Positions 1 through 64,000 of a stretch of DNA of 64,000 nt are shown here, one piece after another (the stretch's first letter is position 1; the number at the start of each line of letters is the position of its first letter). Below the pieces are notes generated by a model. It saw only the letters and a list, made by a program, of their open reading frames with translations, was not told the origin of the DNA and searched no databases. Made by a program: the position numbers and the translations under genes. Origin of the DNA: Lentilactobacillus parabuchneri DSM 5707 = NBRC 107865 (GTDB lineage: Bacteria > Bacillota > Bacilli > Lactobacillales > Lactobacillaceae); contig NZ_AZGK01000004.1 in NCBI RefSeq assembly GCF_001435315.1, forward strand, positions 1 through 64,000, written 5' to 3'.

Positions 1-222
1 AAAATCATAGATCTTGGACAGCTTCTTAGAAGCATGGACTTTCACTTGCTGGGCAGTGGCTTCGGTTCCTTCACGGCCGCCGAATTGGCCAATGACATGC
101 CGGCACTGTTAAAAATGATCACCGACGGTAAAATCTCAGTCCCCGTGACCACCTATCCGTTAAGCCAAATTGCCGAAAAATGGCATGAATCCGGCGACAA
201 TCGCTTGGTCTTTTTGCCCTAA
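1..222 (+). CDS. Zinc-type alcohol dehydrogenase/quinone reductase (MDR family), C-terminal fragment
   Basis: The reading frame is open from the window edge to the TAA at 220-222, so only about 73 C-terminal residues are visible. The tail (KISVPVTTYPLSQIAEKWHE, then DNRLVFLP) resembles the last helix and strand of medium-chain dehydrogenase/reductase enzymes, where a 'G(R)LVF' strand closes the nucleotide-binding fold. These enzymes reduce quinones or enals, or oxidise alcohols, with NAD(P)H in the cytosol. No catalytic residue is visible, so the subfamily cannot be given. A strong hairpin terminator follows directly. The first in-frame ATG at 34 is internal. Confidence 0.6.
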   Translation, partial: KIIDLGQLLRSMDFHLLGSGFGSFTAAELANDMPALLKMITDGKISVPVTTYPLSQIAEKWHESGDNRLVFLP

Positions 223-227
223 ATTAA

Positions 228-270
228 AAGTCCCCTCAGACTGCCAGTGCAGTTTAAGGGGACTTATTTT
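228..270. terminator. Bidirectional terminator between MDR gene and purB
   Basis: AAGTCCCCT at 228-236 pairs with AGGGGACTT at 257-265, with T-rich sequence on the plus side (and A-rich sequence that serves the minus strand). It lies between two converging genes and can stop both. Confidence 0.8.
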
Positions 271-287
271 ATGTTATCGATGGTTGG

Positions 288-1583
288 TTAGTCGAGACCA
301 ACCCGAGCAAAAATCTCGTCTACGTGGCGAATGTGATAATGATAATCAAATGCGTCGTTGATCTGTTCTTCATTCAAGGCATCCGTGATCGGCTTGCTGC
401 CTTCAACCAAATCTCGGAATTGAATCCCTTTGTCCCACGACTGCTTGGTCAATGGTTGAACAAGGTCATACGCCTGCTCACGGGTCATTCCTGAATCAAT
501 TAATTTGAGCATCACTCGTTGACTGTAAATCAAGCCATAAGTGAGTCCCATGTTACTTTTCATCCGTTCTGGGAAGACAGTTAACCGTTCGACAATATTT
601 GAAAAACGATGCAGCATGTAATCCAACAATGTCAATGTATCTGGAATAATAATCCGTTCGGCAGATGAATGGGAAATGTCGCGTTCATGCCACAAAGCGA
701 CATCTTCGTAAGCAGTGACCATATGGCCGCGAACAACCCTAGCCAACCCGCAGATATTTTCCGAACCAATTGGATTCTTTTTATGCGGCATTGCGGAAGA
801 TCCTTTTTGACCTGCATCAAAATGTTCTTCAACTTCATGAATTTCGGAGCGTTGCAATCCACGGATTTCAGTCGCAAATTCTTCCAAACTCGTTGCGATC
901 AGTGCCAAAGTTGAAATGTAGTCGGCATGCAGATCACGTGGCAAAATTTGGCTGGTAATCTCCTGTGCTCTTAGGCCAAGTGAATCGCAGACGTACTGTT
1001 CAACAAATGGTGGCACGTTGGCATAGGTTCCAACCGCACCGGAGATTTGACCGGCTTCCAATTCTTTTGAAGCCCGTTCAAAACGCCGCTTGTTTCGGTT
1101 CATTTCAGAATACCAACGGGCCAGCTTCAACCCAAAAGTGGTTGGCTCGGCCTGAACACCATGGGTCCGGCCAATCATGACCGTATCCTTGTACTTCTTA
1201 GCTTGTGTTGCAATCACATCAATGAAGTGATCGATATCTTTTCGAATAATTTCGTTGGCCTGCTTGATTCGAACTCCCCAAGCAGTGTCAACAACGTCGG
1301 TACTGGTAACACCATAGTGCACCCATTTCTTTTCCGGACCCAGTGACTTGGAAACATCCCGGGTAAAGGCCACGATGTCGTGATGCGTCACGGCTTCAAT
1401 CTCCGCAATCCCATCCACGTCAAACTTGGCGTTCTTCTTAATCTTCTCAACGTCCTCGGCTGGAATCTTGCCCAGCTTGGACCATGCCTCATCAATGGCA
1501 ATTTCAACTTTAAGCCATGCGGCATATTGATTTTGGAGTGACCAAATATTACTCATTTCTGGTAAAGAATATCTATCTATCAT
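288..1583 (-). CDS. purB: Adenylosuccinate lyase
   Basis: The 431-residue product is full length for bacterial PurB. It catalyses two fumarate-releasing steps: SAICAR to AICAR, and adenylosuccinate to AMP. The fumarase/ASL superfamily signature [11 protein letters not shown] lies near residue 260 and carries the mobile-loop catalytic serine. The N-terminus ([15 protein letters not shown]) and the '[14 protein letters not shown]' histidine motif near residue 140 are typical. The ATG at 1583 follows AAAGGA at usual spacing. It is divergent from purA, the gene for the preceding AMP-branch step, and the two share a control region with PurR-like boxes. Confidence 0.97.
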
Positions 1584-1616
1584 AACGAGTCCTTTCTACT
1601 AAATAATGACAAGATA

Positions 1617-1645
1617 ATAATACCATATCGTTCACGTTTTGACTA
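1617..1645 (-). promoter_or_regulatory. Candidate purB promoter
   Basis: On the minus strand TAGTCA (1640-1645) and TATTAT (1617-1622) are 17 nt apart, about 35-60 nt upstream of the purB start. The -10 is good and the -35 is weak, which suits an activatable or repressible promoter. Confidence 0.5.
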
Positions 1646-1669
1646 TATTATGAGAAGAATAAATGGATT

Positions 1670-1700
1670 ATGTTCGGATTCGGTTTCAAACTCGAATATT
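1670..1700. promoter_or_regulatory. Candidate PurR box pair between purB and purA
   Basis: TATGTTCGGATTC (11 of 13 against the inverted PurBox consensus AWWGTTCGGWWWT) and AAACTCGAATATT (10 of 13 against AWWWCCGAACWWT) flank a gap such that the TTCG core (1673-1676) and the CGAA core (1693-1696) are 16 nt apart. A 16-17 nt gap between opposed PurBoxes is the known arrangement for Bacillus/Lactococcus-type PurR. The order of the two cores should be checked against known sites. It lies just upstream of both divergent promoters. Confidence 0.45.
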
Positions 1701-1735
1701 AAACGTTTTACTCATTCAAATTATTAACGTTTTGG

Positions 1736-1764
1736 TTGATTAATACATTGCAAGTTGGTATCAT
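1736..1764 (+). promoter_or_regulatory. Candidate purA promoter
   Basis: TTGATT (1736-1741), a 17-nt spacer and TATCAT (1759-1764) precede the purA ribosome binding site. The start at 1812 leaves a leader of about 40 nt. Confidence 0.5.
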
Positions 1765-1811
1765 TAAAAATGCTGGGTAGATTCCTGGCAATAAAATTTA
1801 GAGGTGTTCAT

Positions 1812-3092
1812 ATGTCATCTATTGTGATTGTTGGAAGTCAATGGGGCGACGAAGGGAAAGGTAAGATTACTGATTTCTTCGGCCAAAGCGCTGACATTAT
1901 CACCCGCTATCAAGGCGGAGATAATGCCGGCCACACCATTGTATTTAATGGCAACAGCTACCATTTACAGCTAATTCCTTCCGGTATTTTCGACCAGGAG
2001 AAGTATAGCGTCATTGGTAACGGTGTTGTCGTTAACCCCAAATCCTTGATCAACGAAATGGACAATTTGAAAAAGGATGGAATTAGTACCGATAACTTGA
2101 GAATTTCCAATCGTGCTCAAGTCATTATGCCTTACCACATTCTATTTGATGGTTTGCAGGAACAAAAGAAAGACTCCAAGATTGGCACAACCAATAAAGG
2201 AATCGGCCCTGCATACATGGATAAGTACGAACGAATTGGTATTCGAATTGCTGATCTCATTGACAAGGATATCTTTGAAGAAAAACTTCGAAGCAATCTC
2301 GCAATCAAGAACGAACTGTTGACTAAGATCTACGGTGAAGAACCACTCGAATTTGAACCAATCTTTAATGAATATAATGAATACGCAGACCGCATTCGCC
2401 CTTACGTTGTTGATGCTTCCTACATCATTAACAATGCATTGGATGACAACAAAAACGTTTTGTTTGAAGGCGCTCAGGGTGTCATGCTCGATGTCGACCA
2501 CGGGACTTACCCGTTTGTCACCTCATCGAACCCAAGTGCCGGCGGTGCCGCTATTGGAACCGGCGTGGGTCCTAACCGAATCGACCACGTCATCGGTGTC
2601 TGCAAAGCCTACACTTCCCGTGTTGGTGAAGGCCCCTTCCCAACGGAATTGCATGACGAAATTGGCGACCATATCCGCGAAGTCGGCCATGAGTATGGTG
2701 TTGTAACCAAGCGGCCACGCCGAATCGGCTGGTTCGACAGTGTTGTTCTTCGCCACTCGGCTCGGGTTAGTGGCTACACCCACCTCGCACTCAACTGTTT
2801 AGACATTTTAACAGGAATTAAAACATTAAAAATTTGTGTTGCCTATGAATTGAACGGCAAGAAGATTGACCACTATCCCGCAACTTTAAAAGAGTTGGAT
2901 GCCTGCAAGCCAGTTTATGACGAGCTTCCAGGCTGGGACGAAGATATTACCAAATGCAAGACATTTGATGAATTGCCAACCAACGCTCAGAATTATTTGA
3001 ACCACGTCCAAAAAGCAGTCGGAGTCCCTTACGCAACTTTCTCAGTCGGTCCTGACAGAGAGCAGACGAACGTCGTTGAAAAAGTGTGGTAA
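1812..3092 (+). CDS. purA: Adenylosuccinate synthetase
   Basis: The product joins IMP and aspartate using GTP, giving adenylosuccinate, the first committed step to AMP. The P-loop-like [11 protein letters not shown] lies at the N-terminus. Further family motifs are QGGDNAGHT, the '[11 protein letters not shown]' segment and [13 protein letters not shown] place the start at the ATG at 1812 (426 residues, the normal length) because AGAGGTG lies just upstream and the protein then opens with [12 protein letters not shown]; an in-frame codon at 1755 would add 19 unrelated residues and overlap the promoter. guaC follows after 23 nt and is likely cotranscribed. Confidence 0.97.
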
Positions 3093-3115
3093 TCACCACC
3101 ATCCGGAGGTAAATC

Positions 3116-4087
3116 ATGGAAGTATTTGATTATGAAGACATTCAACTTATCCCTAACAAAAATATCATTAAGAGCCGAAGTGACGCTGACACATCCGTAA
3201 AGTTTGGTCCCAAGACATTCAAGATTCCGGTGGTCCCCGCTAATATGGAAACCGTTATTAATGAAGACTTGGCCATTTGGCTGGCTCAAAATGACTATTT
3301 CTACATCATGCACAGATTCCAACCTGAGAATCGGGAACCATTCATCAAGAAGATGCACTCACTGAACCTTTACGCTTCAATCAGCGTTGGTATCAAACCT
3401 GAAGAATACGAATTCATCGACCAACTAGTTTCTGATGACCAAAAGCCAGAGTACATCACAATTGATGTTGCACATGGCCATTCGGATTATGTTATCCAGA
3501 TGATCCACTACATCAAGGAACAATTGCCAGACAGTTTCCTGATTGCTGGGAATTTGGGAACACCGGAAGCCGTTCGCGAAATTGAAAATGCCGGCGCCGA
3601 TGCAACCAAGATTGGAATCGGCCCAGGTAAAGCATGTATCACTAAGCTGAAGACCGGTTTTGGGACTGGCGGCTGGCAATTGGCTGCTCTTCGTCTCTGC
3701 TCAAAGGCCGCAAGAAAACCAATGATCGCTGACGGTGGTATTCGCTTTAACGGCGATATCGCCAAGTCCGTTCGTTTTGGCGCTTCAATGGTCATGATCG
3801 GTTCATTATTGGCAGGTCATGAAGAAACACCTGGTAACCTAATCAGTATTGATGGCAAGAAATACAAACAATACTGGGGTTCAGCATCTGAACGTCAAAA
3901 GGGTGCCTACCGCAACGTCGAAGGCCGACAAATGTTGGTGCCATACCGTGGCCACATTTCAGATACTTTAAACGAAATGCAACAGGACCTTCAGTCATCG
4001 ATTTCATATGCCGGTGGCCGTAAGTTAAACGATATCACCAAAGTTGATTATGTCATTGTTAAAAATTCAATTATGAATGGTGACTAA
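3116..4087 (+). CDS. guaC: GMP reductase
   Basis: This 323-residue TIM barrel belongs to the IMPDH/GMP reductase family. It lacks the CBS pair of IMP dehydrogenase and matches the length of the Firmicute GuaC type. GuaC converts GMP to IMP with NADPH, returning guanine nucleotides to the branch point used by PurA. The catalytic cysteine is Cys174 in the loop [11 protein letters not shown], followed by the glycine-rich phosphate-binding strand [27 protein letters not shown]-like SD spacing supports the start. It is 23 nt behind purA, so the pair can recycle GMP into AMP. Confidence 0.93.
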
Positions 4088-4098
4088 CCTTTCATAGC

Positions 4099-4146
4099 AA
4101 AGCGGTCGGGGCGAAACTAAATGTTTCACTCCGACCGCTTTTTTGC
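4099..4146 (+). terminator. Terminator after purA-guaC
   Basis: The stem AGCGGTCGG...CCGACCGCT with a second stem GAAAC/GTTTC above it is followed by TTTTTT. Its sequence is closely related to the terminator at 25343-25392, including the loop ACTAAAYG. Confidence 0.85.
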
Positions 4147-4243
4147 CCTGAATTGTTTTTCAAACGATATATTTCTTGCCTTTTAAGTATACAAACGTCT
4201 AAACTAAGTATTAAATGATTCATCATGAAGGGACTTGAAGTCA

Positions 4244-4564
4244 ATGAATAACTTGTTTGACGTATTACAAATGGTGCGTTTTAACCATCTATCATTCGAT
4301 TCTTCCCAGGTCGTTATTACAGATGTTGAGGGAAAACCAAACGCAATTTTAACTGATCTGTTCCGAGACGTGGTCAGCAAGGTTAACCTGTTTATCGACC
4401 TTTCAGAGGCGTTTGACGCCGGAGATGTCGTTGCCTCACTCAAAGCCCACACCCCACTTCCTGCCGACGTATTGGACGAGTACGGCAAGATTTTGCGTGA
4501 ACCACTGGTTGGCATTAACTTTGCACCGCAGAAGGGGCAGATGGAGTTGCTGGTGAGAGGCTAA
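4244..4564 (+). CDS. Small hypothetical protein
   Basis: About 106 residues, acidic at the N-terminal half, with no signal peptide, membrane segment or motif I can name. The composition looks like a small soluble alpha/beta protein (DSSQVVITDVEGKPNAILTD...). The ATG at 4244 is the likeliest start; a TTG at 4235 would add three residues but sits too close to the upstream GAAGGG. It stands alone between two terminators, so it has its own transcript. I do not recognise the family. Confidence 0.6.
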   Translation: MNNLFDVLQMVRFNHLSFDSSQVVITDVEGKPNAILTDLFRDVVSKVNLFIDLSEAFDAGDVVASLKAHTPLPADVLDEYGKILREPLVGINFAPQKGQMELLVRG

Positions 4565-4577
4565 TAAAGTATGTAGT

Positions 4578-4608
4578 AAAGGTATTCGCGATTTGCGAAT
4601 ACCTTTTT
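4578..4608 (+). terminator. Terminator after small hypothetical gene
   Basis: AAAGGTATTCGC and GCGAATACCTTT form a 12-bp stem with a short loop, followed by a T run. Confidence 0.85.
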
Positions 4609-4623
4609 TATAACATTTACCGC

Positions 4624-4731
4624 TTAATCAGCGCCGTGAATGATTAACTTCTTATTACCGGTAATATAATATCCGTTCGTTAACTGATAACGAGTCGTCA
4701 AGTTATGCTTCACAAGCCAACGTCTTTTGAT
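4624..4731 (-). pseudogene. C-terminal remnant of a cell-surface protein (DUF5776/SLAP-like repeat)
   Basis: Read on the minus strand, the 35 codons before the TAA at 4624-4626 give a tail containing RYQLTNGYYITGNKKLIIHG. The pattern 'Y-x-L-T-N-G-x-Y-I-T-x-N-K-x' is typical of the last repeat of lactobacillus surface proteins. The frame is blocked by a TGA just upstream, and there is no start codon or ribosome binding site. The upstream edge runs into the terminator of the LysM gene. I infer a deleted surface-protein gene of which only the end survives. Confidence 0.45.
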
Positions 4732-4743
4732 TAATCAAAAAAA

Positions 4744-4775
4744 CAACCCCGACACGGTTATCCGCATCGGGATTG
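4744..4775 (-). terminator. Terminator of the LysM gene
   Basis: On the minus strand CAATCCCGA pairs with TCGGGGTTG and is followed by a run of seven T. Confidence 0.8.
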
Positions 4776-4826
4776 CTTTTACTTTAATGCTTGGAAGCTG
4801 AACAGCTTACTTCGCATTTTGATTCT

Positions 4827-5432
4827 TTAGTTTAATGCCCAGGCACCCATTCCTTGTGACTGGTAAATCCGTGCTGCATCGTTCACTTGTTCGCGCCAGT
4901 CATTACTTGTAGTGTAAAGTGATTGGTACAAACCATGAGCAGTTGAGCTAGGGTTTTGTGCAGTTGGGTTGTTTCTTGATTCACGGTAACTGATGGCCAA
5001 CCAAGTTGATGCTGAAACACCAGTCTTTTGTTCCATCAATTGTGCTGCTTGTTCTGCAACTGAACCGCTAGTAGCCGTTGATGATGTTGTTGATGCTGCT
5101 TGGCTAGTTTGGGTTGAAGCTGCTGAGCTATAACTCTGTGTTTGTTGAGTTGTTGTTGCTTGTGCTGCATGTGCGCTACCCTGAGTAGTTGATGCGCTGT
5201 CTGCTGAAGGAATGGTTAATTGTTGTCCAACAGTAATGACATTGGCATCCTTAAGATTGTTTGCACTCTCGATAGCCTTGACTGAGGAATTGTATTGTTG
5301 TGAGATTCCCCATACGGTGTCGCCTGACTTAACTGTAACTATTGTTGATGCTGATGCATATGCGGATCCTGCGAAGAAAAGACCAATAGCTGCGGCTGAA
5401 GTTGCGAAGATCATAGATAATACTTTTTTCAA
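4827..5432 (-). CDS. Secreted LysM peptidoglycan-binding protein with transglycosylase-like C-terminus
   Basis: The 201-residue precursor has a signal peptide (about residues 1-27, ending AYA-SA), one LysM domain (about 31-74: TVKSGDTVWGIS...NVITVGQQLTIP), a long Ser/Thr/Gln/Ala linker, and a C-terminal domain of about 75 residues (GVSASTWLAISYRESRNNP...). The glutamate in YRES corresponds to the catalytic position of small transglycosylase-like domains seen in aggregation-promoting and resuscitation-type proteins. It should bind and probably trim peptidoglycan outside the cell. It has its own promoter, a leader of about 125 nt and a terminator. A WalR-like box overlaps the promoter. Confidence 0.9.
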   Translation of the reverse strand: MKKVLSMIFATSAAAIGLFFAGSAYASASTIVTVKSGDTVWGISQQYNSSVKAIESANNLKDANVITVGQQLTIPSADSASTTQGSAHAAQATTTQQTQSYSSAASTQTSQAASTTSSTATSGSVAEQAAQLMEQKTGVSASTWLAISYRESRNNPTAQNPSSTAHGLYQSLYTTSNDWREQVNDAARIYQSQGMGAWALN

Positions 5433-5565
5433 AATTACACACTCCTATATCTGTGTTCTGTTTCTAGAATTTTTGTCGACCTCATCAATCAACAATACAT
5501 AGTGTATAGTTACGAAGTTACCATCAAATATCACAGGCATTAAGAAAAACCGTTCGACCGTAACT

Positions 5566-5593
5566 AATGTAATGAGTAAGTAATCTTTGTCAA
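5566..5593 (-). promoter_or_regulatory. Promoter of the LysM gene
   Basis: On the minus strand TTGACA (5588-5593), a 16-nt spacer and TACATT (5566-5571). The implied leader is about 125 nt, long for a simple gene. Confidence 0.5.
5568..5584 (+). promoter_or_regulatory. Candidate WalR (YycF) box
   Basis: TGTAAT-N5-AGTAAT differs from the direct-repeat consensus TGTWAH-N5-TGTWAH at one base. It overlaps the promoter of a wall-hydrolase-type gene, although it reads on the strand opposite the gene. Confidence 0.3.
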
Positions 5594-5640
5594 ATATCCA
5601 ATTGACGATTTGTTAGTAAAACGTTGTTAAACTCGCAATG

Positions 5641-7038
5641 CTAGTCGTTTTCATGCGTTTTCAAATGTTTCAAACCGACCCCGGTAAAGCCACTGAGAAT
5701 TGAAAAAATAGGAGAACTTAAACTAAATATTGCAAATGGCAGGTACTGAATCGTCGGAACTTGAAGTGTATTCGAAGCAAATACCCCGGCAACCCCCCAT
5801 GGAATCAGATAATTAATCACGGTCCCGCCATCTTCAAGCGCCCGGCTTAATGCAACCGGGGCCAAGCCAGCCTTTTCAAAGGTTGATTTGAACGCATTTC
5901 CTGGCAGAATTACGGATAGGTATTGCTCGCCGACAAATAAGTTGACACCAATCCCACTTAATATAACCGCAGAAATCAGCGAACCATTTGACTGTAATTT
6001 TCTGGACAACGGCCCCATTACGGCATCAATCACACCAAACTTCATTAAGAGGCCACCCAGCGCCAGAGCCGAAATAATCAGGGCAATCGTTGCCATCATA
6101 CTGGAAATCCCCCCGCGTGTCAGAAGATTATCAACGGCCTTATTTCCGGTATGAGAAACAAATCCGTTTGTCAAAATGTTGATGACTGATTGAATTTTTG
6201 TCCGCGGATTCTCGATATAAATCATCCCCACCGCGACCAGAATATTAATAAACAGTGTCGGAATCGCCGGGATTTTTCGCCATGCACAGACAAACATCAA
6301 GACAATAGGAAGAAACGCCCACAGCGAAATGCTGAAGTGACTGGTCAAAATAGTCACCGTATGGTCGATTGAAGTCGTGTTCAGCTTAGCGTTTGATCGG
6401 CCAATGATGAAAAAGACAATCAGTGACGTGAAAAATGCCGGAATTGTCGACCACATCAAGTTGCGAATGTGACTGAATAAATCTGCCCCAACCACAGCAG
6501 ACGCCAAATTCGTCGAGTCTGATAAAGGCGACGTTTTATCGCCAAAGATGGCACCTGAAATAACCGCTCCTGCGATCATTGCGGGATTAACCCCCATCGT
6601 CAGTCCCATTCCCAAAAAGGCAATTCCAATCGTTGAGATAACCGTAAAGGCACTGCCAATCGCCGTTCCAACAATTGTGCAGACAAGAAAGACCGATGGC
6701 AAAAACCACTCCGCACTAATTAGATGAAATCCGTAAACCATCAGTGACGGAATCACACCGGCGGCAATCCAAGAACTGATCAACGCCCCAATCAAAATGA
6801 AGATAAACATTGGAATAATGCCCGTAGAGATCCCATCAATAATACCTTGATTAACTGAATCCCAGGAAAATCGGCGAACCTTGGCCCAGGCAATCAGCAA
6901 TAAAATGACAAATAAAATTGGAATTTGGGGCGATATTTGCAACTTGATCACACTGAATCCCATAATCAGCAGCATCATTGCCAGGACAATCAGCCCTTCA
7001 GTCAATCCAATTCGTGGTGCTTTGACAACTTGTTTCAT
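5641..7038 (-). CDS. NhaC-family transporter under T-box control (probable amino-acid, possibly tyrosine, transporter)
   Basis: A 465-residue membrane protein with about 11-12 hydrophobic segments. It carries the NhaC-family signature GAIFGDKTSPLSDSTN near residue 170. Annotated members are Na+/H+ antiporters, but the family includes malate/lactate exchangers and proteins proposed to carry tyrosine. The T-box leader directly upstream means expression answers to an uncharged tRNA, which suits an amino-acid transporter better than a pH-homeostasis antiporter. The ATG at 7038 follows AGGAG at 8 nt; upstream in-frame codons lie inside the T-box terminator and are not used. Confidence 0.85.
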   Translation of the reverse strand: MKQVVKAPRIGLTEGLIVLAMMLLIMGFSVIKLQISPQIPILFVILLLIAWAKVRRFSWDSVNQGIIDGISTGIIPMFIFILIGALISSWIAAGVIPSLMVYGFHLISAEWFLPSVFLVCTIVGTAIGSAFTVISTIGIAFLGMGLTMGVNPAMIAGAVISGAIFGDKTSPLSDSTNLASAVVGADLFSHIRNLMWSTIPAFFTSLIVFFIIGRSNAKLNTTSIDHTVTILTSHFSISLWAFLPIVLMFVCAWRKIPAIPTLFINILVAVGMIYIENPRTKIQSVINILTNGFVSHTGNKAVDNLLTRGGISSMMATIALIISALALGGLLMKFGVIDAVMGPLSRKLQSNGSLISAVILSGIGVNLFVGEQYLSVILPGNAFKSTFEKAGLAPVALSRALEDGGTVINYLIPWGVAGVFASNTLQVPTIQYLPFAIFSLSSPIFSILSGFTGVGLKHLKTHEND

Positions 7039-7080
7039 CGTTTTTCTCCTTATATCTAAAAATCCATATTTTTTTGAATT

Positions 7081-7296
7081 AAAAAAGCATCCCTCAGCCC
7101 AATCAAGGACTAAGGGACGCTCGCGCGTGGTACCACCCAACTTAAGCTGCACAACTGCAGCCCACTCACTAGATGATATCGGTTCTAGCTATTATCCGTT
7201 TATTATCCCACCACGGTAGTTCACCAATAAGTCCTGACCGATTCGCATCACCCACCGGCTTTCTGACACCCAGACCTATCCGTTACTTTAATATGG
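7081..7296 (-). promoter_or_regulatory. T-box riboswitch leader (candidate tyrosine specificity)
   Basis: The minus-strand transcript contains the canonical T-box element GGGTGGTACCACGCG (7124-7138). It is followed by a terminator hairpin, AGCGTCCCTTAG pairing with CTGAGGGATGCT (7085-7122), then a T run. An upstream stem I has an AGTAA motif on the 5' side and GGTGAACTACCGTGG on the 3' side. UAC (7216-7218) after GAAC is my candidate specifier, which would mean tRNA-Tyr. CUA, one base earlier, is the alternative. The leader starts right after the GNAT gene at 7313 and ends 43 nt before the transporter start. Confidence 0.9.
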
Positions 7297-7312
7297 AAGT
7301 TTATATATGAAC

Positions 7313-7867
7313 TTAATAATTGGTGCTTCTGACCCCGAAGAATTCTTCAGGATAATAAATCTTACCGCCCTTTTGGAACAGCGCGCCGTCAAATAGCGGC
7401 TTAATCAAATTAGCGTTGAAGTCAACATTGACAGTCGGCAAAATATCGAAGTTGTCAGCAGGGACGTAGTTGTTCTTAAAGAAGAAATCTGAATTGTCAA
7501 TCGCACTAACAGCGCGATAACCGGCCAAACGAGCCCGTGTTTCCAACTCGATAACCATTTCTTGGCCAACTCCGTGATTTCGATACTTGCTCAAAACACC
7601 GATCTCGACAATCGAAACAATCGGAAATTTGTGCGTTGCGGATCGGACCGTTGCCGGCACCATGAGCGCGTGACCAATTACCTGATGATTGTCATCTTTA
7701 GCGACCACTTCAAACTGTGATTGGTAGCCCTCGCCCGATCTGAGCCGGTCGACCATGTCAACTTCGTCTCCGTCGGTGTTGGGACCATCATTCTTATAAC
7801 TGTCTGCGATGATACCCCGTACAGCCGCATAATCTTTGCGATCAATTGTCTCTACTGAAAATTTCAC
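7313..7867 (-). CDS. GNAT-family N-acetyltransferase
   Basis: 184 residues with the GNAT fold. The beta4 strand plus acetyl-CoA pyrophosphate loop is visible as IVSIVEIGVLSKYRNHGVGQEMV (R/Q-x-x-G-x-G/A form, about residues 95-117). It should transfer an acetyl group from acetyl-CoA to an unknown amine; the substrate cannot be told. It is encoded immediately upstream of the T-box leader on the same strand. Confidence 0.85.
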   Translation of the reverse strand: MKFSVETIDRKDYAAVRGIIADSYKNDGPNTDGDEVDMVDRLRSGEGYQSQFEVVAKDDNHQVIGHALMVPATVRSATHKFPIVSIVEIGVLSKYRNHGVGQEMVIELETRARLAGYRAVSAIDNSDFFFKNNYVPADNFDILPTVNVDFNANLIKPLFDGALFQKGGKIYYPEEFFGVRSTNY

Positions 7868-7955
7868 AATTTCATCTCACTATCTATATTTTTCCAACTT
7901 GATATAATATATGGTTAAATAGTATCACAAAATCTACCTGGAAAGTTGGTCGATT

Positions 7956-8345
7956 ATGACAACAAAATCTAAACTAACCATAATTAGCATTTTAACATAT
8001 TGTGCCTTTATTATCTTTGCTTTATTCACAGATGTCCTCTCACCTGCCAAAATCGGCATCACGTGGACGATCTTTTGGTACATCGCTGCCGCTGGAATTA
8101 TCTATTATCTGTGGTTTAAAAATCTCATTTTTCAGCGGGTCATGTATTTCAGCAAAGCTCTCGGACTCACCCAAACGGATTTAGCCAAGATGCTGCCCAA
8201 TTTAAAGCCGAGCCAAGTCGTTCCCGATCCGTCCAAGCCGGCAATTTTGGCGCCGGTCTTCACCTTCCCACTGCAGGGATTGGATATTTTAAATGCCAAA
8301 TTAACGCCGATGGCAAAAGAAAAAGGCATCAAACCATTCCGTTGA
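7956..8345 (+). CDS. Small membrane protein, function unknown
   Basis: 129 residues with two hydrophobic segments (about 8-27 and 34-53) and then a soluble tail of about 70 residues (QRVMYFSKALGLTQTDLAKM...). The tail has a helix that could resemble a DNA- or protein-binding helix, but I see no defined domain. It converges on trxA with only 3 nt between the stop codons. I do not recognise the family. Confidence 0.6.
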   Translation: MTTKSKLTIISILTYCAFIIFALFTDVLSPAKIGITWTIFWYIAAAGIIYYLWFKNLIFQRVMYFSKALGLTQTDLAKMLPNLKPSQVVPDPSKPAILAPVFTFPLQGLDILNAKLTPMAKEKGIKPFR

Positions 8346-8348
8346 TGT

Positions 8349-8675
8349 CTATGCGTTGACTTCGGCAATCTTCGCCTCAAAATACTTTTTTAACTTATCC
8401 TTTGGGTAAACGCCGGTCACTTTTTCCTTGGCCTGCCCGTTTTTGAATACGACTAGGCTGGGAATGCTCAAGACGTGATACTTTTCAGCAATTTCTTGAT
8501 TGCCGTCGACGTTCATCTTTCCAAAGTGAATCTGATCACCATACTCTTTTTCCAAGTCCGCCAATATTGGGTCTAAGATCTTACAAGGACCGCACCACGG
8601 CGCCCAGAAATCGATGATGGTGATTTTATTATCCGTTTCTTCTTCTAAATTCTCAGGTGTGATCTTCGTGCTCAT
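8349..8675 (-). CDS. trxA: Thioredoxin
   Basis: 108 residues with the redox motif WCGPC (Cys28 and Cys31) and the cis-proline segment SIPSLVVFKNG. It reduces protein disulfides in the cytosol using thioredoxin reductase. The ATG at 8675 has GGAGG 7 nt upstream. It lies inside the last codons of the upstream terC, a 23-nt overlap that implies translational coupling. It is the last gene of a four-gene minus-strand run. Confidence 0.95.
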   Translation of the reverse strand: MSTKITPENLEEETDNKITIIDFWAPWCGPCKILDPILADLEKEYGDQIHFGKMNVDGNQEIAEKYHVLSIPSLVVFKNGQAKEKVTGVYPKDKLKKYFEAKIAEVNA

Positions 8676-9426
8676 TTGTCGTCCTCCGATTCTTGCGTAC
8701 AAAGTGAATAATCAAGGTGATGATGACTGCCACAATCACGATGCCACCAAATGCGGTGGCTGGGATTTCGATGTCAATTGCTGGGATTGAAAGAAAGAGC
8801 TTTAATGCAATAATGGCGATTAATATATAGGCCATTGGCTGCAGCTCGGGAATCACTGCCATTAAGCGCATGATGACCTCGGCGACGCCTCTCATCGCCA
8901 AAATACCAATCATTCCACCTAGCAACACGATAACTGGGTTTGATGAGATTGCCAGCGATGCCAACACGGAATCAACCGAGAAAACAACGTCCATGAATTC
9001 GATTTGAGCGACGACCGACCAAAATAAAGACAACCCGTGCTTTTTTTCACTCGCTAACTTCTTGGTTCGAACAATTTTTGTTTTCCGGAAAAATTGATAC
9101 ACCAAATACAATAGATACAGTGACCCGATGACCTTAATTTCCCAAAAATGGATCAGGTACGTCCCGACTCCAATAATCAAGAAGCGAAAAATATACGCTC
9201 CCCACAAGCCATAAAACAACGACTTTTCCCGCTGAACTTTGGTTGGTAAGGCCTGCGTTTGCGCAGCCAAGACGACTGCGTTATCCACTGAAAGCAGACA
9301 TTCAATTGTGACAAGCGATAAAATAATCAGCCAGTCGCTTCCACTGGTAATGACCGTTCCCCAGTTATGGGGATCAAAGAACGGACCGTATAAATTAGAA
9401 ACCCAATCCAACAATGTGGCGTTCAC
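8653..9426 (-). CDS. TerC-family integral membrane protein
   Basis: 257 residues, about seven hydrophobic segments, with the TerC signatures ECLLSVDNAVVLA (about residues 42-54) and DVVFSVDSVLA (about 145-155), whose paired aspartates are conserved in the family. Members are linked to metal (manganese) export or metalation of exported proteins, and to tellurite resistance. The GTG at 9426 begins the frame. A TTG at 9414 is better placed behind GAGGTG and may be the true start. It follows the GH73 gene by 10 nt. Confidence 0.88.
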   Translation of the reverse strand: MNATLLDWVSNLYGPFFDPHNWGTVITSGSDWLIILSLVTIECLLSVDNAVVLAAQTQALPTKVQREKSLFYGLWGAYIFRFLIIGVGTYLIHFWEIKVIGSLYLLYLVYQFFRKTKIVRTKKLASEKKHGLSLFWSVVAQIEFMDVVFSVDSVLASLAISSNPVIVLLGGMIGILAMRGVAEVIMRLMAVIPELQPMAYILIAIIALKLFLSIPAIDIEIPATAFGGIVIVAVIITLIIHFVRKNRRTTNEHEDHT

Positions 9427-9436
9427 CTCGTAATAT

Positions 9437-10060
9437 TTAGACTCTGGAATTAATTGCTCTTAAATCATACCGGCTTAAGTCATACTTGACAATGATGTGA
9501 TTTAATTTTTGCGCGTAATGCGGGTCTGTAGCATAGCCATTTTCCTGCAATAAGTGGGTCGACGTTCGGTAGCTCAAAATATTTTTGGACTTAATAAATT
9601 TGGCACTGACAAGCTGATTGTGATCGGCGATTGAAGCAGCCAGGCTCGGATATTTTCGAAACTGGGCCAAAACTTTGATGGTCTTGCCGTTTTCAACTTC
9701 TTGGGTATAAAACTGCACCGACCGCCCCTGATAACTTCCCTTGATTCCAAATAAGTTGTTCGCCGTTGTCGTTAACTCAGACGTTCCGAATTGCGATTCC
9801 AAAATTGCCTGGGCGATCACGACGCTTGGCAGCACTTGGCGATCCCTTAGATACAGCTTAACCGCTGGATTGCCCACTTCGCTAATAAACGTCCGCTTTT
9901 GCTTTTCGGAAAAATGATCCGACTTTTTCTGAACCAAAGTGGGCGCTTTTGGCGACTGTGGTGATCGACTGCTTAATTGACCGCGATACGTGACGGCTGC
10001 ACCTAACACCACAAATGTGATTAGTAATAATAAAATGATGCGCCAACCTTGTTTTCGCAA
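9437..10060 (-). CDS. Membrane-anchored GH73 endo-beta-N-acetylglucosaminidase
   Basis: 207 residues with an N-terminal hydrophobic anchor (about 8-24) and a GH73 (LytG/FlgJ-type) domain. AQAILESQFGTSEL contains the catalytic glutamate, and NNLFGIKG is the typical downstream motif. It should cleave glycan strands of peptidoglycan on the outer face of the membrane. No wall-binding repeats are present. It is 32 nt behind the choloylglycine-hydrolase-type gene and 10 nt ahead of terC. Confidence 0.88.
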   Translation of the reverse strand: MRKQGWRIILLLLITFVVLGAAVTYRGQLSSRSPQSPKAPTLVQKKSDHFSEKQKRTFISEVGNPAVKLYLRDRQVLPSVVIAQAILESQFGTSELTTTANNLFGIKGSYQGRSVQFYTQEVENGKTIKVLAQFRKYPSLAASIADHNQLVSAKFIKSKNILSYRTSTHLLQENGYATDPHYAQKLNHIIVKYDLSRYDLRAINSRV

Positions 10061-10092
10061 TTTAACTTCTCCCCACAGACACCTTCAATTAC

Positions 10093-11073
10093 CTAGTTTA
10101 ACTCATTAAAAACAATTTTATCATCAACTGGGAAAAATTTGACCTCATTTGAGTGAATTAATTCATCAGTAAGTTGAATTTTGACCACTGATTTGGCATG
10201 ATACGGCTGGTAGTAGTAATTTCGGCTCTCACAGCAAACCGCTGCCCGATAGACCGAATAGGTTGGCTGATGCGCCGTGCTCTTAGGAACGTTCACCGAA
10301 TCCAAAATATGCCAGCAGTTATCAACCGCTTCGTTTTCATTTTGCGGCAGGTCAATTCGTTCTTTGAGATAAGCTGCCCGAACAAATCGTGATCCCGGAG
10401 AATAAGAACCAGGTGGAATTGATTTTCCGGACACATTCCCAGTTGTTACCCGTGGTGTATTCAACGGAACCGACCCATTGATAAAGTCAGGTGTGAAGTC
10501 CATGTATTTATTTAATTTATCGATCTGACGGTCGAAGTGATTGCTGTTCGTCAAAACGCCCAACGGATTATCGATTATTTCGATCGGGGTTGTCACCGGC
10601 TCAATGACGACAATTCGACCCGTTGAATCACAGGCAGCAAAGTGCAGTTCACTATGCCCGTATTTCATCAAGCTATACTTATCTGCCATTAACTCAATTT
10701 CTTCAATGTGTTCCTCAATGTCTGCAACCGATTGATAATTGGACAGCAAAAAAAATGACAACTCAAATGGTGCCAAATGAATTTTATCTTCGCCAGGTTC
10801 TTCAACCAGTTCACTACCATTGGTAAAGGTAAGTTTTTGAACGGCCAAACCAAATTCGTTGACCCCATCGGACATATCAATCCGGCGGGCGTGCTGGTGA
10901 CCGGACCCAAGCGTTGCGTATTTGGTGACATACGCTTTATCGTCATAAACGGAATGCCAAGTGTAATTGCGCGGAACAAAGACCGGATGAGCGCCGAGCT
11001 GCGGCCAGTCCATCGTCCGTGACAGGACATGGGCACCATCCACCTGACCGATTTGAAAAATACTTGTACACAT
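10093..11073 (-). CDS. Choloylglycine hydrolase family amidase (bile salt hydrolase or penicillin V acylase type)
   Basis: 326 residues, the normal length. Cys2 becomes the N-terminal nucleophile after removal of Met1 (MCTSIFQ...), and the R-T-M-D motif (residues 19-22) is the conserved Arg/Asp of Ntn hydrolases. The enzymes hydrolyse conjugated bile salts, penicillin V or N-acyl-homoserine lactones. Family knowledge alone cannot separate these here. There is no signal peptide, so it acts in the cytosol. AGAGGGGG precedes the ATG. It is the first gene of the run with GH73, terC and trxA. Confidence 0.88.
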   Translation of the reverse strand: MCTSIFQIGQVDGAHVLSRTMDWPQLGAHPVFVPRNYTWHSVYDDKAYVTKYATLGSGHQHARRIDMSDGVNEFGLAVQKLTFTNGSELVEEPGEDKIHLAPFELSFFLLSNYQSVADIEEHIEEIELMADKYSLMKYGHSELHFAACDSTGRIVVIEPVTTPIEIIDNPLGVLTNSNHFDRQIDKLNKYMDFTPDFINGSVPLNTPRVTTGNVSGKSIPPGSYSPGSRFVRAAYLKERIDLPQNENEAVDNCWHILDSVNVPKSTAHQPTYSVYRAAVCCESRNYYYQPYHAKSVVKIQLTDELIHSNEVKFFPVDDKIVFNELN

Positions 11074-11242
11074 TTGTTGACCCCCTCTTTAAATAAATCT
11101 TCAAGTCATTACTAAAAATTCGTGCAAATCTCCTAATGATAATTCATCAAAACGGCCGAAACGTATCGCGCTTGCTTTCATAAAATGGTAAACTCTTAAT
11201 ATATGGGCCTATTTAATACATACATATTTAGGGGACGAATTG

Positions 11243-13954
11243 ATGAAGGAAACTATTTCAAAACTACACAAAAATCGCTTATTCACGCTGCTAGTATGGC
11301 TGATTATGACATTTATTGCAATTATAGTCGCTCCAAACGTTACGGATACGCTTCAATCATACAGTCAGCCAACTTACAGTCAATCATCGCAGCCGGCACA
11401 GGCGCAACAACTTCGCAAGGACTGGGGGTACGGTCTCGGCCAAGCATCAACGGTTAACGTTGTCTACAATAACCCAAAGGGAAAGATTACCCCTCAGCAG
11501 CAGACAAAAATCGATACCGCATTGAACAAGTTAAAACAGCACCAATCATTTTACAGTATCAAAAAGATTGTGACGCTTAATACCAACGTCGCCGGCCAAC
11601 AGCAATTACTGTCAAAGGACGGATCCACTCAGATTGCGACCCTTGATATTGACGCCAAGAGCAACACCCTTCGCGTATTAACAAATGAACTTGTCAACGA
11701 GGTGAAGGTGTCAGGATTGCAGTCTTACATTACCAGTCCGGAAATCGTTCGGGATGTGAACAACGAAAAGACTGCCCAGGTGACCAACATTGTTTTAATC
11801 ACTTTGTTTGCTGTCTCCATTTTGATTGTCGGCATTTATTTCCGGTCGTTGCTGGCACCGCTGATTTCATTTATCACCCTCTTTGCTTCGTTTGTGGTAT
11901 CGTTTAGCCTTTCGACCATTCTCGCCAAACACTTCGGCTTTGCATACAATCAATATGTCCCGCTTGAAATTGGCATTGCGACCGTCGTCATTGGAACCAT
12001 TTGGAATGTCTATATTTACCGAAAGCTCCGAAGCGTCTTGGCACTGCAGCGCGAGGCCCGTTACGCGACCAAACAAACAATCGATGACTTGCGGTTCCCG
12101 ATCACAGTTGTCGGAAGTGCATTGGCCCTTATTTTCGCCTGCTGTGGCTTCATCAATTATGATCAATTGCAGTCCCTATGGACCCTTGGTGTGACCTACG
12201 TCGTCCTCATGTTGGCCACCTTAACGCTGAACGCAGTCTTTCTGGCAGCCTTGGGTGAAAGCCTCTTCTGGCCGTCCAACGCCCCACTTACAGCAATGAA
12301 ATCACATTTCTGGACTCAGGCAACCGAGTTTTCACTTTGGCAGCCAATTGCCAGCTTCATGGTGGTTTTATATCTGACATTGCCGTTTATCTACTTCTAC
12401 CACACAAGCTTGAACTACTCACCAATGACTAACGTGACTCAAACCAATCAGGCAGTCAAAGGTGCCCACGTCCTTCAAGCCCACTTCTCAGAAGGAAAAG
12501 CGACACCCATCACCATTTATTTAAAGAATAACCAACCTTTGGATAACGAAAAGTATCTCCAGCACTTGGATCAATTAACCAGCAAATTACAGCATACCAA
12601 AGGGGTCAGCGCAGCTTATTCACTCACCCAACCTAGCGGAATGCCGATTGAAAAGTATTACGTTTCCAATCAGTTGCAGTCAATCGGCCTCAACGCCAAG
12701 CAGGCAACCGGCCAGTTATCCCAGGCATCAACCGGGATTCAAACCAGCGGCAGTAACCTTAACCTTTCAACATTGAAACAACAGGTTAAGGATATGCAAC
12801 AACTGGTTAAAAAGAGCAATCAGATCGTCGAGGACAGTTCGAGCCTCGCTTCTCAAGTCAACAGCGTCGCCGCAAATGCAAGTGTGAGCGTTCAACAGGG
12901 CGCATCCAGGCGGGTTCGACTGTACCAACAAAAGATTAACGAATTGAACCAGTCCCTTCAAAGTGTTTCGGCCGGTATCAGCCAGTTAAACGCTGAAGGA
13001 TCGGTCATCCAAAATTACGGCCAAAACAGTGCCAACAATCTGCAAAGCTATAGTCAACAAATCAGCCAGGTTCAAAAGCAACTTAAACAAGTTAGCAGCC
13101 AGGTTCATTCCTCAACTGATCAGTTAAATAACATTTACGATTACTTGAATGGATTACAAAAATCCGGTGCTGCCAACGTTTATTACATTACCAAAGCGCA
13201 GCTGGCCGACACTGATTTTCTCCAGACGATGTTGAACTACACCAGCCAGGATAAAAAGATTACCACGATTCAAGTTGTGTTGAAAAACGCCCCTTCAAGC
13301 AAGAACAACGTTCAACAGGTTAAAACGCTTGAAGACCAAGTCAATCTTCAGCTTCGTGGAACGCCACTATCAGCTGACAAGGTCGCCTTTAGCGGTGAAC
13401 CCGTTACCCAAGCCATTAATCAATCCAAGTACAGCCATCATTTTGTCACCTTATTGGCAATTGTCATTATTGGCATCTTGGCGACCGTCTTTATCGTCAG
13501 CCGTTCAATCTTACAACCACTTTACTGGACAGTCGCTTTCGTGATGTCTGCGGCCACCGGCTTTCAATTAACCTACCTGACCATGCATTACGTCACCGGC
13601 ACCAACCAGTTCGACTGGCAGGTTCCAATGCTCGCTGTCAGCATCTTAACGGCTATTGCAGCTTGGCAAATTATCGCGTTGGGGCTTTCCTTCCGTTACA
13701 CAGAATTATCGCTGCTGGAGTGGATTCGACCGACGATGGCAAGTTACGGTAAAATTGTTCGTTATATTTTGCTGGTCGTCATTGCCCTAGCGATCGGGTT
13801 AACCTTCGGCGCATCGTTTGCAATGATTGAAACTGCCTTAATCGTCATTTATACGGTTTGCGTTTATTACCTGATCTTGCCGATGATCGTTTCTTCAATG
13901 GGTAAGTTGGCTGTGACGTTACCAAGTAAAAAGAATATTCTAAAGAATAAGTAA
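11243..13954 (+). CDS. MMPL/RND-type membrane transporter
   Basis: About 903 residues with two halves: an N-terminal membrane helix and extracellular domain, five further helices near 175-330, a second helix at about 370-390, a long extracellular Gln/Ser-rich coiled-coil domain (about 480-640), and a final set of helices (about 725-890). This duplicated layout is that of MMPL proteins, which use proton motive force to export lipids, glycolipids or hydrophobic compounds. The ATG at 11243 has AGGGGAC at good spacing; a TTG one codon earlier is less likely. It is transcribed alone and ends before a strong hairpin. Confidence 0.85.
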   Translation: MKETISKLHKNRLFTLLVWLIMTFIAIIVAPNVTDTLQSYSQPTYSQSSQPAQAQQLRKDWGYGLGQASTVNVVYNNPKGKITPQQQTKIDTALNKLKQHQSFYSIKKIVTLNTNVAGQQQLLSKDGSTQIATLDIDAKSNTLRVLTNELVNEVKVSGLQSYITSPEIVRDVNNEKTAQVTNIVLITLFAVSILIVGIYFRSLLAPLISFITLFASFVVSFSLSTILAKHFGFAYNQYVPLEIGIATVVIGTIWNVYIYRKLRSVLALQREARYATKQTIDDLRFPITVVGSALALIFACCGFINYDQLQSLWTLGVTYVVLMLATLTLNAVFLAALGESLFWPSNAPLTAMKSHFWTQATEFSLWQPIASFMVVLYLTLPFIYFYHTSLNYSPMTNVTQTNQAVKGAHVLQAHFSEGKATPITIYLKNNQPLDNEKYLQHLDQLTSKLQHTKGVSAAYSLTQPSGMPIEKYYVSNQLQSIGLNAKQATGQLSQASTGIQTSGSNLNLSTLKQQVKDMQQLVKKSNQIVEDSSSLASQVNSVAANASVSVQQGASRRVRLYQQKINELNQSLQSVSAGISQLNAEGSVIQNYGQNSANNLQSYSQQISQVQKQLKQVSSQVHSSTDQLNNIYDYLNGLQKSGAANVYYITKAQLADTDFLQTMLNYTSQDKKITTIQVVLKNAPSSKNNVQQVKTLEDQVNLQLRGTPLSADKVAFSGEPVTQAINQSKYSHHFVTLLAIVIIGILATVFIVSRSILQPLYWTVAFVMSAATGFQLTYLTMHYVTGTNQFDWQVPMLAVSILTAIAAWQIIALGLSFRYTELSLLEWIRPTMASYGKIVRYILLVVIALAIGLTFGASFAMIETALIVIYTVCVYYLILPMIVSSMGKLAVTLPSKKNILKNK

Positions 13955-14024
13955 TGAATTTATTAACTTTTATTTAAACTATTCATATTAAAATAATAAA
14001 TTCAACTTTGAAATTTCAAAAATA

Positions 14025-14072
14025 CAATCAAAAATGACACTCAATTCACTTTGGGTGTCATTTTTGATTGCT
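14025..14072. terminator. Terminator after MMPL gene
   Basis: A 16-bp stem (CAATCAAAAATGACAC against GTGTCATTTTTGATTG) with a 14-nt loop. It lies 70 nt after the stop codon. The A/T-rich symmetric stem could work in both directions. Confidence 0.75.
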
Positions 14073-14175
14073 CACTTGTTTTTGCTTTCACAACGGTCTT
14101 TGTAAGCGATTATTCACATGCACCATGACGAATGTTTCAGCTGACATATGACTTTTAACTGCATTGCAAATAGTT

Positions 14176-14192
14176 TGTTACACGACTGCAAC
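14176..14192 (+). promoter_or_regulatory. Candidate WalR (YycF) box upstream of NlpC/P60 gene
   Basis: TGTTAC-N5-TGCAAC has one mismatch to TGTWAH-N5-TGTWAH and lies 54 nt before the start of a secreted peptidoglycan hydrolase. Confidence 0.3.
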
Positions 14193-14245
14193 AATTCATT
14201 GGTAAAGTTAGGGTTGTACATTTGATAGGGAGTTGTTGATAAAAG

Positions 14246-14737
14246 ATGAAATTACATACAAAAATATTATTAACCTTAGTTGCACTTTTCACATTGTCAT
14301 TCGCCGGTTTTGAAGATGCTCAAGCATCAAAAGCCGCTGACACAGACGTTTCATATTCAGCAGTATATAAAGTTGCTAAGCAAAACCTTGGTAAGCCTTA
14401 TGTATATGGTGCTACCGGTCCTTCAGCATTTGATTGCTCCGGCTTTACCAGCTACGTTTATAAGAAAGCTGCCAGCGTCACGCTACCACGGACTGCTCAA
14501 GCACAATATAACGCAGGCCAAAAGGTTTCATACAAGAACTTACAAAAAGGCGACTTGGTCTTCTTTGGTTGGAATGCCGCATCAATTTCTCACGTTGGTT
14601 TATACATCGGCAATGGTAAGATGATCGATGCTCAAAACCGCGGTGTGATTACTGAAACAGTTAAAGCACCATGGTGGAACTACGTTGGTTCTGCTCACGT
14701 TGTTAACTTTGACAGCGATAATGATACCGACGATTAA
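14246..14737 (+). CDS. Secreted NlpC/P60 endopeptidase
   Basis: 163-residue precursor: signal peptide about 1-27 (ending AQA-S) and one NlpC/P60 domain. The catalytic cysteine is Cys64 in AFDCSGF and the histidine is His116 in ISHVGLYIG; the third polar residue lies in the strand MIDAQNRG. It cuts peptide stems of peptidoglycan (gamma-D-Glu to diamino acid). It has no binding repeats, so it is a minimal secreted hydrolase. It is monocistronic, with a terminator after it. Confidence 0.93.
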   Translation: MKLHTKILLTLVALFTLSFAGFEDAQASKAADTDVSYSAVYKVAKQNLGKPYVYGATGPSAFDCSGFTSYVYKKAASVTLPRTAQAQYNAGQKVSYKNLQKGDLVFFGWNAASISHVGLYIGNGKMIDAQNRGVITETVKAPWWNYVGSAHVVNFDSDNDTDD

Positions 14738-14778
14738 TATCTAAACACATATAACGACAATTCAAATAACTATCACCT

Positions 14779-14815
14779 AAAGAGGCTGGAATCGATTTGA
14801 TTCCAGCCTCTTTTT
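14779..14815 (+). terminator. Terminator after NlpC/P60 gene
   Basis: AAAGAGGCTGGAATC pairs with GATTCCAGCCTCTTT, followed by T residues. Confidence 0.88.
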
Positions 14816-14858
14816 GCGTATATTGGAAGTAATAATACCCTACGAAAGGAGTTCCACC

Positions 14859-15974
14859 ATGAAATATGAAGCCAAGTCACCTTTGGCCGCTGATATTGGT
14901 GATTATCTAAAAGTATTCGCGTGCACGGCGGTAATGCTTCAAATCATCCTTGTCGAAGCCCTGCAAACCCATCCAAGTCCGTCTGCTCAAATTGGAATTG
15001 GTATCTTTTACGATCTGACAAAATTTACTGCTCCAGCTTTCATAGCCGGAATTCTGTACACCACTACCCGAATCGCTGTCGACTCTAACCTGACATATCG
15101 CACCTACCTCATCCAAATGTGGCACGCACTATTCATTCCAACGATTGCTTGGACAACTATTTACTTGTTGGTCATGCCCTGGGTCCAACAAGTCCATCGC
15201 TACCATGACTTACAAACGTTTGCTTGGCAATTTATTAACGGAAACGCGGCGCCTCATCTCTGGTACAACTCGATGATGCTACAGTTCATCATTTTAATGC
15301 CGGCGTTTTGGTGGCTCGCCCGTTGGTGTGGTCAAAATCGTTTTCGGGGCATCTTGGTACTGATCACAGTCAGCCTCATTCAGATTGCCTGGTTGGCCTT
15401 TTACGATCGCCAAGTTTTTCACGGCCCTCACATGCAGGATTGGTATCTGTTGGATCGGCTGTTTATCAGCTTTCTGATGTATGGCGTCTTAGGCGTCCTT
15501 GCGTGGCAGTACCGCCACATCACCACCCGCTTTTTGCACAAGTGGCACTGGGTGATTCTCATAATTGCTGGTGCGTCGTTCGTCTGGATTAATTGGGAGT
15601 TGCTGTCATATTCACTGCCGATTCAAGTCATCAATGCGCCCTACTATAAGCCATCAATGACCGTCTACGATTTAAGTATTATTTTTCTCATTGCCGCATT
15701 TGCTGCCACCCAACTTACCAACCGTCCCCAGATTGCTCAAACGATTCACTTCATGGCCAACTATGCTTACCCGGCGTTTCTTTCAAATGTCTTTTGGAAC
15801 CAGCTGCTGTGGCTGACCTTTGGCCGTGCTTTGACCACAAATAAGCCCCTAATTGGCATCATCCTGGTTTATCTCGGTACCTGGGTTCTGTCATTTGCAT
15901 CGGCCATCATGATTCACTGGGTTTGGAAGCAAATACGAAGAATGATCTTTGTCAGATCCAAGAACAATCAATAA
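14859..15974 (+). CDS. Acyltransferase-3 family membrane protein
   Basis: 371 residues with about ten hydrophobic segments, consistent with the acyltransferase-3 fold that O-acylates sugars, wall polymers or lipids at the membrane. The charged/aromatic pattern after helix 1 (DYLKVFACTAVMLQ) is that seen in many lactobacillus members, where the usual R-x-x-A/x-H motif is altered, so activity is uncertain. The ATG at 14859 has AAAGGAG 8 nt upstream; an earlier in-frame codon at 14814 lies in the preceding terminator. It converges on the DUF915 gene with 27 nt between. Confidence 0.8.
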   Translation: MKYEAKSPLAADIGDYLKVFACTAVMLQIILVEALQTHPSPSAQIGIGIFYDLTKFTAPAFIAGILYTTTRIAVDSNLTYRTYLIQMWHALFIPTIAWTTIYLLVMPWVQQVHRYHDLQTFAWQFINGNAAPHLWYNSMMLQFIILMPAFWWLARWCGQNRFRGILVLITVSLIQIAWLAFYDRQVFHGPHMQDWYLLDRLFISFLMYGVLGVLAWQYRHITTRFLHKWHWVILIIAGASFVWINWELLSYSLPIQVINAPYYKPSMTVYDLSIIFLIAAFAATQLTNRPQIAQTIHFMANYAYPAFLSNVFWNQLLWLTFGRALTTNKPLIGIILVYLGTWVLSFASAIMIHWVWKQIRRMIFVRSKNNQ

Positions 15975-16001
15975 CAGCCGAGACTCACTTGGCGGTTCAT
16001 T

Positions 16002-16850
16002 TTATTCCGGACGGCGCGGCTTGTGATGCGTTAACAGATATTGTTTGATTAACCGCACAATCTGGTCGTTTTGTGGCAGATCCGAGTGTTGCGCATCAGT
16101 TCCCGATACCGTGATCGTTGTAAAATGCTTCACCTGACCCTGAAAAACATAGCGACTCGCCATCACACTTACCACCGGCACAATACCGTCAGAGGTGTAA
16201 TTTTGAGTCCCTGCGACCGAATAAACGCTCAGGTTGGTCGGCAGCTTCTTTCGATTCTTTATGAAGTCGGACAGCATCTGCGTTTTATTTTGGATTGATT
16301 GTTCATCAAAATTAAACGGAGAGCCAATCGTCATCAACTTGGTAATTTTGATTTGATCTTTGTAGTCGGCAAAATAATTTTCAAGGAAGTCAGTGAAGAT
16401 CAGGCCCCCATTTGAATGACCAAATGCTTTGAAATTATTAAAATCAAATCGCTTATCCAATTCCTTGAAGGCAATGTTAAATTGACGTGCTTGTTGCTTA
16501 ATGTTGGAATAACCATCACGGTTATTTTGAAAGCCAACCACGATAAACGGCTCCTTGTCGCCAGGGCGAATTCGGCCGCTGAATTGCAGTTTATCCTTAT
16601 TGGTTACCCTAATTTTCAGCAGACTGTGAGGATTGCGCTGATTTTTGTTAAGCTCCTTTACCAACCCGTCAAACCGATTCTCGGTGGCTGAACTTCCAGG
16701 AATCATGATAACCGGGGACAGTTGCGAGTTATGCCGTCGGGTTAAAGCAGCAACGTTTTTATGCGACCACTGAAGGGAGACAAAAATCAGACCAACCGTC
16801 ATAATCGCGACGATTGCTGTTACTAACCATAATTTAGTCCGTCGTTTCAT
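16002..16850 (-). CDS. DUF915-type alpha/beta hydrolase, membrane-anchored or secreted
   Basis: About 282 residues with an N-terminal hydrophobic segment (about 7-27) and an alpha/beta-hydrolase core. The nucleophile elbow is GHSNGG, the oxyanion region is IMIPGSSA, and the late histidine is in DAQHSDLPQN. This matches the cell-surface DUF915 hydrolases common in lactobacilli, of unknown substrate. The ATG at 16850 has GGGTGA upstream; a GTG at 16859 is an alternative. The gene overlaps the end of the PTS gene by 17 nt, so translation is probably coupled. Confidence 0.85.
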   Translation of the reverse strand: MKRRTKLWLVTAIVAIMTVGLIFVSLQWSHKNVAALTRRHNSQLSPVIMIPGSSATENRFDGLVKELNKNQRNPHSLLKIRVTNKDKLQFSGRIRPGDKEPFIVVGFQNNRDGYSNIKQQARQFNIAFKELDKRFDFNNFKAFGHSNGGLIFTDFLENYFADYKDQIKITKLMTIGSPFNFDEQSIQNKTQMLSDFIKNRKKLPTNLSVYSVAGTQNYTSDGIVPVVSVMASRYVFQGQVKHFTTITVSGTDAQHSDLPQNDQIVRLIKQYLLTHHKPRRPE

Positions 16851-18081
16851 GCTTATCACCCGCGTTTTCGTTCAATCGGTCATACAATTTAACAAATGGT
16901 GCATACAGCAGGACATCAATGGCAATTAACACGATTCCCAGAACAAGTACCAGCCAGTTGCCGTTGGTCCCAATAAACCCAATCAGAGGTCCCGGTGTCC
17001 CCGACGGTACCGGATAGACTGCCGCTGGAATCCAATTTAATGCTAAGAACAGCGCTACCACGCACATGTTCACCAAGGGCGCCAGCAAAAACGGAATCAA
17101 TAAGATGGGGTTGTAAAGAATGGGCACACCAAGCATCATGGCATAATTATTGTTAAAAATGGCAGGAAAAGTCGACCAGCGGGCAACAGTCAAAAACTTC
17201 TTTCGTTTAGAAAAGATAAAAATTGCGATGATCAAGGCAAGAATGACCCCATTGCCACCAAAGTTCGCAAAACTGTGAAAAAGTGTTGTGGCCGTGTACT
17301 TGAATGGGGCGTTATAGGCAGTTCCGGCTTTCAATGCGTGATTAAGATTGGCCAGCGCGGGCGGATCTGTAAACGTTGGACTGGCCGTATATGGGCCCCC
17401 AATCGCCAGCCACGACAACAAGTCAGTTAAAAGCCCCATTCCGATGACATACGGAAAAGCATTTCCCTGAACTGGATGGGGTGTAATGGAGAAGATAAAC
17501 GTTTGAACCTGAGGACTTCTAAGGAAGCTGATGAATAAGTTGGCGAGGACCGATAGGAGCAAAATGATAAGCAATGGTCGAATGACCTGATACGGCCCCG
17601 ACAACTGATTTCGTTCAAAGGTGACAATCACCCGACCGCATACATAACCGACAATTAATGCGATTAACAGCCCCTGGCCCATTAAGGTCGGGTTAAATAC
17701 CAATCGACCGCGACTGCCGGTTTGGTACGAAATCATGAGAAAGGACAAAATGCCCACAGCCCCAGCAACCGCGGCTGATTTTTTTCCGTATTCCTTAACG
17801 GTAGAATATGCGGCGCCATACGCTCCGTATATGCCGATCATGTCGATCGTACAACGGGAAATGACCCCCGCCAATTGGGATAACGGATGGACGAACGGCA
17901 ACCATTTAGTGACTGAAAAAAGTGTCGCGATAAACCCACTTGGGGACAAAAATGCAAATTTCAAAACTTCGGCAAAGCTTCCGAGTAACATGATTGGAAA
18001 CAAAATACTCAGCGTATCGCGAACAATCCGCGTCACTCGGCTTTTGTAAAAGCGTGTTGAGATAGCTAGTAATCGATTCAT
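16834..18081 (-). CDS. PTS sugar transporter EIIC subunit (lactose/cellobiose-like), orphan
   Basis: About 415 residues with eight to ten hydrophobic segments and no EIIA or EIIB domain. The fold is that of the EIIC glucose/lactose superfamily (PTS_EIIC). The conserved glycine/asparagine-rich loop near residues 265-285 (FANFGGNGVILAL) lies in the sugar-binding half. It needs partner subunits encoded elsewhere. I chose ATG 18081 rather than 18111 because GGAGAGGG lies between them. It is cotranscribed with the DUF915 hydrolase. Confidence 0.82.
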   Translation of the reverse strand: MNRLLAISTRFYKSRVTRIVRDTLSILFPIMLLGSFAEVLKFAFLSPSGFIATLFSVTKWLPFVHPLSQLAGVISRCTIDMIGIYGAYGAAYSTVKEYGKKSAAVAGAVGILSFLMISYQTGSRGRLVFNPTLMGQGLLIALIVGYVCGRVIVTFERNQLSGPYQVIRPLLIILLLSVLANLFISFLRSPQVQTFIFSITPHPVQGNAFPYVIGMGLLTDLLSWLAIGGPYTASPTFTDPPALANLNHALKAGTAYNAPFKYTATTLFHSFANFGGNGVILALIIAIFIFSKRKKFLTVARWSTFPAIFNNNYAMMLGVPILYNPILLIPFLLAPLVNMCVVALFLALNWIPAAVYPVPSGTPGPLIGFIGTNGNWLVLVLGIVLIAIDVLLYAPFVKLYDRLNENAGDKHETTD

Positions 18082-18180
18082 CACGGTCTCAGTCCCTCTC
18101 CGAAACCCCAAGGCAAGTGGGGTCCGACTGTATTATTATCACTATTCTGTTTCAAAATGAAAATTTGTCAAGAAAAAAGT

Positions 18181-18470
18181 AGAGAGTGCGGAGCAAACCG
18201 GTTAGCTTCGGAGCATTAGTGTAACACCCGCCTTTAACGCTGGGTTTGCGTTGAAGGCGGGTGTTGCACTAAGCGGACGAAGCTGGTTTGCGTAGCACAT
18301 TTAGTGTGACGAGCAACGGTTTGACATGCCGGGTAGGCTAGGCGGTTTCACAGCCGTCGGAGAGCTAAGGCCGCTTTGATTCAAATCTTGATACTGGATT
18401 TGAATCAAAGTGGCTTAGATCGCAGTGTCAGTTGCGTCGGAACACGTTTAGTGTGACGAGACCCGGTCAC
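18181..18470 (+). repeat. Family A structured repeat, copy 1: two bulged hairpins plus a truncated third
   Basis: Module 1 (18193-18291): GCAAACC, bulge GGTT, AGCTTCG on the left; CGAAGCT then GGTTTGC on the right, with a long inner stem (TTAGTG-T-AACACCC and so on). Module 2 (18313-18435): GCAAC, bulge GGTT, TGACA; TGTCA then GTTGC, with inner stem CTTTGATTCAAATC. The linker after each is G(T/A)nG-n-A-n-CAC(G/A)TTTAGTGTGACGA. A third module begins at GACCCGGTC and breaks off. Copy 1 shares 'AGAGTGCGGAGCAAACCGG' with copy 3 at 42862. Confidence 0.85.
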
Positions 18471-18506
18471 GTTGCACTTTGTTTACGGTCGTCAATCACA
18501 CCAATC

Positions 18507-18552
18507 AAAAAAGCAGCTAGCATCATGCAATCCGCATCAGTCTAACTGCTTA
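18507..18552 (-). terminator. Terminator of the GNAT gene at 18602
   Basis: On the minus strand AAGCAGTTAG pairs imperfectly with CTAGCTGCTT, followed by TTTTTT. It lies about 50 nt after the gene. Confidence 0.6.
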
Positions 18553-18601
18553 ACCATTTATCTAATATTTTAAAAGTTTCAACCCGCATTGTTGCATCAA
18601 A

Positions 18602-19039
18602 CTAATTTTGCTTAACGACAACCTTCCTCATATTGACATGCGGAATTCCAACTTCCGTGAACGGTTCACCATATTGTTCAAACCCCAGCCGCTGATAAAA
18701 CCCAATTGCGGTCTTCTGTGCCCCAAGATAAAACATTGGAGCATCTTGAAACATGGGGGATGCCAGCAGATACGCCAGCAATTGTTTCGCATATCCCTGG
18801 TTCCGGTAGGCCTTCTCCGTTGCGACTCGCTGAATATGAATACCGGCTTCAGTTACGGTCGTCCGGGCCGTCGCAACCGGTGTCCCATCAACGTATGCGA
18901 CAAAATGAATCGCGTCAGAATCGGTGCCGTCAAACTCATCGCTTTCATCAATCCCCTGTTCCTCAACAAAGACGTGGTGGCGAATGGTTCTCGCATCTTG
19001 ATAAATGGTATCTAATTGATCTGTTTGTTTAATTTCCAA
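18602..19039 (-). CDS. GNAT-family N-acetyltransferase (ElaA/YjcF-like)
   Basis: 145 residues. The opening RHHVFVEEQGI and the acetyl-CoA loop RVATEKAYRNQGYAKQLL are typical of the YjcF/ElaA-like GNAT group. The substrate is unknown. The start is a TTG at 19039, 9 nt behind GGCGG. The gene has its own terminator. It lies between two family A repeats in opposite orientation (copies 1 and 2), so the 1.1-kb unit 18181-19296 has the outline of a small cassette. Confidence 0.82.
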   Translation of the reverse strand: MEIKQTDQLDTIYQDARTIRHHVFVEEQGIDESDEFDGTDSDAIHFVAYVDGTPVATARTTVTEAGIHIQRVATEKAYRNQGYAKQLLAYLLASPMFQDAPMFYLGAQKTAIGFYQRLGFEQYGEPFTEVGIPHVNMRKVVVKQN

Positions 19040-19082
19040 AACTCATATCCGCCTACTTTTAGTATCGTTAAATGATGGCTGA

Positions 19083-19296
19083 AAACGTGCTTTACAGAGC
19101 AGCAACTTGCACCTAAGCCAACTAGTGGAGAAATCAAACTCGATTTCCATGCTTGTTGGGCTACCTGGCTGAAAAACGTGCTACACGAGCCAGCTTTTTC
19201 CGCTTAGTCCAACAACCACCTTCAACGCAAAACCAGCGTTGAAGGTGGTTGTTAAACTAATGCTCAAAAGCTAACCGGCTCGTTACGCACTCTACT
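19083..19296 (-). repeat. Family A structured repeat, copy 2
   Basis: Read on the minus strand the element begins at the TAG stop codon of the phosphatase gene (19292-19294), then AGTGCG. Module 1 (19186-19282) is CGAGCC, bulge GGTT, AGCTTTT on one side and AAAAGCT then GGCTCG on the other. Compared with copy 1, both halves of the outer stem have changed together, GCAAACC/GGTTTGC becoming CGAGCC/GGCTCG. The inner stem is AACAACCACCTTCAACGC with its complement. A second, degenerate module runs to 19083 (loop GAGTTT, linker GCACGTTTTCAGCC). Confidence 0.82.
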
Positions 19297-19948
19297 CATT
19301 AAACCCCACGACCTCCACCTTGTCGCCGTCAATTTCCAGCTTTGTCACACTGCCGTTTGCCGGGCGTTCCGTTACGTCGTACTTGCCCTTTCCATATCGT
19401 TCAACAACGCTTAGCAGTGTATTTCCATGGCTGATCAATAAGACGTTATCGCCATCTTTGATCTTGGGATTACTTTTGATCAAATCAAATCCTTGATCCA
19501 TCCGTTGCCAATACTCCTCGTTATTTTCTGCTTGGTGAAATGGATCGGCTTCCTTTAGGTAATCTTTGGCCTTGCCAATCGAGTATTTCGCCACAATATC
19601 CCCAAAAGTTGGCAAGCCATGTGGTGCGCCGGCCAAATACCACGCCTGGTTCATATCATTTCCTTCAAAGTATCCATAAAACTCTTCACGGAAAAATTTG
19701 GCTGTGATTGGTTTTTCAATGTCAGAAGCGTTATTCTTATCTAAAATTGTTTGAGCAGTCTGTTCAGCTCGAGTTGTATCACTGCAGTACGCAGCCACAA
19801 ATTTTGTGTCCTTCAGCTTTTCACCCGTATCGACCGCATTTTGGATTCCCTTTTCGGTCAAAGGCGAATTACTCCAACCCTGAAGCTTGTTATAGATGTT
19901 GAAATAGGTCTGTCCGTGACGAACCATGTACAAAGTAAATTTACTCAT
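19292..19948 (-). CDS. Histidine phosphatase (phosphoglycerate mutase-like)
   Basis: 218 residues of the cofactor-dependent PGM/histidine phosphatase superfamily: YMVRHGQTYFN carries the phosphoacceptor histidine (about residue 10) and LLISHGNTLLS the second histidine. The core is divergent from glycolytic GpmA, so it is probably a broad phosphatase. The ATG at 19948 has AAAGGA upstream; 18 extra in-frame codons beyond it look non-coding. Its stop codon TAG is the first part of repeat copy 2. Confidence 0.87.
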   Translation of the reverse strand: MSKFTLYMVRHGQTYFNIYNKLQGWSNSPLTEKGIQNAVDTGEKLKDTKFVAAYCSDTTRAEQTAQTILDKNNASDIEKPITAKFFREEFYGYFEGNDMNQAWYLAGAPHGLPTFGDIVAKYSIGKAKDYLKEADPFHQAENNEEYWQRMDQGFDLIKSNPKIKDGDNVLLISHGNTLLSVVERYGKGKYDVTERPANGSVTKLEIDGDKVEVVGFNE

Positions 19949-20111
19949 GTTGACACATCCTTTACCCTTAATAGTTAAAGTATAACAATTTTTTGGGCCC
20001 ACGTTCAGGCAAAATCAATTTAAGATTTGGGCAAAATCGCTTGATTTTTCTTTTTTCTGAGAAATTATTTGATAAGATAAAACAAGTAATTCTTTTAAGG
20101 AGCAAACCGTT

Positions 20112-22256
20112 TTGAAATATATTAATTGGGCCCTTGAAAAATGTAGTACACGCAAGGGTTTCATCGTTCTTTTAATCGTCTGCTTTTGGGCCAAAACAAT
20201 GCTGGCCTATTTTGTCGACCTTGGGCTCGGAATCACCAACCCGTTTCAATTCTTCATTGTCTTGATTAACCCATTGGCCACCACCACTTTACTACTGAGC
20301 ATTGCGCTTTACTTCAAGAAAAGCCGTTTCTTTTATCCAATCGCGCTGCTAATTGCCATTTTAAACACCGTTTTACTTTACTTAAACGTCATTTATTTCC
20401 GTGAGTTCACCGATTTTATGACCGTCAGTACCATGACTGGCTACTCCAAAGTCAACCAAGGTTTGAGCGGCAGCTCGCTCGCGCTGACTAACATCCATGA
20501 CATCCTGTATTGGATTGATTTGATCGTCATCATTGGCTTAATCGTCTTCAAAAAAATTAAAATTGATCATCGACCATTAAATAAACGGATCGGCTTGGCC
20601 GTAACGTCATTTTCGGTCTTATTTTTCGTTGTCAATCTATCGCTGGCCGAAATGGATCGACCACAGTTGCTCACCCGGACATTTGATCGGACTTACATCG
20701 TCAAATACCTTGGGCTGGACGCATTTACCGTCTATGATGGCTTGAAATCCCAGCACAATAACGACCTGCGCGCTACCGCCACCAAGTCGGAACTCAACGA
20801 TGTGCTCAAATTTACGCGCAGTCACTATGCCAAGCCAAACAAAAAATATTACGGAATTGCCAAGGGAAAGAACGTTATCGTCATCCATTTGGAAAGCTTC
20901 CAGCAATTTTTGATTGGTAAAAAAATAAACGGTCAAGAAGTGACACCGTTCTTAAATAAGCTTTATAAGAGCAAGTCCTCTTATTCATTTAGAAACTTCT
21001 TCCATCAAGTCGGCCAGGGAAAAACTTCTGATGCCGAAAACATGTTGGAAACCAGCACTTATGGTCTACCACAGGGATCCTTATTTGCCCAACTCGGCAG
21101 CGACAACACCTTCCAAGCCGCACCAGCTATTTTGAATCAACGCCGTGGCTACACCAGCGCCGTTTTCCACGGAAACATTGCCAGCTTCTGGAACCGGAAT
21201 AACGTTTATAAAAATATGGGCTACCAATACTTCTTTGACGCCAGTTATTACAACACCACCGGCGACCGCTCGTTGGGCTATGGCTTGAAGGATAAGCTGT
21301 TATTTAGAGACTCGGTCAAGTACCTGCAAAATCTCCAACAGCCATTTTACGTGAAGTACATCACCGTAACCAACCATTTCCCGTATGATTTGGACAAAGA
21401 AGATACCAATTTCAAGACCACCAATACGCAAGATAAAGTTGTCGATAATTACTTCCTGACAGCTCACTACCTCGATCAGGCGGTTCACGAATTCTATAAC
21501 TACATGAAAAAGACCGGCTTATTGAAGCACTCGGTTATCCTCTTGTATGGGGACCATTACGGGATTTCCAACTCGGAAAACACCAGCTTGGCCAAGGCTT
21601 TAGGCAAAAATCCCGACGATTGGGACGACTTTGACAACGCGCAATTGCAGCGGGTACCGCTCATCATCAACATCCCGGGTAAGAAGAACGGCTTTATTTC
21701 CAACAAATATGCCGGCGAAATTGACGTCTTGCCAACCTTGATGCACCTGCTGGGAATTAGCTCGAAACGCTACGTCCAGTTTGGCACCGACATTTTATCC
21801 AAACAACATGATCAAGTCGTAGCCTTCCGTAATCAGGATTGGGTCAGCCCGGCCTTCACGTCAATTAGCGGCGATATCTATTCCAATGAGACCGGTCAAC
21901 TGTTGAAATTAACCAAACGTCAACAGGCTCAGGTTAAAAAGGATAAGAAACGGGTCAACACCGAATTATCGCTGTCAGATTCACTGAACGAAAAGAACCT
22001 GCTTCGTTTCTACCATCCAAAGGGGTTTGAAGCAGTTGATCCCCGAAAGTACAATTACGCCGACCTTTATCAAAAAGAAAAGCGGATTGAAAAACGTTTA
22101 GGCAAGAAATCAACCAGTATCTATTCCGAAAATGGCGATAAGTCCACTTGGAAAGAGTACTTCACAGACGCGCCTGAAATCCATCATAAGACCACCGACA
22201 GCAGTCGAATCAAGATTACCAATCCAGACGCAAACAATACTGACAGCAGTCGCTAG
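20112..22256 (+). CDS. Lipoteichoic acid synthase-like sulfatase
   Basis: 714 residues: five N-terminal membrane helices (about 15-190) and an extracellular sulfatase-fold domain. The metal-binding and catalytic set is visible: Glu261 in IHLESFQ, Thr305 in GQGKTSD as the glycerophosphate-accepting nucleophile, and the LYGDHYG motif. It polymerises glycerophosphate from phosphatidylglycerol onto a glycolipid anchor. The TTG start has GGAG 9 nt upstream. It is the first of three plus-strand genes spaced by 14 nt and less. The 80-residue charged tail (DKKRVNTEL... to SSR) is unusual in length. Confidence 0.93.
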   Translation: MKYINWALEKCSTRKGFIVLLIVCFWAKTMLAYFVDLGLGITNPFQFFIVLINPLATTTLLLSIALYFKKSRFFYPIALLIAILNTVLLYLNVIYFREFTDFMTVSTMTGYSKVNQGLSGSSLALTNIHDILYWIDLIVIIGLIVFKKIKIDHRPLNKRIGLAVTSFSVLFFVVNLSLAEMDRPQLLTRTFDRTYIVKYLGLDAFTVYDGLKSQHNNDLRATATKSELNDVLKFTRSHYAKPNKKYYGIAKGKNVIVIHLESFQQFLIGKKINGQEVTPFLNKLYKSKSSYSFRNFFHQVGQGKTSDAENMLETSTYGLPQGSLFAQLGSDNTFQAAPAILNQRRGYTSAVFHGNIASFWNRNNVYKNMGYQYFFDASYYNTTGDRSLGYGLKDKLLFRDSVKYLQNLQQPFYVKYITVTNHFPYDLDKEDTNFKTTNTQDKVVDNYFLTAHYLDQAVHEFYNYMKKTGLLKHSVILLYGDHYGISNSENTSLAKALGKNPDDWDDFDNAQLQRVPLIINIPGKKNGFISNKYAGEIDVLPTLMHLLGISSKRYVQFGTDILSKQHDQVVAFRNQDWVSPAFTSISGDIYSNETGQLLKLTKRQQAQVKKDKKRVNTELSLSDSLNEKNLLRFYHPKGFEAVDPRKYNYADLYQKEKRIEKRLGKKSTSIYSENGDKSTWKEYFTDAPEIHHKTTDSSRIKITNPDANNTDSSR

Positions 22257-22270
22257 GGGGCAGATCAGTC

Positions 22271-23062
22271 ATGAAACGAGATTCTATGAAATTAAGAATT
22301 TTACTTTACAACATCTTGGTCGTCTCATTGGCCTTGGTCTCGTTTGTCCTGGCGATTCTGGCACTGGTCACTAAGATCACCCTCAGCCAAGGGCCATACC
22401 GAGTTGTCTTCACACTCATATGGCTCTTTTTCCTGATTGATTATTTAGTTCGATTTAAACGTGCCAAATCAAAAAAAGATTTCTTGATCTCGAATTTGTT
22501 TGACCTGATTGCCCTCATCCCGTCGCACCCGATTTTCATATTTTTCCGGATCGCGCGTATTTACACCATCGTCAGGTACTATAACCTACTGTGGCGGTTT
22601 GGTCTGTCGGGAAAGTTTACCAATGCGCTGCACAAATTTTTATACGACACTGGTTTTATTTACCTGTTGTCAATCAGTTTGGTCATTTTGATCTTTAGTT
22701 CATTGATCTTTGCTTCGTTCGAGCACGATTCACTTCAGAATTCGCTCTGGTGGGCAATTTCGACCGCCACCACCGTCGGGTACGGGGACATCACTCCGAA
22801 AACGGATGGCGGTAAAATTATTTCGGCCGTCCTCATGCTCGGCGGAATTGGTTTTATTGGTTTACTGACTTCCACAATTACGGATTTCTTCACATCACAA
22901 GACACCCACGTGGATCAAACCGAAGCGCTTAAAGAATTGGCCAAGCAGGTTAACCACCTCTCACGGCAGGTCAACCAGATGCAAAAAGAACTTAAGAAAG
23001 AACAGGGCCAGCAAAAGCCCGCCCCAAATCGTTCCCATAAGAAAAAGTCAGGAGGTCGTTGA
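22271..23062 (+). CDS. Voltage-gated-type potassium channel subunit
   Basis: 263 residues. The selectivity filter TTVGYGD is at 167-173 between the pore helix (SLWWAISTA) and the last membrane segment. The segment FFRIARIYTIVRYY (about 91-104) resembles a weak S4. The C-terminal 60 residues form a Lys/Gln-rich amphipathic coiled coil (LAKQVNHLSRQVNQMQKE). It should let K+ cross the membrane. It sits 14 nt after the LTA synthase gene and meets the UvrA-like gene, so it belongs to that operon. Confidence 0.9.
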   Translation: MKRDSMKLRILLYNILVVSLALVSFVLAILALVTKITLSQGPYRVVFTLIWLFFLIDYLVRFKRAKSKKDFLISNLFDLIALIPSHPIFIFFRIARIYTIVRYYNLLWRFGLSGKFTNALHKFLYDTGFIYLLSISLVILIFSSLIFASFEHDSLQNSLWWAISTATTVGYGDITPKTDGGKIISAVLMLGGIGFIGLLTSTITDFFTSQDTHVDQTEALKELAKQVNHLSRQVNQMQKELKKEQGQQKPAPNRSHKKKSGGR

Positions 23063-23067
23063 TTTAT

Positions 23068-25326
23068 ATGTTTGAACATGGTGCCATCGAAGTGCATGAC
23101 GCTTACCAGAATAATTTAAAATACGTTGATTTAAGGATTCCTAAATACGCCATCACGGTGTTTGCAGGACTCTCCGGTTCGGGGAAATCATCATTGGTTT
23201 TTGATACCATCGCTGCGGCATCCAGACGGGAATTAAACGAAACCTTCCCCAGCTTTACCCAGCAATATTTACCAAAATATGGCCAACCCCACGTCAAAGA
23301 AATTGCCCACCTGCCCGTTGCAATTGTGATTGAACAAAAGCGGATCGGCAAAAATGCCAGGTCGACACTTGCCACTTATACCGGCATTTATTCACTACTG
23401 CGGCTATTGTTCTCGCGGGCAGGAACCCCATTTGTCGGCTACTCCGATACCTTTTCATTCAATCTGCCACAAGGAATGTGCCAAAAGTGCCAAGGGCTCG
23501 GCTACGTTGATGATATTGACGCAAAGGCGTTGATCGACCCCGAAAAGTCACTAAATGAAGGGGCGATTACCTTTGTCAGTTTTGGTCCCAACACATGGCG
23601 TTGGCGCCGTTACGCTTATAGCGGCTTGTTTGACAATGATAAGCCCCTTAAAGATTACACCGAAGAAGAAATGCAGACACTGCTTTATGCACCCCAGCAT
23701 CAATTAAAGGACGCGCCGGAAAAGTGGCCGAGAACCGCCTTATATGAGGGCGTGATCCCCAGAATTCGCCGCTCCATTATCGGTAAACGCGAAGCCCAGC
23801 ACCATAAAGAAGCCATCGACAAAATCGTCACCCGAAGGCCCTGCCCAGCCTGTCACGGAACGCGTTTGCGGCCAGAAGTCTTGGGATGTAAGATCAACGG
23901 CAAAAACATCGCCGATTTACTTTCAATGGACTTGGTTCATGCCTTAAAATTTCTCCATGAAATCAACGTCCCGTTGGTGACCGATGTTATCCGGGAGGTT
24001 GCGACCAAGATTCAATCTTTAATCGACATTGGATTGGGTTATTTAACCTTGGACAGAAGTACCGAAACGCTTTCCGGTGGCGAAACTCAGCGAATCAAGA
24101 TTGCTAAATTCTTGACCAGTGCCTTGGTGGACATGGTCTACATTTTGGATGAACCCAGCGTCGGCCTGCATCCCCACGACATTCAATTAATCAAAAACGC
24201 CTTGATTAACCTCAAAAATAAGGGCAACACCATCATGGTCGTCGAACACAATCCCGAGTTAATCCCGATCGCCGACTACGTTGTTGAAATCGGGCCACAG
24301 GCTGGTCGCGCCGGCGGTCAAGTCACGTTTACCGGGACCTACGAACAATTGCTAAATTCGGACACGATGACTGGCCGTTATCTCAAGCGGCCCCTGGCCT
24401 ACCGCACGCCAAGAAAATTTGATCAAACAATTCAACTGAACCATGTCACGACCCATAACTTAAAAGATGTCACCGTCAACATCCCCTTAGGCGTCGAAAC
24501 GGTCATTTCCGGGGTTGCCGGGTCTGGTAAAAGTTCATTGGTTGATGCGTTGCGCCCGAGACTGCACGAACCTTACATCGATCTCGCTCAGGGAGCAATT
24601 GGTACCAATATCCGCTCGACGCCTGTCACTTATTTGGATATCTTGGATGACATCAGAAAGATTTTTGCCCAGGTATCCGGTGCGTCTACCAGCCTATTTA
24701 GTTACAACGGCAAGGGCGCTTGTCCGCGCTGTAAAGGTAAGGGCGTCACGATTACCAACATGGCGTTCATGGATCCGGTGGTTCAAAAATGCGAAATGTG
24801 TGACGGTAAGCGGTACAACGACGAGGCATTGAGTCATTTGTATCACGGGAAAAACATCAGTGAGGTGCTCAACTTGCCAATTGAATCGGCAATTGACTTC
24901 TTTGCCGACACACCAAAAATCTACGACAAGCTCGTCAACATGCAAAAAGTTGGTTTGGATTACCTTACTCTTGGCCAGCCACTGACAACGTTATCCGGCG
25001 GTGAACGCCAGCGATTGAAATTGGCTGTTCAGCTTAATCAAACCGGAACCATTTACCTGTTGGATGAACCGACTGCCGGCCTGCACATGAAAGACGTTGC
25101 AAAGCTCATCAAGCTATTTGATGAATTAGTCGCTGCCGGCAACACGCTGATCATCGTCGAACACAATTTGGCTGTTATCAGTCAAGCGGATTGGCTGATT
25201 GATGTCGGTCCGGACGCTGGTATTTACGGCGGTGAGATTCTCTATTCAGGATTGCCTAAAGCCTCGCAAAATGAACCACGGTCTCGAACTGGCGCGGCAT
25301 TGAAACAGTATAATTTGGATCGGTAA
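23068..25326 (+). CDS. Short UvrA-like ABC ATPase (UvrA paralogue)
   Basis: About 752 residues, against roughly 940 for true UvrA. Two ATPase modules are present: Walker A GLSGSGKSS near residue 32 and GVAGSGKSS near 485, with signatures LSGGETQRI and LSGGERQRL. Three or four CxxC pairs (CQKC, CPAC, CPRC, CEMC) form the zinc modules. The UvrB-binding region is reduced or absent. Such paralogues occur in antibiotic-producing or -resistant bacteria, and their job is unclear. I prefer ATG 23068 to TTG 23059, which is only 3 nt behind AGGAGG. Confidence 0.88.
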   Translation: MFEHGAIEVHDAYQNNLKYVDLRIPKYAITVFAGLSGSGKSSLVFDTIAAASRRELNETFPSFTQQYLPKYGQPHVKEIAHLPVAIVIEQKRIGKNARSTLATYTGIYSLLRLLFSRAGTPFVGYSDTFSFNLPQGMCQKCQGLGYVDDIDAKALIDPEKSLNEGAITFVSFGPNTWRWRRYAYSGLFDNDKPLKDYTEEEMQTLLYAPQHQLKDAPEKWPRTALYEGVIPRIRRSIIGKREAQHHKEAIDKIVTRRPCPACHGTRLRPEVLGCKINGKNIADLLSMDLVHALKFLHEINVPLVTDVIREVATKIQSLIDIGLGYLTLDRSTETLSGGETQRIKIAKFLTSALVDMVYILDEPSVGLHPHDIQLIKNALINLKNKGNTIMVVEHNPELIPIADYVVEIGPQAGRAGGQVTFTGTYEQLLNSDTMTGRYLKRPLAYRTPRKFDQTIQLNHVTTHNLKDVTVNIPLGVETVISGVAGSGKSSLVDALRPRLHEPYIDLAQGAIGTNIRSTPVTYLDILDDIRKIFAQVSGASTSLFSYNGKGACPRCKGKGVTITNMAFMDPVVQKCEMCDGKRYNDEALSHLYHGKNISEVLNLPIESAIDFFADTPKIYDKLVNMQKVGLDYLTLGQPLTTLSGGERQRLKLAVQLNQTGTIYLLDEPTAGLHMKDVAKLIKLFDELVAAGNTLIIVEHNLAVISQADWLIDVGPDAGIYGGEILYSGLPKASQNEPRSRTGAALKQYNLDR

Positions 25327-25334
25327 TACAGAAT

Positions 25335-25400
25335 TTTCAGACAAAAAGAGCGGTCGAGTCAAAACTAAACGTTTTGCTTCGACCGCTTTTTGAGTCTGAA
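25335..25400. terminator. Bidirectional terminator between UvrA-like gene and ferredoxin-NADP reductase gene
   Basis: AGCGGTCGAG with CTTCGACCGCT, an upper stem CAAAAC/GTTTTG, outer bases TTCAGAC and GTCTGAA, then TTTTT. It is nearly a copy of the 4099 terminator, including the loop TAAAC. Confidence 0.88.
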
Positions 25401-25452
25401 TGCTCCCAGCTGAATTGTACGCAAAGTAGCAGCTATTTGTCCCACACTCTGA

Positions 25453-26445
25453 TTAATGTTTAATTGACGTACTGTGGATTGGGCCCCTTCGATCTGGGTA
25501 TAAATTCTTCATAATCGTGTTAATCGCCATTGGGGCCTCCCCAAAGGCGGTCGCAATTAATGGTTGTTTGCCGTCATACGTTGACACGTCACCGATGGCA
25601 AAGACGTTGGCTAACTCCGTCCGTCCACTCGGCTGCGCTTCAATTGTCCCCCGATTGATTTCGGGGTGAGCCTGCCACTTGTTTAGGGCATCGTCTTGGG
25701 CAATGAATCCATAGTTGACGACAATTTTATCAACCACCAGCTTTTTGACATCTTCAGTCTTCATTTTCTTGGCTTCAACTTCGACCTGCCCATTATCCAA
25801 CTGGGTCAACCCCTTGATAAGATAGGGCGTAACCGGTTCAATAGTCGATTGAATTAAGCGTTCAACGTTGTGTTCCAAAGCGCGGAATTTGTCACGGCGA
25901 TGCAATAAGTAGACCTTTTTTGCGACACCGTGAAGAAGCAATGCCTCATCAATCGCCGAATCCCCGCCGCCGGCAACCAACACCGTTTGGTCACGGAACT
26001 GCTCCAAGTGCTTGACGCTATAAAACAGGCTTTTACCTTCAAAATCGTCACTATTGTCCACCGCAAGCTTCCGAGGATTAAAGGCGCCAACGCCGGTTGC
26101 AATGATAATCGCCTTGGTTTTGGTCACTTCCTGATTAGTTGTGATCTGGTAGCCGCCGTCGATTTGTTCGACATCAATCACCGTCTGATTTAATTTAACG
26201 GCCGTATCAGCGCCTGTGAGCTGTTTTTCGAGTTCATCGACTAATGTTCTGGCTTTGATCGTGGGATACCCCCCGACGTCTAATATGGTCTTTTCAGGGT
26301 ATAATGCGGTAACCTGACCACCAAGTTCAGCCAAGCTCTCGATTAGCTGGGTCTTGGCATTTCGCAAACCAGCGTAAAAGCCGGCAAACATTCCGGCCGG
26401 CCCGCCACCAATAATTGTGATGTCGTAAAATGAATTATCTGTCAT
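25453..26445 (-). CDS. Ferredoxin-NADP reductase, thioredoxin-reductase-like
   Basis: 330 residues with two Rossmann motifs: GGGPAGMFAG (about 12-21, FAD) and VAGGGDSAIDEA (about 155-166, NADPH). It lacks the CxxC redox pair of thioredoxin reductase between them, and the C-terminal ANVFAIGDVSTYDG motif closes the FAD site. This matches the YumC/FNR-2 type, which moves electrons between NADPH and ferredoxin or flavodoxin. It follows the PrsW-like gene by 8 nt on the minus strand. Confidence 0.9.
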   Translation of the reverse strand: MTDNSFYDITIIGGGPAGMFAGFYAGLRNAKTQLIESLAELGGQVTALYPEKTILDVGGYPTIKARTLVDELEKQLTGADTAVKLNQTVIDVEQIDGGYQITTNQEVTKTKAIIIATGVGAFNPRKLAVDNSDDFEGKSLFYSVKHLEQFRDQTVLVAGGGDSAIDEALLLHGVAKKVYLLHRRDKFRALEHNVERLIQSTIEPVTPYLIKGLTQLDNGQVEVEAKKMKTEDVKKLVVDKIVVNYGFIAQDDALNKWQAHPEINRGTIEAQPSGRTELANVFAIGDVSTYDGKQPLIATAFGEAPMAINTIMKNLYPDRRGPIHSTSIKH

Positions 26446-26453
26446 GATATCTC

Positions 26454-27536
26454 CTAACGTTTATTAACTAACTTTTTTCTTTTACTTCGATGAATGATAA
26501 TTTGTTGTCCCTGAAGTGTCTTAACTTCCCGCAGACCGGCGTCAATCATGACAAAAATCAAGAACCAGCCGATGACAATGTCAATGAATTCTTGGAATAG
26601 CGAAACGCCGATTCCAGTGTCTGGAATATCCCAATCCCAAAAAGTATGCAGGCAAATTGCGATTAATAAGAACACGTAAAACTTTGGTTTGGTAACGAAA
26701 TCCTTGGCTGTAAACGGCTTCTTTCTGGCCTTGCCCAGAATCACTGCCCCGCCAATAATTGCCGCCCAAATGGTGTGGGTCCCGATGGCTTGAAAACTAC
26801 GGGTAAAAATCGTCGCCAGTCCATACTCGCTAACGTACCCGGAACTTTCAAAAACCGAGAAGCCGGCACCAATGCAGGCGCCAATCAAAACACCATTAAA
26901 AATATAATTTGTCTTATAGGAATTGATAAATAAAATAATGACAACACACTTTGCCAGCTCTTCAACAATTCCAACAATTAACGCCGACTCAATACTAATT
27001 TCGGTCCGAATTGGCAGAATCATATAAAACGTCATCGTCACAATCAGCGACAATATACCCCCCACTAAAAAGATAACCATTGTCTGCCGAATCGAAATAT
27101 TTTGATAGACGTTAATCTCAAAAAACATCATCAAAAGAGACAGTGGCACCGTCAGTGAGCCGATAAAAATGAGTCCTGGAATGACCTTGTTGCTTTTGAA
27201 GACGAACAACAACGCCATCAGCATCACAAAGCTCACCGCCAACACGAGAAATACCCGACTAAAAAACCACGGTGTCACGGGTCGACTGGACACCTTTTGC
27301 AGGCTGGGCGTCGTGCTCTTGGTCCCGACGATGAACAACCGATCCGCTTCGTCTCTACTGTGTCGTTTAAACACCTCGGAAAACATCCGCGATAAATGAA
27401 TTTCAACCGGATGATTGGCGTCTGTTTCTCCCAAGTGTTTGGCAATGTTATCGTCCAAATTATCGTAATTTCGACGAACACCGGTCCATACCAGTGAGAA
27501 AATATTTCGATGTAAATTTTGTAAACTACTTTTCAT
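26454..27536 (-). CDS. PrsW-family intramembrane metalloprotease
   Basis: About 360 residues with a soluble N-terminal part of about 85 residues and then eight or so membrane segments. The glutamate pair in IVEELAKCVVI and the histidines in GTHTIWAAI and LHTFWDWD are the zinc-ligand and catalytic set of PrsW/CPBP-like proteases. In Bacillus PrsW cleaves an anti-sigma factor; here no sigma factor is nearby, so the target is unknown. Either of two adjacent ATGs could start; the second has better spacing from TAGGAG. It is cotranscribed with the FNR gene. Confidence 0.82.
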   Translation of the reverse strand: MKSSLQNLHRNIFSLVWTGVRRNYDNLDDNIAKHLGETDANHPVEIHLSRMFSEVFKRHSRDEADRLFIVGTKSTTPSLQKVSSRPVTPWFFSRVFLVLAVSFVMLMALLFVFKSNKVIPGLIFIGSLTVPLSLLMMFFEINVYQNISIRQTMVIFLVGGILSLIVTMTFYMILPIRTEISIESALIVGIVEELAKCVVIILFINSYKTNYIFNGVLIGACIGAGFSVFESSGYVSEYGLATIFTRSFQAIGTHTIWAAIIGGAVILGKARKKPFTAKDFVTKPKFYVFLLIAICLHTFWDWDIPDTGIGVSLFQEFIDIVIGWFLIFVMIDAGLREVKTLQGQQIIIHRSKRKKLVNKR

Positions 27537-27684
27537 CATTCACTCCTATGGTTGATACCAATAAGCGTAACTTACAAATTAATTGGTTTCAAGTTAGATG
27601 GCGAATTGAGTTTCAAATCAAATTCGGTTATGATTAGGTAAAGGGTTTTCATCCTTGATAATACACAAACGGAGGTAGTTCTTA

Positions 27685-28641
27685 ATGGCTCAGAAAAAAA
27701 TGATTCTTGACCTTGATACCGGTATTGATGACGCAATGGCAATTGCTTACGCGGTCGCCGATCCCGATGTTGACTTAATTGGCATTATCGGTTCCTACGG
27801 TAATGTTTACGTTGAAGATGGTGTTCAAAACTCACTGAAGATTCTGGAACTTCTGGGAGCAACAGACGTCCCTGTTTATCAAGGATTGTCTCACTCATCT
27901 GAATCCGATCACTTCGACCGGATGCCGGTTAGTGCCCAAATTCACGGCGAAAACGGCATCGGTGATGTTCAACTTCCCGATCCAAAACGACAACCGGAAA
28001 CAGGCGACGCAATCGACTTCTTCATTGATGCGGTTAAGAAATATGGTAAGGACTTAATTTTGGTTCCAACTGGTCCACTGACCAATTTGGACGCTGCCAT
28101 TCAAAAAGCCCCTGAAATTACCAAAGAAATCGGCAACATTACCATCATGGGTGGTGCCGTCACCGTTCCCGGCAACGTCACCAACGTTGCAGAAGCCAAC
28201 ATTCAACAGGATGCCACGGCCGCTGACCACGTCTTTAGAAAAGCCCCACTGACACAAGTTGGCCTGGACGTTACTTTGAGAACCCTCTTAACTTACAAAG
28301 AAACCCAACAGTGGCGTGACCTGCACACCAAGTCAGGTGAAGCGTTCGCCGACATCGTTGATTACTACATCAAGGCCTATGAAGTGACCAGCCCGGATCT
28401 CCACGGTTGCGCACTTCACGATCCATTTGCGGTTGGTGTGGCGATTAATCCTGATTTTGTTCAAACAATCGGCTTGAACATGTACGTCACTACCGACGAA
28501 AAATACTACGGCCGAACAACTGGTGATCCAGCTCGCCTGGATGATCCAAATACAAACGTCAAAGTTGCCGTTAATGCGGATGTTGACGCCTACTTGAAAG
28601 CATTCATGGAACACCTTACGGGCTTGTTCAGCAAACACTAA
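27685..28641 (+). CDS. Nucleoside hydrolase (inosine/uridine preferring type)
   Basis: 318 residues. The DLDTGIDDAMA motif at residue 8 holds the calcium-binding aspartates, and MGGAVTVPGNVT and the late HDPFAVG motif complete the active site. It splits ribonucleosides to ribose and free base in the cytosol, feeding purine and pyrimidine salvage. It has a good ribosome binding site (GGAGG), its own terminator and no cotranscribed partner. Confidence 0.93.
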   Translation: MAQKKMILDLDTGIDDAMAIAYAVADPDVDLIGIIGSYGNVYVEDGVQNSLKILELLGATDVPVYQGLSHSSESDHFDRMPVSAQIHGENGIGDVQLPDPKRQPETGDAIDFFIDAVKKYGKDLILVPTGPLTNLDAAIQKAPEITKEIGNITIMGGAVTVPGNVTNVAEANIQQDATAADHVFRKAPLTQVGLDVTLRTLLTYKETQQWRDLHTKSGEAFADIVDYYIKAYEVTSPDLHGCALHDPFAVGVAINPDFVQTIGLNMYVTTDEKYYGRTTGDPARLDDPNTNVKVAVNADVDAYLKAFMEHLTGLFSKH

Positions 28642-28673
28642 ACTTGAATTTCCACCACACAAAAACTTCCAAA

Positions 28674-28703
28674 CCGGATTGAACTGGTTTGGAAGTTTTT
28701 TCG
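28674..28703 (+). terminator. Terminator after nucleoside hydrolase gene
   Basis: AACTTCCAAACC pairs with GGTTTGGAAGTT, followed by TTTTTT. Confidence 0.88.
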
Positions 28704-28729
28704 TTTTACGCTAAATTTATAGGTCGTGT

Positions 28730-29095
28730 GGATTTGGCTGGGTTGGCTCCGCCTGCCATAGTGGCTTCGATTTCAAGCCTGTAGTCTTGAAATCCGAAGG
28801 TGTTGTAATCACCGCTTCTTGCGGTGAAACAACACTAACACTATGGCTGGCAATGCCAACCCAGCCAAATCAGGCTACTTTAAAAGGGTTATCCTTGGCA
28901 GCTTGACTGTTTAGCTGACTTCTGGGGTGGTCATTGGCATTGCCAACCGCAGTGGAAATGTTGGCTTGCCAACATCCTTGTATTTCGAGACTACAGGCTC
29001 GAAATCAAGGTCACTGCGGTAGGCGGAGCCGATGACCACCCCAGACCACGCAGTATCCGGTTCGAGTGGCAGGCGGAGCCAACCCAGCCAAATCC
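28730..29095. repeat. Family B structured element with 29-bp inverted ends and two cruciform units
   Basis: A 29-bp perfect inverted repeat bounds the element (28730-28758 and 29067-29095). Unit B1 (28731-28871) and unit B2 (28922-29044, opposite orientation) each form an outer stem, a conserved 7/7 internal loop (TCCGCCT facing TGGCAAT), a second stem, then two small hairpins. One hairpin has the fixed loop CCTGTAGT. The stems differ between units but pair in each. There is no open reading frame. It fills the gap between a terminator and the metalloprotease stop. Confidence 0.85.
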
Positions 29096-29111
29096 TAAAC
29101 ATTAAGAATTT

Positions 29112-30368
29112 TTACCAGTAACCCAATAATTTCGTCAATTTGGCCCGATCAATGTCTCGCTGACTCAAGGTTGCCGTCAACGCGCCTCCCTGAACACCAT
29201 CGCTGTCTTTGTAGTCGGTCCAGTTATATTTGGCATTCTCTTGGCTTGACCCATCCTCAGTACTTGCAGGCGCTGCCATAATGTCTTGGAAATAAGGTGT
29301 GTGGTCCAAGCCCAGTGCGTGACCGAGCTCATGGGTAATCACGCCGACCCAGTAATTTTCAAGCAATTGACTCGGTGTCCCCGTGACAGTGGTTGTCAGA
29401 TAGTGGGCACTTGCGTCACGATGACTGCCAGACTTGGTTTGAACCCGACTTGAAGCCATCCCGGTTGCTGAATCATCGGCACTGCTGTCATCGGTGGAAA
29501 GTTTAATTGAAACTGTTTGTGACGATGACAATGGCATCGACCCATATGGGTACGTTGAATCATGGAAATCCAGATAGTCAACTTGAACGCTATCGCCATC
29601 AAAGACCCCGTCCCAGCCCTCTGACTGACCATTACCAAACTTCAGTAACAAACTGTGATTTCCTCTGGTACCAAGTGTGAACACGGTTGTCCCAAGGGCG
29701 GCATTCCATTTATCGATTGCCTTTTGGACATACGGAACCAACTCTGAAGAGGCAACGTAAATCGATGCCTGGTCTTTGTTAAAGACACTGTCGTCAGCGT
29801 AGTCGCCTACGTTAAAATTATGATCAAATATGGAACGATAAGTTGAATAGTCGGCCGACGTCAGATTCAGCAGTGACCCCGCCGGATCCAAATCAGGTGC
29901 CGCCGCAATCATCGACTCCAAACTACTCTTGGAAATCACACTCGGGGTTGTCTTAACCGGAGTGGTGCTGTCAGATGGGGTGCTTGGCATCCCCGTAATT
30001 GTGATTTTGGTTGGTTGATACAGCTCTAAGTATTTTGAATAAACGTAACCCTTAATCTTGCCATTTTTGGTTGTCACATAAGTATAGTAAGCTGTTTTAT
30101 TCTTTGCGGTTTTGATTGTCACCCGCTTCTTGGAATAAAACGTTGTGTGCTTGTAATTCTTTAAGTTGTGGATCTTCTTGGTTAATTTTGGTGAATTATA
30201 CATGTAACCTTTAGTTGCCCGATACGGCTTTGACGCAACTTTCTTAACCCGGACAACTTTGACTGACTGTTTGGCGTCAGCGTTTTGTACCGGACTCAAA
30301 CCCGACATGAGCCCGAACGAGAAAACTGCCGCTACAATCATCGTGATGATATTTCGTCTTTGTTTCAT
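29112..30368 (-). CDS. Secreted matrixin-like zinc metalloprotease
   Basis: 418-residue precursor: signal peptide (about 1-32), a basic, Tyr-rich cell-wall-binding type region (about 35-115, KGYMYNSPKLTKKIHNLKNY...), a Ser/Thr linker and a peptidase domain. The zinc motif HELGHALGLDH (HExxHxxGxxH, about residues 345-355) and the Met-turn (QDIMAA) place it in the M10/M12 metzincins. It should cut proteins at the cell surface. The gene ends 16 nt before the family B element. Confidence 0.9.
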   Translation of the reverse strand: MKQRRNIITMIVAAVFSFGLMSGLSPVQNADAKQSVKVVRVKKVASKPYRATKGYMYNSPKLTKKIHNLKNYKHTTFYSKKRVTIKTAKNKTAYYTYVTTKNGKIKGYVYSKYLELYQPTKITITGMPSTPSDSTTPVKTTPSVISKSSLESMIAAAPDLDPAGSLLNLTSADYSTYRSIFDHNFNVGDYADDSVFNKDQASIYVASSELVPYVQKAIDKWNAALGTTVFTLGTRGNHSLLLKFGNGQSEGWDGVFDGDSVQVDYLDFHDSTYPYGSMPLSSSQTVSIKLSTDDSSADDSATGMASSRVQTKSGSHRDASAHYLTTTVTGTPSQLLENYWVGVITHELGHALGLDHTPYFQDIMAAPASTEDGSSQENAKYNWTDYKDSDGVQGGALTATLSQRDIDRAKLTKLLGYW

Positions 30369-30518
30369 ACTGTTTCCCCCAATCCATCATTTATATCCTT
30401 ATTTTAGTACATGCCCGCATCATAAAGAAGCCCATCGAAGGAAACTTAAACATTTTCCTTGCGATGAGCGCCATATTTATCCACTTCATATTTTCAATTG
30501 AACCCGAGCGCCAATGTC

Positions 30519-31322
30519 TCAGCCAAAGTACTTGTTGACGAATTGAGCGACGCCGTCCTCATCATTGTTGCCGGTAATCACGTCACCCGCTTCTTTGACT
30601 GGTTGCTGGCCGTTTTCCATCACGACGCCAATCTCAGCATTTTTAATCATGCCCAAGTCATTTTCAGCATCACCAAAAGCCATCAAATTACTAAAGTCCA
30701 TGCCAAAGTGCTTCAAAAGCGCCTCCAAGCCGACGACTTTATCCATCCCGGATGCCAGAAATTCCATGATTTGAGGTTGTGAACGAACAATATGGTACTT
30801 TGCCCGTAAATCGTCGTCGATGTTACTTTGGTATTTGTCCAACAACTCGGGTTGATCACTCACAATTGCTTTGGAATACTCGTCATCAGTGCTTAAATCG
30901 TCAAATGATCGCGGCACAAAGTCAATGTTGCCTTTAAATTGTTGCTTGTACATTGAAGGCTTAAGATCAGTCATTGGATATACCTGCTCAAAGTCCAAAA
31001 TATCCAGTGGTGCACCCTGATTTTTTACAAAGTCGTGGAGTGGGACTAAATCAGCCTTTTGAATGCCACTCTTGGCAAGTTCTGCCTTATCGTTATTATG
31101 CACGACTAGCGCACCGTTAAAAGTTATTGTATAATCTGCTTCTTCAGTTAAACCGAGCTGCTCAATAAACCGCCAGATTGCGTTGATTGGCCGGCCGGTA
31201 CACAGCACAACCTTTACACCATCGTCATGAATGGCTTTCAGCGCTTGCTCATTGCCTTTTGAGATTGTTTTGTCGCTCGTCAATAAAGTTCCGTCTAAAT
31301 CAAGTGCCACCATTTTAATCAA
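30519..31322 (-). CDS. Cof-type HAD sugar/nucleotide phosphatase
   Basis: 267 residues. Motif I LDLDGTLLTSD (about 6-16), a large type IIB cap, motif III Lys and motif IV FGDAENDLGMI are all intact. Members dephosphorylate sugar phosphates, pyridoxal phosphate or flavin intermediates; the substrate is not predictable. It stands alone, on the same strand as the metalloprotease, 150 nt upstream of it. Confidence 0.92.
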   Translation of the reverse strand: MIKMVALDLDGTLLTSDKTISKGNEQALKAIHDDGVKVVLCTGRPINAIWRFIEQLGLTEEADYTITFNGALVVHNNDKAELAKSGIQKADLVPLHDFVKNQGAPLDILDFEQVYPMTDLKPSMYKQQFKGNIDFVPRSFDDLSTDDEYSKAIVSDQPELLDKYQSNIDDDLRAKYHIVRSQPQIMEFLASGMDKVVGLEALLKHFGMDFSNLMAFGDAENDLGMIKNAEIGVVMENGQQPVKEAGDVITGNNDEDGVAQFVNKYFG

Positions 31323-31534
31323 TTTGTCCGTCTCCTTTGTTTATCTCCTTAATTTTAAGCGGGACTCTCGTGAAACACAACACTTGGATTAGCCGCCGGC
31401 GGTTACATCATGGGAAAATCATAAGCAGTTCTTAGTGGAATTTAATGTTGTTACGGATAAATTCGGAATGATCCAAAGTTATCGATAATTTTCTTTCCTT
31501 GCGAGAGTATGGATCTCAGCTGATTTCACAAACT

Positions 31535-31572
31535 AAAAAAGAAGTTTGAGCGACTATCCGCCCAAACTTCTC
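31535..31572 (-). terminator. Terminator after the Spx-like gene
   Basis: On the minus strand GAAGTTTG pairs with CAAACTTC, followed by TTTTTT. Confidence 0.7.
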
Positions 31573-31608
31573 AATTGATCCGTATAACTGTTTTGTTATT
31601 TTTATAAC

Positions 31609-32004
31609 TTAACTAATTTGTGATTCTAGTTCACGAAGTTCTGCTTCACGAACACTTCGTGGAAGAAATCTTCTGATCTCTTCTTCGTTAAATCCAACCT
31701 CAAGACGATGATCGTCAAATATAATTGGACGTTTAATCAAATCAGGATACTTGACGACAAGATCAACTAACTGTGAAACCGTTAAATTATCGAGGTCTAA
31801 GTTCAACTTCTTGTAAATGTTAGACCTTGTCGAAATAATGTCTTCACTACCATTTTCGGTTAAACGTAATATTTGTTTTACCTCATCAGCGTTTAGAGGG
31901 TTGGAATTGATATTTCGTTCCTTAAAATCAATGTGATGGCTCTTCAACCATGCACGAGCCTTCCGACTTGAAGCGCTGCTTTGTGCGACATATAAATTCA
32001 GCAT
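31609..32004 (-). CDS. Spx/MgsR-type ArsC-like regulator lacking both redox cysteines
   Basis: 131 residues, the usual Spx length, with strong family sequence (SRKARAWLKSHHIDFKERNI, EIIST-type DIISTRS, KRPIIFDDHRLEVGFNEEEIRRFLPR). In Spx a CxxC thiol switch sits at residues 10-13. Here that stretch is S-S-A-S-S, so both cysteines are serine, and there is no cysteine in the whole protein. Spx binds the RNA polymerase alpha C-terminal domain to change stress transcription; this version cannot sense disulfide stress in that way. AGGGGGG precedes the ATG. The promoter is strong. Confidence 0.92.
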   Translation of the reverse strand: MLNLYVAQSSASSRKARAWLKSHHIDFKERNINSNPLNADEVKQILRLTENGSEDIISTRSNIYKKLNLDLDNLTVSQLVDLVVKYPDLIKRPIIFDDHRLEVGFNEEEIRRFLPRSVREAELRELESQIS

Positions 32005-32063
32005 TACAATTCCCCCCTGCTAGTAACAAAAGTACAAACGAGAAACAACATCCTTCAATTACT

Positions 32064-32091
32064 ATATTATCATGTTAGCAACTTTTGTCAA
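32064..32091 (-). promoter_or_regulatory. Strong promoter of the Spx-like gene
   Basis: On the minus strand TTGACA (32086-32091), 16 nt, TAATAT (32064-32069). An inverted repeat GGTTACT-N7-AGTAACC (32095-32115) lies just upstream of the -35. Confidence 0.7.
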
Positions 32092-32094
32092 CAC

Positions 32095-32115
32095 GGTTAC
32101 TTACTTATAGTAACC
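32095..32115. promoter_or_regulatory. Candidate operator between Spx-like and NhaP genes
   Basis: GGTTACT and AGTAACC form a perfect 7-bp inverted repeat around 7 nt. It sits between two divergent promoters. The binding protein is unknown. Confidence 0.35.
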
Positions 32116-32197
32116 TGCTTGTGAAATTAATTATACACCGTTTATCCCGCGAATCAACTATAATATGGGTATTAAAACCGTTTAAAGGAGAAATATT

Positions 32198-34183
32198 TTG
32201 CTAATCTTTTATTCACTTATTTTATTAATTGTGGCGACAATCATCGCCAATATTTTTTACACCAATTTCCCGTCGATCCCACTGACGTTTTATCAAATCG
32301 GCTGTGGCCTTTTATTGTCGCTTCTACCGGTGTTTCAAAACTATTCGCTGGAACCTGAAATCTTTATGTTAATGGTCATTGCCCCATTGATGTTTAAAGA
32401 TGGTCAGGGTACCAGCGGCGAACATTTCCGCCAATCAATTCACCAAATTTCCTCACTGGCGATTTTTCTGGCGGTTGCCACTTCAGTGATCGTCGGCTTT
32501 ATGACCCACCTTCTGTTGCCAATGGTTCCATTGGCCCTGTGCTTTGCGGTTGCCGCAATTGTCACACCAACCGATTCTGTTGCCTTTAAATCATTGACTA
32601 AGGATGTTTTACTGCCCGAAAAAATTTCAGATGCATTGGAAAATGAATCGCTGTTCAATGATGCATCCGGTATCGTGATTTTTAACTTGGCGCTGGCGTC
32701 ATTTGTCAGTGGAAATTTTTCCTTCGTGAACGGATTGGACCGTTTTTTAATTAGCTTTTTTGGCGGGCTCTTAATTGGGGGCATTGTCGGCTCATTGTTT
32801 GTTAAGCTCCAGTCTGCCCTGGTGAATAAATCCATGGATACCTCAAGTGTCATTGTTCCCTTTAGTATCATGACGCCAATTGCAATTTACTTAATTTCAG
32901 AGGCATTTGGGTGTTCCGGTATCTTGGCAGTGGTCGCCGCCGGAATCGTTTATGGCACCAACCAAAGCCGCCTAAAGCTCACCTCAACTAATGTCCAGCT
33001 GGTGACCAGTGCCACTTGGGGCATCATTTCAAGCCTGCTAAACGGCGTCGTCTTTGTCCTCCTGGGCGTCACCCTGCCCAAAGTGATCAAACAAATACTC
33101 CCGTACCCCAACGCACTCATTTTTCAGCTTGTAGGCGATGCAGTCGTCATTTATTTGGTCATGTTGGTCATTCGCTTCGGTTGGGTTAAACTAAACATTT
33201 TTCATGTCAGCGATCACGACATATCGACCAAGGAAGCTTTTTTAAGTGCCATTGGTGGCGTTCACGGAACGATTACGTTGGCCATGGCGCTATCGATTCC
33301 GTTGACATCCTTCGGCCAAGCATTTCCATTTCGTGACCAACTCATCTATATCGCAACCATCGTGATTTTACTGAGCTTAATTATTCCAACCATTGTGTTA
33401 CCAATGCTGTTACCAAAGAAAATGCCTGAAGACCAAGGAGAGTTCCAAAAATACCGAACCAAAATGGTTGACTATGCGATTGCCCAAGTCAAACAAGATC
33501 CAACCGTGACGATGATTGACCGCAACTACGTCTTGGATATGTTAAATAGCCAAAAGAACCACACGGGTGTCGATCGCAAACAAATTCAGAAAATTTTGGC
33601 GCAAACCCAACAGGTCACCGTGCAGGCAGTTAACGATCTGGCAAGCCAAGGCAAAATTGATAAAAAGATTGCCAGCCGTTTTTCCAGACGCTTGGCGACA
33701 ACCCCCAACAATCACGTTGGCTTTTTCGTGAGGTTCAAATATATTGCCAAGTACCAGCTGCGTCGCTTCAAGAGTCGCCAACGTGCGCAACGATTCCGGC
33801 AAGAAAAAGGATCCGTTCCAAAGAAAGTCCAAAGCAAAATCAACGGCAGACGACAGGTGGATCATCTCATTCAACAAACCATGTTTGACAGTGTCAACGC
33901 TTACCTCGACAGTATTGAAACTGCCGAAAACACCGCCTCAATCAACTACATCCGAAGCTCATACAATTACCGTCAGGCGCGAACCACAGACAACGCAGAC
34001 TCTGATGACCTGCGCAACAGCTTGTTAATTCAGTCATTTCAATTTGAATATACCTACGTGGCCGAAGCCTTCAAAGCCGGCGAAATTTCTCGGAACCTTT
34101 CAGATCGGCTGAGTGAAAGCATCTCAACCGACCAAATGGCGTATATGGAACAGGGAACCAACAGTGCCTTACTGCTTGCTTAA
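32198..34183 (+). CDS. NhaP/CPA1-type Na+/H+ antiporter with long cytosolic tail
   Basis: 661 residues: twelve or so membrane segments in the first 400, then a hydrophilic tail of about 250. TPTDSVAF and ESLFNDASGIVIFN are the CPA1 ion-binding motifs (Asp pair). It exchanges Na+ or K+ for H+ across the membrane. The tail, rich in Gln, Arg and Lys, resembles regulatory tails of CPA1 proteins. The TTG start lies 9 nt behind AAAGGAG. It is divergent from the Spx-like gene. Confidence 0.88.
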   Translation: MLIFYSLILLIVATIIANIFYTNFPSIPLTFYQIGCGLLLSLLPVFQNYSLEPEIFMLMVIAPLMFKDGQGTSGEHFRQSIHQISSLAIFLAVATSVIVGFMTHLLLPMVPLALCFAVAAIVTPTDSVAFKSLTKDVLLPEKISDALENESLFNDASGIVIFNLALASFVSGNFSFVNGLDRFLISFFGGLLIGGIVGSLFVKLQSALVNKSMDTSSVIVPFSIMTPIAIYLISEAFGCSGILAVVAAGIVYGTNQSRLKLTSTNVQLVTSATWGIISSLLNGVVFVLLGVTLPKVIKQILPYPNALIFQLVGDAVVIYLVMLVIRFGWVKLNIFHVSDHDISTKEAFLSAIGGVHGTITLAMALSIPLTSFGQAFPFRDQLIYIATIVILLSLIIPTIVLPMLLPKKMPEDQGEFQKYRTKMVDYAIAQVKQDPTVTMIDRNYVLDMLNSQKNHTGVDRKQIQKILAQTQQVTVQAVNDLASQGKIDKKIASRFSRRLATTPNNHVGFFVRFKYIAKYQLRRFKSRQRAQRFRQEKGSVPKKVQSKINGRRQVDHLIQQTMFDSVNAYLDSIETAENTASINYIRSSYNYRQARTTDNADSDDLRNSLLIQSFQFEYTYVAEAFKAGEISRNLSDRLSESISTDQMAYMEQGTNSALLLA

Positions 34184-34264
34184 CCGGTTTGTCTAAAGTT
34201 AATTTACAATCGTGGAATAATTGACTATACTTGACGATATACATGATTTTGTGCGGGTGAAAAT

Positions 34265-35833
34265 ATGAAAATTACGCTATTAGCGACCAGTGATACGCAT
34301 GGGTTTATCGAACCCACGAACTACGTCGACTCAGGCATTGAAAAGCCCTTTGGCATTGAAAAGGCCTGTACGACGATCAAAAAATATAAACAAGCGCATC
34401 CCGACGAGAAAGTGATCCTGTTGGATAATGGGGATTTTCTCGAAGGATCTCCGATGGCCTATTACGTTGCCAAACGTGCTGATGAGCAGGACAAAGAAAG
34501 CTTCATCAAAGCTTACAATCAGGTGGGCTATCAGTTAGGCACCATCGGGAATCACGAATTTGACTATGGTTTGGATTATCTCAACTTTATGCTGAAACAT
34601 TCAGACCGTCATTTTATATGCGCTAATATTGTCGACAACAACAACGAACCGTTATTGGCTGACCCTTACACCATTTTAGATGTGGCGGGTGTTAAAATTG
34701 GCTTTTTGGGGCTAACAACCACCACCACTAAGAAATGGAAGAACATCAATGACTTAAATGACTTCAACCTAATTTCAGAAATCGACGCGTGCAAACGCTA
34801 TATACCCGAAATTCGTGAGAAGGCTGACGTTGTTGTCGTCGTCTACCATGGCGGCTTTGAACGCGACCATACCGGCAACTGGAATGATATCAACCCCGGC
34901 GAAAACCGTGGCTATGAAATTTTGAAAAACATTCCAGGTATCGACGCCTTTATTTCTGGGCATCAACACAGAAAAATCGCGAGCCGCTTGTTTAACGTCC
35001 CAATTGTTCAGCCGGGGTCCCGCGGCCAATATGTGGCCAAGATTTCGATTGAAACATCCAATAAGGACAAATCGATTACCAAGACTGATTCTGAGCTGTT
35101 AAACGTCAAAGATAGCGAGCCGGATCCAGCCATCAGGGCAACCGTTACAGACTTGTCTTCACATTTGGAGCATTGGCTGGACAAACCCCTTTCCCGAATC
35201 AAGGGCGACTTAACCTTCAAAGACCCCTTCCAAGCCCGAATTCATGAATCGACATTTATTGAATTGATTCAAAAAATTCAAATGGATAAAATGGGGACCG
35301 ACTTATCGGCGACTGCTTTGTACAATAACGAAGCGCACGGGTTTGAGGATCCAATCACCATGCGCAACATTATCACCAATTATGTGTATCCCAACACCCT
35401 GGTTGCTTCAAGAATCACCGGAGCCGACTTACGGGCAGCGCTTGAGGTGAGTGCTCAGTACTTTACCGTGCGTCACGGCGATGTTGTGATCAATGAGAAA
35501 TTTGTCTTTCCAAAAGAACGCTTTTATAACTACGATATGTACGAGGGCATCGACTACACGCTCAACATTTCCAAGCCAGCCGGCCATCGAGTAACCCGCC
35601 TGAAGTATCACGGCAGGGACGTCCAAGATGACCAGGTCTTAACCATCGCTTTAAATCGCTATCGAGCAAGTGGTGGCGGTCACTATCCCATGTATACCAG
35701 CGATAAGATTATCAAATCAAGTGATATGACCATCAGCCACGTGATTATGGAATACCTTCAAAAACATCCCGTGGTTGAAGCAACAGTAAACCATAATTTT
35801 GAAATTATTTCTGATTCAGATCAAAGCAATTAA
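34265..35833 (+). CDS. Cytosolic bifunctional metallophosphoesterase/5'-nucleotidase (UshA-like)
   Basis: 522 residues with no signal peptide. The metallophosphoesterase part (about 1-290) shows SDTHG, LDNGDFLEGSP, GNHEFD and SGHQH. The 5'-nucleotidase C-terminal domain follows (about 320-510). It hydrolyses nucleotides or cyclic nucleotides with two divalent metals. The lack of secretion signal is unlike UshA of Gram-negatives and suggests intracellular nucleotide turnover. It is followed by a terminator. Confidence 0.9.
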   Translation: MKITLLATSDTHGFIEPTNYVDSGIEKPFGIEKACTTIKKYKQAHPDEKVILLDNGDFLEGSPMAYYVAKRADEQDKESFIKAYNQVGYQLGTIGNHEFDYGLDYLNFMLKHSDRHFICANIVDNNNEPLLADPYTILDVAGVKIGFLGLTTTTTKKWKNINDLNDFNLISEIDACKRYIPEIREKADVVVVVYHGGFERDHTGNWNDINPGENRGYEILKNIPGIDAFISGHQHRKIASRLFNVPIVQPGSRGQYVAKISIETSNKDKSITKTDSELLNVKDSEPDPAIRATVTDLSSHLEHWLDKPLSRIKGDLTFKDPFQARIHESTFIELIQKIQMDKMGTDLSATALYNNEAHGFEDPITMRNIITNYVYPNTLVASRITGADLRAALEVSAQYFTVRHGDVVINEKFVFPKERFYNYDMYEGIDYTLNISKPAGHRVTRLKYHGRDVQDDQVLTIALNRYRASGGGHYPMYTSDKIIKSSDMTISHVIMEYLQKHPVVEATVNHNFEIISDSDQSN

Positions 35834-35842
35834 ATTATTTTG

Positions 35843-35873
35843 GCAAGACTGATTGTGGTCTTGCTATTTTTTT
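35843..35873 (+). terminator. Terminator after 5'-nucleotidase gene
   Basis: GCAAGAC and GTCTTGC with a short loop, followed by TATTTTTTT. Confidence 0.75.
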
Positions 35874-35930
35874 GGGGGGAACCATCCAAGTTAAACGATT
35901 TCCCCACCTCTCTCACATAGAAAGGTTATG

Positions 35931-36218
35931 ATGTTTTTGAAAACCCGTTATCAATTTAAAACCCAACTCACCTTATTTAGCGTCTTTTGCTGCCTGGTAT
36001 TAGTGGGACTCCCAGTGGCCGTTTGGGGGATGAACACGCCGGATCAAATTCAGTATAGTTTATTAGCCATCATTGCATTATATTTTTGGTCCAGCGAAAT
36101 TCTGAAACTGAGCGACCCCGTTCCGGCCTACAAGTGGCCCCTACTCATTCGCAACGTTTGTGTCATCTGCCTGCTCATCTTGTTTGCGTATTCGTTGGTC
36201 TCAATAATTAGCAAATAG
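35931..36218 (+). CDS. Small membrane protein, function unknown
   Basis: About 95 residues with three hydrophobic stretches (about 14-32, 41-57 and 70-92), so mostly membrane. I see no signature motif. Two adjacent ATGs exist; the second, at 35931, has better spacing from GAAAGG. It is transcribed alone and ends before a bidirectional terminator shared with rny. Confidence 0.6.
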   Translation: MFLKTRYQFKTQLTLFSVFCCLVLVGLPVAVWGMNTPDQIQYSLLAIIALYFWSSEILKLSDPVPAYKWPLLIRNVCVICLLILFAYSLVSIISK

Positions 36219-36240
36219 CGTTTCTTAGACAAACCTAAGC

Positions 36241-36281
36241 ATAATAAAAAGTCAATCCGTGTGGATTGACTTTTTATTATG
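36241..36281. terminator. Bidirectional terminator between small membrane gene and rny
   Basis: AAAAAGTCAATCC pairs with GGATTGACTTTTT over a 4-nt loop. Both strands end in T runs. Confidence 0.88.
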
Positions 36282-37875
36282 CTTTCTTTAATCGTCGGTG
36301 GAGCTTCTTTCTTTCAGCACCAACGTACGCAATAGCTTTAAAATCACGAATTGAGGTAACCTTGATTTTTCCAGGGTAAGTCAATTCATTTTCAATTTCA
36401 TTTTTAACTTCATTGGCAAGCTTCTGGTTCTGCTCATCGTCAAGTCGTTTAGGATCAACCATAATTCTGATTTCTCGTCCGGCTTGAATGGCGTAGCTCT
36501 CTTTAACCCCCGGTTTGGAACTGGCAATTCGTTCCAGACTCTTGAGTCGGTTGACGTATTCTTCAACGGATTCGCTTCGGGCACCTGGACGGCCACCAGA
36601 GATTGAGTCCCCTGCGGCTACCAAATGCGCGATCGGAGTGGTCACTTCAACGTCGCCATGGTGAGAAGCAATTGAATTAATCACCTGTGGATCCTCATTG
36701 TAGGCTTCGGCAATCTTAACGCCCAGCTCCACGTGGGTTCCGTCAACTTCACGATCAATGGCCTTTCCAATATCATGCAGAAGTCCGGCCCGCTTGGCAA
36801 TCTTGACGTTTAAGCCTAATTCTGAAGCCAGCATCCATGCAATATCGGCAACTTCAACCGAGTGATTCAAAACGTTTTGACCATAGCTGGTCCGATACTT
36901 CAGACGGCCAATAATTTTAAGCAAGTCCGGATGCATCCAGCCAATGTGCAGTGAGCCGACAACCTTTTCACCGGTTCGCCGTAGCTCATTCATCAAGTCT
37001 GTTTGCGCAGTCTCAACCTGACGCTCAATTGATTCTGGATTAATTTGTTTGGTAACCACCAAATTAGTGATCACCTTCTTGGCAACCTCACGTCTCAATG
37101 GGTCTTGTGTGACCACGTGAAGCAAGTGTGCATCTTCGGGATCAAATACCAAATCGGTTCCAGTCAACGATTCAATGTAGCGAATATTTTGGGCGTCCTT
37201 GCCGATCAATTTTTGCTTGGTATTGCCATCATTAATTTGGACTGCATGTTCAATATGTTCACGTGGCATGTCGACTGGTCCGCGTTGAATCGCATCATCG
37301 GCCATCATCTTGGCTAATTTTGGTGCATTCACTTGTGCTTCGTCATCCTGATATTTAAGTTCAACATCTTTTTCACGATCCAAGGCCACTCTGAGCTGAT
37401 CCAAGATCTCGTGTTTAGCCTGATCCAAGGTCATGTCACCACGTTGCTGAAGGGTCTCGACCCGTTTTCGGGAGAGATCATCCGCCGTCTGCCGAAGTGC
37501 TTTGATGGCATCTTTTTTCTCATTGACTTGATGCGTCTCTGAAGCCAATCTTTGGTGAAGCTGATCCAATCGGTCCTCAGTTTGTTTTAAGCCTGTTTGT
37601 CGTTGTTCGATTCGGTTTTGACGACTGACATTATCAGTCTGATAGCCGTCGAGTTCTTCTTCGATTGATTCTTTATAATCAAGTGTTTGATGTTTGCCAT
37701 CCGCAAGAATTTTTGCTGATTTTTCTTTCGCATCGGCCTGCGCCTCCGCGATCATTTTAGCGGAAGTCGCTTTTGCGTCATCGATTTCTTGTTGAAAATG
37801 ACGTTTTTGTAACTGTACGCCGCAAGAAACACCGATAATGGCGGCAATGACGCCTAAAATCACAATATATAACAA
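36277..37875 (-). CDS. rny: Ribonuclease Y
   Basis: 532 residues: one N-terminal membrane anchor (1-20), a long coiled coil (about 30-190), a KH domain (IGKDAQNIRYIESLTG, about 225-240) and an HD domain (LLHDIGKAIDR, near 365). RNase Y starts mRNA decay with an endonucleolytic cut at the membrane. The TTG start has AGGAGG at 8 nt. The shared terminator overlaps its last codons (it ends at 36281, inside the gene end). Confidence 0.96.
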   Translation of the reverse strand: MLYIVILGVIAAIIGVSCGVQLQKRHFQQEIDDAKATSAKMIAEAQADAKEKSAKILADGKHQTLDYKESIEEELDGYQTDNVSRQNRIEQRQTGLKQTEDRLDQLHQRLASETHQVNEKKDAIKALRQTADDLSRKRVETLQQRGDMTLDQAKHEILDQLRVALDREKDVELKYQDDEAQVNAPKLAKMMADDAIQRGPVDMPREHIEHAVQINDGNTKQKLIGKDAQNIRYIESLTGTDLVFDPEDAHLLHVVTQDPLRREVAKKVITNLVVTKQINPESIERQVETAQTDLMNELRRTGEKVVGSLHIGWMHPDLLKIIGRLKYRTSYGQNVLNHSVEVADIAWMLASELGLNVKIAKRAGLLHDIGKAIDREVDGTHVELGVKIAEAYNEDPQVINSIASHHGDVEVTTPIAHLVAAGDSISGGRPGARSESVEEYVNRLKSLERIASSKPGVKESYAIQAGREIRIMVDPKRLDDEQNQKLANEVKNEIENELTYPGKIKVTSIRDFKAIAYVGAERKKLHRRLKKA

Positions 37876-37960
37876 GTGCGGACCTCCTTTCTAAAAACAG
37901 TCCTAACAATAGTTTAACATAAACCCTTTGGCCACGGCGTAAAAGTTGCGTGAACGGCAG

Positions 37961-38905
37961 CTACTTTAAGTAACGGTTCAAGAATTTCTCGATCGTATCG
38001 CGGTATAAGGTTGGTCGATTATGAAATGATCGTGAGTGACCCGGCCCAGGCACGATTAACAGCTGCTTGGGTCCCTTGTCGGCTCGATATAGTGGATAGA
38101 CCATTCGAGTCGGCACAAAGTGATCGTGGGCACCATGGATAAACAGCATTGGCCGGGTATTTTTGCGAACTTGGTCCAGCGCGCTGGCCTTTTTAAACGA
38201 ATAGCCATTCTTGACGTGATTAATCCCACTGACAATATCGACTAACGGGAAAGTCGGCAGGTGATACATTTCTTTAGCCTGATAGGCAATTTCAGAATAA
38301 ACGTCCGTGTACCCGCAGTCTTCCACAAACGCTTTGACTTGACGCGGCAGTCCTTTCACGCCACTCACCATCATCGTTGTCGCCCCGCCCATGCTGGTCC
38401 CAAACACGGCAATTTCTGAGTTGGCACCATTATGGCGAATAACTCTCTTAATCCATTTAACGTAGTCCAGCCGGTCCGGCCAACCATAGCCAATATAATT
38501 GCCTTGGCTATCGCCGTGCCCCCGGGCGTCCGGTAATAAGACATTGTAGCCCAAATTATGAAACATATAGGCATAGTCAAACATATTATCTTTATTGGAC
38601 ATGAATCCATGAGCAATAATCACCGTCTTATTGGTGGGCTTAGCTGCTGCTATGTAATTGGCGTCTAATTTAAGATGACGGGTGGCGGAAATCTCGTTCC
38701 AGCGTTGTTTGTTAGCCTCTTGGTACCATTTGTGAGCCGGGTAAAGCGCGTCACCCTTTTTAATCGGTTTCGACTTACTCAAAAATGATTTGGGTGCCGG
38801 CACCACGGCAACGTTGTAGAAATACATCCCCGCACCGAACAAGCCGCCACAAACAATAATGGCGGCAGATGCCAAACCAATGATAATCTTTGTTTTTCGT
38901 TTCAT
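37961..38905 (-). CDS. Membrane-anchored alpha/beta hydrolase
   Basis: 314 residues with an N-terminal anchor (about 7-30) and a serine hydrolase core: nucleophile elbow GTSMGG, aspartate in the strand before FIHGAHDHFVP, and histidine in PGPGHSRSF. It resembles lactobacillus YqkD/DUF-type extracytoplasmic hydrolases of unknown substrate. It is divergent from the XRE regulator, 122 nt away, and lies behind rny on the same strand after an 85-nt gap. Confidence 0.88.
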   Translation of the reverse strand: MKRKTKIIIGLASAAIIVCGGLFGAGMYFYNVAVVPAPKSFLSKSKPIKKGDALYPAHKWYQEANKQRWNEISATRHLKLDANYIAAAKPTNKTVIIAHGFMSNKDNMFDYAYMFHNLGYNVLLPDARGHGDSQGNYIGYGWPDRLDYVKWIKRVIRHNGANSEIAVFGTSMGGATTMMVSGVKGLPRQVKAFVEDCGYTDVYSEIAYQAKEMYHLPTFPLVDIVSGINHVKNGYSFKKASALDQVRKNTRPMLFIHGAHDHFVPTRMVYPLYRADKGPKQLLIVPGPGHSRSFHNRPTLYRDTIEKFLNRYLK

Positions 38906-39027
38906 TTTTGTACCTCATCAATTCAAATTTCTCGTCATAAATATACCACATTCATCATTTCCGTACCGAGATTTGGTGATTAGAAAAAATGCAGTATAAT
39001 ATAAGTAATGAACAGGACGGTGATCAA

Positions 39028-39438
39028 ATGTTTCCAGAACGATTACGAGCATTAAGAAAGGGCCAGCAATTGACCTTGGTTGAATTGGCAGATGCACTGA
39101 ACAAGAAGCTTCCTACTGACAAAGAACATGAAAACACTGGCTCCCAGATCGGAAACTGGGAACGGGGAATTAGAACGCCAAGTTATGTCGAAATTCAAAG
39201 ACTGGCGAAATTTTTCGATGTCACCATGGATTATTTGACGGGATTAACGGAAACCAGCACTTATGACCTGGCACGCTTATTCATTTCAGATAAGTCCTTA
39301 CAGTTTAACGGCGTCAATTTAAGCTCCAAGGACCGCTACGAGATTTATCAACTTATTTCGGGATACGTCCATGGAAGAGGCAACACCAACAGAGACGACG
39401 GGCCGCGATTGGAACAGGGGTCACTGGACTTGAAGTAG
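39028..39438 (+). CDS. XRE-family transcriptional regulator
   Basis: 136 residues. The N-terminal helix-turn-helix (about 5-65) reads LRALRKGQQLTLVELADALN...IGNWERGIRTPSYVEIQRLAKFF, the usual Cro/CI form. The C-terminal part is an unassigned domain of about 60 residues. The ATG at 39028 is preceded by GGACGG; upstream in-frame ATG codons sit in the promoter region. Its TAG stop opens a small hairpin of the family A type. The divergent hydrolase gene is a candidate target. Confidence 0.85.
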   Translation: MFPERLRALRKGQQLTLVELADALNKKLPTDKEHENTGSQIGNWERGIRTPSYVEIQRLAKFFDVTMDYLTGLTETSTYDLARLFISDKSLQFNGVNLSSKDRYEIYQLISGYVHGRGNTNRDDGPRLEQGSLDLK

Positions 39439-39462
39439 TGACGGGTTCGTCAAAACACGTTT
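39436..39462 (+). repeat. Minimal family A element at the XRE stop codon
   Basis: TAG (stop codon) is followed by TGACG, loop GGTT, CGTCA, then AAACACGTTT. The 4-nt GGTT and the terminal ACACGTTT match the bulge and linker of the large copies. There is no poly-T run, so it does not look like a terminator. Confidence 0.55.
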
Positions 39463-39558
39463 GGAATTTTATTCAAAAGGTCAATGATTAGCATCATCTA
39501 TCGTTGATCTTTTTTCAATCTCAATGAACGATTCATCAAAATTAAAAGGAGCCTCATC

Positions 39559-40410
39559 ATGCTAACGAATAAACAAAAAAAGAAGCTGCTCAAGAAAAAG
39601 CATCCTCAAAACCAACCCAAAGCGTCCAACTACATTTCTGAAATGCTGACCTACCGCAGCTTATTTGATGATTACCCCCAAATCAAGTTTCTCATCAACA
39701 ATGTGATTGAAAGCGATCATCTGATTAAACAGGGCCTGCTTCCCCAAGACCTTCCAGAGTTGATTTTGCCTGACGACAGTCAAGACCAGATTTTTAAACA
39801 AATTAATCTAAAGTTCAAACCGGGCGATCCCCAGGGTGACGCGCTTTGGAACCAGTTGTCCGAAGCCCTTCCCAAGTTGGATAAACAATTGAGGTCGTTT
39901 CGTGATTACCTGGAAGAAGAATACGGGATGTGGGCCTATATTTCAGCACCGTTTGTCAAGGGGCTGGCCGAGTATATCGGAAATGATGCGGCACTGGAAA
40001 TTATGGCCGGAAATGGTTACATTTCAAAGGGGCTCAAAGATCAAGGCGTCACCATTTTCCCGACTGACAACTTGGCGTGGGTCAGCGAAAATCAAACCGG
40101 CAACCATCAGCTCATCCCAGTTGAAAAGCTCGACGCGCTGGCTGCCATTGACAAATACAAAGATCAAGTCAAGTACGTCATCATGAGCTGGTCCCCCGAT
40201 AAGGACCCGATTGACGTTGCCGTCTTGAACGCGATTCGAAAAGCCGACAATGATCTTGAACTGATCGTCATCGGCGAAAAAAATGGTGCCACCAATTCTA
40301 AAGAATTTTGGCAGCAGGCACACTTCATCAAAACCGATGCTGCTCGGAAGTTAAACGACCATCATCAGCCATTTGACCTAATTAAAGATCAGGTTTACCT
40401 AGTTGACTAA
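39559..40410 (+). CDS. Possible SAM-dependent methyltransferase-like protein
   Basis: 283 residues, starting with a basic segment (NKQKKKLLKKKHP) and an all-alpha N-terminal half. From about residue 145 a Rossmann-like pattern appears: ALEIMAGNGYISKGLKDQG resembles methyltransferase motif I, and FPTDNLAW could be the acidic motif II end. I see no catalytic Asn/Asp-Pro-Pro-Tyr motif. The function is not assigned. Its end overlaps ogt tail to tail by 29 nt. Confidence 0.5.
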   Translation: MLTNKQKKKLLKKKHPQNQPKASNYISEMLTYRSLFDDYPQIKFLINNVIESDHLIKQGLLPQDLPELILPDDSQDQIFKQINLKFKPGDPQGDALWNQLSEALPKLDKQLRSFRDYLEEEYGMWAYISAPFVKGLAEYIGNDAALEIMAGNGYISKGLKDQGVTIFPTDNLAWVSENQTGNHQLIPVEKLDALAAIDKYKDQVKYVIMSWSPDKDPIDVAVLNAIRKADNDLELIVIGEKNGATNSKEFWQQAHFIKTDAARKLNDHHQPFDLIKDQVYLVD

Positions 40411-40960
40411 GCTTGGGTAACGGCAGTTTCTTAATCAGTGACTGCTTTTCAACCGGCTTCTGTTCAAACTCGAGGAGCGCCTTTTTGCTTTCTTTACCGC
40501 CACGATAATCCCCGATGTCGCCATTGGCACGCACAACTCTGTGGCAGGGAATCACGATTAACACAGGGTTAATGGCAACCGCATGGGCAACCGGCCTGAT
40601 TGCTCTTTTTCGGCCAACGTTTTCAGCCAGCTGTTTATAAGTCATCGTTTGGCCGTAAGGAATTTTTTGAATCTCCGACCAAACCTCGTGTTGCAGTTTC
40701 GTTCCGTAACCATCGAGGTCAAGGGGCAGCTCAAACTTTTTTCGCTTCTTATCAAAATAATCGGTCAATTCATCCAAGTAATCTCCGGTGACCGTTTCAT
40801 CGTATAAAAATTGATATTCATAACGGTTCTCGGGGTAAAAATCAAAGATTTCCGACAGGTACTTTCCCGGGCTGGAAACAAAGTTCAAGCCCTTATCAGT
40901 GACTGTGAAGAAAAATTTTTGATTATTCACTTCCATGCTTTCCCAATACAGTTTTTTCAT
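40382..40960 (-). CDS. ogt: Methylated-DNA--protein-cysteine methyltransferase
   Basis: 192 residues. The active-site motif IPCHRVVRANG holds the cysteine that takes the methyl group from O6-methylguanine, and GQTMTYKQLAE...RKRAIRPVAHA is the DNA-binding wing. The N-terminal half is Ogt-like. It repairs alkylated DNA once per molecule. It ends 29 nt inside the convergent methyltransferase-like gene, so the two transcripts overlap. Confidence 0.95.
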   Translation of the reverse strand: MKKLYWESMEVNNQKFFFTVTDKGLNFVSSPGKYLSEIFDFYPENRYEYQFLYDETVTGDYLDELTDYFDKKRKKFELPLDLDGYGTKLQHEVWSEIQKIPYGQTMTYKQLAENVGRKRAIRPVAHAVAINPVLIVIPCHRVVRANGDIGDYRGGKESKKALLEFEQKPVEKQSLIKKLPLPKLSQLGKPDL

Positions 40961-41105
40961 TAATCTAAATCTCCATTACATTCGAGTTGTCCAATGGGAT
41001 AATTGTACCATATCACAATCATATATGAGTTGGTCTCGCTTGACTCGGCTGACTTGTTTCGCCACAATGATGGTATAAATTGTTAACACGAAAGGATCGA
41101 CTCTT

Positions 41106-42521
41106 ATGGCAACCAGCCACGACACAACGAACACACCCACTAAACTACACTATGACCTCAGTAAAATTAATATCTCCAAATCCGTTCACGAATTAATTGC
41201 CCGGGGAAAAGAAATTCGCGATGAGGTTTCCTTTGAACAACTCGGCACCTTTAAACCGGTTAAGCGAAACGTGGTTCAAGGGATTCGACACGTTGAGCAA
41301 AAGATGATTGCCGACCTCATGCCACTAAGGCACAAGCGGTTGGCCGCATCGGCCTTCGCGTTTTTCCGCGGAACGGATGAATTGATGGCCTTTGATTTAT
41401 CTAAACAAACGTCTACCAACATCCCGGTGGTGATTTCAGGAGATGCGCACCTTGGTAACTTCGGATTCTACGCCTCCCCAGAACGGAAATTATTATTTGA
41501 TCTTAATGATTTTGACGAATCAACCATCGGCTCATGGGACTGGGACATCCGCAGACTGCTGGTCAGCATTATTCTTCAAGGCGAACAGTTGGGCTTTGAT
41601 CCGGAACAAATCAATATTGTGATGCAGGGAACGCTGGAAACCTACCAACAAATTCTCAGTGAATGTTTTGAGGCCCACTCGGCGATGGAACGTTATTATT
41701 TCTCAACCGAAGTCGAAACATTCTTGCAGTCAGAAGAATCCAACCACAAGCTGCCAAAGGTTTGGCGCAAAATTCGCGATAGTGCTGAGCAGCGAAATTC
41801 GGATAAGGTCGTTAAAAAGTTTACGACGCTGGATTCTCGCGGCCATTTGATCTTCAAGGAAAATGCGCCAAGAACTGTCCACGTAAGTGATAAACGATTT
41901 AATGAAATTAAAGACCACTTGAAAAACTACACGCAATCAGTCAGTCCGGATGTGACGGTGCTTCTTTCCCAATTTCACATTAGTGACATCGTTCGCCACA
42001 GCGTCGGCGTTGGCAGCTTCGGGACGCGTTGCTATTTGGTTTTACTAACCGCAATTGATGGCAGTCATCTGGTTCTCCAGATTAAGGAAGCCTTGCAAAC
42101 GCGGCGGTTCCGTGGGTTTGACGTGACAACCCCGTTCAGTCAAAGCCAACCTGACAACGGCGAACGAATCGTTACTTGTCAGCAGATTTTGCAACGGGCA
42201 TCAGATCCGCTGCTTGGCTTTTACCACAATGCCGACAGTGGTCGCAGTTACTACGTCCGCCAGTTCTGGGATATGAAGGAATCGATTAACTTGGACAAAT
42301 TGGACGAGGAAGATTTCACGACATATGCCAAAATCTGTGCCCTCCTGTTGGCAAGGGGCCATGCCCAAAGTCCAACGGCAGCGATTGTTCAAGGCTACGT
42401 TGGCAAAAAGAAGAAATTCGTCAACGCACTCATCAACTGGGCAAACGACTATGCCAAACAAGTCCACGTCGATTATCAAGAATTTTTAACGTCGTTAGAT
42501 ACCGATGAAAAGAAGGCGTAA
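41106..42521 (+). CDS. DUF2252 family protein
   Basis: 471 residues. The motif SGDAHLGNFGFY and, 28 residues on, FDLNDFDES resemble the metal- and ATP-binding motifs of aminoglycoside phosphotransferase-like kinases, which DUF2252 proteins are distantly related to. The substrate is unknown. GAAAGGA precedes the ATG. The next gene starts 2 nt after its stop, so the two are cotranscribed. Confidence 0.85.
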   Translation: MATSHDTTNTPTKLHYDLSKINISKSVHELIARGKEIRDEVSFEQLGTFKPVKRNVVQGIRHVEQKMIADLMPLRHKRLAASAFAFFRGTDELMAFDLSKQTSTNIPVVISGDAHLGNFGFYASPERKLLFDLNDFDESTIGSWDWDIRRLLVSIILQGEQLGFDPEQINIVMQGTLETYQQILSECFEAHSAMERYYFSTEVETFLQSEESNHKLPKVWRKIRDSAEQRNSDKVVKKFTTLDSRGHLIFKENAPRTVHVSDKRFNEIKDHLKNYTQSVSPDVTVLLSQFHISDIVRHSVGVGSFGTRCYLVLLTAIDGSHLVLQIKEALQTRRFRGFDVTTPFSQSQPDNGERIVTCQQILQRASDPLLGFYHNADSGRSYYVRQFWDMKESINLDKLDEEDFTTYAKICALLLARGHAQSPTAAIVQGYVGKKKKFVNALINWANDYAKQVHVDYQEFLTSLDTDEKKA

Positions 42522-42523
42522 TA

Positions 42524-42862
42524 ATGCATAAAGTTGTCTTTCATGTCGATGAGCTGGATAAGTGGGACCACACGTTGAGCAATATTACCAATCTAATTGA
42601 CTATGGCCAAGAAAATAAGGAACAATACCACATTGTTGTTTTGGTAAATGGTGACGCGATCGAAGGCTACCTTGACCAACAATTAAGAAGCAAGGTCACC
42701 CAATTCAGCGATGAAGGTGTGAGGTTCCATGCCTGCAATAATTCGATGAATACCCACGGCATCACGGAAAGTCAGTTGCCGGAAGATGTGGAAATTGTCT
42801 CGGCGGGAGTGGCGGACTTGGTGTCGCTGCAGGAGCAGGGATTTGCGTATGTAAAGGCGTAG
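42524..42862 (+). CDS. DsrE/DsrF-like small protein
   Basis: 112 residues with the alpha/beta pattern of the DsrE family (VVFHVDELDKWDHTLSNI..., HIVVLVNGDAIEGYL, VRFHACNNSMN, VEIVSAGVADLVSLQEQG). A cysteine at about residue 67 corresponds to the usual thiol position in sulfur-relay DsrE members. It may move sulfur or bind a nucleotide; the true role is unknown. It begins 2 nt after the DUF2252 stop. Its own TAG stop is the first base triplet of repeat copy 3. Confidence 0.85.
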   Translation: MHKVVFHVDELDKWDHTLSNITNLIDYGQENKEQYHIVVLVNGDAIEGYLDQQLRSKVTQFSDEGVRFHACNNSMNTHGITESQLPEDVEIVSAGVADLVSLQEQGFAYVKA

Positions 42863-43165
42863 AGTGCGGAGCAAACCGGATTACTTTTGAGCATTAGTTT
42901 AATTAGAGTCTTTGACGCGGGTCTTGCGTCGGAGACTCTAATTGGACTAAGCGGAGAAAGTTGGTTTGCGTAGCACGTTTAGTGTGAGCCAGGGCGGTCA
43001 GCAACCGGAGTGTAAGCTGGCTTGGGGTGAAATCGACTTTGATTTCATCCCAAGGTGGCTTACATGCAGGTTGTTGCCCTGGGGAACACGTTTTATCCAA
43101 GTAACAGTATCACAACCCCATTTAGAGGCTTACCTCAGCTGTGTCTCCTTTCGTTTGCCGTCGTC
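42860..43165 (+). repeat. Family A structured repeat, copy 3 (two modules plus degenerate third)
   Basis: It begins at the TAG stop (42860-42862) followed by AGTGCGGAGC. Module 1 (42871-42969): GCAAACC, bulge GGATT, ACTTT against AAAGTT and GGTTTGC; inner stem AATTAGAGTC...GACTCTAATT. Module 2 (42989-43082): CCAGGGC, bulge GGTC, AGCAACC against GGTTGTT then GCCCTGG; inner stem GTAAGC, CTTGGGGTGAAATC with loop GACTTT. One pair is a G-T wobble. Linkers are GTAGCACGTTTAGTGTGAG and GGAACACGTTTTATCC. A degenerate third module ends in GTCGAAACACATTTAATCAG near 43160. Confidence 0.85.
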
Positions 43166-43226
43166 GAAACACATTTAATCAGCCAACCAAACAACCACAT
43201 TGTAACAACCATCAAAAAACATACAC

Positions 43227-43261
43227 AAAGCGGGTCGGAAAAAATTCCGACCCGCTTTTCT
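43227..43261. terminator. Bidirectional terminator before HAD phosphatase
   Basis: AAAGCGGGTCGGAA pairs with TTCCGACCCGCTTT around AAAA. It follows repeat copy 3 and the DUF2252-DsrE operon, and serves the minus-strand HAD gene. Confidence 0.82.
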
Positions 43262-43271
43262 ATACATTAAA

Positions 43272-43928
43272 TTATCCAATTAATTTCACAACGCCAGTTT
43301 GAATCTCACTGGGCTTTTCGATAATCGTGTCCGCATGGGCACCCAATAACTCTGGTACATCACCAAAGCCATAGGTTACCCCCAAAGTCTTGACATGATT
43401 ATTGTAACCTCCGAGCATATCCGTATCGCGATCGCCAATCATCACGCTGTCCCTGTTATCCGCGTGGGTTTCTTGCAGGGCATATTTCAAAACAGCGGTT
43501 TTGGTGACTCGTGTTCGCTCATCACTCGTTGCGCCAAAGCGGCCGTTAAAGTAATGACTCAACTTCAATTCATCGGTGATTTCATGAATCATATCTTCAG
43601 GCTTGGCAGAAGCAATGTTCACGCCATAACCCTGGTCATTTAATAACTGAAGCTGCTCAGGAATGCCAGGATAAACATCAAGCTGAAACATCCCTTCACT
43701 GCGATAGTAGTCCTGATAGTACTTCAACGCCTGCATTCGATCGGCGTCAGTTAACTCAGGGAAGAACTTTTGTAGACTGGACAAAATCGACGGCCCAATA
43801 AACTTCAAATATTGTGCGTGCGTCAATTCCGGCAAGTTCATCTTCTTCACCGCATATTTTAGCGATTTAACAATCCCCTGTTCAGAATCGGCAATGGTTC
43901 CGTCAAAGTCAAAAAATAATTGCGTCAT
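43272..43928 (-). CDS. HAD-superfamily phosphatase (phosphoglycolate phosphatase/PgmB-like)
   Basis: 218 residues. Motif I FDFDGTIADSE at residue 5 and late motif IV MIGDRDTDMLGG mark a subfamily I HAD hydrolase with a C1-type helical cap (VKKMNLPELTHAQYLK...). It may act on phosphoglycolate, pyrophosphate or sugar phosphates. The ATG at 43928 has a GTGGG ribosome binding site; the 22 codons upstream are non-coding in appearance. Confidence 0.88.
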   Translation of the reverse strand: MTQLFFDFDGTIADSEQGIVKSLKYAVKKMNLPELTHAQYLKFIGPSILSSLQKFFPELTDADRMQALKYYQDYYRSEGMFQLDVYPGIPEQLQLLNDQGYGVNIASAKPEDMIHEITDELKLSHYFNGRFGATSDERTRVTKTAVLKYALQETHADNRDSVMIGDRDTDMLGGYNNHVKTLGVTYGFGDVPELLGAHADTIIEKPSEIQTGVVKLIG

Positions 43929-44139
43929 GTGATACCCACTTTCGTTTTTGTGTTGATATCTAACCATTATCAGGGGTTTGAAAACAAAAATCAAGTATTG
44001 CCAAGAATGAAGCCAATCCCCCCCTCCTTGGTATGCAAATGCCGCTGTGTTAGAAGAAACATTTCATGATTCCAATTTTACTGACAGATAGAAAGTAGTA
44101 TATTAAAAGTATCAAAAAAAAGAAAGGATCCGGTAACAC

Positions 44140-44919
44140 ATGATACTCACTTTTGCTTTTCTAATTATTGCCGGGTTCGCTGCGGGTCTGCTTGCTTCGG
44201 TTGCTGGATTGGCCTCTTTAGTGTCGTATCCAGCCTTACTGGCAGTCGGCCTGCCACCCGTCATTGCCAACGTCACCAATACCACTGCTTTGATTTTCTC
44301 AGGGATCGGCTCCACCGTTTCATCTCTCAGAGAACTCCACGGTCATTGGAAAAAATTATTGGTTTTTGTTGGCCTGGCGTTAGTCGGAAGTATCGGTGGC
44401 AGTTCATTATTACTGGTGCTTCCCGCCTCATCATTTCAAAAAGTCGTTCCGCTTTTCATCGCATTTGCCGGTGTCTTACTCTTTATGTCTGGGCGAAAAA
44501 AAGACCTGTCCACTCAGAAATTAAAAAAAGCCAGCGAGACACCTGCCCATCACTTTTGGATTTCATTCATCAGTTTCATTGGCATTATATTGGTGGGCGG
44601 TTACACGGGTTACTTTGGTGCTGCCGGTGGCGTCATCTTTTTAGCAATCCTGTCAGTGATTACCGATGACAGGTTTGCGGTTGTCAACGCCATGAAAAAC
44701 GTGATTTCCTTTGCCGGTAACCTAGTTGCGACGATCATTTTTATTTTCAAGTCCAACATTAATTGGCTATACGTCATCCCGCTTGGGTTCGGCCTGCTTA
44801 TCGGTGGGTACACGGGACCAATTATTGTCCGCCACGCCAATATCCACCTGCTGCGAATTTTGATTTCATTGGCAGCCTTTGGTCTGGCTGGGTATTTGTT
44901 TGTGGAAGCTTATTTCTAA
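44140..44919 (+). CDS. TSUP family (TauE/SafE) membrane transporter
   Basis: 259 residues with about eight hydrophobic segments and the two family repeats (GFAAGLLASVAGLASLVSYP and VGGYTGYFGAAGGVIFLAIL). TSUP proteins carry sulfite, sulfoacetate, organosulfonates or related anions. The substrate is unknown. AAAGGA precedes the ATG and a terminator follows. Confidence 0.87.
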   Translation: MILTFAFLIIAGFAAGLLASVAGLASLVSYPALLAVGLPPVIANVTNTTALIFSGIGSTVSSLRELHGHWKKLLVFVGLALVGSIGGSSLLLVLPASSFQKVVPLFIAFAGVLLFMSGRKKDLSTQKLKKASETPAHHFWISFISFIGIILVGGYTGYFGAAGGVIFLAILSVITDDRFAVVNAMKNVISFAGNLVATIIFIFKSNINWLYVIPLGFGLLIGGYTGPIIVRHANIHLLRILISLAAFGLAGYLFVEAYF

Positions 44920-44930
44920 AATTATGACCA

Positions 44931-44966
44931 ATAAAGGAGCTCCTCAAGTTGAGGAACTCCTTTATT
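44931..44966. terminator. Terminator between TSUP gene and arcD
   Basis: ATAAAGGAGCTCCTC and GAGGAACTCCTTTAT form a nearly perfect stem. The T-rich stretches on both sides allow action on either converging gene. Confidence 0.85.
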
Positions 44967-44987
44967 GATTGGTTATTAACCGATATT

Positions 44988-46424
44988 TTAGAACGTAATT
45001 TTACCGACAATCAACCCATAAATTGCGTAAACGGCAGCAATCACAATCAAAATGGCTAAAGTCATTTCAACTGGGCCGAAAACTTTTTTGGCATGATTAT
45101 CTTTTTTCTGCAAAATCCAATAAACTGGAATCCCAGCAGCAAACAGCAGTGACATTAACAGCAGGTAATTTGTACCAGCCGCAAACAACAGCCAGCATGC
45201 ATAGATACTTGAGATCGCGCCGATAACAATGTTTCCAACTCGGCCCTTACCATGATCCAAAGTAACCGAGTACTTCAGTTGATAGAAGGCTGAAAATGCG
45301 TATGGAATCAAAATTGCGGCACTGGCAATTGAATAGAAGAAATTATAAGCAGATGCTGTAATCAGGTATGAAAACATGAAAAGTTCCACACAGACGTTGG
45401 TAACAGTTAACGACGTAATTGGAGCGCCATTTTTGTTTTCCTTGGCAAAGATCTTTGGGAACGTTCCTTCTTTAGCTGCTTCGTATGGCAATTGACCGGC
45501 AAACATCGTCCATGAGAGCCAGGCACCAACAACAGAAATGATTAATCCGCCGTTAACGACCATTGCCCCCCATTTACCAACCAGACTCTGAAGTAACTCA
45601 GCCATTGCGGGTTGAGACAAATGAGAAAGTCCGGCACGACTCATAACACCGAATGATAGCAATGTAACTAACATATAAATCAAAATAACGGTAATAATTC
45701 CAAGAACGGTTGCTTTACCAACGTCAGAACGCTTGCGGGCCCGACCAGAGAAGACAACGGCGCCTTCAATTCCGATAAATACCCAAACTGTTACCAACAT
45801 CGTGCTCTTGGCTTGTGACATGACATTTGCAAACTCAAATTTACCACTTGGTGTGTACCAGAAATCACTGGTAAACATATTCATCTTGAATGCAAATAAC
45901 ACGATAAGGATAAACAAGAAAATTGGAATTAATTTTGCAATCGTAATAATCGTGTTCACAAATGAAGCTGATTCAACGCCTCGAAGAATCATAAAGTGAC
46001 ATGCCCAAAGGATGAATGATGCGGCAATAATTGACCAAATGTTTTGGCCATTTCCAAAGACTGGTAAGAAGTAGGCAACGGCACTCATTAGCAGCGTCGC
46101 ATAACCCACGTTTCCCAGCCAGGCAGACAGCCAGTAACCCCATGCGGAGTTAAAACCCATGTACTTACCAAATCCGGCTTCAGCGTAACTATAAACCCCG
46201 GCATCCAGATCCGGACGCTTCATGGTTAAGTTCTGGAACGTTAAAGCCAACATGACCATTCCAATAGCTGTAATAACCCAGCCAATGATAATGGCACCTG
46301 CACCGGCTCCCACGGCCATATCGTGCATCAGGTTGAAGACCCCACCACCAATGATGGACCCGACAACTAATCCGACCAGCTCGAGTAGGCCTAATTTACC
46401 ATCATGCTCTTTCATGTAGCTCAC
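44988..46424 (-). CDS. arcD: Arginine/ornithine antiporter (APC superfamily)
   Basis: 478 residues with twelve or more hydrophobic segments of the basic amino acid/polyamine antiporter type (GLVVGSIIGGGVFNL, then PDLDAGVYSYAEAGFGKYMG). It exchanges external arginine for internal ornithine at no proton cost, completing the ADI pathway. It is the last gene of the arcA-arcB-arcC-arcR-arcD set, 16 nt behind arcR. Confidence 0.93.
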   Translation of the reverse strand: MSYMKEHDGKLGLLELVGLVVGSIIGGGVFNLMHDMAVGAGAGAIIIGWVITAIGMVMLALTFQNLTMKRPDLDAGVYSYAEAGFGKYMGFNSAWGYWLSAWLGNVGYATLLMSAVAYFLPVFGNGQNIWSIIAASFILWACHFMILRGVESASFVNTIITIAKLIPIFLFILIVLFAFKMNMFTSDFWYTPSGKFEFANVMSQAKSTMLVTVWVFIGIEGAVVFSGRARKRSDVGKATVLGIITVILIYMLVTLLSFGVMSRAGLSHLSQPAMAELLQSLVGKWGAMVVNGGLIISVVGAWLSWTMFAGQLPYEAAKEGTFPKIFAKENKNGAPITSLTVTNVCVELFMFSYLITASAYNFFYSIASAAILIPYAFSAFYQLKYSVTLDHGKGRVGNIVIGAISSIYACWLLFAAGTNYLLLMSLLFAAGIPVYWILQKKDNHAKKVFGPVEMTLAILIVIAAVYAIYGLIVGKITF

Positions 46425-46440
46425 TCCCCTAGATATTTAA

Positions 46441-47142
46441 TTAAAATGACTCATCGTCAACCTCTAAAATTTTGAAGTATTTTCGGTTGTATTGAATCTT
46501 GTTTTCAGCAATTAACTGCTGAACCATCTGACTCGTTGTTTCCCTCGTGGTCCCGCTGACCTTCGAAAGTTCAACCAGCGTAATTGGATATGGGACCAAG
46601 ATCGTTTCATCAGCCTGCAAATCGCCGATCTGTTGGCCAATAAATAAAATCGCGTTCCACACCCGACACTTGGCGCTGGTTGTGACCATCCGTTGAAGTT
46701 GTGTCTCAGACGTATCGATAATCTTGCTCATTTCTTTAACGGCGTTTTCCATGAGCTCTGGGTTTTCACGCAGAATTTGTTCATAGACTGGCATTGGGAA
46801 TTCGGCAATTTTCACCTCAGTCATGGTTTCAACGGTATACGCATATCGATCAGCTTCGAATAAGCCGATATACGGAAAGGCTTTTTGAGGACGAATATAA
46901 AGATACAATTGTTCTTCGCCATTTTTATCCCAGTGAAACGACTTGGCAACCCCTTCGATTAAATAGTAAAACCTATCCCGCGTATCGCCCTGATCAAATA
47001 GGATCTGACCGCGGTGATAGGTTTTAATTGTCATTTCGTCAATCAACTGATTAATATATTTATCACTCAGCGGACTGAATTCTGGATGGCTGCGCAGTTT
47101 CTCCGCATAATACTTATAATCACTTTTATTCTTTAAAATCAT
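46441..47142 (-). CDS. arcR: Crp/Fnr-family regulator of the arginine deiminase cluster
   Basis: 233 residues: a cyclic-nucleotide-binding-like beta roll (about 25-130, TYHRGQILFDQGDTRDRFYYLIEGVA) and a C-terminal winged HTH (VELSKVSGTTRETTSQMVQQL, about 185-205). No cysteine cluster of an Fnr type is seen. ADI-linked members activate arc genes when arginine is present and oxygen or energy is low. The position between arcC and arcD supports the arcR name. A candidate target site lies upstream of arcA. Confidence 0.85.
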   Translation of the reverse strand: MILKNKSDYKYYAEKLRSHPEFSPLSDKYINQLIDEMTIKTYHRGQILFDQGDTRDRFYYLIEGVAKSFHWDKNGEEQLYLYIRPQKAFPYIGLFEADRYAYTVETMTEVKIAEFPMPVYEQILRENPELMENAVKEMSKIIDTSETQLQRMVTTSAKCRVWNAILFIGQQIGDLQADETILVPYPITLVELSKVSGTTRETTSQMVQQLIAENKIQYNRKYFKILEVDDESF

Positions 47143-47259
47143 TCCGACACTCCCAAAAACGGTTACATAATTATGTTCTCAGTAAAGTGTACCTCAAATC
47201 ACGTCATTGTACATTAAACGCGTCTAAGCAGATTTTAAGGATAAAATAATTTGAACACG

Positions 47260-48201
47260 CTATTTTGCCGAAATAATTGTCCCGGAACCATCATTGATAA
47301 AGCCTTCGATATTGTCTAAGGCAGTCACAACGGCTTCGTTCCCTGTGGCTTCAACAAAATCAATTGCTGCTTGAACCTTTGGCAGCATGCTTCCTGGAGC
47401 AAATTGGTTCTCATCAATATATTTGTGAAGATCAGAAACCGGCACGTGTTCAAGCTTCTTTTGGTCGGGTTTGTTGAAGTTAACAAAAATATTTGGTACG
47501 GCCGTTAAAATGATCAGGGCATCGGCACCAACCAATTCAGCTAATTTTTCGCTGGCAAAATCTTTATCGATAACTGCTTCCTTACCAACCAAGCGACTGC
47601 CATCGCTAACAACCGGCACGCCACCGCCACCAACCGAAATTGGCACAATTCCTGCGTCAACCAACGCATTAACTGCTTTGGTTTCGACGACCCCAATTGG
47701 TTTGGGTGATGGAACAACGCGACGATAGCCACGTCCGGCGTCTTCAACAAATGTGAAATCCGGATTTTGCTTCTTAGCCAAATCTGCATCTTCTTCACTC
47801 ATGAACGGACCGATTGGCTTAGTTGGATTGGCAAATGCCGGGTCATTGGCACTGACCTCAACCTGGGTCACAACAGTGGCAACCGTCTTGTCGAGTCCTT
47901 TTTCATTGATCACTTCGTTCATGGCATTTTGCATCCAATAACCGATACTTCCCTGTGTCATTGCCACACATGAATCCAGTGGCATTTCAGGGTTGTCGTG
48001 AGTGCTGCCGGCTGCTTGTTGGAGCAACAGGTTACCAACTTGTGGTCCGTTTCCGTGAGAAATGATCAGCTGGTCGCCATTTTCAATAAATTTAACCAAA
48101 TGCTCCGCAGTGTCACGCAATGCTTGTTGCTGTGCTGCTGCAGAAGCATCTTTTGATAGGATAGCATTGCCTCCCAGGGCAACTACGATTTTACGTCCCA
48201 T
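47260..48201 (-). CDS. arcC: Carbamate kinase
   Basis: 313 residues of the amino acid kinase fold. The N-terminal [12 protein letters not shown], the [11 protein letters not shown] motif and the segment [20 protein letters not shown] are diagnostic. It transfers the phosphate of carbamoyl phosphate to ADP, giving ATP, CO2 and ammonia, the energy-yielding step of the ADI route. GAAGGAG precedes the ATG. A strong hairpin lies just upstream, between it and arcB. Confidence 0.97.
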
Positions 48202-48231
48202 AATACATTCTCCTTCGTCTTAGAAAATAAT

Positions 48232-48272
48232 AAGGGACTGGGACAAAACAAATGTTTTGTTGCCAGTCCCTT
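48232..48272 (-). terminator. Intercistronic hairpin between arcB and arcC
   Basis: AAGGGACTGG pairs with CCAGTCCCTT, with an upper stem ACAAAAC/GTTTTGT. After it the minus strand reads TTATTATTTTC, not a true T run, so it may be a weak terminator, a processing site or a stability element. Confidence 0.6.
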
Positions 48273-48299
48273 GTATTGTTGAGCTATTTTTCAAGGTGG

Positions 48300-48370
48300 G
48301 TACTAGGCTGAAATGTGTTTTGGCTAATGCCTAGTTGAAACGTGTTCGAAGCAATGGATGATGCTTCTTA
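48300..48370 (-). repeat. Degenerate family A element directly after arcB
   Basis: On the minus strand the arcB stop codon TAA is followed at once by the hairpin GAAGCA...TGCTTC and then CGAACACGTTTCA, the family A linker. A second small palindrome CTAGGC...GCCTAG with AAACACATTTCA in its loop follows. Confidence 0.6.
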
Positions 48371-49399
48371 CACTCTAGGAATAAATAAATTACCTAACGT
48401 TGCGGCCATCATTGCCTTGATGGAGTGCATTCTGTTTTCTGCTTCTTCGAATTGACGAGCATACTTGCTGGTGAACACTTCATCAGTAACTTCCATTTCG
48501 GTAATGCCATACTTCTTCTCAATATCCTTACCGTATTCGGTTTCGGTATTGTGGAATGCTGGTAGGCAGTGCATGAAGATTAATTGATCGTCAGGAGTGC
48601 CGGTCTTCTTCAAGGCTTCCATGTTAACTTGGTATGGTGTTAGCAATTTAACACGTTCTTCCCAGTTACTTTCACCCATTGATACCCATACATCGGTATA
48701 AACAATGTTTGAACCCTTCATACCTTCATCAAGGTCATCGGTGATCAAAAGCTTTGCGCCTGACTTTTCAGCAAAACCTTTGGCAATGCCTTGGATTTCA
48801 TCTGTTGGGAACAATTCCTTTGGTGAAACGATGTGAATGTTAACGCCTAAGATTGCACCGGTTACCAAGAGCGAGTTGGCAACGTTGTTACGACCATCAC
48901 CCATGAATGTCAAAGTTAAGCCTTGGAGTTTGCCAAAGTTTTCCTTAACGGTCATGAAGTCAGCCAACATTTGAGTTGGATGCCATTCGTCAGTCAAACC
49001 ATTCCATACTGGAACACCACTGTCTCGGGCAAGGATTTCAGCATCACTTTGCTTGAAGCCACGGAATTCAATTCCATCAAACATGCTGCCAAGAACCTTA
49101 GCAGTATCTGAAGTAGATTCCTTCTTACCTAATTGGATGTCGCCTGATCCCAAGTATTCTGGGTGGGCACCAAGATCAATTGCAGCAGTGGTAAATGCTG
49201 AACGGGTCCGAGTTGATGACTTTTCAAATAGAAGCGCAATGTTTTTGCCTTCCAAATAATGGTGAGGAACGTTAGCCTTCTTTAAAGCCTTAAGATGTAA
49301 ACCAAAGTCAATTAAATATTCGAGTTCAGCAGCAGTAAAGTCTTTTTCGGCTAAAACACTACGTCCTTGAAATACGTTTTGTTTGAAATCTTTTGTCAT
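48368..49399 (-). CDS. arcB: Ornithine carbamoyltransferase, catabolic
   Basis: 343 residues. Carbamoyl phosphate binding motif SSTRTRSAF (about 57-65), HCLPAFH and the ornithine-binding late motif are all intact. In the ADI pathway it runs backwards, splitting citrulline with phosphate into ornithine and carbamoyl phosphate. The ATG at 49399 follows AAGGAGAAT at usual spacing. Its 3' end abuts a degenerate family A element, and its 5' flank holds a full family A copy. Confidence 0.97.
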
Positions 49400-49424
49400 A
49401 ATCGAATTCTCCTTGATGATTGAA

Positions 49425-49732
49425 TTTTGATGGGTTGGTGAAAGTTTGGAACGATCTGTGTCTCGTCACGCTCTGATCTAAACGCGCTTCGACGACCCTG
49501 GCCCCTACTGTGTAAGTCAAAAATTCCAACGATGAACAAACCCCGTTCATCATTACAATTTTCGTCTTACACTCCGGGGCCAACCCGGGTCTCGTCACGC
49601 TCTGATTTAAACGCGCTTCGACGCAACTGATGCTAACTTCTAAGTGTCCTTTGATCAAAGTCCCAAAACCAGGGACTTCAATCAAAGCACACTTAGAAAC
49701 CGCATCACCCGTTGCTTGTCACGCTCTGATTA
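49425..49732 (-). repeat. Family A structured repeat, copy 4, inside the arcA-arcB gap
   Basis: On the minus strand arcA's TAA (49730-49732) is followed by TCAGAGCGTGACAA, the family A leader. Module 4b (49623-49715): GCAAC, bulge GGG, TGATGC against GCATCA then GTTGC, with inner stem TTCTAAGTGT and its complement. Module 4a (49494-49591): GACCC, bulge GGGT, TGGCCCC against GGGGCCA then GGGTC, with an inner stem GTTCATC/GATGAAC. The linker GTCGAAGCGCGTTTA-n-ATCAGAGC separates them. A truncated third unit follows near 49440. Confidence 0.85.
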
Positions 49733-50962
49733 GATATCTTCTCTCACAATTGGGCAGCTCATGCAACGTGGACCCCCACGTCCTCTTGACAACTCACTTG
49801 AGATAACCTCAAGCACTTTGAGTCCGTGTTTTCTGAGCAGGTCATTGGATACGTAGTTCCGGTTGTAAGTTACAACGACACCCGGCGCGATTGCCAATGT
49901 GTTCGAACCATCATTCCACTGTTCACGGCCAGCGATAATTGGATCTCCGTTACCGGTTGGGATTAAGTCCAAGTCATCCAGCTTCAAAGCATCCTTCAAG
50001 ACTTGCTTGAGATCTGTTCTGTGATCCAAGTTAAGCTCACCGTTTTGACCTGGCGTAATTGTCCAAGTGTCAATGTGGCCGCCTTCACCTAAGATTCCTG
50101 GATGAACAGTAAATTGATCGTAGTTAATCATTGTAAACACAGTATCCAAATGCATCATGGCATGATTATGCGGAATCTTAATCGCAATAACTGTGTCGAA
50201 ATGGCCTTCTTTAAAGAGGCTCTTGGCGATATCTTGAATTGCATCTGCAGATGTCCGTTGAGAAACACCAATGGCCATAACGTGGTCATTCAATACTAAT
50301 TCGTCGCCACCTTCGATACGAGTATCGTGGTTTCGGTCACGCCATACATGAACACCCTGATTTGCAAAACGTGGATGATATTTAATCACAATTTCGTTAA
50401 ATAATGATTCACGTTGTCTTGCAGGGAACGTCATGTGGTTGATGCTTAATCCTTCGCCGATACTTGCCGAAGGGTCACGGGTAAAGTATAGGTTAGGCAT
50501 TGGATCCATGTAGAATTCATAGCCTTCTGTTTCAGCAGCACTGACTAAGTCGGTTGGGACAAAGTCAACTTCGTTTTTACGAATTCCTTCCATGATCTTG
50601 TTGACCATGTCTTGGTTGTTCATGCTGTCTAAATATTCTTTCAATGCATCGTGGATGGCACCAGCGGCATATCCGGATTCAGTTAGCATTTGCTCTAAGA
50701 AGTCATCACGTACTTTGTCACCACCGGCATCAAGTGCTTCAGCGGCCAATTTTTCCAGATACAGGACTTCGACACCATTGTCGCGTAATGTATCAGCAAA
50801 GTAATCATGTTCCTTTTGGGCAATTGGTAAATATGGAATGTCATCGAATAATAACCGGGGCATCATGTCTGGTGTAAAGTTTTCAATTTCTCTACCCGGA
50901 CGTTTTAACAATACAGTTTTTAACTTACCGATTTCCGATGTTACATGAATTGGGCTTGTCAT
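49730..50962 (-). CDS. arcA: Arginine deiminase
   Basis: 410 residues. It hydrolyses arginine to citrulline and ammonia. The nucleophile is Cys400 in GGPRCMSCP near the C-terminus. Conserved residues of the guanidino-modifying fold appear in [19 protein letters not shown] and HLDTVFT. GAGGAGG precedes the start. Promoter signals (cre, Crp-type site) lie directly upstream. The family A repeat begins at its stop codon, so arcA can be separated from the rest of the operon by a large RNA structure. Confidence 0.97.
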
Positions 50963-50994
50963 TTTGTTACCTCCTCTTCCATTAGTACAGTTAC

Positions 50995-51059
50995 ATCATA
51001 AACCCTTCTGAAAACGCTACCGTCTATTTTTAGACATCAGAAATGTGAAAAAACTAACA
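50995..51059 (-). promoter_or_regulatory. arcA promoter region with cre-like and Crp-type sites
   Basis: On the minus strand TATGAT (50995-51000) is a candidate -10. A cre-like sequence (TGAAAACGCTACCG read on the plus strand, 51009-51022; 12 of 14 to TGWAANCGNTNWCA) overlaps the -35 area and would let CcpA repress. TGTGA-N6-TAACA (51044-51059) is a near-palindromic Crp/ArcR-type site, centred near -63 from the expected transcription start, a usual position for an activator. Confidence 0.45.
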
Positions 51060-51344
51060 CAATTAGCAAGGAAAATGTTTGCGGTTTCATTTTATAAATT
51101 ATTCGACTAATTATTCCCTTCACAAAAGCCTTCTTTCGATTATTTATGCAAGACTAAATGTTTAAATGAGAAAATAAGTTTTTAATTAGATTTACGAATA
51201 TAGTAATTGTACCAGTTTCTTCACAATATTCATACTTTCTTCTCATCTTTTCGGTATAAATATGTTTTGACTTCATAGATTATTCATAATTTGGTAAAAG
51301 AAAATTCACATTCTCAATTTAGTAAAGGTGAGTCATCAGTCGTC
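51060..51344. other. AT-rich spacer between the arc promoter and the YfhO region
   Basis: No gene or strong hairpin is seen. Two half-site-like sequences, AATATTCATAC (51227-51237) and ATTATTCATAAT (51281-51292), resemble ARG-box halves (TATTCAT), but the pair does not form a clear operator. Confidence 0.3.
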
Positions 51345-51449
51345 ATGAAAGCGTTTTACTTAGTTTCGTTCTATCTCCTGATGAATGTTCATGCAAAACA
51401 TTGCAAACTCAAGGCACTATTATTACAAAAATTAAAATTGGCCGAATAA
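51345..51449 (+). CDS. Possible 34-residue peptide
   Basis: An ATG-started frame (MKAFYLVSFYLLMNVHAKHC...) of 34 codons, with a hydrophobic first half and a basic second half. A possible ribosome binding site AAAGGTGAG lies about 14 nt upstream, which is long. It could be a membrane peptide or chance. A cre-like sequence (51346-51359) overlaps its start. I have low confidence. Confidence 0.2.
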   Translation: MKAFYLVSFYLLMNVHAKHCKLKALLLQKLKLAE

Positions 51450-51508
51450 CCTTGTCTAACCCACCCATTGCGGTCAAAATGGGATTATGTATGAGGAGGT
51501 AATTTCAC

Positions 51509-54500
51509 ATGGAACCGAGAATTGACACTCGCAAAAAGTCCTTTAATTTTTCAATCTATTTCATCTACACCATCGCATTTGTCTTCGTTTGTCTGGCGAC
51601 CTACACGATCCCATGGCTGGCCGGAAAAACGTTGATTTGGAACGTTGATGGGATTGCCCAGCATTTCCCAATTCTAGCCCAGTTTCAACATATTCTACAG
51701 GGAACCGCGCATCAGTCACTGGCTGGTTGGTCATGGAACCTGGGTGCCGGGGCTGATCAACTGACCACATTTGCATTCTACATAATTGGCGATCCATTCA
51801 GTTACCTGATCGCCTTTTTTCCGGCCAGCAAGCTGGAGTTGGGTTATCAGGTATTAATTCTGCTTCGACTCTACTGTGTCGGCTTGTCGTTTCTTGCCTG
51901 GGCGAACGAACGAAACTTTAGCCGCCACAGCAAGCTCATCGGAACTCTGATCTACACCTTTTCCGGGTATAACTTCTACGTTTCGATGCACCATCCCTTC
52001 TTCTTAATTCCAATGATTCTGTTTCCATTGTTGGCGATGGGGGTTGAAAAAGTTCTGCATAAACAGAACTGGCTGCCGCTGGCAGTTGCAGTGGCCCTGG
52101 CATTAATTAGTAACTTCTACTTTGCCTATATGCTGGCGATTGGAACGCTGGTCTATTTACTGACCCGCTACTTCAATATTCGCCATACTCATCCGGAACA
52201 ACTGAAGAATGGCCGGATCATTTATTGCTTATTTCAAGGCGTTATAACCGGCTTACTGACGGCGGGGATCGTTTTGCTGCCCACATTGCTGGCCGTTTTT
52301 CAGTCCACTCGGATTGCCTATCACGCTCAATTTGCCAACGGTTTGATCCTTTATCCGCTCAAGTACTACTTGGCGCTTCCCAATCAGTTAATTACCAGCA
52401 CCACAACAAAGGACTATTGGCTGGTCCTAAATTTCTGTGGGCTAACCTTCCTGGGTGCGGTTTACGTTTTACGTCATTTCAAGCGCTACCGTTCGCTGGC
52501 AACGATTATTACGTTAACCATCGTAGCACTGATGCTGCCGCAATTTAGTGCGGTTGCCAACGCCATGTCGACGCCTTCAAATCGTTGGTTGTTTCTCATC
52601 GTCCTGCCAATGAGCTTAGCAACCATGATTTTTGTTGACTCGTTAAAGACTTTAACCCGAAACGATCTGAGGTGGCTGATTGGTGCCAGTGCCGGTCTAA
52701 TTATTCTGGTCTGGATTACCAAAGGATTCACGTTAAAGCTTCCTCAAAATGATTTGGTTGCATATGGGTTATTACTTAGTTTCCTCCTACTATTTGCCTG
52801 TCAAACCTCTCTTAAGCTTCCACCAAAACGAGTGGGCTACATTTTGACCGGTCTGGTGTTTGTCAACGTCATCAGTGCCGGACAAGGTTGGTTCAGTCCT
52901 AACAATAGTAAGAACATCAATTCAAATCTGGCAACCGGGTCTGCTCAACAGTGGCTGCACAAGTATTATGACGGGGCTCAAAACGGGTTGAATAAGGATG
53001 GTAACTTTTATCGGACAACGACCATTCATAATTACTATTCCCACCGAACTGCCGGCAATAATATCCCGATGGTCCTTGGCACCCACGATTTAGGGGCGTA
53101 TTATTCAATTCAAAATGGCAGTCTGTTTCAATTTACCCGCTCGCTGGGTGACTCTCAGGCCGTTGTAAACTCAGTCATCGGAGAAGCAGACGGCCGCACA
53201 ACCCTCCTGAATTTACTGGGCGTTAAATATATGTTTGCCAAAACGGACATCATCAAGAAGCCACAAGCGATTCCATACGGCTTCCACTATGTCCGCGGGC
53301 AAAACGGCAAGATTGTTGACTTCCCGGAACAGCCCGTCAGTGGGTTGAGCAACCATTCCGGAACCATTTTGTTACAATCGAATTTGGCGTTGCCGCTGGT
53401 TTACACGCAGAAATACGTCATTTCATCGGCCAACTACAATAGTATGTCTCCGCTTCAACGTGAGCAGGCGATCCTGTCCGGCGCGGTGGTTGATAAGCCA
53501 ATTGACGGGGTTTCGTTAACTGAACCCGCCAACAAAGTCAAAACCGTTGGCTACACAACGAAATTGTTTGACCAACACATCGTCAACAACCCCGTTAAAG
53601 CCGTCCTTGATCGATTGCGTATTTCACCAAACGCCCGATACCGGGCAACTGCCGCGAAATATAAGACGATGCTGCCGGCACATAAAATACGGATTTGGGA
53701 AAAGGCAACCGGCATCAACCCGAATGCCAAGCCCCTTCGAACCGTACTGGCCAAGAATCAAAAGATCGTCAGGCGAAATGAAGCACAAAACGCCAATGGG
53801 CTGCATCTCATGGATAACGATGCCCAGGGCCGTCACTTGTCTTATCAATTAAACATTAACAATCCAAAGCAGTATCGCAATTCCGAACTCTATTTGGTAA
53901 TCGACGGTGTCTCGCACACCACCCATACGGCCATGGATCGAATCGCCAACTTAACGGCCGATTCAATTATCGATGGGACCCCGGTTTCCAAATTACAAAA
54001 GATCGATCGCTATCGAAAAGCACTTCAGCACCCCGATCTCGGCGCATTTACGCTCTCGGTTGAAACACCGAATAACTTTACGTATGTTCGTCAGCTCCCT
54101 GAAAACAACTTATCAGACTTCGAGAATCGTCAGCATATCGTCTTGAATCTCGGCTACTCACCTAAGCTGACGAAATCATTAACCATTCATTTTAACGGCG
54201 TCAAACAATTGAGGTTTAAGAGCGTCAAATTAATGGCGGTTCCTTTCAACAAGCAATACGATCAGCAGATTCATGCACTCCAAAAATCAGGCTTGTCGGG
54301 TCAGCACGTCACCAACGACGCCGTTTCCGGATACACGGATACAACTGAACGGACACGCGTTTTGACCACCTCAATTCCGTATTCGACTGGCTGGCATCTT
54401 AAAATCGATGGCCAACCGGGTGACATCTTCAAGGTCAATCGCGGCTTCATTGGCGCACGAATCCCTGTCGGGCGACATTTCATTTCGTTGAAATATCAAA

Positions 54501-54613
54501 CGCCAGGCTTATCGCTCGGCAAAAAGTTAACCATTGTCGGCATCGTTTGGTGGTTCATCTTCTTAATTGGCTCCGTTGGCAGAATGGTGTATCGCAAATG
54601 GTTCTTGAAATAA
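51509..54613 (+). CDS. YfhO-family membrane protein (GT-C type fold)
   Basis: 1034 residues. The N-terminal 450 contain about a dozen membrane segments, followed by a large extracellular part and one last helix near the C-terminus. The WNVDGIAQHFPIL and GADQLTTFAFYIIGDPFSYL motifs are typical of the YfhO family, which is linked to glycosylation of lipoteichoic acid or other wall polymers. AGGAGG lies 8 nt before the ATG. It is transcribed alone, with a cre-like sequence upstream. Confidence 0.9.
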   Translation: MEPRIDTRKKSFNFSIYFIYTIAFVFVCLATYTIPWLAGKTLIWNVDGIAQHFPILAQFQHILQGTAHQSLAGWSWNLGAGADQLTTFAFYIIGDPFSYLIAFFPASKLELGYQVLILLRLYCVGLSFLAWANERNFSRHSKLIGTLIYTFSGYNFYVSMHHPFFLIPMILFPLLAMGVEKVLHKQNWLPLAVAVALALISNFYFAYMLAIGTLVYLLTRYFNIRHTHPEQLKNGRIIYCLFQGVITGLLTAGIVLLPTLLAVFQSTRIAYHAQFANGLILYPLKYYLALPNQLITSTTTKDYWLVLNFCGLTFLGAVYVLRHFKRYRSLATIITLTIVALMLPQFSAVANAMSTPSNRWLFLIVLPMSLATMIFVDSLKTLTRNDLRWLIGASAGLIILVWITKGFTLKLPQNDLVAYGLLLSFLLLFACQTSLKLPPKRVGYILTGLVFVNVISAGQGWFSPNNSKNINSNLATGSAQQWLHKYYDGAQNGLNKDGNFYRTTTIHNYYSHRTAGNNIPMVLGTHDLGAYYSIQNGSLFQFTRSLGDSQAVVNSVIGEADGRTTLLNLLGVKYMFAKTDIIKKPQAIPYGFHYVRGQNGKIVDFPEQPVSGLSNHSGTILLQSNLALPLVYTQKYVISSANYNSMSPLQREQAILSGAVVDKPIDGVSLTEPANKVKTVGYTTKLFDQHIVNNPVKAVLDRLRISPNARYRATAAKYKTMLPAHKIRIWEKATGINPNAKPLRTVLAKNQKIVRRNEAQNANGLHLMDNDAQGRHLSYQLNINNPKQYRNSELYLVIDGVSHTTHTAMDRIANLTADSIIDGTPVSKLQKIDRYRKALQHPDLGAFTLSVETPNNFTYVRQLPENNLSDFENRQHIVLNLGYSPKLTKSLTIHFNGVKQLRFKSVKLMAVPFNKQYDQQIHALQKSGLSGQHVTNDAVSGYTDTTERTRVLTTSIPYSTGWHLKIDGQPGDIFKVNRGFIGARIPVGRHFISLKYQTPGLSLGKKLTIVGIVWWFIFLIGSVGRMVYRKWFLK

Positions 54614-54643
54614 TTATCTCGTTTCGACTGTAACATCCAATTG

Positions 54644-54679
54644 AGTCGGGCTTCTCAAACTTTGGGGCCCGGCTTTTTT
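54644..54679 (+). terminator. Terminator after YfhO-like gene
   Basis: GTCGGGC pairs with GCCCGGC and TTTTTT follows. Confidence 0.75.
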
Positions 54680-54707
54680 GCGCCTGACAGCTAAAAAAAG
54701 CCTACCA

Positions 54708-54757
54708 AAAAAAGCTGGGAAGCAATGAACAAATCTGTTCATCATTCCCAGCTTTTA
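54708..54757 (-). terminator. Terminator of argR
   Basis: On the minus strand AAAAGCTGGGA pairs with TCCCAGCTTTT, with an inner stem GATGAACA/TGTTCATT; T residues follow. Confidence 0.82.
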
Positions 54758-54781
54758 TAAATTCAGTAAATGCCTACACAC

Positions 54782-55255
54782 TTATTCTGACACCAACAGA
54801 TCTGGATTGGCGTGCTTGGTTACCAAGTCGTGAATCTCGTGGGCCGCATCCACCGATGGACTGAAGGTCACGATAGTATCATAACCGGCCAAGGTCCCGG
54901 AAACATTATCCATATGCAGGTCGTCAATGACTGCTGCCAATGGGTTGGCATAACTTGGCTGCGTATGAATCACGTTCACAAATTCAATTTGGCGAATGTC
55001 AGTCACCGTTCCATTAATCATGCGATACATCCGTTCAATCTCGTTTTGGTTTCCCGACTTAAAAATCATATACCGGGAATTTCCAGAACTGTCCGGTTGC
55101 TTGACGATTTGCATCTCGCGGATATCCCTGGATAAAGTTGCTTGTGTAACCGTAATCCCCGCAACACGGAGCTTTTCCATCAATTCATCCTGTGTGGTAA
55201 TCGTGTACTGATTAATAATTTGCTCAATTTTAGATTGGCGAGCTTCCTTTTTCAT
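54782..55255 (-). CDS. argR: ArgR/AhrC-family arginine regulator, atypical ligand motif
   Basis: 157 residues. The N-terminal winged HTH (about 5-75, ATLSRDIREMQIVK) and the C-terminal hexamerisation/arginine domain are present. The arginine-binding loop normally reads G-T-I-A-G-D-D-T. Here it reads GTLAGYDT, so the first of two aspartates is Tyr. That form suggests altered or absent arginine response, as in ADI-linked ArgR paralogues that act with a second ArgR. I chose ATG 55255; an ATG at 55294 lacks a ribosome binding site. Confidence 0.9.
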   Translation of the reverse strand: MKKEARQSKIEQIINQYTITTQDELMEKLRVAGITVTQATLSRDIREMQIVKQPDSSGNSRYMIFKSGNQNEIERMYRMINGTVTDIRQIEFVNVIHTQPSYANPLAAVIDDLHMDNVSGTLAGYDTIVTFSPSVDAAHEIHDLVTKHANPDLLVSE

Positions 55256-55416
55256 GTTAATGCGCGTTCCTTTCGCTTCTTGATTGGCTTTCATGCCTGT
55301 TTAAATATTCAATAAATACCATTTAATTTGCATAACACTATCATACCAAATGATAAACCAAAGTTCGCCTGTTTTCCAAAAAAGAAGCAATTAGTTTACA
55401 AATTCTTCAGAAACAC

Positions 55417-57735
55417 TCATTTATAAGTCCACATTTGTTTCGGATTTTGGTGGCTCAACTGCTTTTTCTCATTGGCAACGGTAATATCCGCACCTTTTCC
55501 ACTAATTAAGTCCACTTCCACCGTATCTTGATAAATAATGAACTGAAATTCATTGCCATACAGATGCATCTTAAATTTGAGGCAGTTCCAAGTAACAGGT
55601 AAGTGCGGCTGCAAACTAAAGCTTTTGGCGTTATTGACCACACCGGCAAATCCGTAGATGATGCCTTCCCAAGCAGCGCCGAGGCTTCCCGCATGGATAC
55701 CATTCTTAGTATTGTGATGGACATCCATTAAATCGGTCTGAACGGCCTGTGAGAAGAAATCATAGGATTGCTGGTCTTTGCCTATCCTGGCCGCAATAAT
55801 GGCGCAAATCGCCTTAGAGAGGCTAGAATCGTGGGTTGTGATCGGCTCATAGAACTCGTAGTCGGATTTTAGTTGGGCCAACGTGTTTCCTTCGGGGAAC
55901 ATGAAGTCGACCATGACCGTATCAGCCTGCTTGTTAACCTGGTGCCGGTACAACATCAGCGGGTGATAGTTGAGCAACAGTGGGAACATACTTTGATCGA
56001 TTGACGCAATATCCATCTTCGGCAGTTGCTCAAAATTTTGAAACTGCAGCTTAACGTTCTTTTCTTTATCGTAGGGAAGATACATGGCAGCTGCAGCTTC
56101 CTCCATATCGTGAACTTCTTCGTCGGTCACGTTCAGGCGACTCAACATGCCGTCGTCATCTTTATACTTATGGGCATATTTGGCAGCCAATTGAAGATTG
56201 CTTTGGGCCAATACGTTGGTGTAATAGTTATTATCCACTAAGGCGCTGTATTCGTCCGGCCCGGTTACACGGTTGATCACAAACTGGCGCTTGCCGTCCA
56301 ATTCGGCATAGTTGCCATATTCCATCCAGAACCTGGCCGTTTCCAAAATGATTTCAAAACCGTAGTGGCGCAAAAAGTCCTCGTCACGAGTAATTTCATA
56401 GTATTGCTCAACCGCAAACGCGATGTCGGCGTTGATATGGAACTGCGCTTGTCCCGCCAACCAATAGGCACTTGACTCAAATCCATTAATTGTCCGCCAT
56501 GGATACATTGCGCCCTTACCCAAGCCAAAGTCGCTGGCCTGCTCTTTGGCAATCTGGAGGGTGTGGTACCGAAACATCAGTAGTTCCTTAGCGATTTCAG
56601 GCTGCGTGTACGTAAAAAACGGCAGCATAAAGATCTCGGTGTCCCAGAAGAAATGCCCCCCATAGCCGTTGCCGGTCAAACCTTTGGCGGGGATACTGGT
56701 TTTTTCATCGCGCCCAGCCGACTGGTTGAGCTCGAACAAATTAAAGCGAACGCACTGCTGCAAAGCAGGATCGCCGTCAATTTCAACGTCACTGTGAAGC
56801 CAGAAGGTCTGCCATACTTGGGCCGATGCCATTAATTCCGACTTGAAGGTCGTATCGTTAATGAAATTATCCAACGATGCCAGATACTGGTCAGAATACA
56901 TGTTGGCGTTCACCAAAGGATGAATGTCGCCTATTGCAAACAAAAATTCAAAGTCTTTTGAACTCCCCGGTTTGGCAAAATATTTACTGCGATAACCATA
57001 GTGGTGATTCTCGTCCATAAAATACTCAATCTTAGGATTGGGCGCAAAATTTTCATTCGCCTGGTAGGTGATGATGATCCCCTGCTGGCTTCTAAAAGTG
57101 GTCACCAAATAGCTGGGCTGACCGTTGTCGGGAATAAAGTCCATTTGCATTTGGCCCAGATCCTGACTAACACGGATATCGTCGTCTTGATGATGGACAG
57201 ACTGATTGACGTAATCATGCATCTTAATGACTTCAACTTCTTCTGAAAAGTTGGTCGGAATAATTGCATATTTAATGCCGTATACGTTTAATTTGCTGAG
57301 GCTGGCAAAACTTTCAACCACCAAGTTAAAGTTACGGTTTTCTGGTGTCGTCACACTAAATAGTTCGTGCAGCAGCCCAGTCTGCATGTCCAGGTTCTTA
57401 TCAATATTTTCAACGCGGAAATGGTCAGTCAGTGAATCTTCGTTGCCCACCTTGATTCGAATAAATCTTGGATCAAGCAGCCGATTGATGACTTGGTTAT
57501 TATCCGGGTAACCACGGTATTTTTCACCATAAGAAACTTCTTTGTAATCAAAAAAGCCGTTAATAAAAAGACCCGGTGACCCGATGTAATCCGGGCTGTT
57601 TCCTTGAAGTGGATTGGAATCTCTCACTCCAAAGTGGCCGTTGCCGACATTATAAATGGTTTCTAAAAATAACTGTTCTTTGCTTCTCAAGTTTTGTAAA
57701 TGAATTTGAAATTCCGGAGACTGTTCAATTCTCAT
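55417..57735 (-). CDS. Glycoside hydrolase family 65 phosphorylase (maltose- or kojibiose-type)
   Basis: 772 residues of the full GH65 layout: beta-sandwich N-domain (1-270), (alpha/alpha)6 barrel and C-terminal beta layers. The general-acid glutamate is in VTGPDEYSAL near 480. It splits an alpha-glucosyl disaccharide with phosphate to beta-glucose-1-phosphate and glucose. The exact linkage cannot be named. A beta-phosphoglucomutase gene, usual partner, is not next to it. A 10-bp palindrome GGTACGTACC lies before the start. Confidence 0.88.
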   Translation of the reverse strand: MRIEQSPEFQIHLQNLRSKEQLFLETIYNVGNGHFGVRDSNPLQGNSPDYIGSPGLFINGFFDYKEVSYGEKYRGYPDNNQVINRLLDPRFIRIKVGNEDSLTDHFRVENIDKNLDMQTGLLHELFSVTTPENRNFNLVVESFASLSKLNVYGIKYAIIPTNFSEEVEVIKMHDYVNQSVHHQDDDIRVSQDLGQMQMDFIPDNGQPSYLVTTFRSQQGIIITYQANENFAPNPKIEYFMDENHHYGYRSKYFAKPGSSKDFEFLFAIGDIHPLVNANMYSDQYLASLDNFINDTTFKSELMASAQVWQTFWLHSDVEIDGDPALQQCVRFNLFELNQSAGRDEKTSIPAKGLTGNGYGGHFFWDTEIFMLPFFTYTQPEIAKELLMFRYHTLQIAKEQASDFGLGKGAMYPWRTINGFESSAYWLAGQAQFHINADIAFAVEQYYEITRDEDFLRHYGFEIILETARFWMEYGNYAELDGKRQFVINRVTGPDEYSALVDNNYYTNVLAQSNLQLAAKYAHKYKDDDGMLSRLNVTDEEVHDMEEAAAAMYLPYDKEKNVKLQFQNFEQLPKMDIASIDQSMFPLLLNYHPLMLYRHQVNKQADTVMVDFMFPEGNTLAQLKSDYEFYEPITTHDSSLSKAICAIIAARIGKDQQSYDFFSQAVQTDLMDVHHNTKNGIHAGSLGAAWEGIIYGFAGVVNNAKSFSLQPHLPVTWNCLKFKMHLYGNEFQFIIYQDTVEVDLISGKGADITVANEKKQLSHQNPKQMWTYK

Positions 57736-58081
57736 TAATGGAACCTCCTATTACACAGGTACGTACCAAATCACAACACAAAATTATAGGACTATTTTAC
57801 CATTCATCGAAAAAAATTCACGTTTTATTGCTAATCACCGCTTACTTTTATTGTAGTACCTAATAGTAATATAATTGTAAAATATTAAGATTAATATAAT
57901 ACGGGGTAGAAAAGATTCACGTCCTTTACCGACGGGTCTTGAATTGCTATACTAGGTTGTAGCTTTTTTGCGAAATTAAATTGCAATGAGTCATTATTCA
58001 TGCATATATTACTAGAATATCATATAATCTGGTTAGAAGATAAACTATAAGGCGACAGGTCTTCAAAGGAGAATTACAATT
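57736..58081. promoter_or_regulatory. Divergent control region of GH65 gene and LysR regulator
   Basis: The GH65 gene has a -10 TATAAT about 60 nt upstream (plus-strand ATTATA near 57783). GGTACGTACC (57758-57767) lies between this -10 and the start, with a central CG typical of LacI-type operators. Nothing else was seen, apart from AT-rich sequence, up to the LysR ribosome binding site (AAGGAG). Confidence 0.4.
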
Positions 58082-59014
58082 ATGAACAGCAAATTACTTT
58101 CGTTTCTAGAAGAAATTAAGGCACAAGGAAATATGTCAAAGGCAGCTCAAGCATTATTTGTGACCCAACCCTATATCAGTCGGGTTATCAAAAATGCAGA
58201 AGTTAATTTTGGTGTTAAGCTAATTGATCGATCATCACATCCCATCCAATTGACCTACGCCGGCGAACGGCTGCTTGCTTTCTTACAAGAAGAAAACCGA
58301 CTGCGGGCCAATCTGGACCGTGAGATGACGCATTTGTCACAATTTAAATACGGTCATTTAACAATTGCCTCAAATGAAGTGGTGACCAATGACTTATATA
58401 AGCCGGTGTTAGTCCGTTTCTATAACAAATATCCGAATATCCACGCCCAGATCACCAGAATGACCAGTCGAGATGCTGAGAAGCGCTTGCTATCAGGTAC
58501 CCTCGACTTCTTCATTGGCCACGCACTTCAAAGCCACAAGGTTGAATACCGGCCAATCGCCCAATTGCCATTGGTTTTAATCATCCCTGAAACATCAAAG
58601 CTTTATGAGCCAGGCAAAGTATTCACCAATTACGAAGACTTGGACCTGACCAAGCTTTCAGGTGAATCCTTCATTGGAACACCTCAGGAAGATAACTACC
58701 AACGTTTGGTGAACAGCTTCTTAAATGATATTGGTGTTTCTGCTGAAATCAGTATCGAAGTTCCAGACTTGCATCTGGCTTCTGACTTGGCAATTGAACA
58801 TGTTGGCGCGATCATCACGCCAGAACCATTTGCCAACCCACGACGTTTGACTGACGAACAAAAGAAGCACATCAACGTGGTTAAAATTCCAACAGACGTA
58901 TTAACCGCCAACTTCGGGATTTCATTTATTAAGAACAAGCAAACTTCAGAACCAGTGACAGACTTGCTCAACATCATCTCAGAATACGTGGAAGAATATA
59001 TTCCTAAGCGATAA
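58082..59014 (+). CDS. LysR-family transcriptional regulator
   Basis: 310 residues: N-terminal winged HTH (GNMSKAAQALFVTQPYISRVIKNAEVNFGVKLIDRS, about 15-50) and a two-lobe periplasmic-binding-like effector domain (about 90-305). The effector is unknown. AAAGGAG precedes the ATG. It is divergent from the GH65 gene and convergent with the permease; neither is a proven target. Confidence 0.93.
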   Translation: MNSKLLSFLEEIKAQGNMSKAAQALFVTQPYISRVIKNAEVNFGVKLIDRSSHPIQLTYAGERLLAFLQEENRLRANLDREMTHLSQFKYGHLTIASNEVVTNDLYKPVLVRFYNKYPNIHAQITRMTSRDAEKRLLSGTLDFFIGHALQSHKVEYRPIAQLPLVLIIPETSKLYEPGKVFTNYEDLDLTKLSGESFIGTPQEDNYQRLVNSFLNDIGVSAEISIEVPDLHLASDLAIEHVGAIITPEPFANPRRLTDEQKKHINVVKIPTDVLTANFGISFIKNKQTSEPVTDLLNIISEYVEEYIPKR

Positions 59015-59035
59015 TTTAAAAATCATCGTTAATAC

Positions 59036-59068
59036 AAAAAGACCAGCGAGAAAATCGCTGGTCTTTTT
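59036..59068. terminator. Terminator between LysR and NCS2 permease genes
   Basis: AAAAAGACCAGCGA pairs with TCGCTGGTCTTTTT; symmetric, so it can serve both genes. Confidence 0.85.
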
Positions 59069-59081
59069 ACGTCTTAATTAA

Positions 59082-60392
59082 TTAAATATCTTCTTCAACT
59101 TTTTTGCTTAAAGAGGTGTGGTTTAATAAAATGTTCAAAATAACGGCTGTAAAGCTTCCGACAACCATTCCGTTACTCATGATGACTTGAACCGTCGCTG
59201 GCAGGTATTGGAATAACTGTGGCTGAGTGGTGACCCCAAGACCAAATCCGATTGAAACCGCGATGATCAATAAGTTCTTGTTATTGAGTTCCACTTTTGA
59301 CAGCATCTTAATTCCCTGGGCACCCACCATTCCAAACATAACTAACATGGCGCCGCCAAGAACTGATGATGGAATCAAAGTAGCAACTGCACCAAACTTG
59401 GGAATGAGTCCCAAGATCATGAGCATGAAAGCCGAATAGTAAATTGGTGTTAATTTTTTAATACCAGACAACTGCACAATCCCAACGTTCTGGGAGAAAG
59501 TCGAATATGGAAATGTGTTAAACAAACCACCCAAAATGGCGGCAATTCCTTCTGAGCGATAACCATGTTCCAAATCACGGTCGTCCAATTTACGCCCGGT
59601 AATATCACCCAAAGCAAAGTAAACCCCAGTTGATTCAATCATACAAGTAAGCGCCGCTAAAATGAGCGTCGCAATTGAAGACCACTCAAATCTCGGGGTG
59701 CCAAAATAAAAGAACTGTGGCAATTGCGCCCAGTGTGCCTGACCAACAGCCGCGAAGTCAACCGTTCCCATCAAGACTGCAACTACCGAACCCACTAAGA
59801 TCCCAATCAGAATTGAAATTTGCTTGAGAAAGCCCTTTGCCCAAATGTTGAGCACAACGATGACCAATGCGGTGAAGAACCCTAAGAACAAATGAGTCGG
59901 GTTTCCAAATGCCTTGGCAGTCGCATCCCCACCACCAATGTTTTGAAAGGCAACTGGCATCAATGTGAATCCGATTAAGGTAATCAAAGACCCCGTCACG
60001 ACCAATGGGAAATACTTTCGCAAGTGGGCAAACGGCTTGGCGATGATAATAATAAACAGGCCGGCCACCATGATGCCGCCGTACATATACCCCAAACCAA
60101 AGTTCTTTCCAATTGACTGTAGCGGTGCCACGTACTCGACGGCACAGCCAAGAACAACCGGCAGCCCAATACCAGTGATGGGCGTCCGTCGGATTTGAAG
60201 CAATGTTGCCACCCCACACATGAAGATATCCATTGAAACCAGATAGGTCATCTGGGCCGCGTTAAATCCAAGTGCGCCACCGATTAATAATGGAACCAAA
60301 ATATCGCCGGAATACATGGCGAGTAAGTGTTGAAAACCTAAAATAGCATTACGAACGGGCGAATTTTTGCCCGGAACAGAAACGTTTTCCAT
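59082..60392 (-). CDS. pbuX: NCS2 nucleobase permease, xanthine/uric acid type
   Basis: 436 residues with about 12-14 hydrophobic segments. The NCS2 signature stretch (LEHGYRSEGIAAILGGLFNTFPYSTFSQNVG), the ITLIG/FTLMP region and the TM10 motif are present. It imports a purine base, most likely xanthine, with a proton or sodium ion. A PurBox-like sequence AAATCCGAATGTT lies 73 nt upstream, linking it to the purA-purB control. No purine riboswitch was found. Confidence 0.85.
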   Translation of the reverse strand: MENVSVPGKNSPVRNAILGFQHLLAMYSGDILVPLLIGGALGFNAAQMTYLVSMDIFMCGVATLLQIRRTPITGIGLPVVLGCAVEYVAPLQSIGKNFGLGYMYGGIMVAGLFIIIIAKPFAHLRKYFPLVVTGSLITLIGFTLMPVAFQNIGGGDATAKAFGNPTHLFLGFFTALVIVVLNIWAKGFLKQISILIGILVGSVVAVLMGTVDFAAVGQAHWAQLPQFFYFGTPRFEWSSIATLILAALTCMIESTGVYFALGDITGRKLDDRDLEHGYRSEGIAAILGGLFNTFPYSTFSQNVGIVQLSGIKKLTPIYYSAFMLMILGLIPKFGAVATLIPSSVLGGAMLVMFGMVGAQGIKMLSKVELNNKNLLIIAVSIGFGLGVTTQPQLFQYLPATVQVIMSNGMVVGSFTAVILNILLNHTSLSKKVEEDI

Positions 60393-60464
60393 TGTGATCT
60401 CCCTTTTATTCGTGTTTAACGTGATAATGTAATATTAACATTATATTTTAACTAAAACAACGTC

Positions 60465-60477
60465 AAATCCGAATGTT
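60465..60477 (+). promoter_or_regulatory. Candidate single PurBox upstream of the NCS2 permease
   Basis: AAATCCGAATGTT matches the consensus AWWWCCGAACWWT at 11 of 13. No opposed partner at 16-17 nt was found. Confidence 0.35.
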
Positions 60478-60532
60478 AGCGCTCGCATGGATGGCTTTTG
60501 ACAACTTTGTTTGTGTAGCTTGTGGCTGCACA

Positions 60533-60576
60533 AAAAAACTGGAAACGATGAAGGATCCTTCATCATTTTCAGCTTT
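60533..60576 (-). terminator. Terminator of the secreted wall protein gene
   Basis: On the minus strand AAAGCTGAAAATGATGAAGG pairs with CCTTCATCGTTTCCAG and TTTTTTT follows. Confidence 0.8.
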
Positions 60577-60617
60577 AAACGTTTTTGAAACTTTTCGAAT
60601 CGCATTGTTGGTTATTT

Positions 60618-60968
60618 TTAGTACCAACCATAAGTTTGCCAATGCTTCTTAGCATGAACCCAGCTTCCATATCGAGCCTTTACATAATGGTCAGCAGCTT
60701 TTTCTTGGTTGCTCTTTGAGTAGTTACCGTGCAGGTAAGATGCACTCAATTGATAACGGCCAATGTATCGACCGTTACGGGCATGATATGAACCCCGTGA
60801 TTCGTGGTAAGCGATCCAGTTCTTTGCTTTTTGGTTTGCTTTTGATAAGTTTGATTTATATACTTTAGTTGTTTTAGCTTCAGCGATTTCAGTGGATGCG
60901 GCAACGTTCATTGTGCCGTAAAAAGTTAATGCAGTCATTAATGCGATAATGATCTTTTTCAGTCTCAT
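60618..60968 (-). CDS. Small secreted transglycosylase-like wall protein
   Basis: 116 residues: signal peptide about 1-25, a linker, then a lysozyme-like domain of about 70 residues (AKNWIAYHESRGSYHARNGRYIGRYQLSASYL...). The glutamate in YHESRGSY corresponds to YRESRNNP in the LysM protein at 4827, so the two share the same C-terminal module; this gene lacks LysM. It should act on peptidoglycan outside the cell. It has a WalR-like box upstream. Confidence 0.85.
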   Translation of the reverse strand: MRLKKIIIALMTALTFYGTMNVAASTEIAEAKTTKVYKSNLSKANQKAKNWIAYHESRGSYHARNGRYIGRYQLSASYLHGNYSKSNQEKAADHYVKARYGSWVHAKKHWQTYGWY

Positions 60969-61076
60969 GAAATATTATTTCCTTTCGTCTTTTCTCAACA
61001 GTGACGAATATACGCTTTCTCATTTACAGAGACGTGTCTGGATAATTACAAGCATGTTAAACTAGATAGGATTTTA

Positions 61077-61093
61077 GTAATATTCTCATAACA
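61077..61093 (-). promoter_or_regulatory. Candidate WalR (YycF) box upstream of secreted wall protein gene
   Basis: On the minus strand TGTTAT-N5-TATTAC differs by one base from TGTWAH-N5-TGTWAH, about 110 nt upstream of the start. The rest of 60969-61288 holds no gene and no strong hairpin. Confidence 0.3.
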
Positions 61094-61288
61094 TTACGTC
61101 GCTCATACCCGTCATGACAGCATTTTGAAAAGCAAAATCGGCAAAAGTCCAGAATGCTTTTTACCAATTAATAATACAAATTATTCGAAAAGCGTTTAAA
61201 ACGAGGATGATTTGAAGCCTCACCATTTGATTTTCAGCTCATTTCAAGTCATGATTTGTTGTAAACTTAAAAGTAGGAGGTGGAGCTG

Positions 61289-61756
61289 ATGGACCCTCAT
61301 TTCAATCAAATTACCAAATCAGGATATGAAAAAATCGAAGCAGAAATTCGCGACCTCGAAGATTCTCGCCCGGCTAAAATCAAAAATTTAGCTGATGCCC
61401 GAGCATTAGGCGACTTATCCGAAAACGCCGAGTACAGTTCCGCCAAACGGGACCTGCGTCATTTGGAAAGCCGGTTGCGTTTCTTACGTAAGCAGCTTCA
61501 GTATGCCCAAGTCTATACCCCGTCCAATGACGACACCGTTGAGGTCGGCAAAACCGTCACTTTTGAATTTCTCGACGATCATTCAACTGAAACTTACGAA
61601 ATTGTCGGAACCCCGGAAGTCGACATTGATCACCGCAAGATCTCAATTGCCTCGCCAATTGGGTCAGCCCTTTTAAATCACCATTCGGGCGATATTGTCA
61701 CGGTATCGGCACCCCAACTCTCATACAAAATTAAAATTGTGTCGATTCGCGTTTAA
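61289..61756 (+). CDS. greA: Transcription elongation factor GreA
   Basis: 155 residues: an N-terminal coiled-coil hairpin (about 10-75) with the acidic tip motif GDLSENAEYSSAK, then the FKBP-like C-domain (VEVGKTVTFEF..., PIGSALLNHHSGD). It enters the RNA polymerase secondary channel and triggers transcript cleavage to rescue stalled complexes. The ATG has AGGAGG 8 nt upstream; the GTG at 61280 is too close to it. It may be the second GreA of the genome, since it lies outside the usual udk/greA context. Confidence 0.93.
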   Translation: MDPHFNQITKSGYEKIEAEIRDLEDSRPAKIKNLADARALGDLSENAEYSSAKRDLRHLESRLRFLRKQLQYAQVYTPSNDDTVEVGKTVTFEFLDDHSTETYEIVGTPEVDIDHRKISIASPIGSALLNHHSGDIVTVSAPQLSYKIKIVSIRV

Positions 61757-61797
61757 AAACTTCTCCCACAAGCACTTGAATGCGCAATACAAGCTAA

Positions 61798-61840
61798 AAG
61801 GCCGAGCCAAAAGTGTCAACTTTTGACTCAGCCTTTTTCC
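61798..61840. terminator. Bidirectional terminator between greA and the P-type ATPase gene
   Basis: AAAGGCCGAGCCAAAAGT pairs with ACTTTTGACTCAGCCTTT (few mismatches), T runs on both sides. Confidence 0.85.
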
Positions 61841-61851
61841 TACGCTATTTA

Positions 61852-64000
61852 TTACTCGCTATCTAATTGTGTTAATTGAGATGAATCCGTCTGACTTTTC
61901 ATGCCAACTAATTTCTTAATTCCGGAAATCGCAAAGGTTGGAATCGCCGATATAATAATGATTCCGACATACATTGGCATCGATAACGGCGCTGTTCCCA
62001 TGACGTTATTGAAGAATGGCATTAAGGTCACCAGAATTGACGAAGTTGCCGCAAATCCCACCGCCAACGTTAATCTGGAGTTGGAAAATGGATTTCGGTC
62101 AAATAACGTCTTGACACTTCTTGCGTCGTAAACGTGCCACAACTGGCCAAATACCAAGGTTAGAAAGGCAAGGGTTTGGCTTTGAGCTACCGAATAGCCT
62201 TGCATTGCTGCCCAGACAAAGGCCGCAAAAACCATCCCACCCATGACACCACCACGCAGGAGCACTCTTTTTAGCATGCCATTCGCTAAAATTGATTGCT
62301 TGGCATCTCGTGGCCGCTGTTTCATCACATCTGATTCCGCTTCGTCATAGCCCAGAGCAAACGATGGCAGTGAGTCGCTGACCATGTTGACCCAAAGCAC
62401 CATCAACGCTGTTAGTGTCGGCGTCACTTCAGTCACCTGACCGATGGACGATGTAATCAGGAAGACCCCCAGCAATAGTGATAGAACCTCCGCCACATTG
62501 GTTGTTAGCTCATGACGCATAAAGTTCAAAATATTAGCAAAAATTGTCCGGCCGGACTCAACTGATTTTTCGATCGTTGTAAATTGATCATCCAGTAAAA
62601 TCAAGTCGGCGGCGTCCTTGGTAACTTCTGTTCCGTTAATGCCCACTGCAATTCCAATGTCAGCCGCCTTTAACGCAGGGGCGTCATTAATGCCGTCCCC
62701 GGTCATGGCAACGACTTGTTCATGAGCTTGAAGCTGCTTGATAATCCGCTGTTTGTGCTCTGGGGTCACCCGAGCGTATACCCGCGTATCCAAAACGCGC
62801 TTTGATAGCTGGGCGTCAGACATTTCTTCCAAATCACGGCCGGTAATCACGTCGGCATCTTTTGATTGAATAATCCCCAACTGTTTGGCAATCGCCTTGG
62901 CTGTCATTGCATGATCGCCTGTGATCATCACCACGTTGACTGATGCGTCCGTCAGTTTTTTCACCGATTGCCTAACTTCTTCGCGCGGCGGATCAATAAT
63001 GCCGACCAACCCGAGAAATGATAAATGTTGCTCAAGTTCAGAACTTGACGCGTTCAAGGCCGCTTCTTTAGTAATCTCGCGTTGGGCAATTGAAATGGTT
63101 CTTAACGCGTCGTTGGCGAATTCCAGCATCGATTCTTCAATGGTTGCAGAAGCGTTTTGAATATCAACTTTTTGACCATCAATTAGTGCCAACTCGGTTA
63201 ATGGCTTAATGACATCGGGCGCACCCTTGGTTAAGCTAAAGTAGCGCCCGTTTTCTTTGATAACCACCGTCATCATTTTTCGAGTACTGTCAAATGGGAA
63301 GATCCGGACAATATCAATATCACGATCGCCCTTATCTTCCAGCAGTTCGTCACGCTTAATGCCCTGTTTTGCGGCCAGTACCACCAAAGAAACATCAGTT
63401 GGATTCCCAAAGGGACGCCAGTTTTGCTTGTCATCCGGCTTAATTTCGGCCTCATTGTTCAAAACCGCAACTTCTAAAAATCGCTGATAGTCAGCTGAAT
63501 GGGTATCGCCACCATCCGCCCGAATAAAATCACCAATCGGTGTATAGCCATTTCCTTCGACGTTATAAATTTGACCGTTTGCTAAAAATCGGGTGACTGC
63601 CATTTCATTTTTCGTCAGCGTCCCTGTCTTATCGGAGGCAATGTAGGTCGTCGACCCCAAGGTTTCCACGCTGCTCAATGATTTAACCAACCCTTTTTGG
63701 CTGGCCATCATCTTCGCGCCAATCGTCAGCACAATCGATAATACCACCGGCATTGCGTCTGGAATCGAGGCTACGGCAATGGCAATCGCCGTCGCGGAGA
63801 TCCCACCAAAGCTATCCATGGAAATGCTGCCGACTTGAATCAGTTGTTTCACTAAATCGTAACCAATCGTAATCACAATGATAATTCCGGCAATAATCAT
63901 CAGTTTTTGACTGAGACTGTAAACAGATTTTTCAATCGGAGTTTTTTGATCATCGATATCCTGCATTAAGCCGGATATTTTACCCAATTCGGTATCCATG
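61852..64000 (-). CDS. P-type ATPase, Ca2+-transporting type (5' end outside the window)
   Basis: About 716 residues are visible; a full member has near 900. The missing part holds the actuator domain with TGES and the first two helices. Present are the phosphorylation motif SDKTGTLTKNE, the nucleotide-binding domain, the GDGINDAPALKAADIG hinge, and six C-terminal membrane helices (WVNMVSDSLPSFALGYD). It pumps cations, likely calcium or another divalent ion, at the cost of ATP. The ATG at 63999 is internal, not the start. Confidence 0.9.
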   Translation of the reverse strand, partial: MDTELGKISGLMQDIDDQKTPIEKSVYSLSQKLMIIAGIIIVITIGYDLVKQLIQVGSISMDSFGGISATAIAIAVASIPDAMPVVLSIVLTIGAKMMASQKGLVKSLSSVETLGSTTYIASDKTGTLTKNEMAVTRFLANGQIYNVEGNGYTPIGDFIRADGGDTHSADYQRFLEVAVLNNEAEIKPDDKQNWRPFGNPTDVSLVVLAAKQGIKRDELLEDKGDRDIDIVRIFPFDSTRKMMTVVIKENGRYFSLTKGAPDVIKPLTELALIDGQKVDIQNASATIEESMLEFANDALRTISIAQREITKEAALNASSSELEQHLSFLGLVGIIDPPREEVRQSVKKLTDASVNVVMITGDHAMTAKAIAKQLGIIQSKDADVITGRDLEEMSDAQLSKRVLDTRVYARVTPEHKQRIIKQLQAHEQVVAMTGDGINDAPALKAADIGIAVGINGTEVTKDAADLILLDDQFTTIEKSVESGRTIFANILNFMRHELTTNVAEVLSLLLGVFLITSSIGQVTEVTPTLTALMVLWVNMVSDSLPSFALGYDEAESDVMKQRPRDAKQSILANGMLKRVLLRGGVMGGMVFAAFVWAAMQGYSVAQSQTLAFLTLVFGQLWHVYDARSVKTLFDRNPFSNSRLTLAVGFAATSSILVTLMPFFNNVMGTAPLSMPMYVGIIIISAIPTFAISGIKKLVGMKSQTDSSQLTQLDSE

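Follow-up and report, generated by a model that had tools for sequence, protein, structure and literature searches.

Copies of an intergenic hairpin in Lentilactobacillus parabuchneri DSM 5707 share a common fold, covary in a strand-specific manner, lie mostly at stop codons and on the strand of the gene concerned, and differ between species both in presence and in the kind of module. The shape is kept while nearly all paired letters change, suggesting an element of a kind not yet described that acts at gene ends. The best reading of the analysis is a family of mobile sense-strand hairpins that would work at stop codons in the way of the REP elements of Escherichia coli. More specifically, and with a probability of about one half, the copies are regarded as a dispersed non-coding element at gene 3' ends, mostly on the stop codon or within 12 nt of it, in which the folded sense strand is kept and the transcribed hairpin would tune the upstream gene in a REP-like way.

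Modules in the window and their fold

A large copy is a hairpin of ~114-123 nt, the length of most modules, with a unit of about 118 nt. From the outside inward, the module consists of a 4-bp end stem, a small loop, a 7-bp stem, a bulge on the left side only (often GNNT) and a second stem, followed by an internal loop and a long inner stem, and it terminates with CACGTTT. The upstream flanks vary, small hairpins are nested within some modules, and modules also occur in tandem arrays. The regions holding full modules fold far better than shuffled sequences (z values in Table 1), and the mini-module has the same ends as the full modules.

Six intergenic sites had been put forward in a preliminary description, and all are present in the window (the whole 64-kb stretch of DNA analysed); four of them contain full modules, with a 27-nt remnant and a mini-module at the other two. 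The left-only, GGTT-like bulge, the stems changing on both sides and the wobble pairs were found in the sequence as described there. The supposed separate linker is actually one module's 3' end joined to the 5' start of its successor. A seventh, decayed copy at 4701-4819 (-), the placement at stop codons and the spread far beyond lactobacilli were absent from that description.

Table 1. Modules, remnants and associated hairpins in the window, with bit scores from two covariance-model searches (R1 and R2) and z values against shuffles
Feature	Position	Strand	Evidence	Context
Decayed module	4701..4819	-	R1 41.5 bits (E 7.4e-8), R2 43.7 bits	7 nt behind stop codon (4827-4829) of LysM-domain gene (4827-5432 -; Pfam)
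Full module	18184..18302	+	R1 94.8 bits, R2 112.9 bits; fold z -11.7 (18190-18470)	Between two minus-strand genes; sole window site away from a stop codon
Second tandem module	18302..18449	+	Covariance-model match; sequence	Small hairpin (about 18328-18359) nested in internal loop
Third, truncated module start	about 18453-18470			Behind module 18302..18449 (+)
Remnant of second module	19083-19173			Adjoins module 19174..19292 (-)
Full module	19174..19292	-	R1 96.4 bits, R2 119.4 bits; fold z -8.0 (19080-19300, one full module plus remnant)	TAG AGTG start overlaps stop of histidine-phosphatase-family gene (19292-20002 -; Pfam); distance -1
Miniature remnant, module ends only, 27 nt	39436..39462	+	Sequence; no R1 or R2 call	Starts at TAG stop (39436-39438) of HTH gene 38989-39438 (+; Pfam, ORF list)
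Full module	42862..42980	+	R1 91.6 bits, R2 106 bits; fold z -12.8 (42860-43110)	TAG AGTG start overlaps stop of DsrE-family gene 42524-42862 (+); distance -1
Second tandem module, other stem type (CCAGGGC/GCCCTGG)	42980..43093	+	Covariance-model match; sequence	
Terminator-like hairpin	about 43225-43260			Farther on from module 42980..43093 (+)
Mini-module (GAGTGTAA-GAAGC..GCTTC-GAACACGTTTCAACTAGG)	48300..48376	-	Sequence, fold (z -4.75); no R1 or R2 call	At 3' end of arcB (ornithine carbamoyltransferase, 48368-49399 -; Pfam, ORF list), whose frame ends TAA (48368-48370) 8 nt inside the mini-module; between arcB and downstream amino-acid-kinase gene
Truncated third module start	towards 49425			Beyond module 49480..49602 (-)
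Second tandem module, other stem type (GACCC/GGGTC)	49480..49602	-	R1 57.9 bits, R2 66.3 bits; sequence	
Full module	49609..49726	-	R1 89.5 bits, R2 63.3 bits; fold z -9.5 (49420-49760)	3 nt behind arcA stop (arginine deiminase, 49730-50962 -); between arcA and arcB

Covariation and the folded strand

Significance of covariation was assessed by pair counts and shuffles, in place of R-scape. Across 45 modules with the main layout, pairing is kept in 91.1% of cells and both-side changes are found at 37 of 41 pairs, with a covariation score of 0.795 compared with 0.202 for shuffled and at most 0.185 for slid alignments; none of 500 shuffles attains any of the measures. The bulge adjoins a C-G pair that never varies (45/45). 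Among 29 modules from seven other genera, 94.3% of cells pair (67.9% in shuffles) and 194 cells are altered on both sides (55.5 in shuffles), but of the five measures used, that for further pair types came to only 56 versus 50.0, a value attained by 11 of the 500 shuffles. Selection on a folded nucleic acid, as had been proposed, is supported by covariation above shuffles, in other genera as well, and stems in the related genomes differ yet pair.

Stem mismatches in 87 own-genome modules comprise 106 G-T and 8 A-C, an imbalance from which it follows that one strand folds. The corresponding counts are 47 and 4 for 33 modules from relatives, and the excess is weaker in other genera (18 versus 7). 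Comparison of 47 disjoint module pairs with 80-99% identity revealed 104 base pairs changed on both sides with pairing kept, as compared with seven changed on both sides with pairing lost; one-sided changes in the same set retained a G-T pair 112 times and broke the pair 84 times (20 of these A-C).

Placement, spread and turnover

The start of 50 of the 66 own-genome clusters lies at -13..+12 nt from the stop codon of a same-strand gene, 47 being at -1..+7 nt from a co-oriented stop, and in 19 of the 50 a TAG stop overlaps the element. Random gap positions and orientations fall near a co-oriented stop in 5.0% of cases, giving P of about 2e-49 for 49 or more. As a control for the other side, genes of at least 70 codons end within 250 nt in 30/66 clusters, the nearest at 30 nt. 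Both orientations are found on single contigs, each copy with its gene (four plus and four minus on C34, three of each on C23). Among the 13 clusters that have no co-oriented stop at -45..+12 are the copy at 18184 in the window and two modules that lie in opposite orientations inside a T-box leader. In 19 of 20 loci sampled from other genera, a co-oriented frame (70 codons or longer) ends nearby, and 17 of those ends are at -22..+7 nt, two of the 17 loci being near-identical. Outside the Lactobacillaceae, where frames of 100 codons or more were considered, 18 of 42 array starts are located at -1..+7 nt of a co-oriented frame and the other 24 are not at a recognised stop.

The six sites noted earlier are a small part of the family, with 95 covariance-model matches in the L. 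parabuchneri genome and 55 blastn matches there to window positions 18181-18470, a few entries among them being reverse-strand shadows of palindromes. Building a covariance model and searching relatives, as the preliminary description had suggested, gave matches in 76 of 151 sampled Lactobacillaceae genomes (22 of 40 genera), and when 348 genomes sampled from the class were searched with a broader model, 29 gave matches. The family extends well past lactobacilli.

Of 60 orthologous stretches, 28 carry a module at the same place, 30 have none detectable by R1 and two are incomplete; the best identity to an own module at that site is 54-94%. Both the gene ends that are occupied and the module occupying them differ between species, and in one relative (L117) the module has removed the last codons of a gene. 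When 19 upstream proteins from other genera were compared with 53 from own sites, L136 showed 80% identity and L132 53%, and other hits were weaker. Host genes in the window are ordinary, for instance arcA and arcB. Gene-specific regulation across genera was rejected, because the same genes rarely carry the module in different genera.

Function, rival explanations and known repeats

In transcripts, the element would form the beginning of the 3' untranslated RNA or of the inter-cistron gap. A terminating ribosome could open the weak 4-bp end stem, so that the strong stems, predicted to begin about 8-16 nt behind the stop in most copies, would stand at the ribosome edge. A hairpin at this position may slow clearing of the last ribosome and block 3'-to-5' decay, and output of the upstream gene would thereby be tuned, an effect that has been reported where E. 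coli REP lie no more than 15 nt from a stop. A protein, or an enzyme that spreads the element, probably recognises the fixed C-GNNT-AG/CT-G bulge. More tentatively, the modules could belong to a family of mobile structured RNAs that is class-wide (Bacilli-like) and whose members home to translation termination, with the bulge-marked sense strand recognised by a putative factor; if insertion or retention is tied to the stops of transcribed genes, the element would be a portable 3' end of free sequence and fixed shape. A strong covariation signal runs through numerous genera of lactic-acid bacteria and their relatives, no Rfam entry was found for it, and metabolic genes, arcA and arcB among them, have modules at their ends. 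Were they to act on termination or decay, they would form a portable layer of post-transcriptional control in Gram-positive bacteria; were they selfish, the problem would be how a mobile element finds stop codons.

A purely selfish hairpin would need a putative enzyme that recognises a single strand of DNA or RNA in its folded form and places it where genes end, the covariation then reflecting recognition in trans with no benefit to the host. Consistent with this are the high copy number, the tandem arrays, the plasmid copies and the nested hairpins, the sites that are empty in some relatives and filled by other modules in others, the insertion into a T-box leader, the codons lost in L117, and host genes rarely common to different genera. 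Strand-specific folding with fixed bulges would also be expected of a single-stranded DNA transposon or recombination site. Nevertheless, a search of the own genome for two enzyme families, PF01797 and PF00078, found neither; neighbouring copies in both orientations, each with its gene, are left unexplained by a replication-strand mechanism; and the narrow sense-oriented position requires either selection or an enzyme able to sense where genes end. We consider the purely selfish explanation unlikely, and mobilisation by a REP/RAYT system (PF01797, the REP-type/Y1 transposase) or by a reverse transcriptase (PF00078) was rejected on this absence. Within the genus, PF01797 occurs in 7 of 24 genomes, some with many R1 matches (G016, G010 and G005) and one with none (G023), and is absent from some that are rich in them (G004, G013 and G021); PF00078 is scattered through 8 of 24. 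The comparison with transposon ends that had been proposed covered the Y1 transposase, which was not found in the own genome, and the module ends, which revealed no shared target duplication when compared by eye.

That the modules are intrinsic terminators is improbable: strong hairpins do stand at gene 3' ends followed by a conserved TTT, and in 47/66 clusters a simple scan reached the next gene without finding another terminator-like site, but in 61 of 63 modules with clear ends the 9 nt that follow the stem contain just 3-5 T rather than a long U tract, the next downstream gene is co-oriented in 35/66 clusters, a separate terminator-like site follows in 19/66, and modules also lie between the arc cistrons. 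Template switching, in which one hairpin arm is copied onto the other during replication and stems stay perfect without selection on the fold, would suit inner stems that are long and near-perfect and arms that change together. It is disfavoured and very improbable, as it predicts equal numbers of G-T and A-C intermediates, against the 106 and 8 of the own genome, and eroded unpaired features, whereas the bulge and internal loops persist and the C-G pair next to the bulge is invariant.

A scan of the window with the Rfam 15 covariance models gave no gathering hits, and at 17 further loci, searched with permissive E-values, the only module-overlapping matches were of sub-gathering miRNA type or to the T-box holding two modules, in agreement with the earlier statement that no named lactobacillus RNA of this form was known. 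Window positions 18181-18470 had no match in a phage collection, and a phage origin was rejected. A full-text literature search, with most subscription journals outside its reach, turned up no account of hairpin repeats at lactobacillus stop codons.

Integron attC sites are recognised as a folded strand, have fixed unpaired bases and free stem sequence, and lie directly behind stops in gene orientation, with core motifs RYYYAAC and GTTRRRY. The modules resemble them in folded strand, unpaired bases and placement, but the window host genes are ordinary, and the two motifs together were found at the ends of 0/94 modules, so attC was rejected. REP elements are 20-50 nt in length, are preceded by a conserved GTAG-type tag, go with a Y1 transposase (TnpA-REP/RAYT), and alternate in orientation in BIMEs. 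Unlike these palindromes, the modules are ~118 nt with variable upstream flanks and no GTAG-type tag, are mostly in gene sense, and occur in a genome where PF01797 was not found. They share with E. coli REP, described in the available text of PMC8266576 as high-copy imperfect hairpins with a conserved stem irregularity and strand-specific recognition, both the irregularity and the strand specificity. The REP subset within 15 nt of a stop codon is reported to stall ribosomes (PMC12306157, available text, citing its reference 17) and comprises 446 of 4,072 predicted elements (about 11%), or 260 of 496 in an older study, as compared with 50/66 clusters here at -13..+12. The bcr1-bcr18 repeats, described for the Bacillus cereus group and compared by description only, are intergenic and dispersed, occur in transcripts and in some cases have a conserved fold; for one family, bcr3, a correlation with mRNA decay is described, and no stop-codon placement was found in the available text (PMC3446304). 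Efa-1 of Enterococcus faecalis is 163 nt in length with 65 copies, and the term "stop codon" is absent from the available text (PMC2267715). EFAR and Efa-1, compared by description only, are like the present family intergenic and structured, with dozens of copies and double hairpins. The targets of EFAR, a repeat of E. faecalis, are reportedly hairpins and not stop codons. Since module copies also occur on plasmids, including those of E. faecium, where one annotated plasmid has a module 6 nt behind the end of a CDS, EFAR may be a local branch of the present family.

Module architecture and the folded strand

The sites flagged in the preliminary description of the window, which is part of contig C34 of a genome of 2.57 Mb in 50 contigs, are modules of a single hairpin. 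From 5' to 3', a module opens with (A)GAGTGYG and a first stem of 7 bp (5 bp in a second type). A bulge of 3-5 nt, GNNT in the main type, follows on the left side only; next come a second stem (6-7 bp), an internal loop and a long inner stem, and the module closes with RCACRTTT. Tandem modules repeat with a period of ~124 nt and number five in one array of this genome; the linker earlier regarded as a separate part proved to be the 3' end of one module followed by the 5' start of the next. Among the copies looked at, hairpins of a second, smaller repeat family occupy CG^GAG internal loops in some of the modules. Unpaired sequence recurs 3' of CACGTTT as a tail of CNACTAGGTAAYAG plus more A-rich sequence; in another subfamily the module ends in GGAGCATAGCTC..GAAGGGAGC instead of this tail. 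Examples are given in the table.

Coordinates of module sites and accompanying features (window positions unless a contig, C, or fetched locus, L, is named)
Location	Strand	Feature
4701-4819	-	module site
18181-18470		module site
19083-19296		module site
39436-39462		module site
42860-43165		module site
48300-48376	-	module site
49425-49732		module site
18328-18359; L011:4177-4324; L013:4087-4273; L031:3972-4128		hairpins of the smaller repeat family (CTAGRC..GYCGTCG, ~30-40 nt)
C23:67516; C47:97593; C12:100620		CNACTAGGTAAYAG tail
4101-4153; 25349-25401		pair of terminator-like hairpins, similar (79% identity) and far apart
28730-29095		set of long inverted repeats, arms 29-61 nt, no R1 match; the genes on either side end at 28641 and 29112
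L030:3689-4194		T-box leader scoring 62 bits (gathering score, 93) with two off-stop modules in opposite orientations in the linker between stem III and antiterminator
L170:797-933		E. faecium plasmid, long hairpin between two asnS copies, not called by R2; similar to a miRNA precursor model, at 63 bits (less than the gathering score)

The proposal that the stems change on both sides together was upheld in modules from other genera, whose stems differ and still pair. The set comprised 29 modules from seven genera, left after shadows, fragments and one duplicate had been removed from the matches of R1, a covariance model built from 26 modules, in 20 fetched loci. In these loci, which ranked highest with a model whose own score favors pairing, 94.3% of cells formed standard pairs compared with 67.9% in shuffles. 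Both-side changes were found in 21 of 25 pairs (16.1 in shuffles) and in 194 cells (55.5 in shuffles; at most 53 when the partner was slid), with 56 further pair types against 50.0 shuffled, a value reached by 11 of 500 shuffles. A set of 45 modules from several families gave 590 both-side cells against 180.6 in shuffles, both-side changes in 37 of 41 pairs, and 91.1% of cells paired, a percentage biased upward because the rows were picked for the main layout by a pairing-based test. This test was passed by 55 of the 167 modules collected, most of those that failed being nested, truncated or second-type modules. The C-G pair next to the bulge is invariant in all 45 modules, and the following two pairs are nearly so.

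Isolated stem mismatches, counted with a score neutral between G-T and A-C, were 106 G-T, 8 A-C and 36 other in 87 modules of the genome itself, and 47, 4 and 6, respectively, in 33 modules of relatives; in the 29 modules of other genera the G-T excess was weaker (18, 7 and 18). The copies are related, so these counts do not represent independent events. The excess of G-T over A-C indicates that one strand is the folded one, and in most clusters this is the strand of the upstream gene.

Placement at stop codons

At six of the seven window sites, no more than 8 nt separate the start from the stop codon of a gene in the same orientation; the host genes are arcA, arcB and those encoding LysM, histidine-phosphatase-family, HTH and DsrE-family proteins. 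The sole exception is the site at 18184. The arcB frame ends 8 nt inside its mini-module, a short site with the ends of a module around a small hairpin. Genome-wide, 94 R1 matches were grouped into 66 clusters, and for same-strand frames of at least 70 codons the first module starts -13 to +12 nt from a co-oriented stop codon in 50 of them, compared with 5.0% when orientations, and positions in the gene gaps of the same stretches, were drawn at random. In 19 of these 50 the element start is overlapped by a TAG stop, and in three further clusters a co-oriented frame of this length ends 22-45 nt inside the module. Opposite-side frames (≥70 codons) never end less than 30 nt from a cluster, and both module orientations occur within one contig, each matching its gene.

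In other genera, 19 of 20 sampled loci (seven genera) have the end of a co-oriented frame (≥70 codons) nearby, at -22 to +7 nt of the module in 17 of the 19. Two of the 17 (L140 and L141) are near-identical loci from two genera with identical module and near flank, a likeness that may reflect transfer or contamination. Of 42 array starts outside the family, 18 are placed -1 to +7 nt from the end of a co-oriented frame with 100 codons or more and 24 lie away from such a frame end; some of the 24 may have undetected neighbours upstream.

Distribution and turnover

The genome holds 55 blastn matches to window 18181-18470 and 95 matches to R1. R1 matched 22 of 41 genomes, namely this one, 20 of 23 others of the genus (one of them, G002, marginally) and one marginally elsewhere. 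In wider samples it matched 76 of 151 genomes of the family (22 of 40 genera) and 18 of 198 of the order, 11 of the 18 being outside the family and several having single weak matches. Applied to 348 genomes of the class, R2, a model built from 45 diverse modules, gave matches in 29 (E <= 1e-4), some of them tandem arrays in other orders. These surveys scored at most 10-89 candidates per genome, so copy numbers are at least those found, and weak matches may be missed. Sequence similar to one module from an order genome occurs in 75 plasmid records (58 Enterococcus, 13 Lactococcus), tandem modules being confirmed by R2 in two E. faecium records. An L. buchneri plasmid carries a similar copy, and an exact 29-nt module string recurs in contigs of L. 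kefiri, L. otakiensis, L. dabitei and L. sunkii.

Orthologous gene ends were compared for 22 of 28 query clusters in five other genomes of the genus. R1 placed a module at the corresponding position in 28 of the 60 stretches and none in 30 (at least two of these, L110 and L120, hold one by eye); two were cut short. At occupied sites the best match to a module of this genome at that site was 54-94% identical, indicating that the site is often kept with a different module. Among those listed, module-free sites carry a module remnant, or else the next gene or a terminator-like hairpin comes after the stop codon. At locus L117 of genome G021 the gene is shortened by a few codons by the module, which provides the stop. 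Apparent remnants in two loci of relatives (L098 and L084), with ends or tail kept and the hairpin gone, suggest that palindromes have been deleted.

Possible role and relation to known repeats

The strong first stem begins ~9 nt into the module and 47 of the 66 clusters lie at -1 to +7 nt from the stop codon, such that in these the stem starts 8-16 nt past it. The outer 4-bp stem would sit beneath the terminating ribosome. REP elements of E. coli are reported to cause ribosome stalling when they lie within 15 nt of a stop codon (PMC12306157); we therefore favor the reading that the module acts as a 3' barrier affecting termination and decay, borne by a mobile repeat. The main rival, also compatible with the data, is a selfish element, folded as a single strand, whose putative enzyme would locate gene ends; genes for a Y1 transposase or a reverse transcriptase were not found in this genome. 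Intrinsic termination is less likely as the general function, and may apply at some sites. Copying of one arm from the other is likewise a less likely source of the paired stems.

Repeats that are small, mobile and structured are already known, examples being REP, BOX, RUP, EFAR and bcr. It is possible that part of the family has been described under another name, above all EFAR/Efa-1 of E. faecalis. What distinguishes the present family from the known repeats is the combination of a fixed bulge motif with stems of free sequence, folding of the sense strand and placement at stop codons, over many genera of a class.
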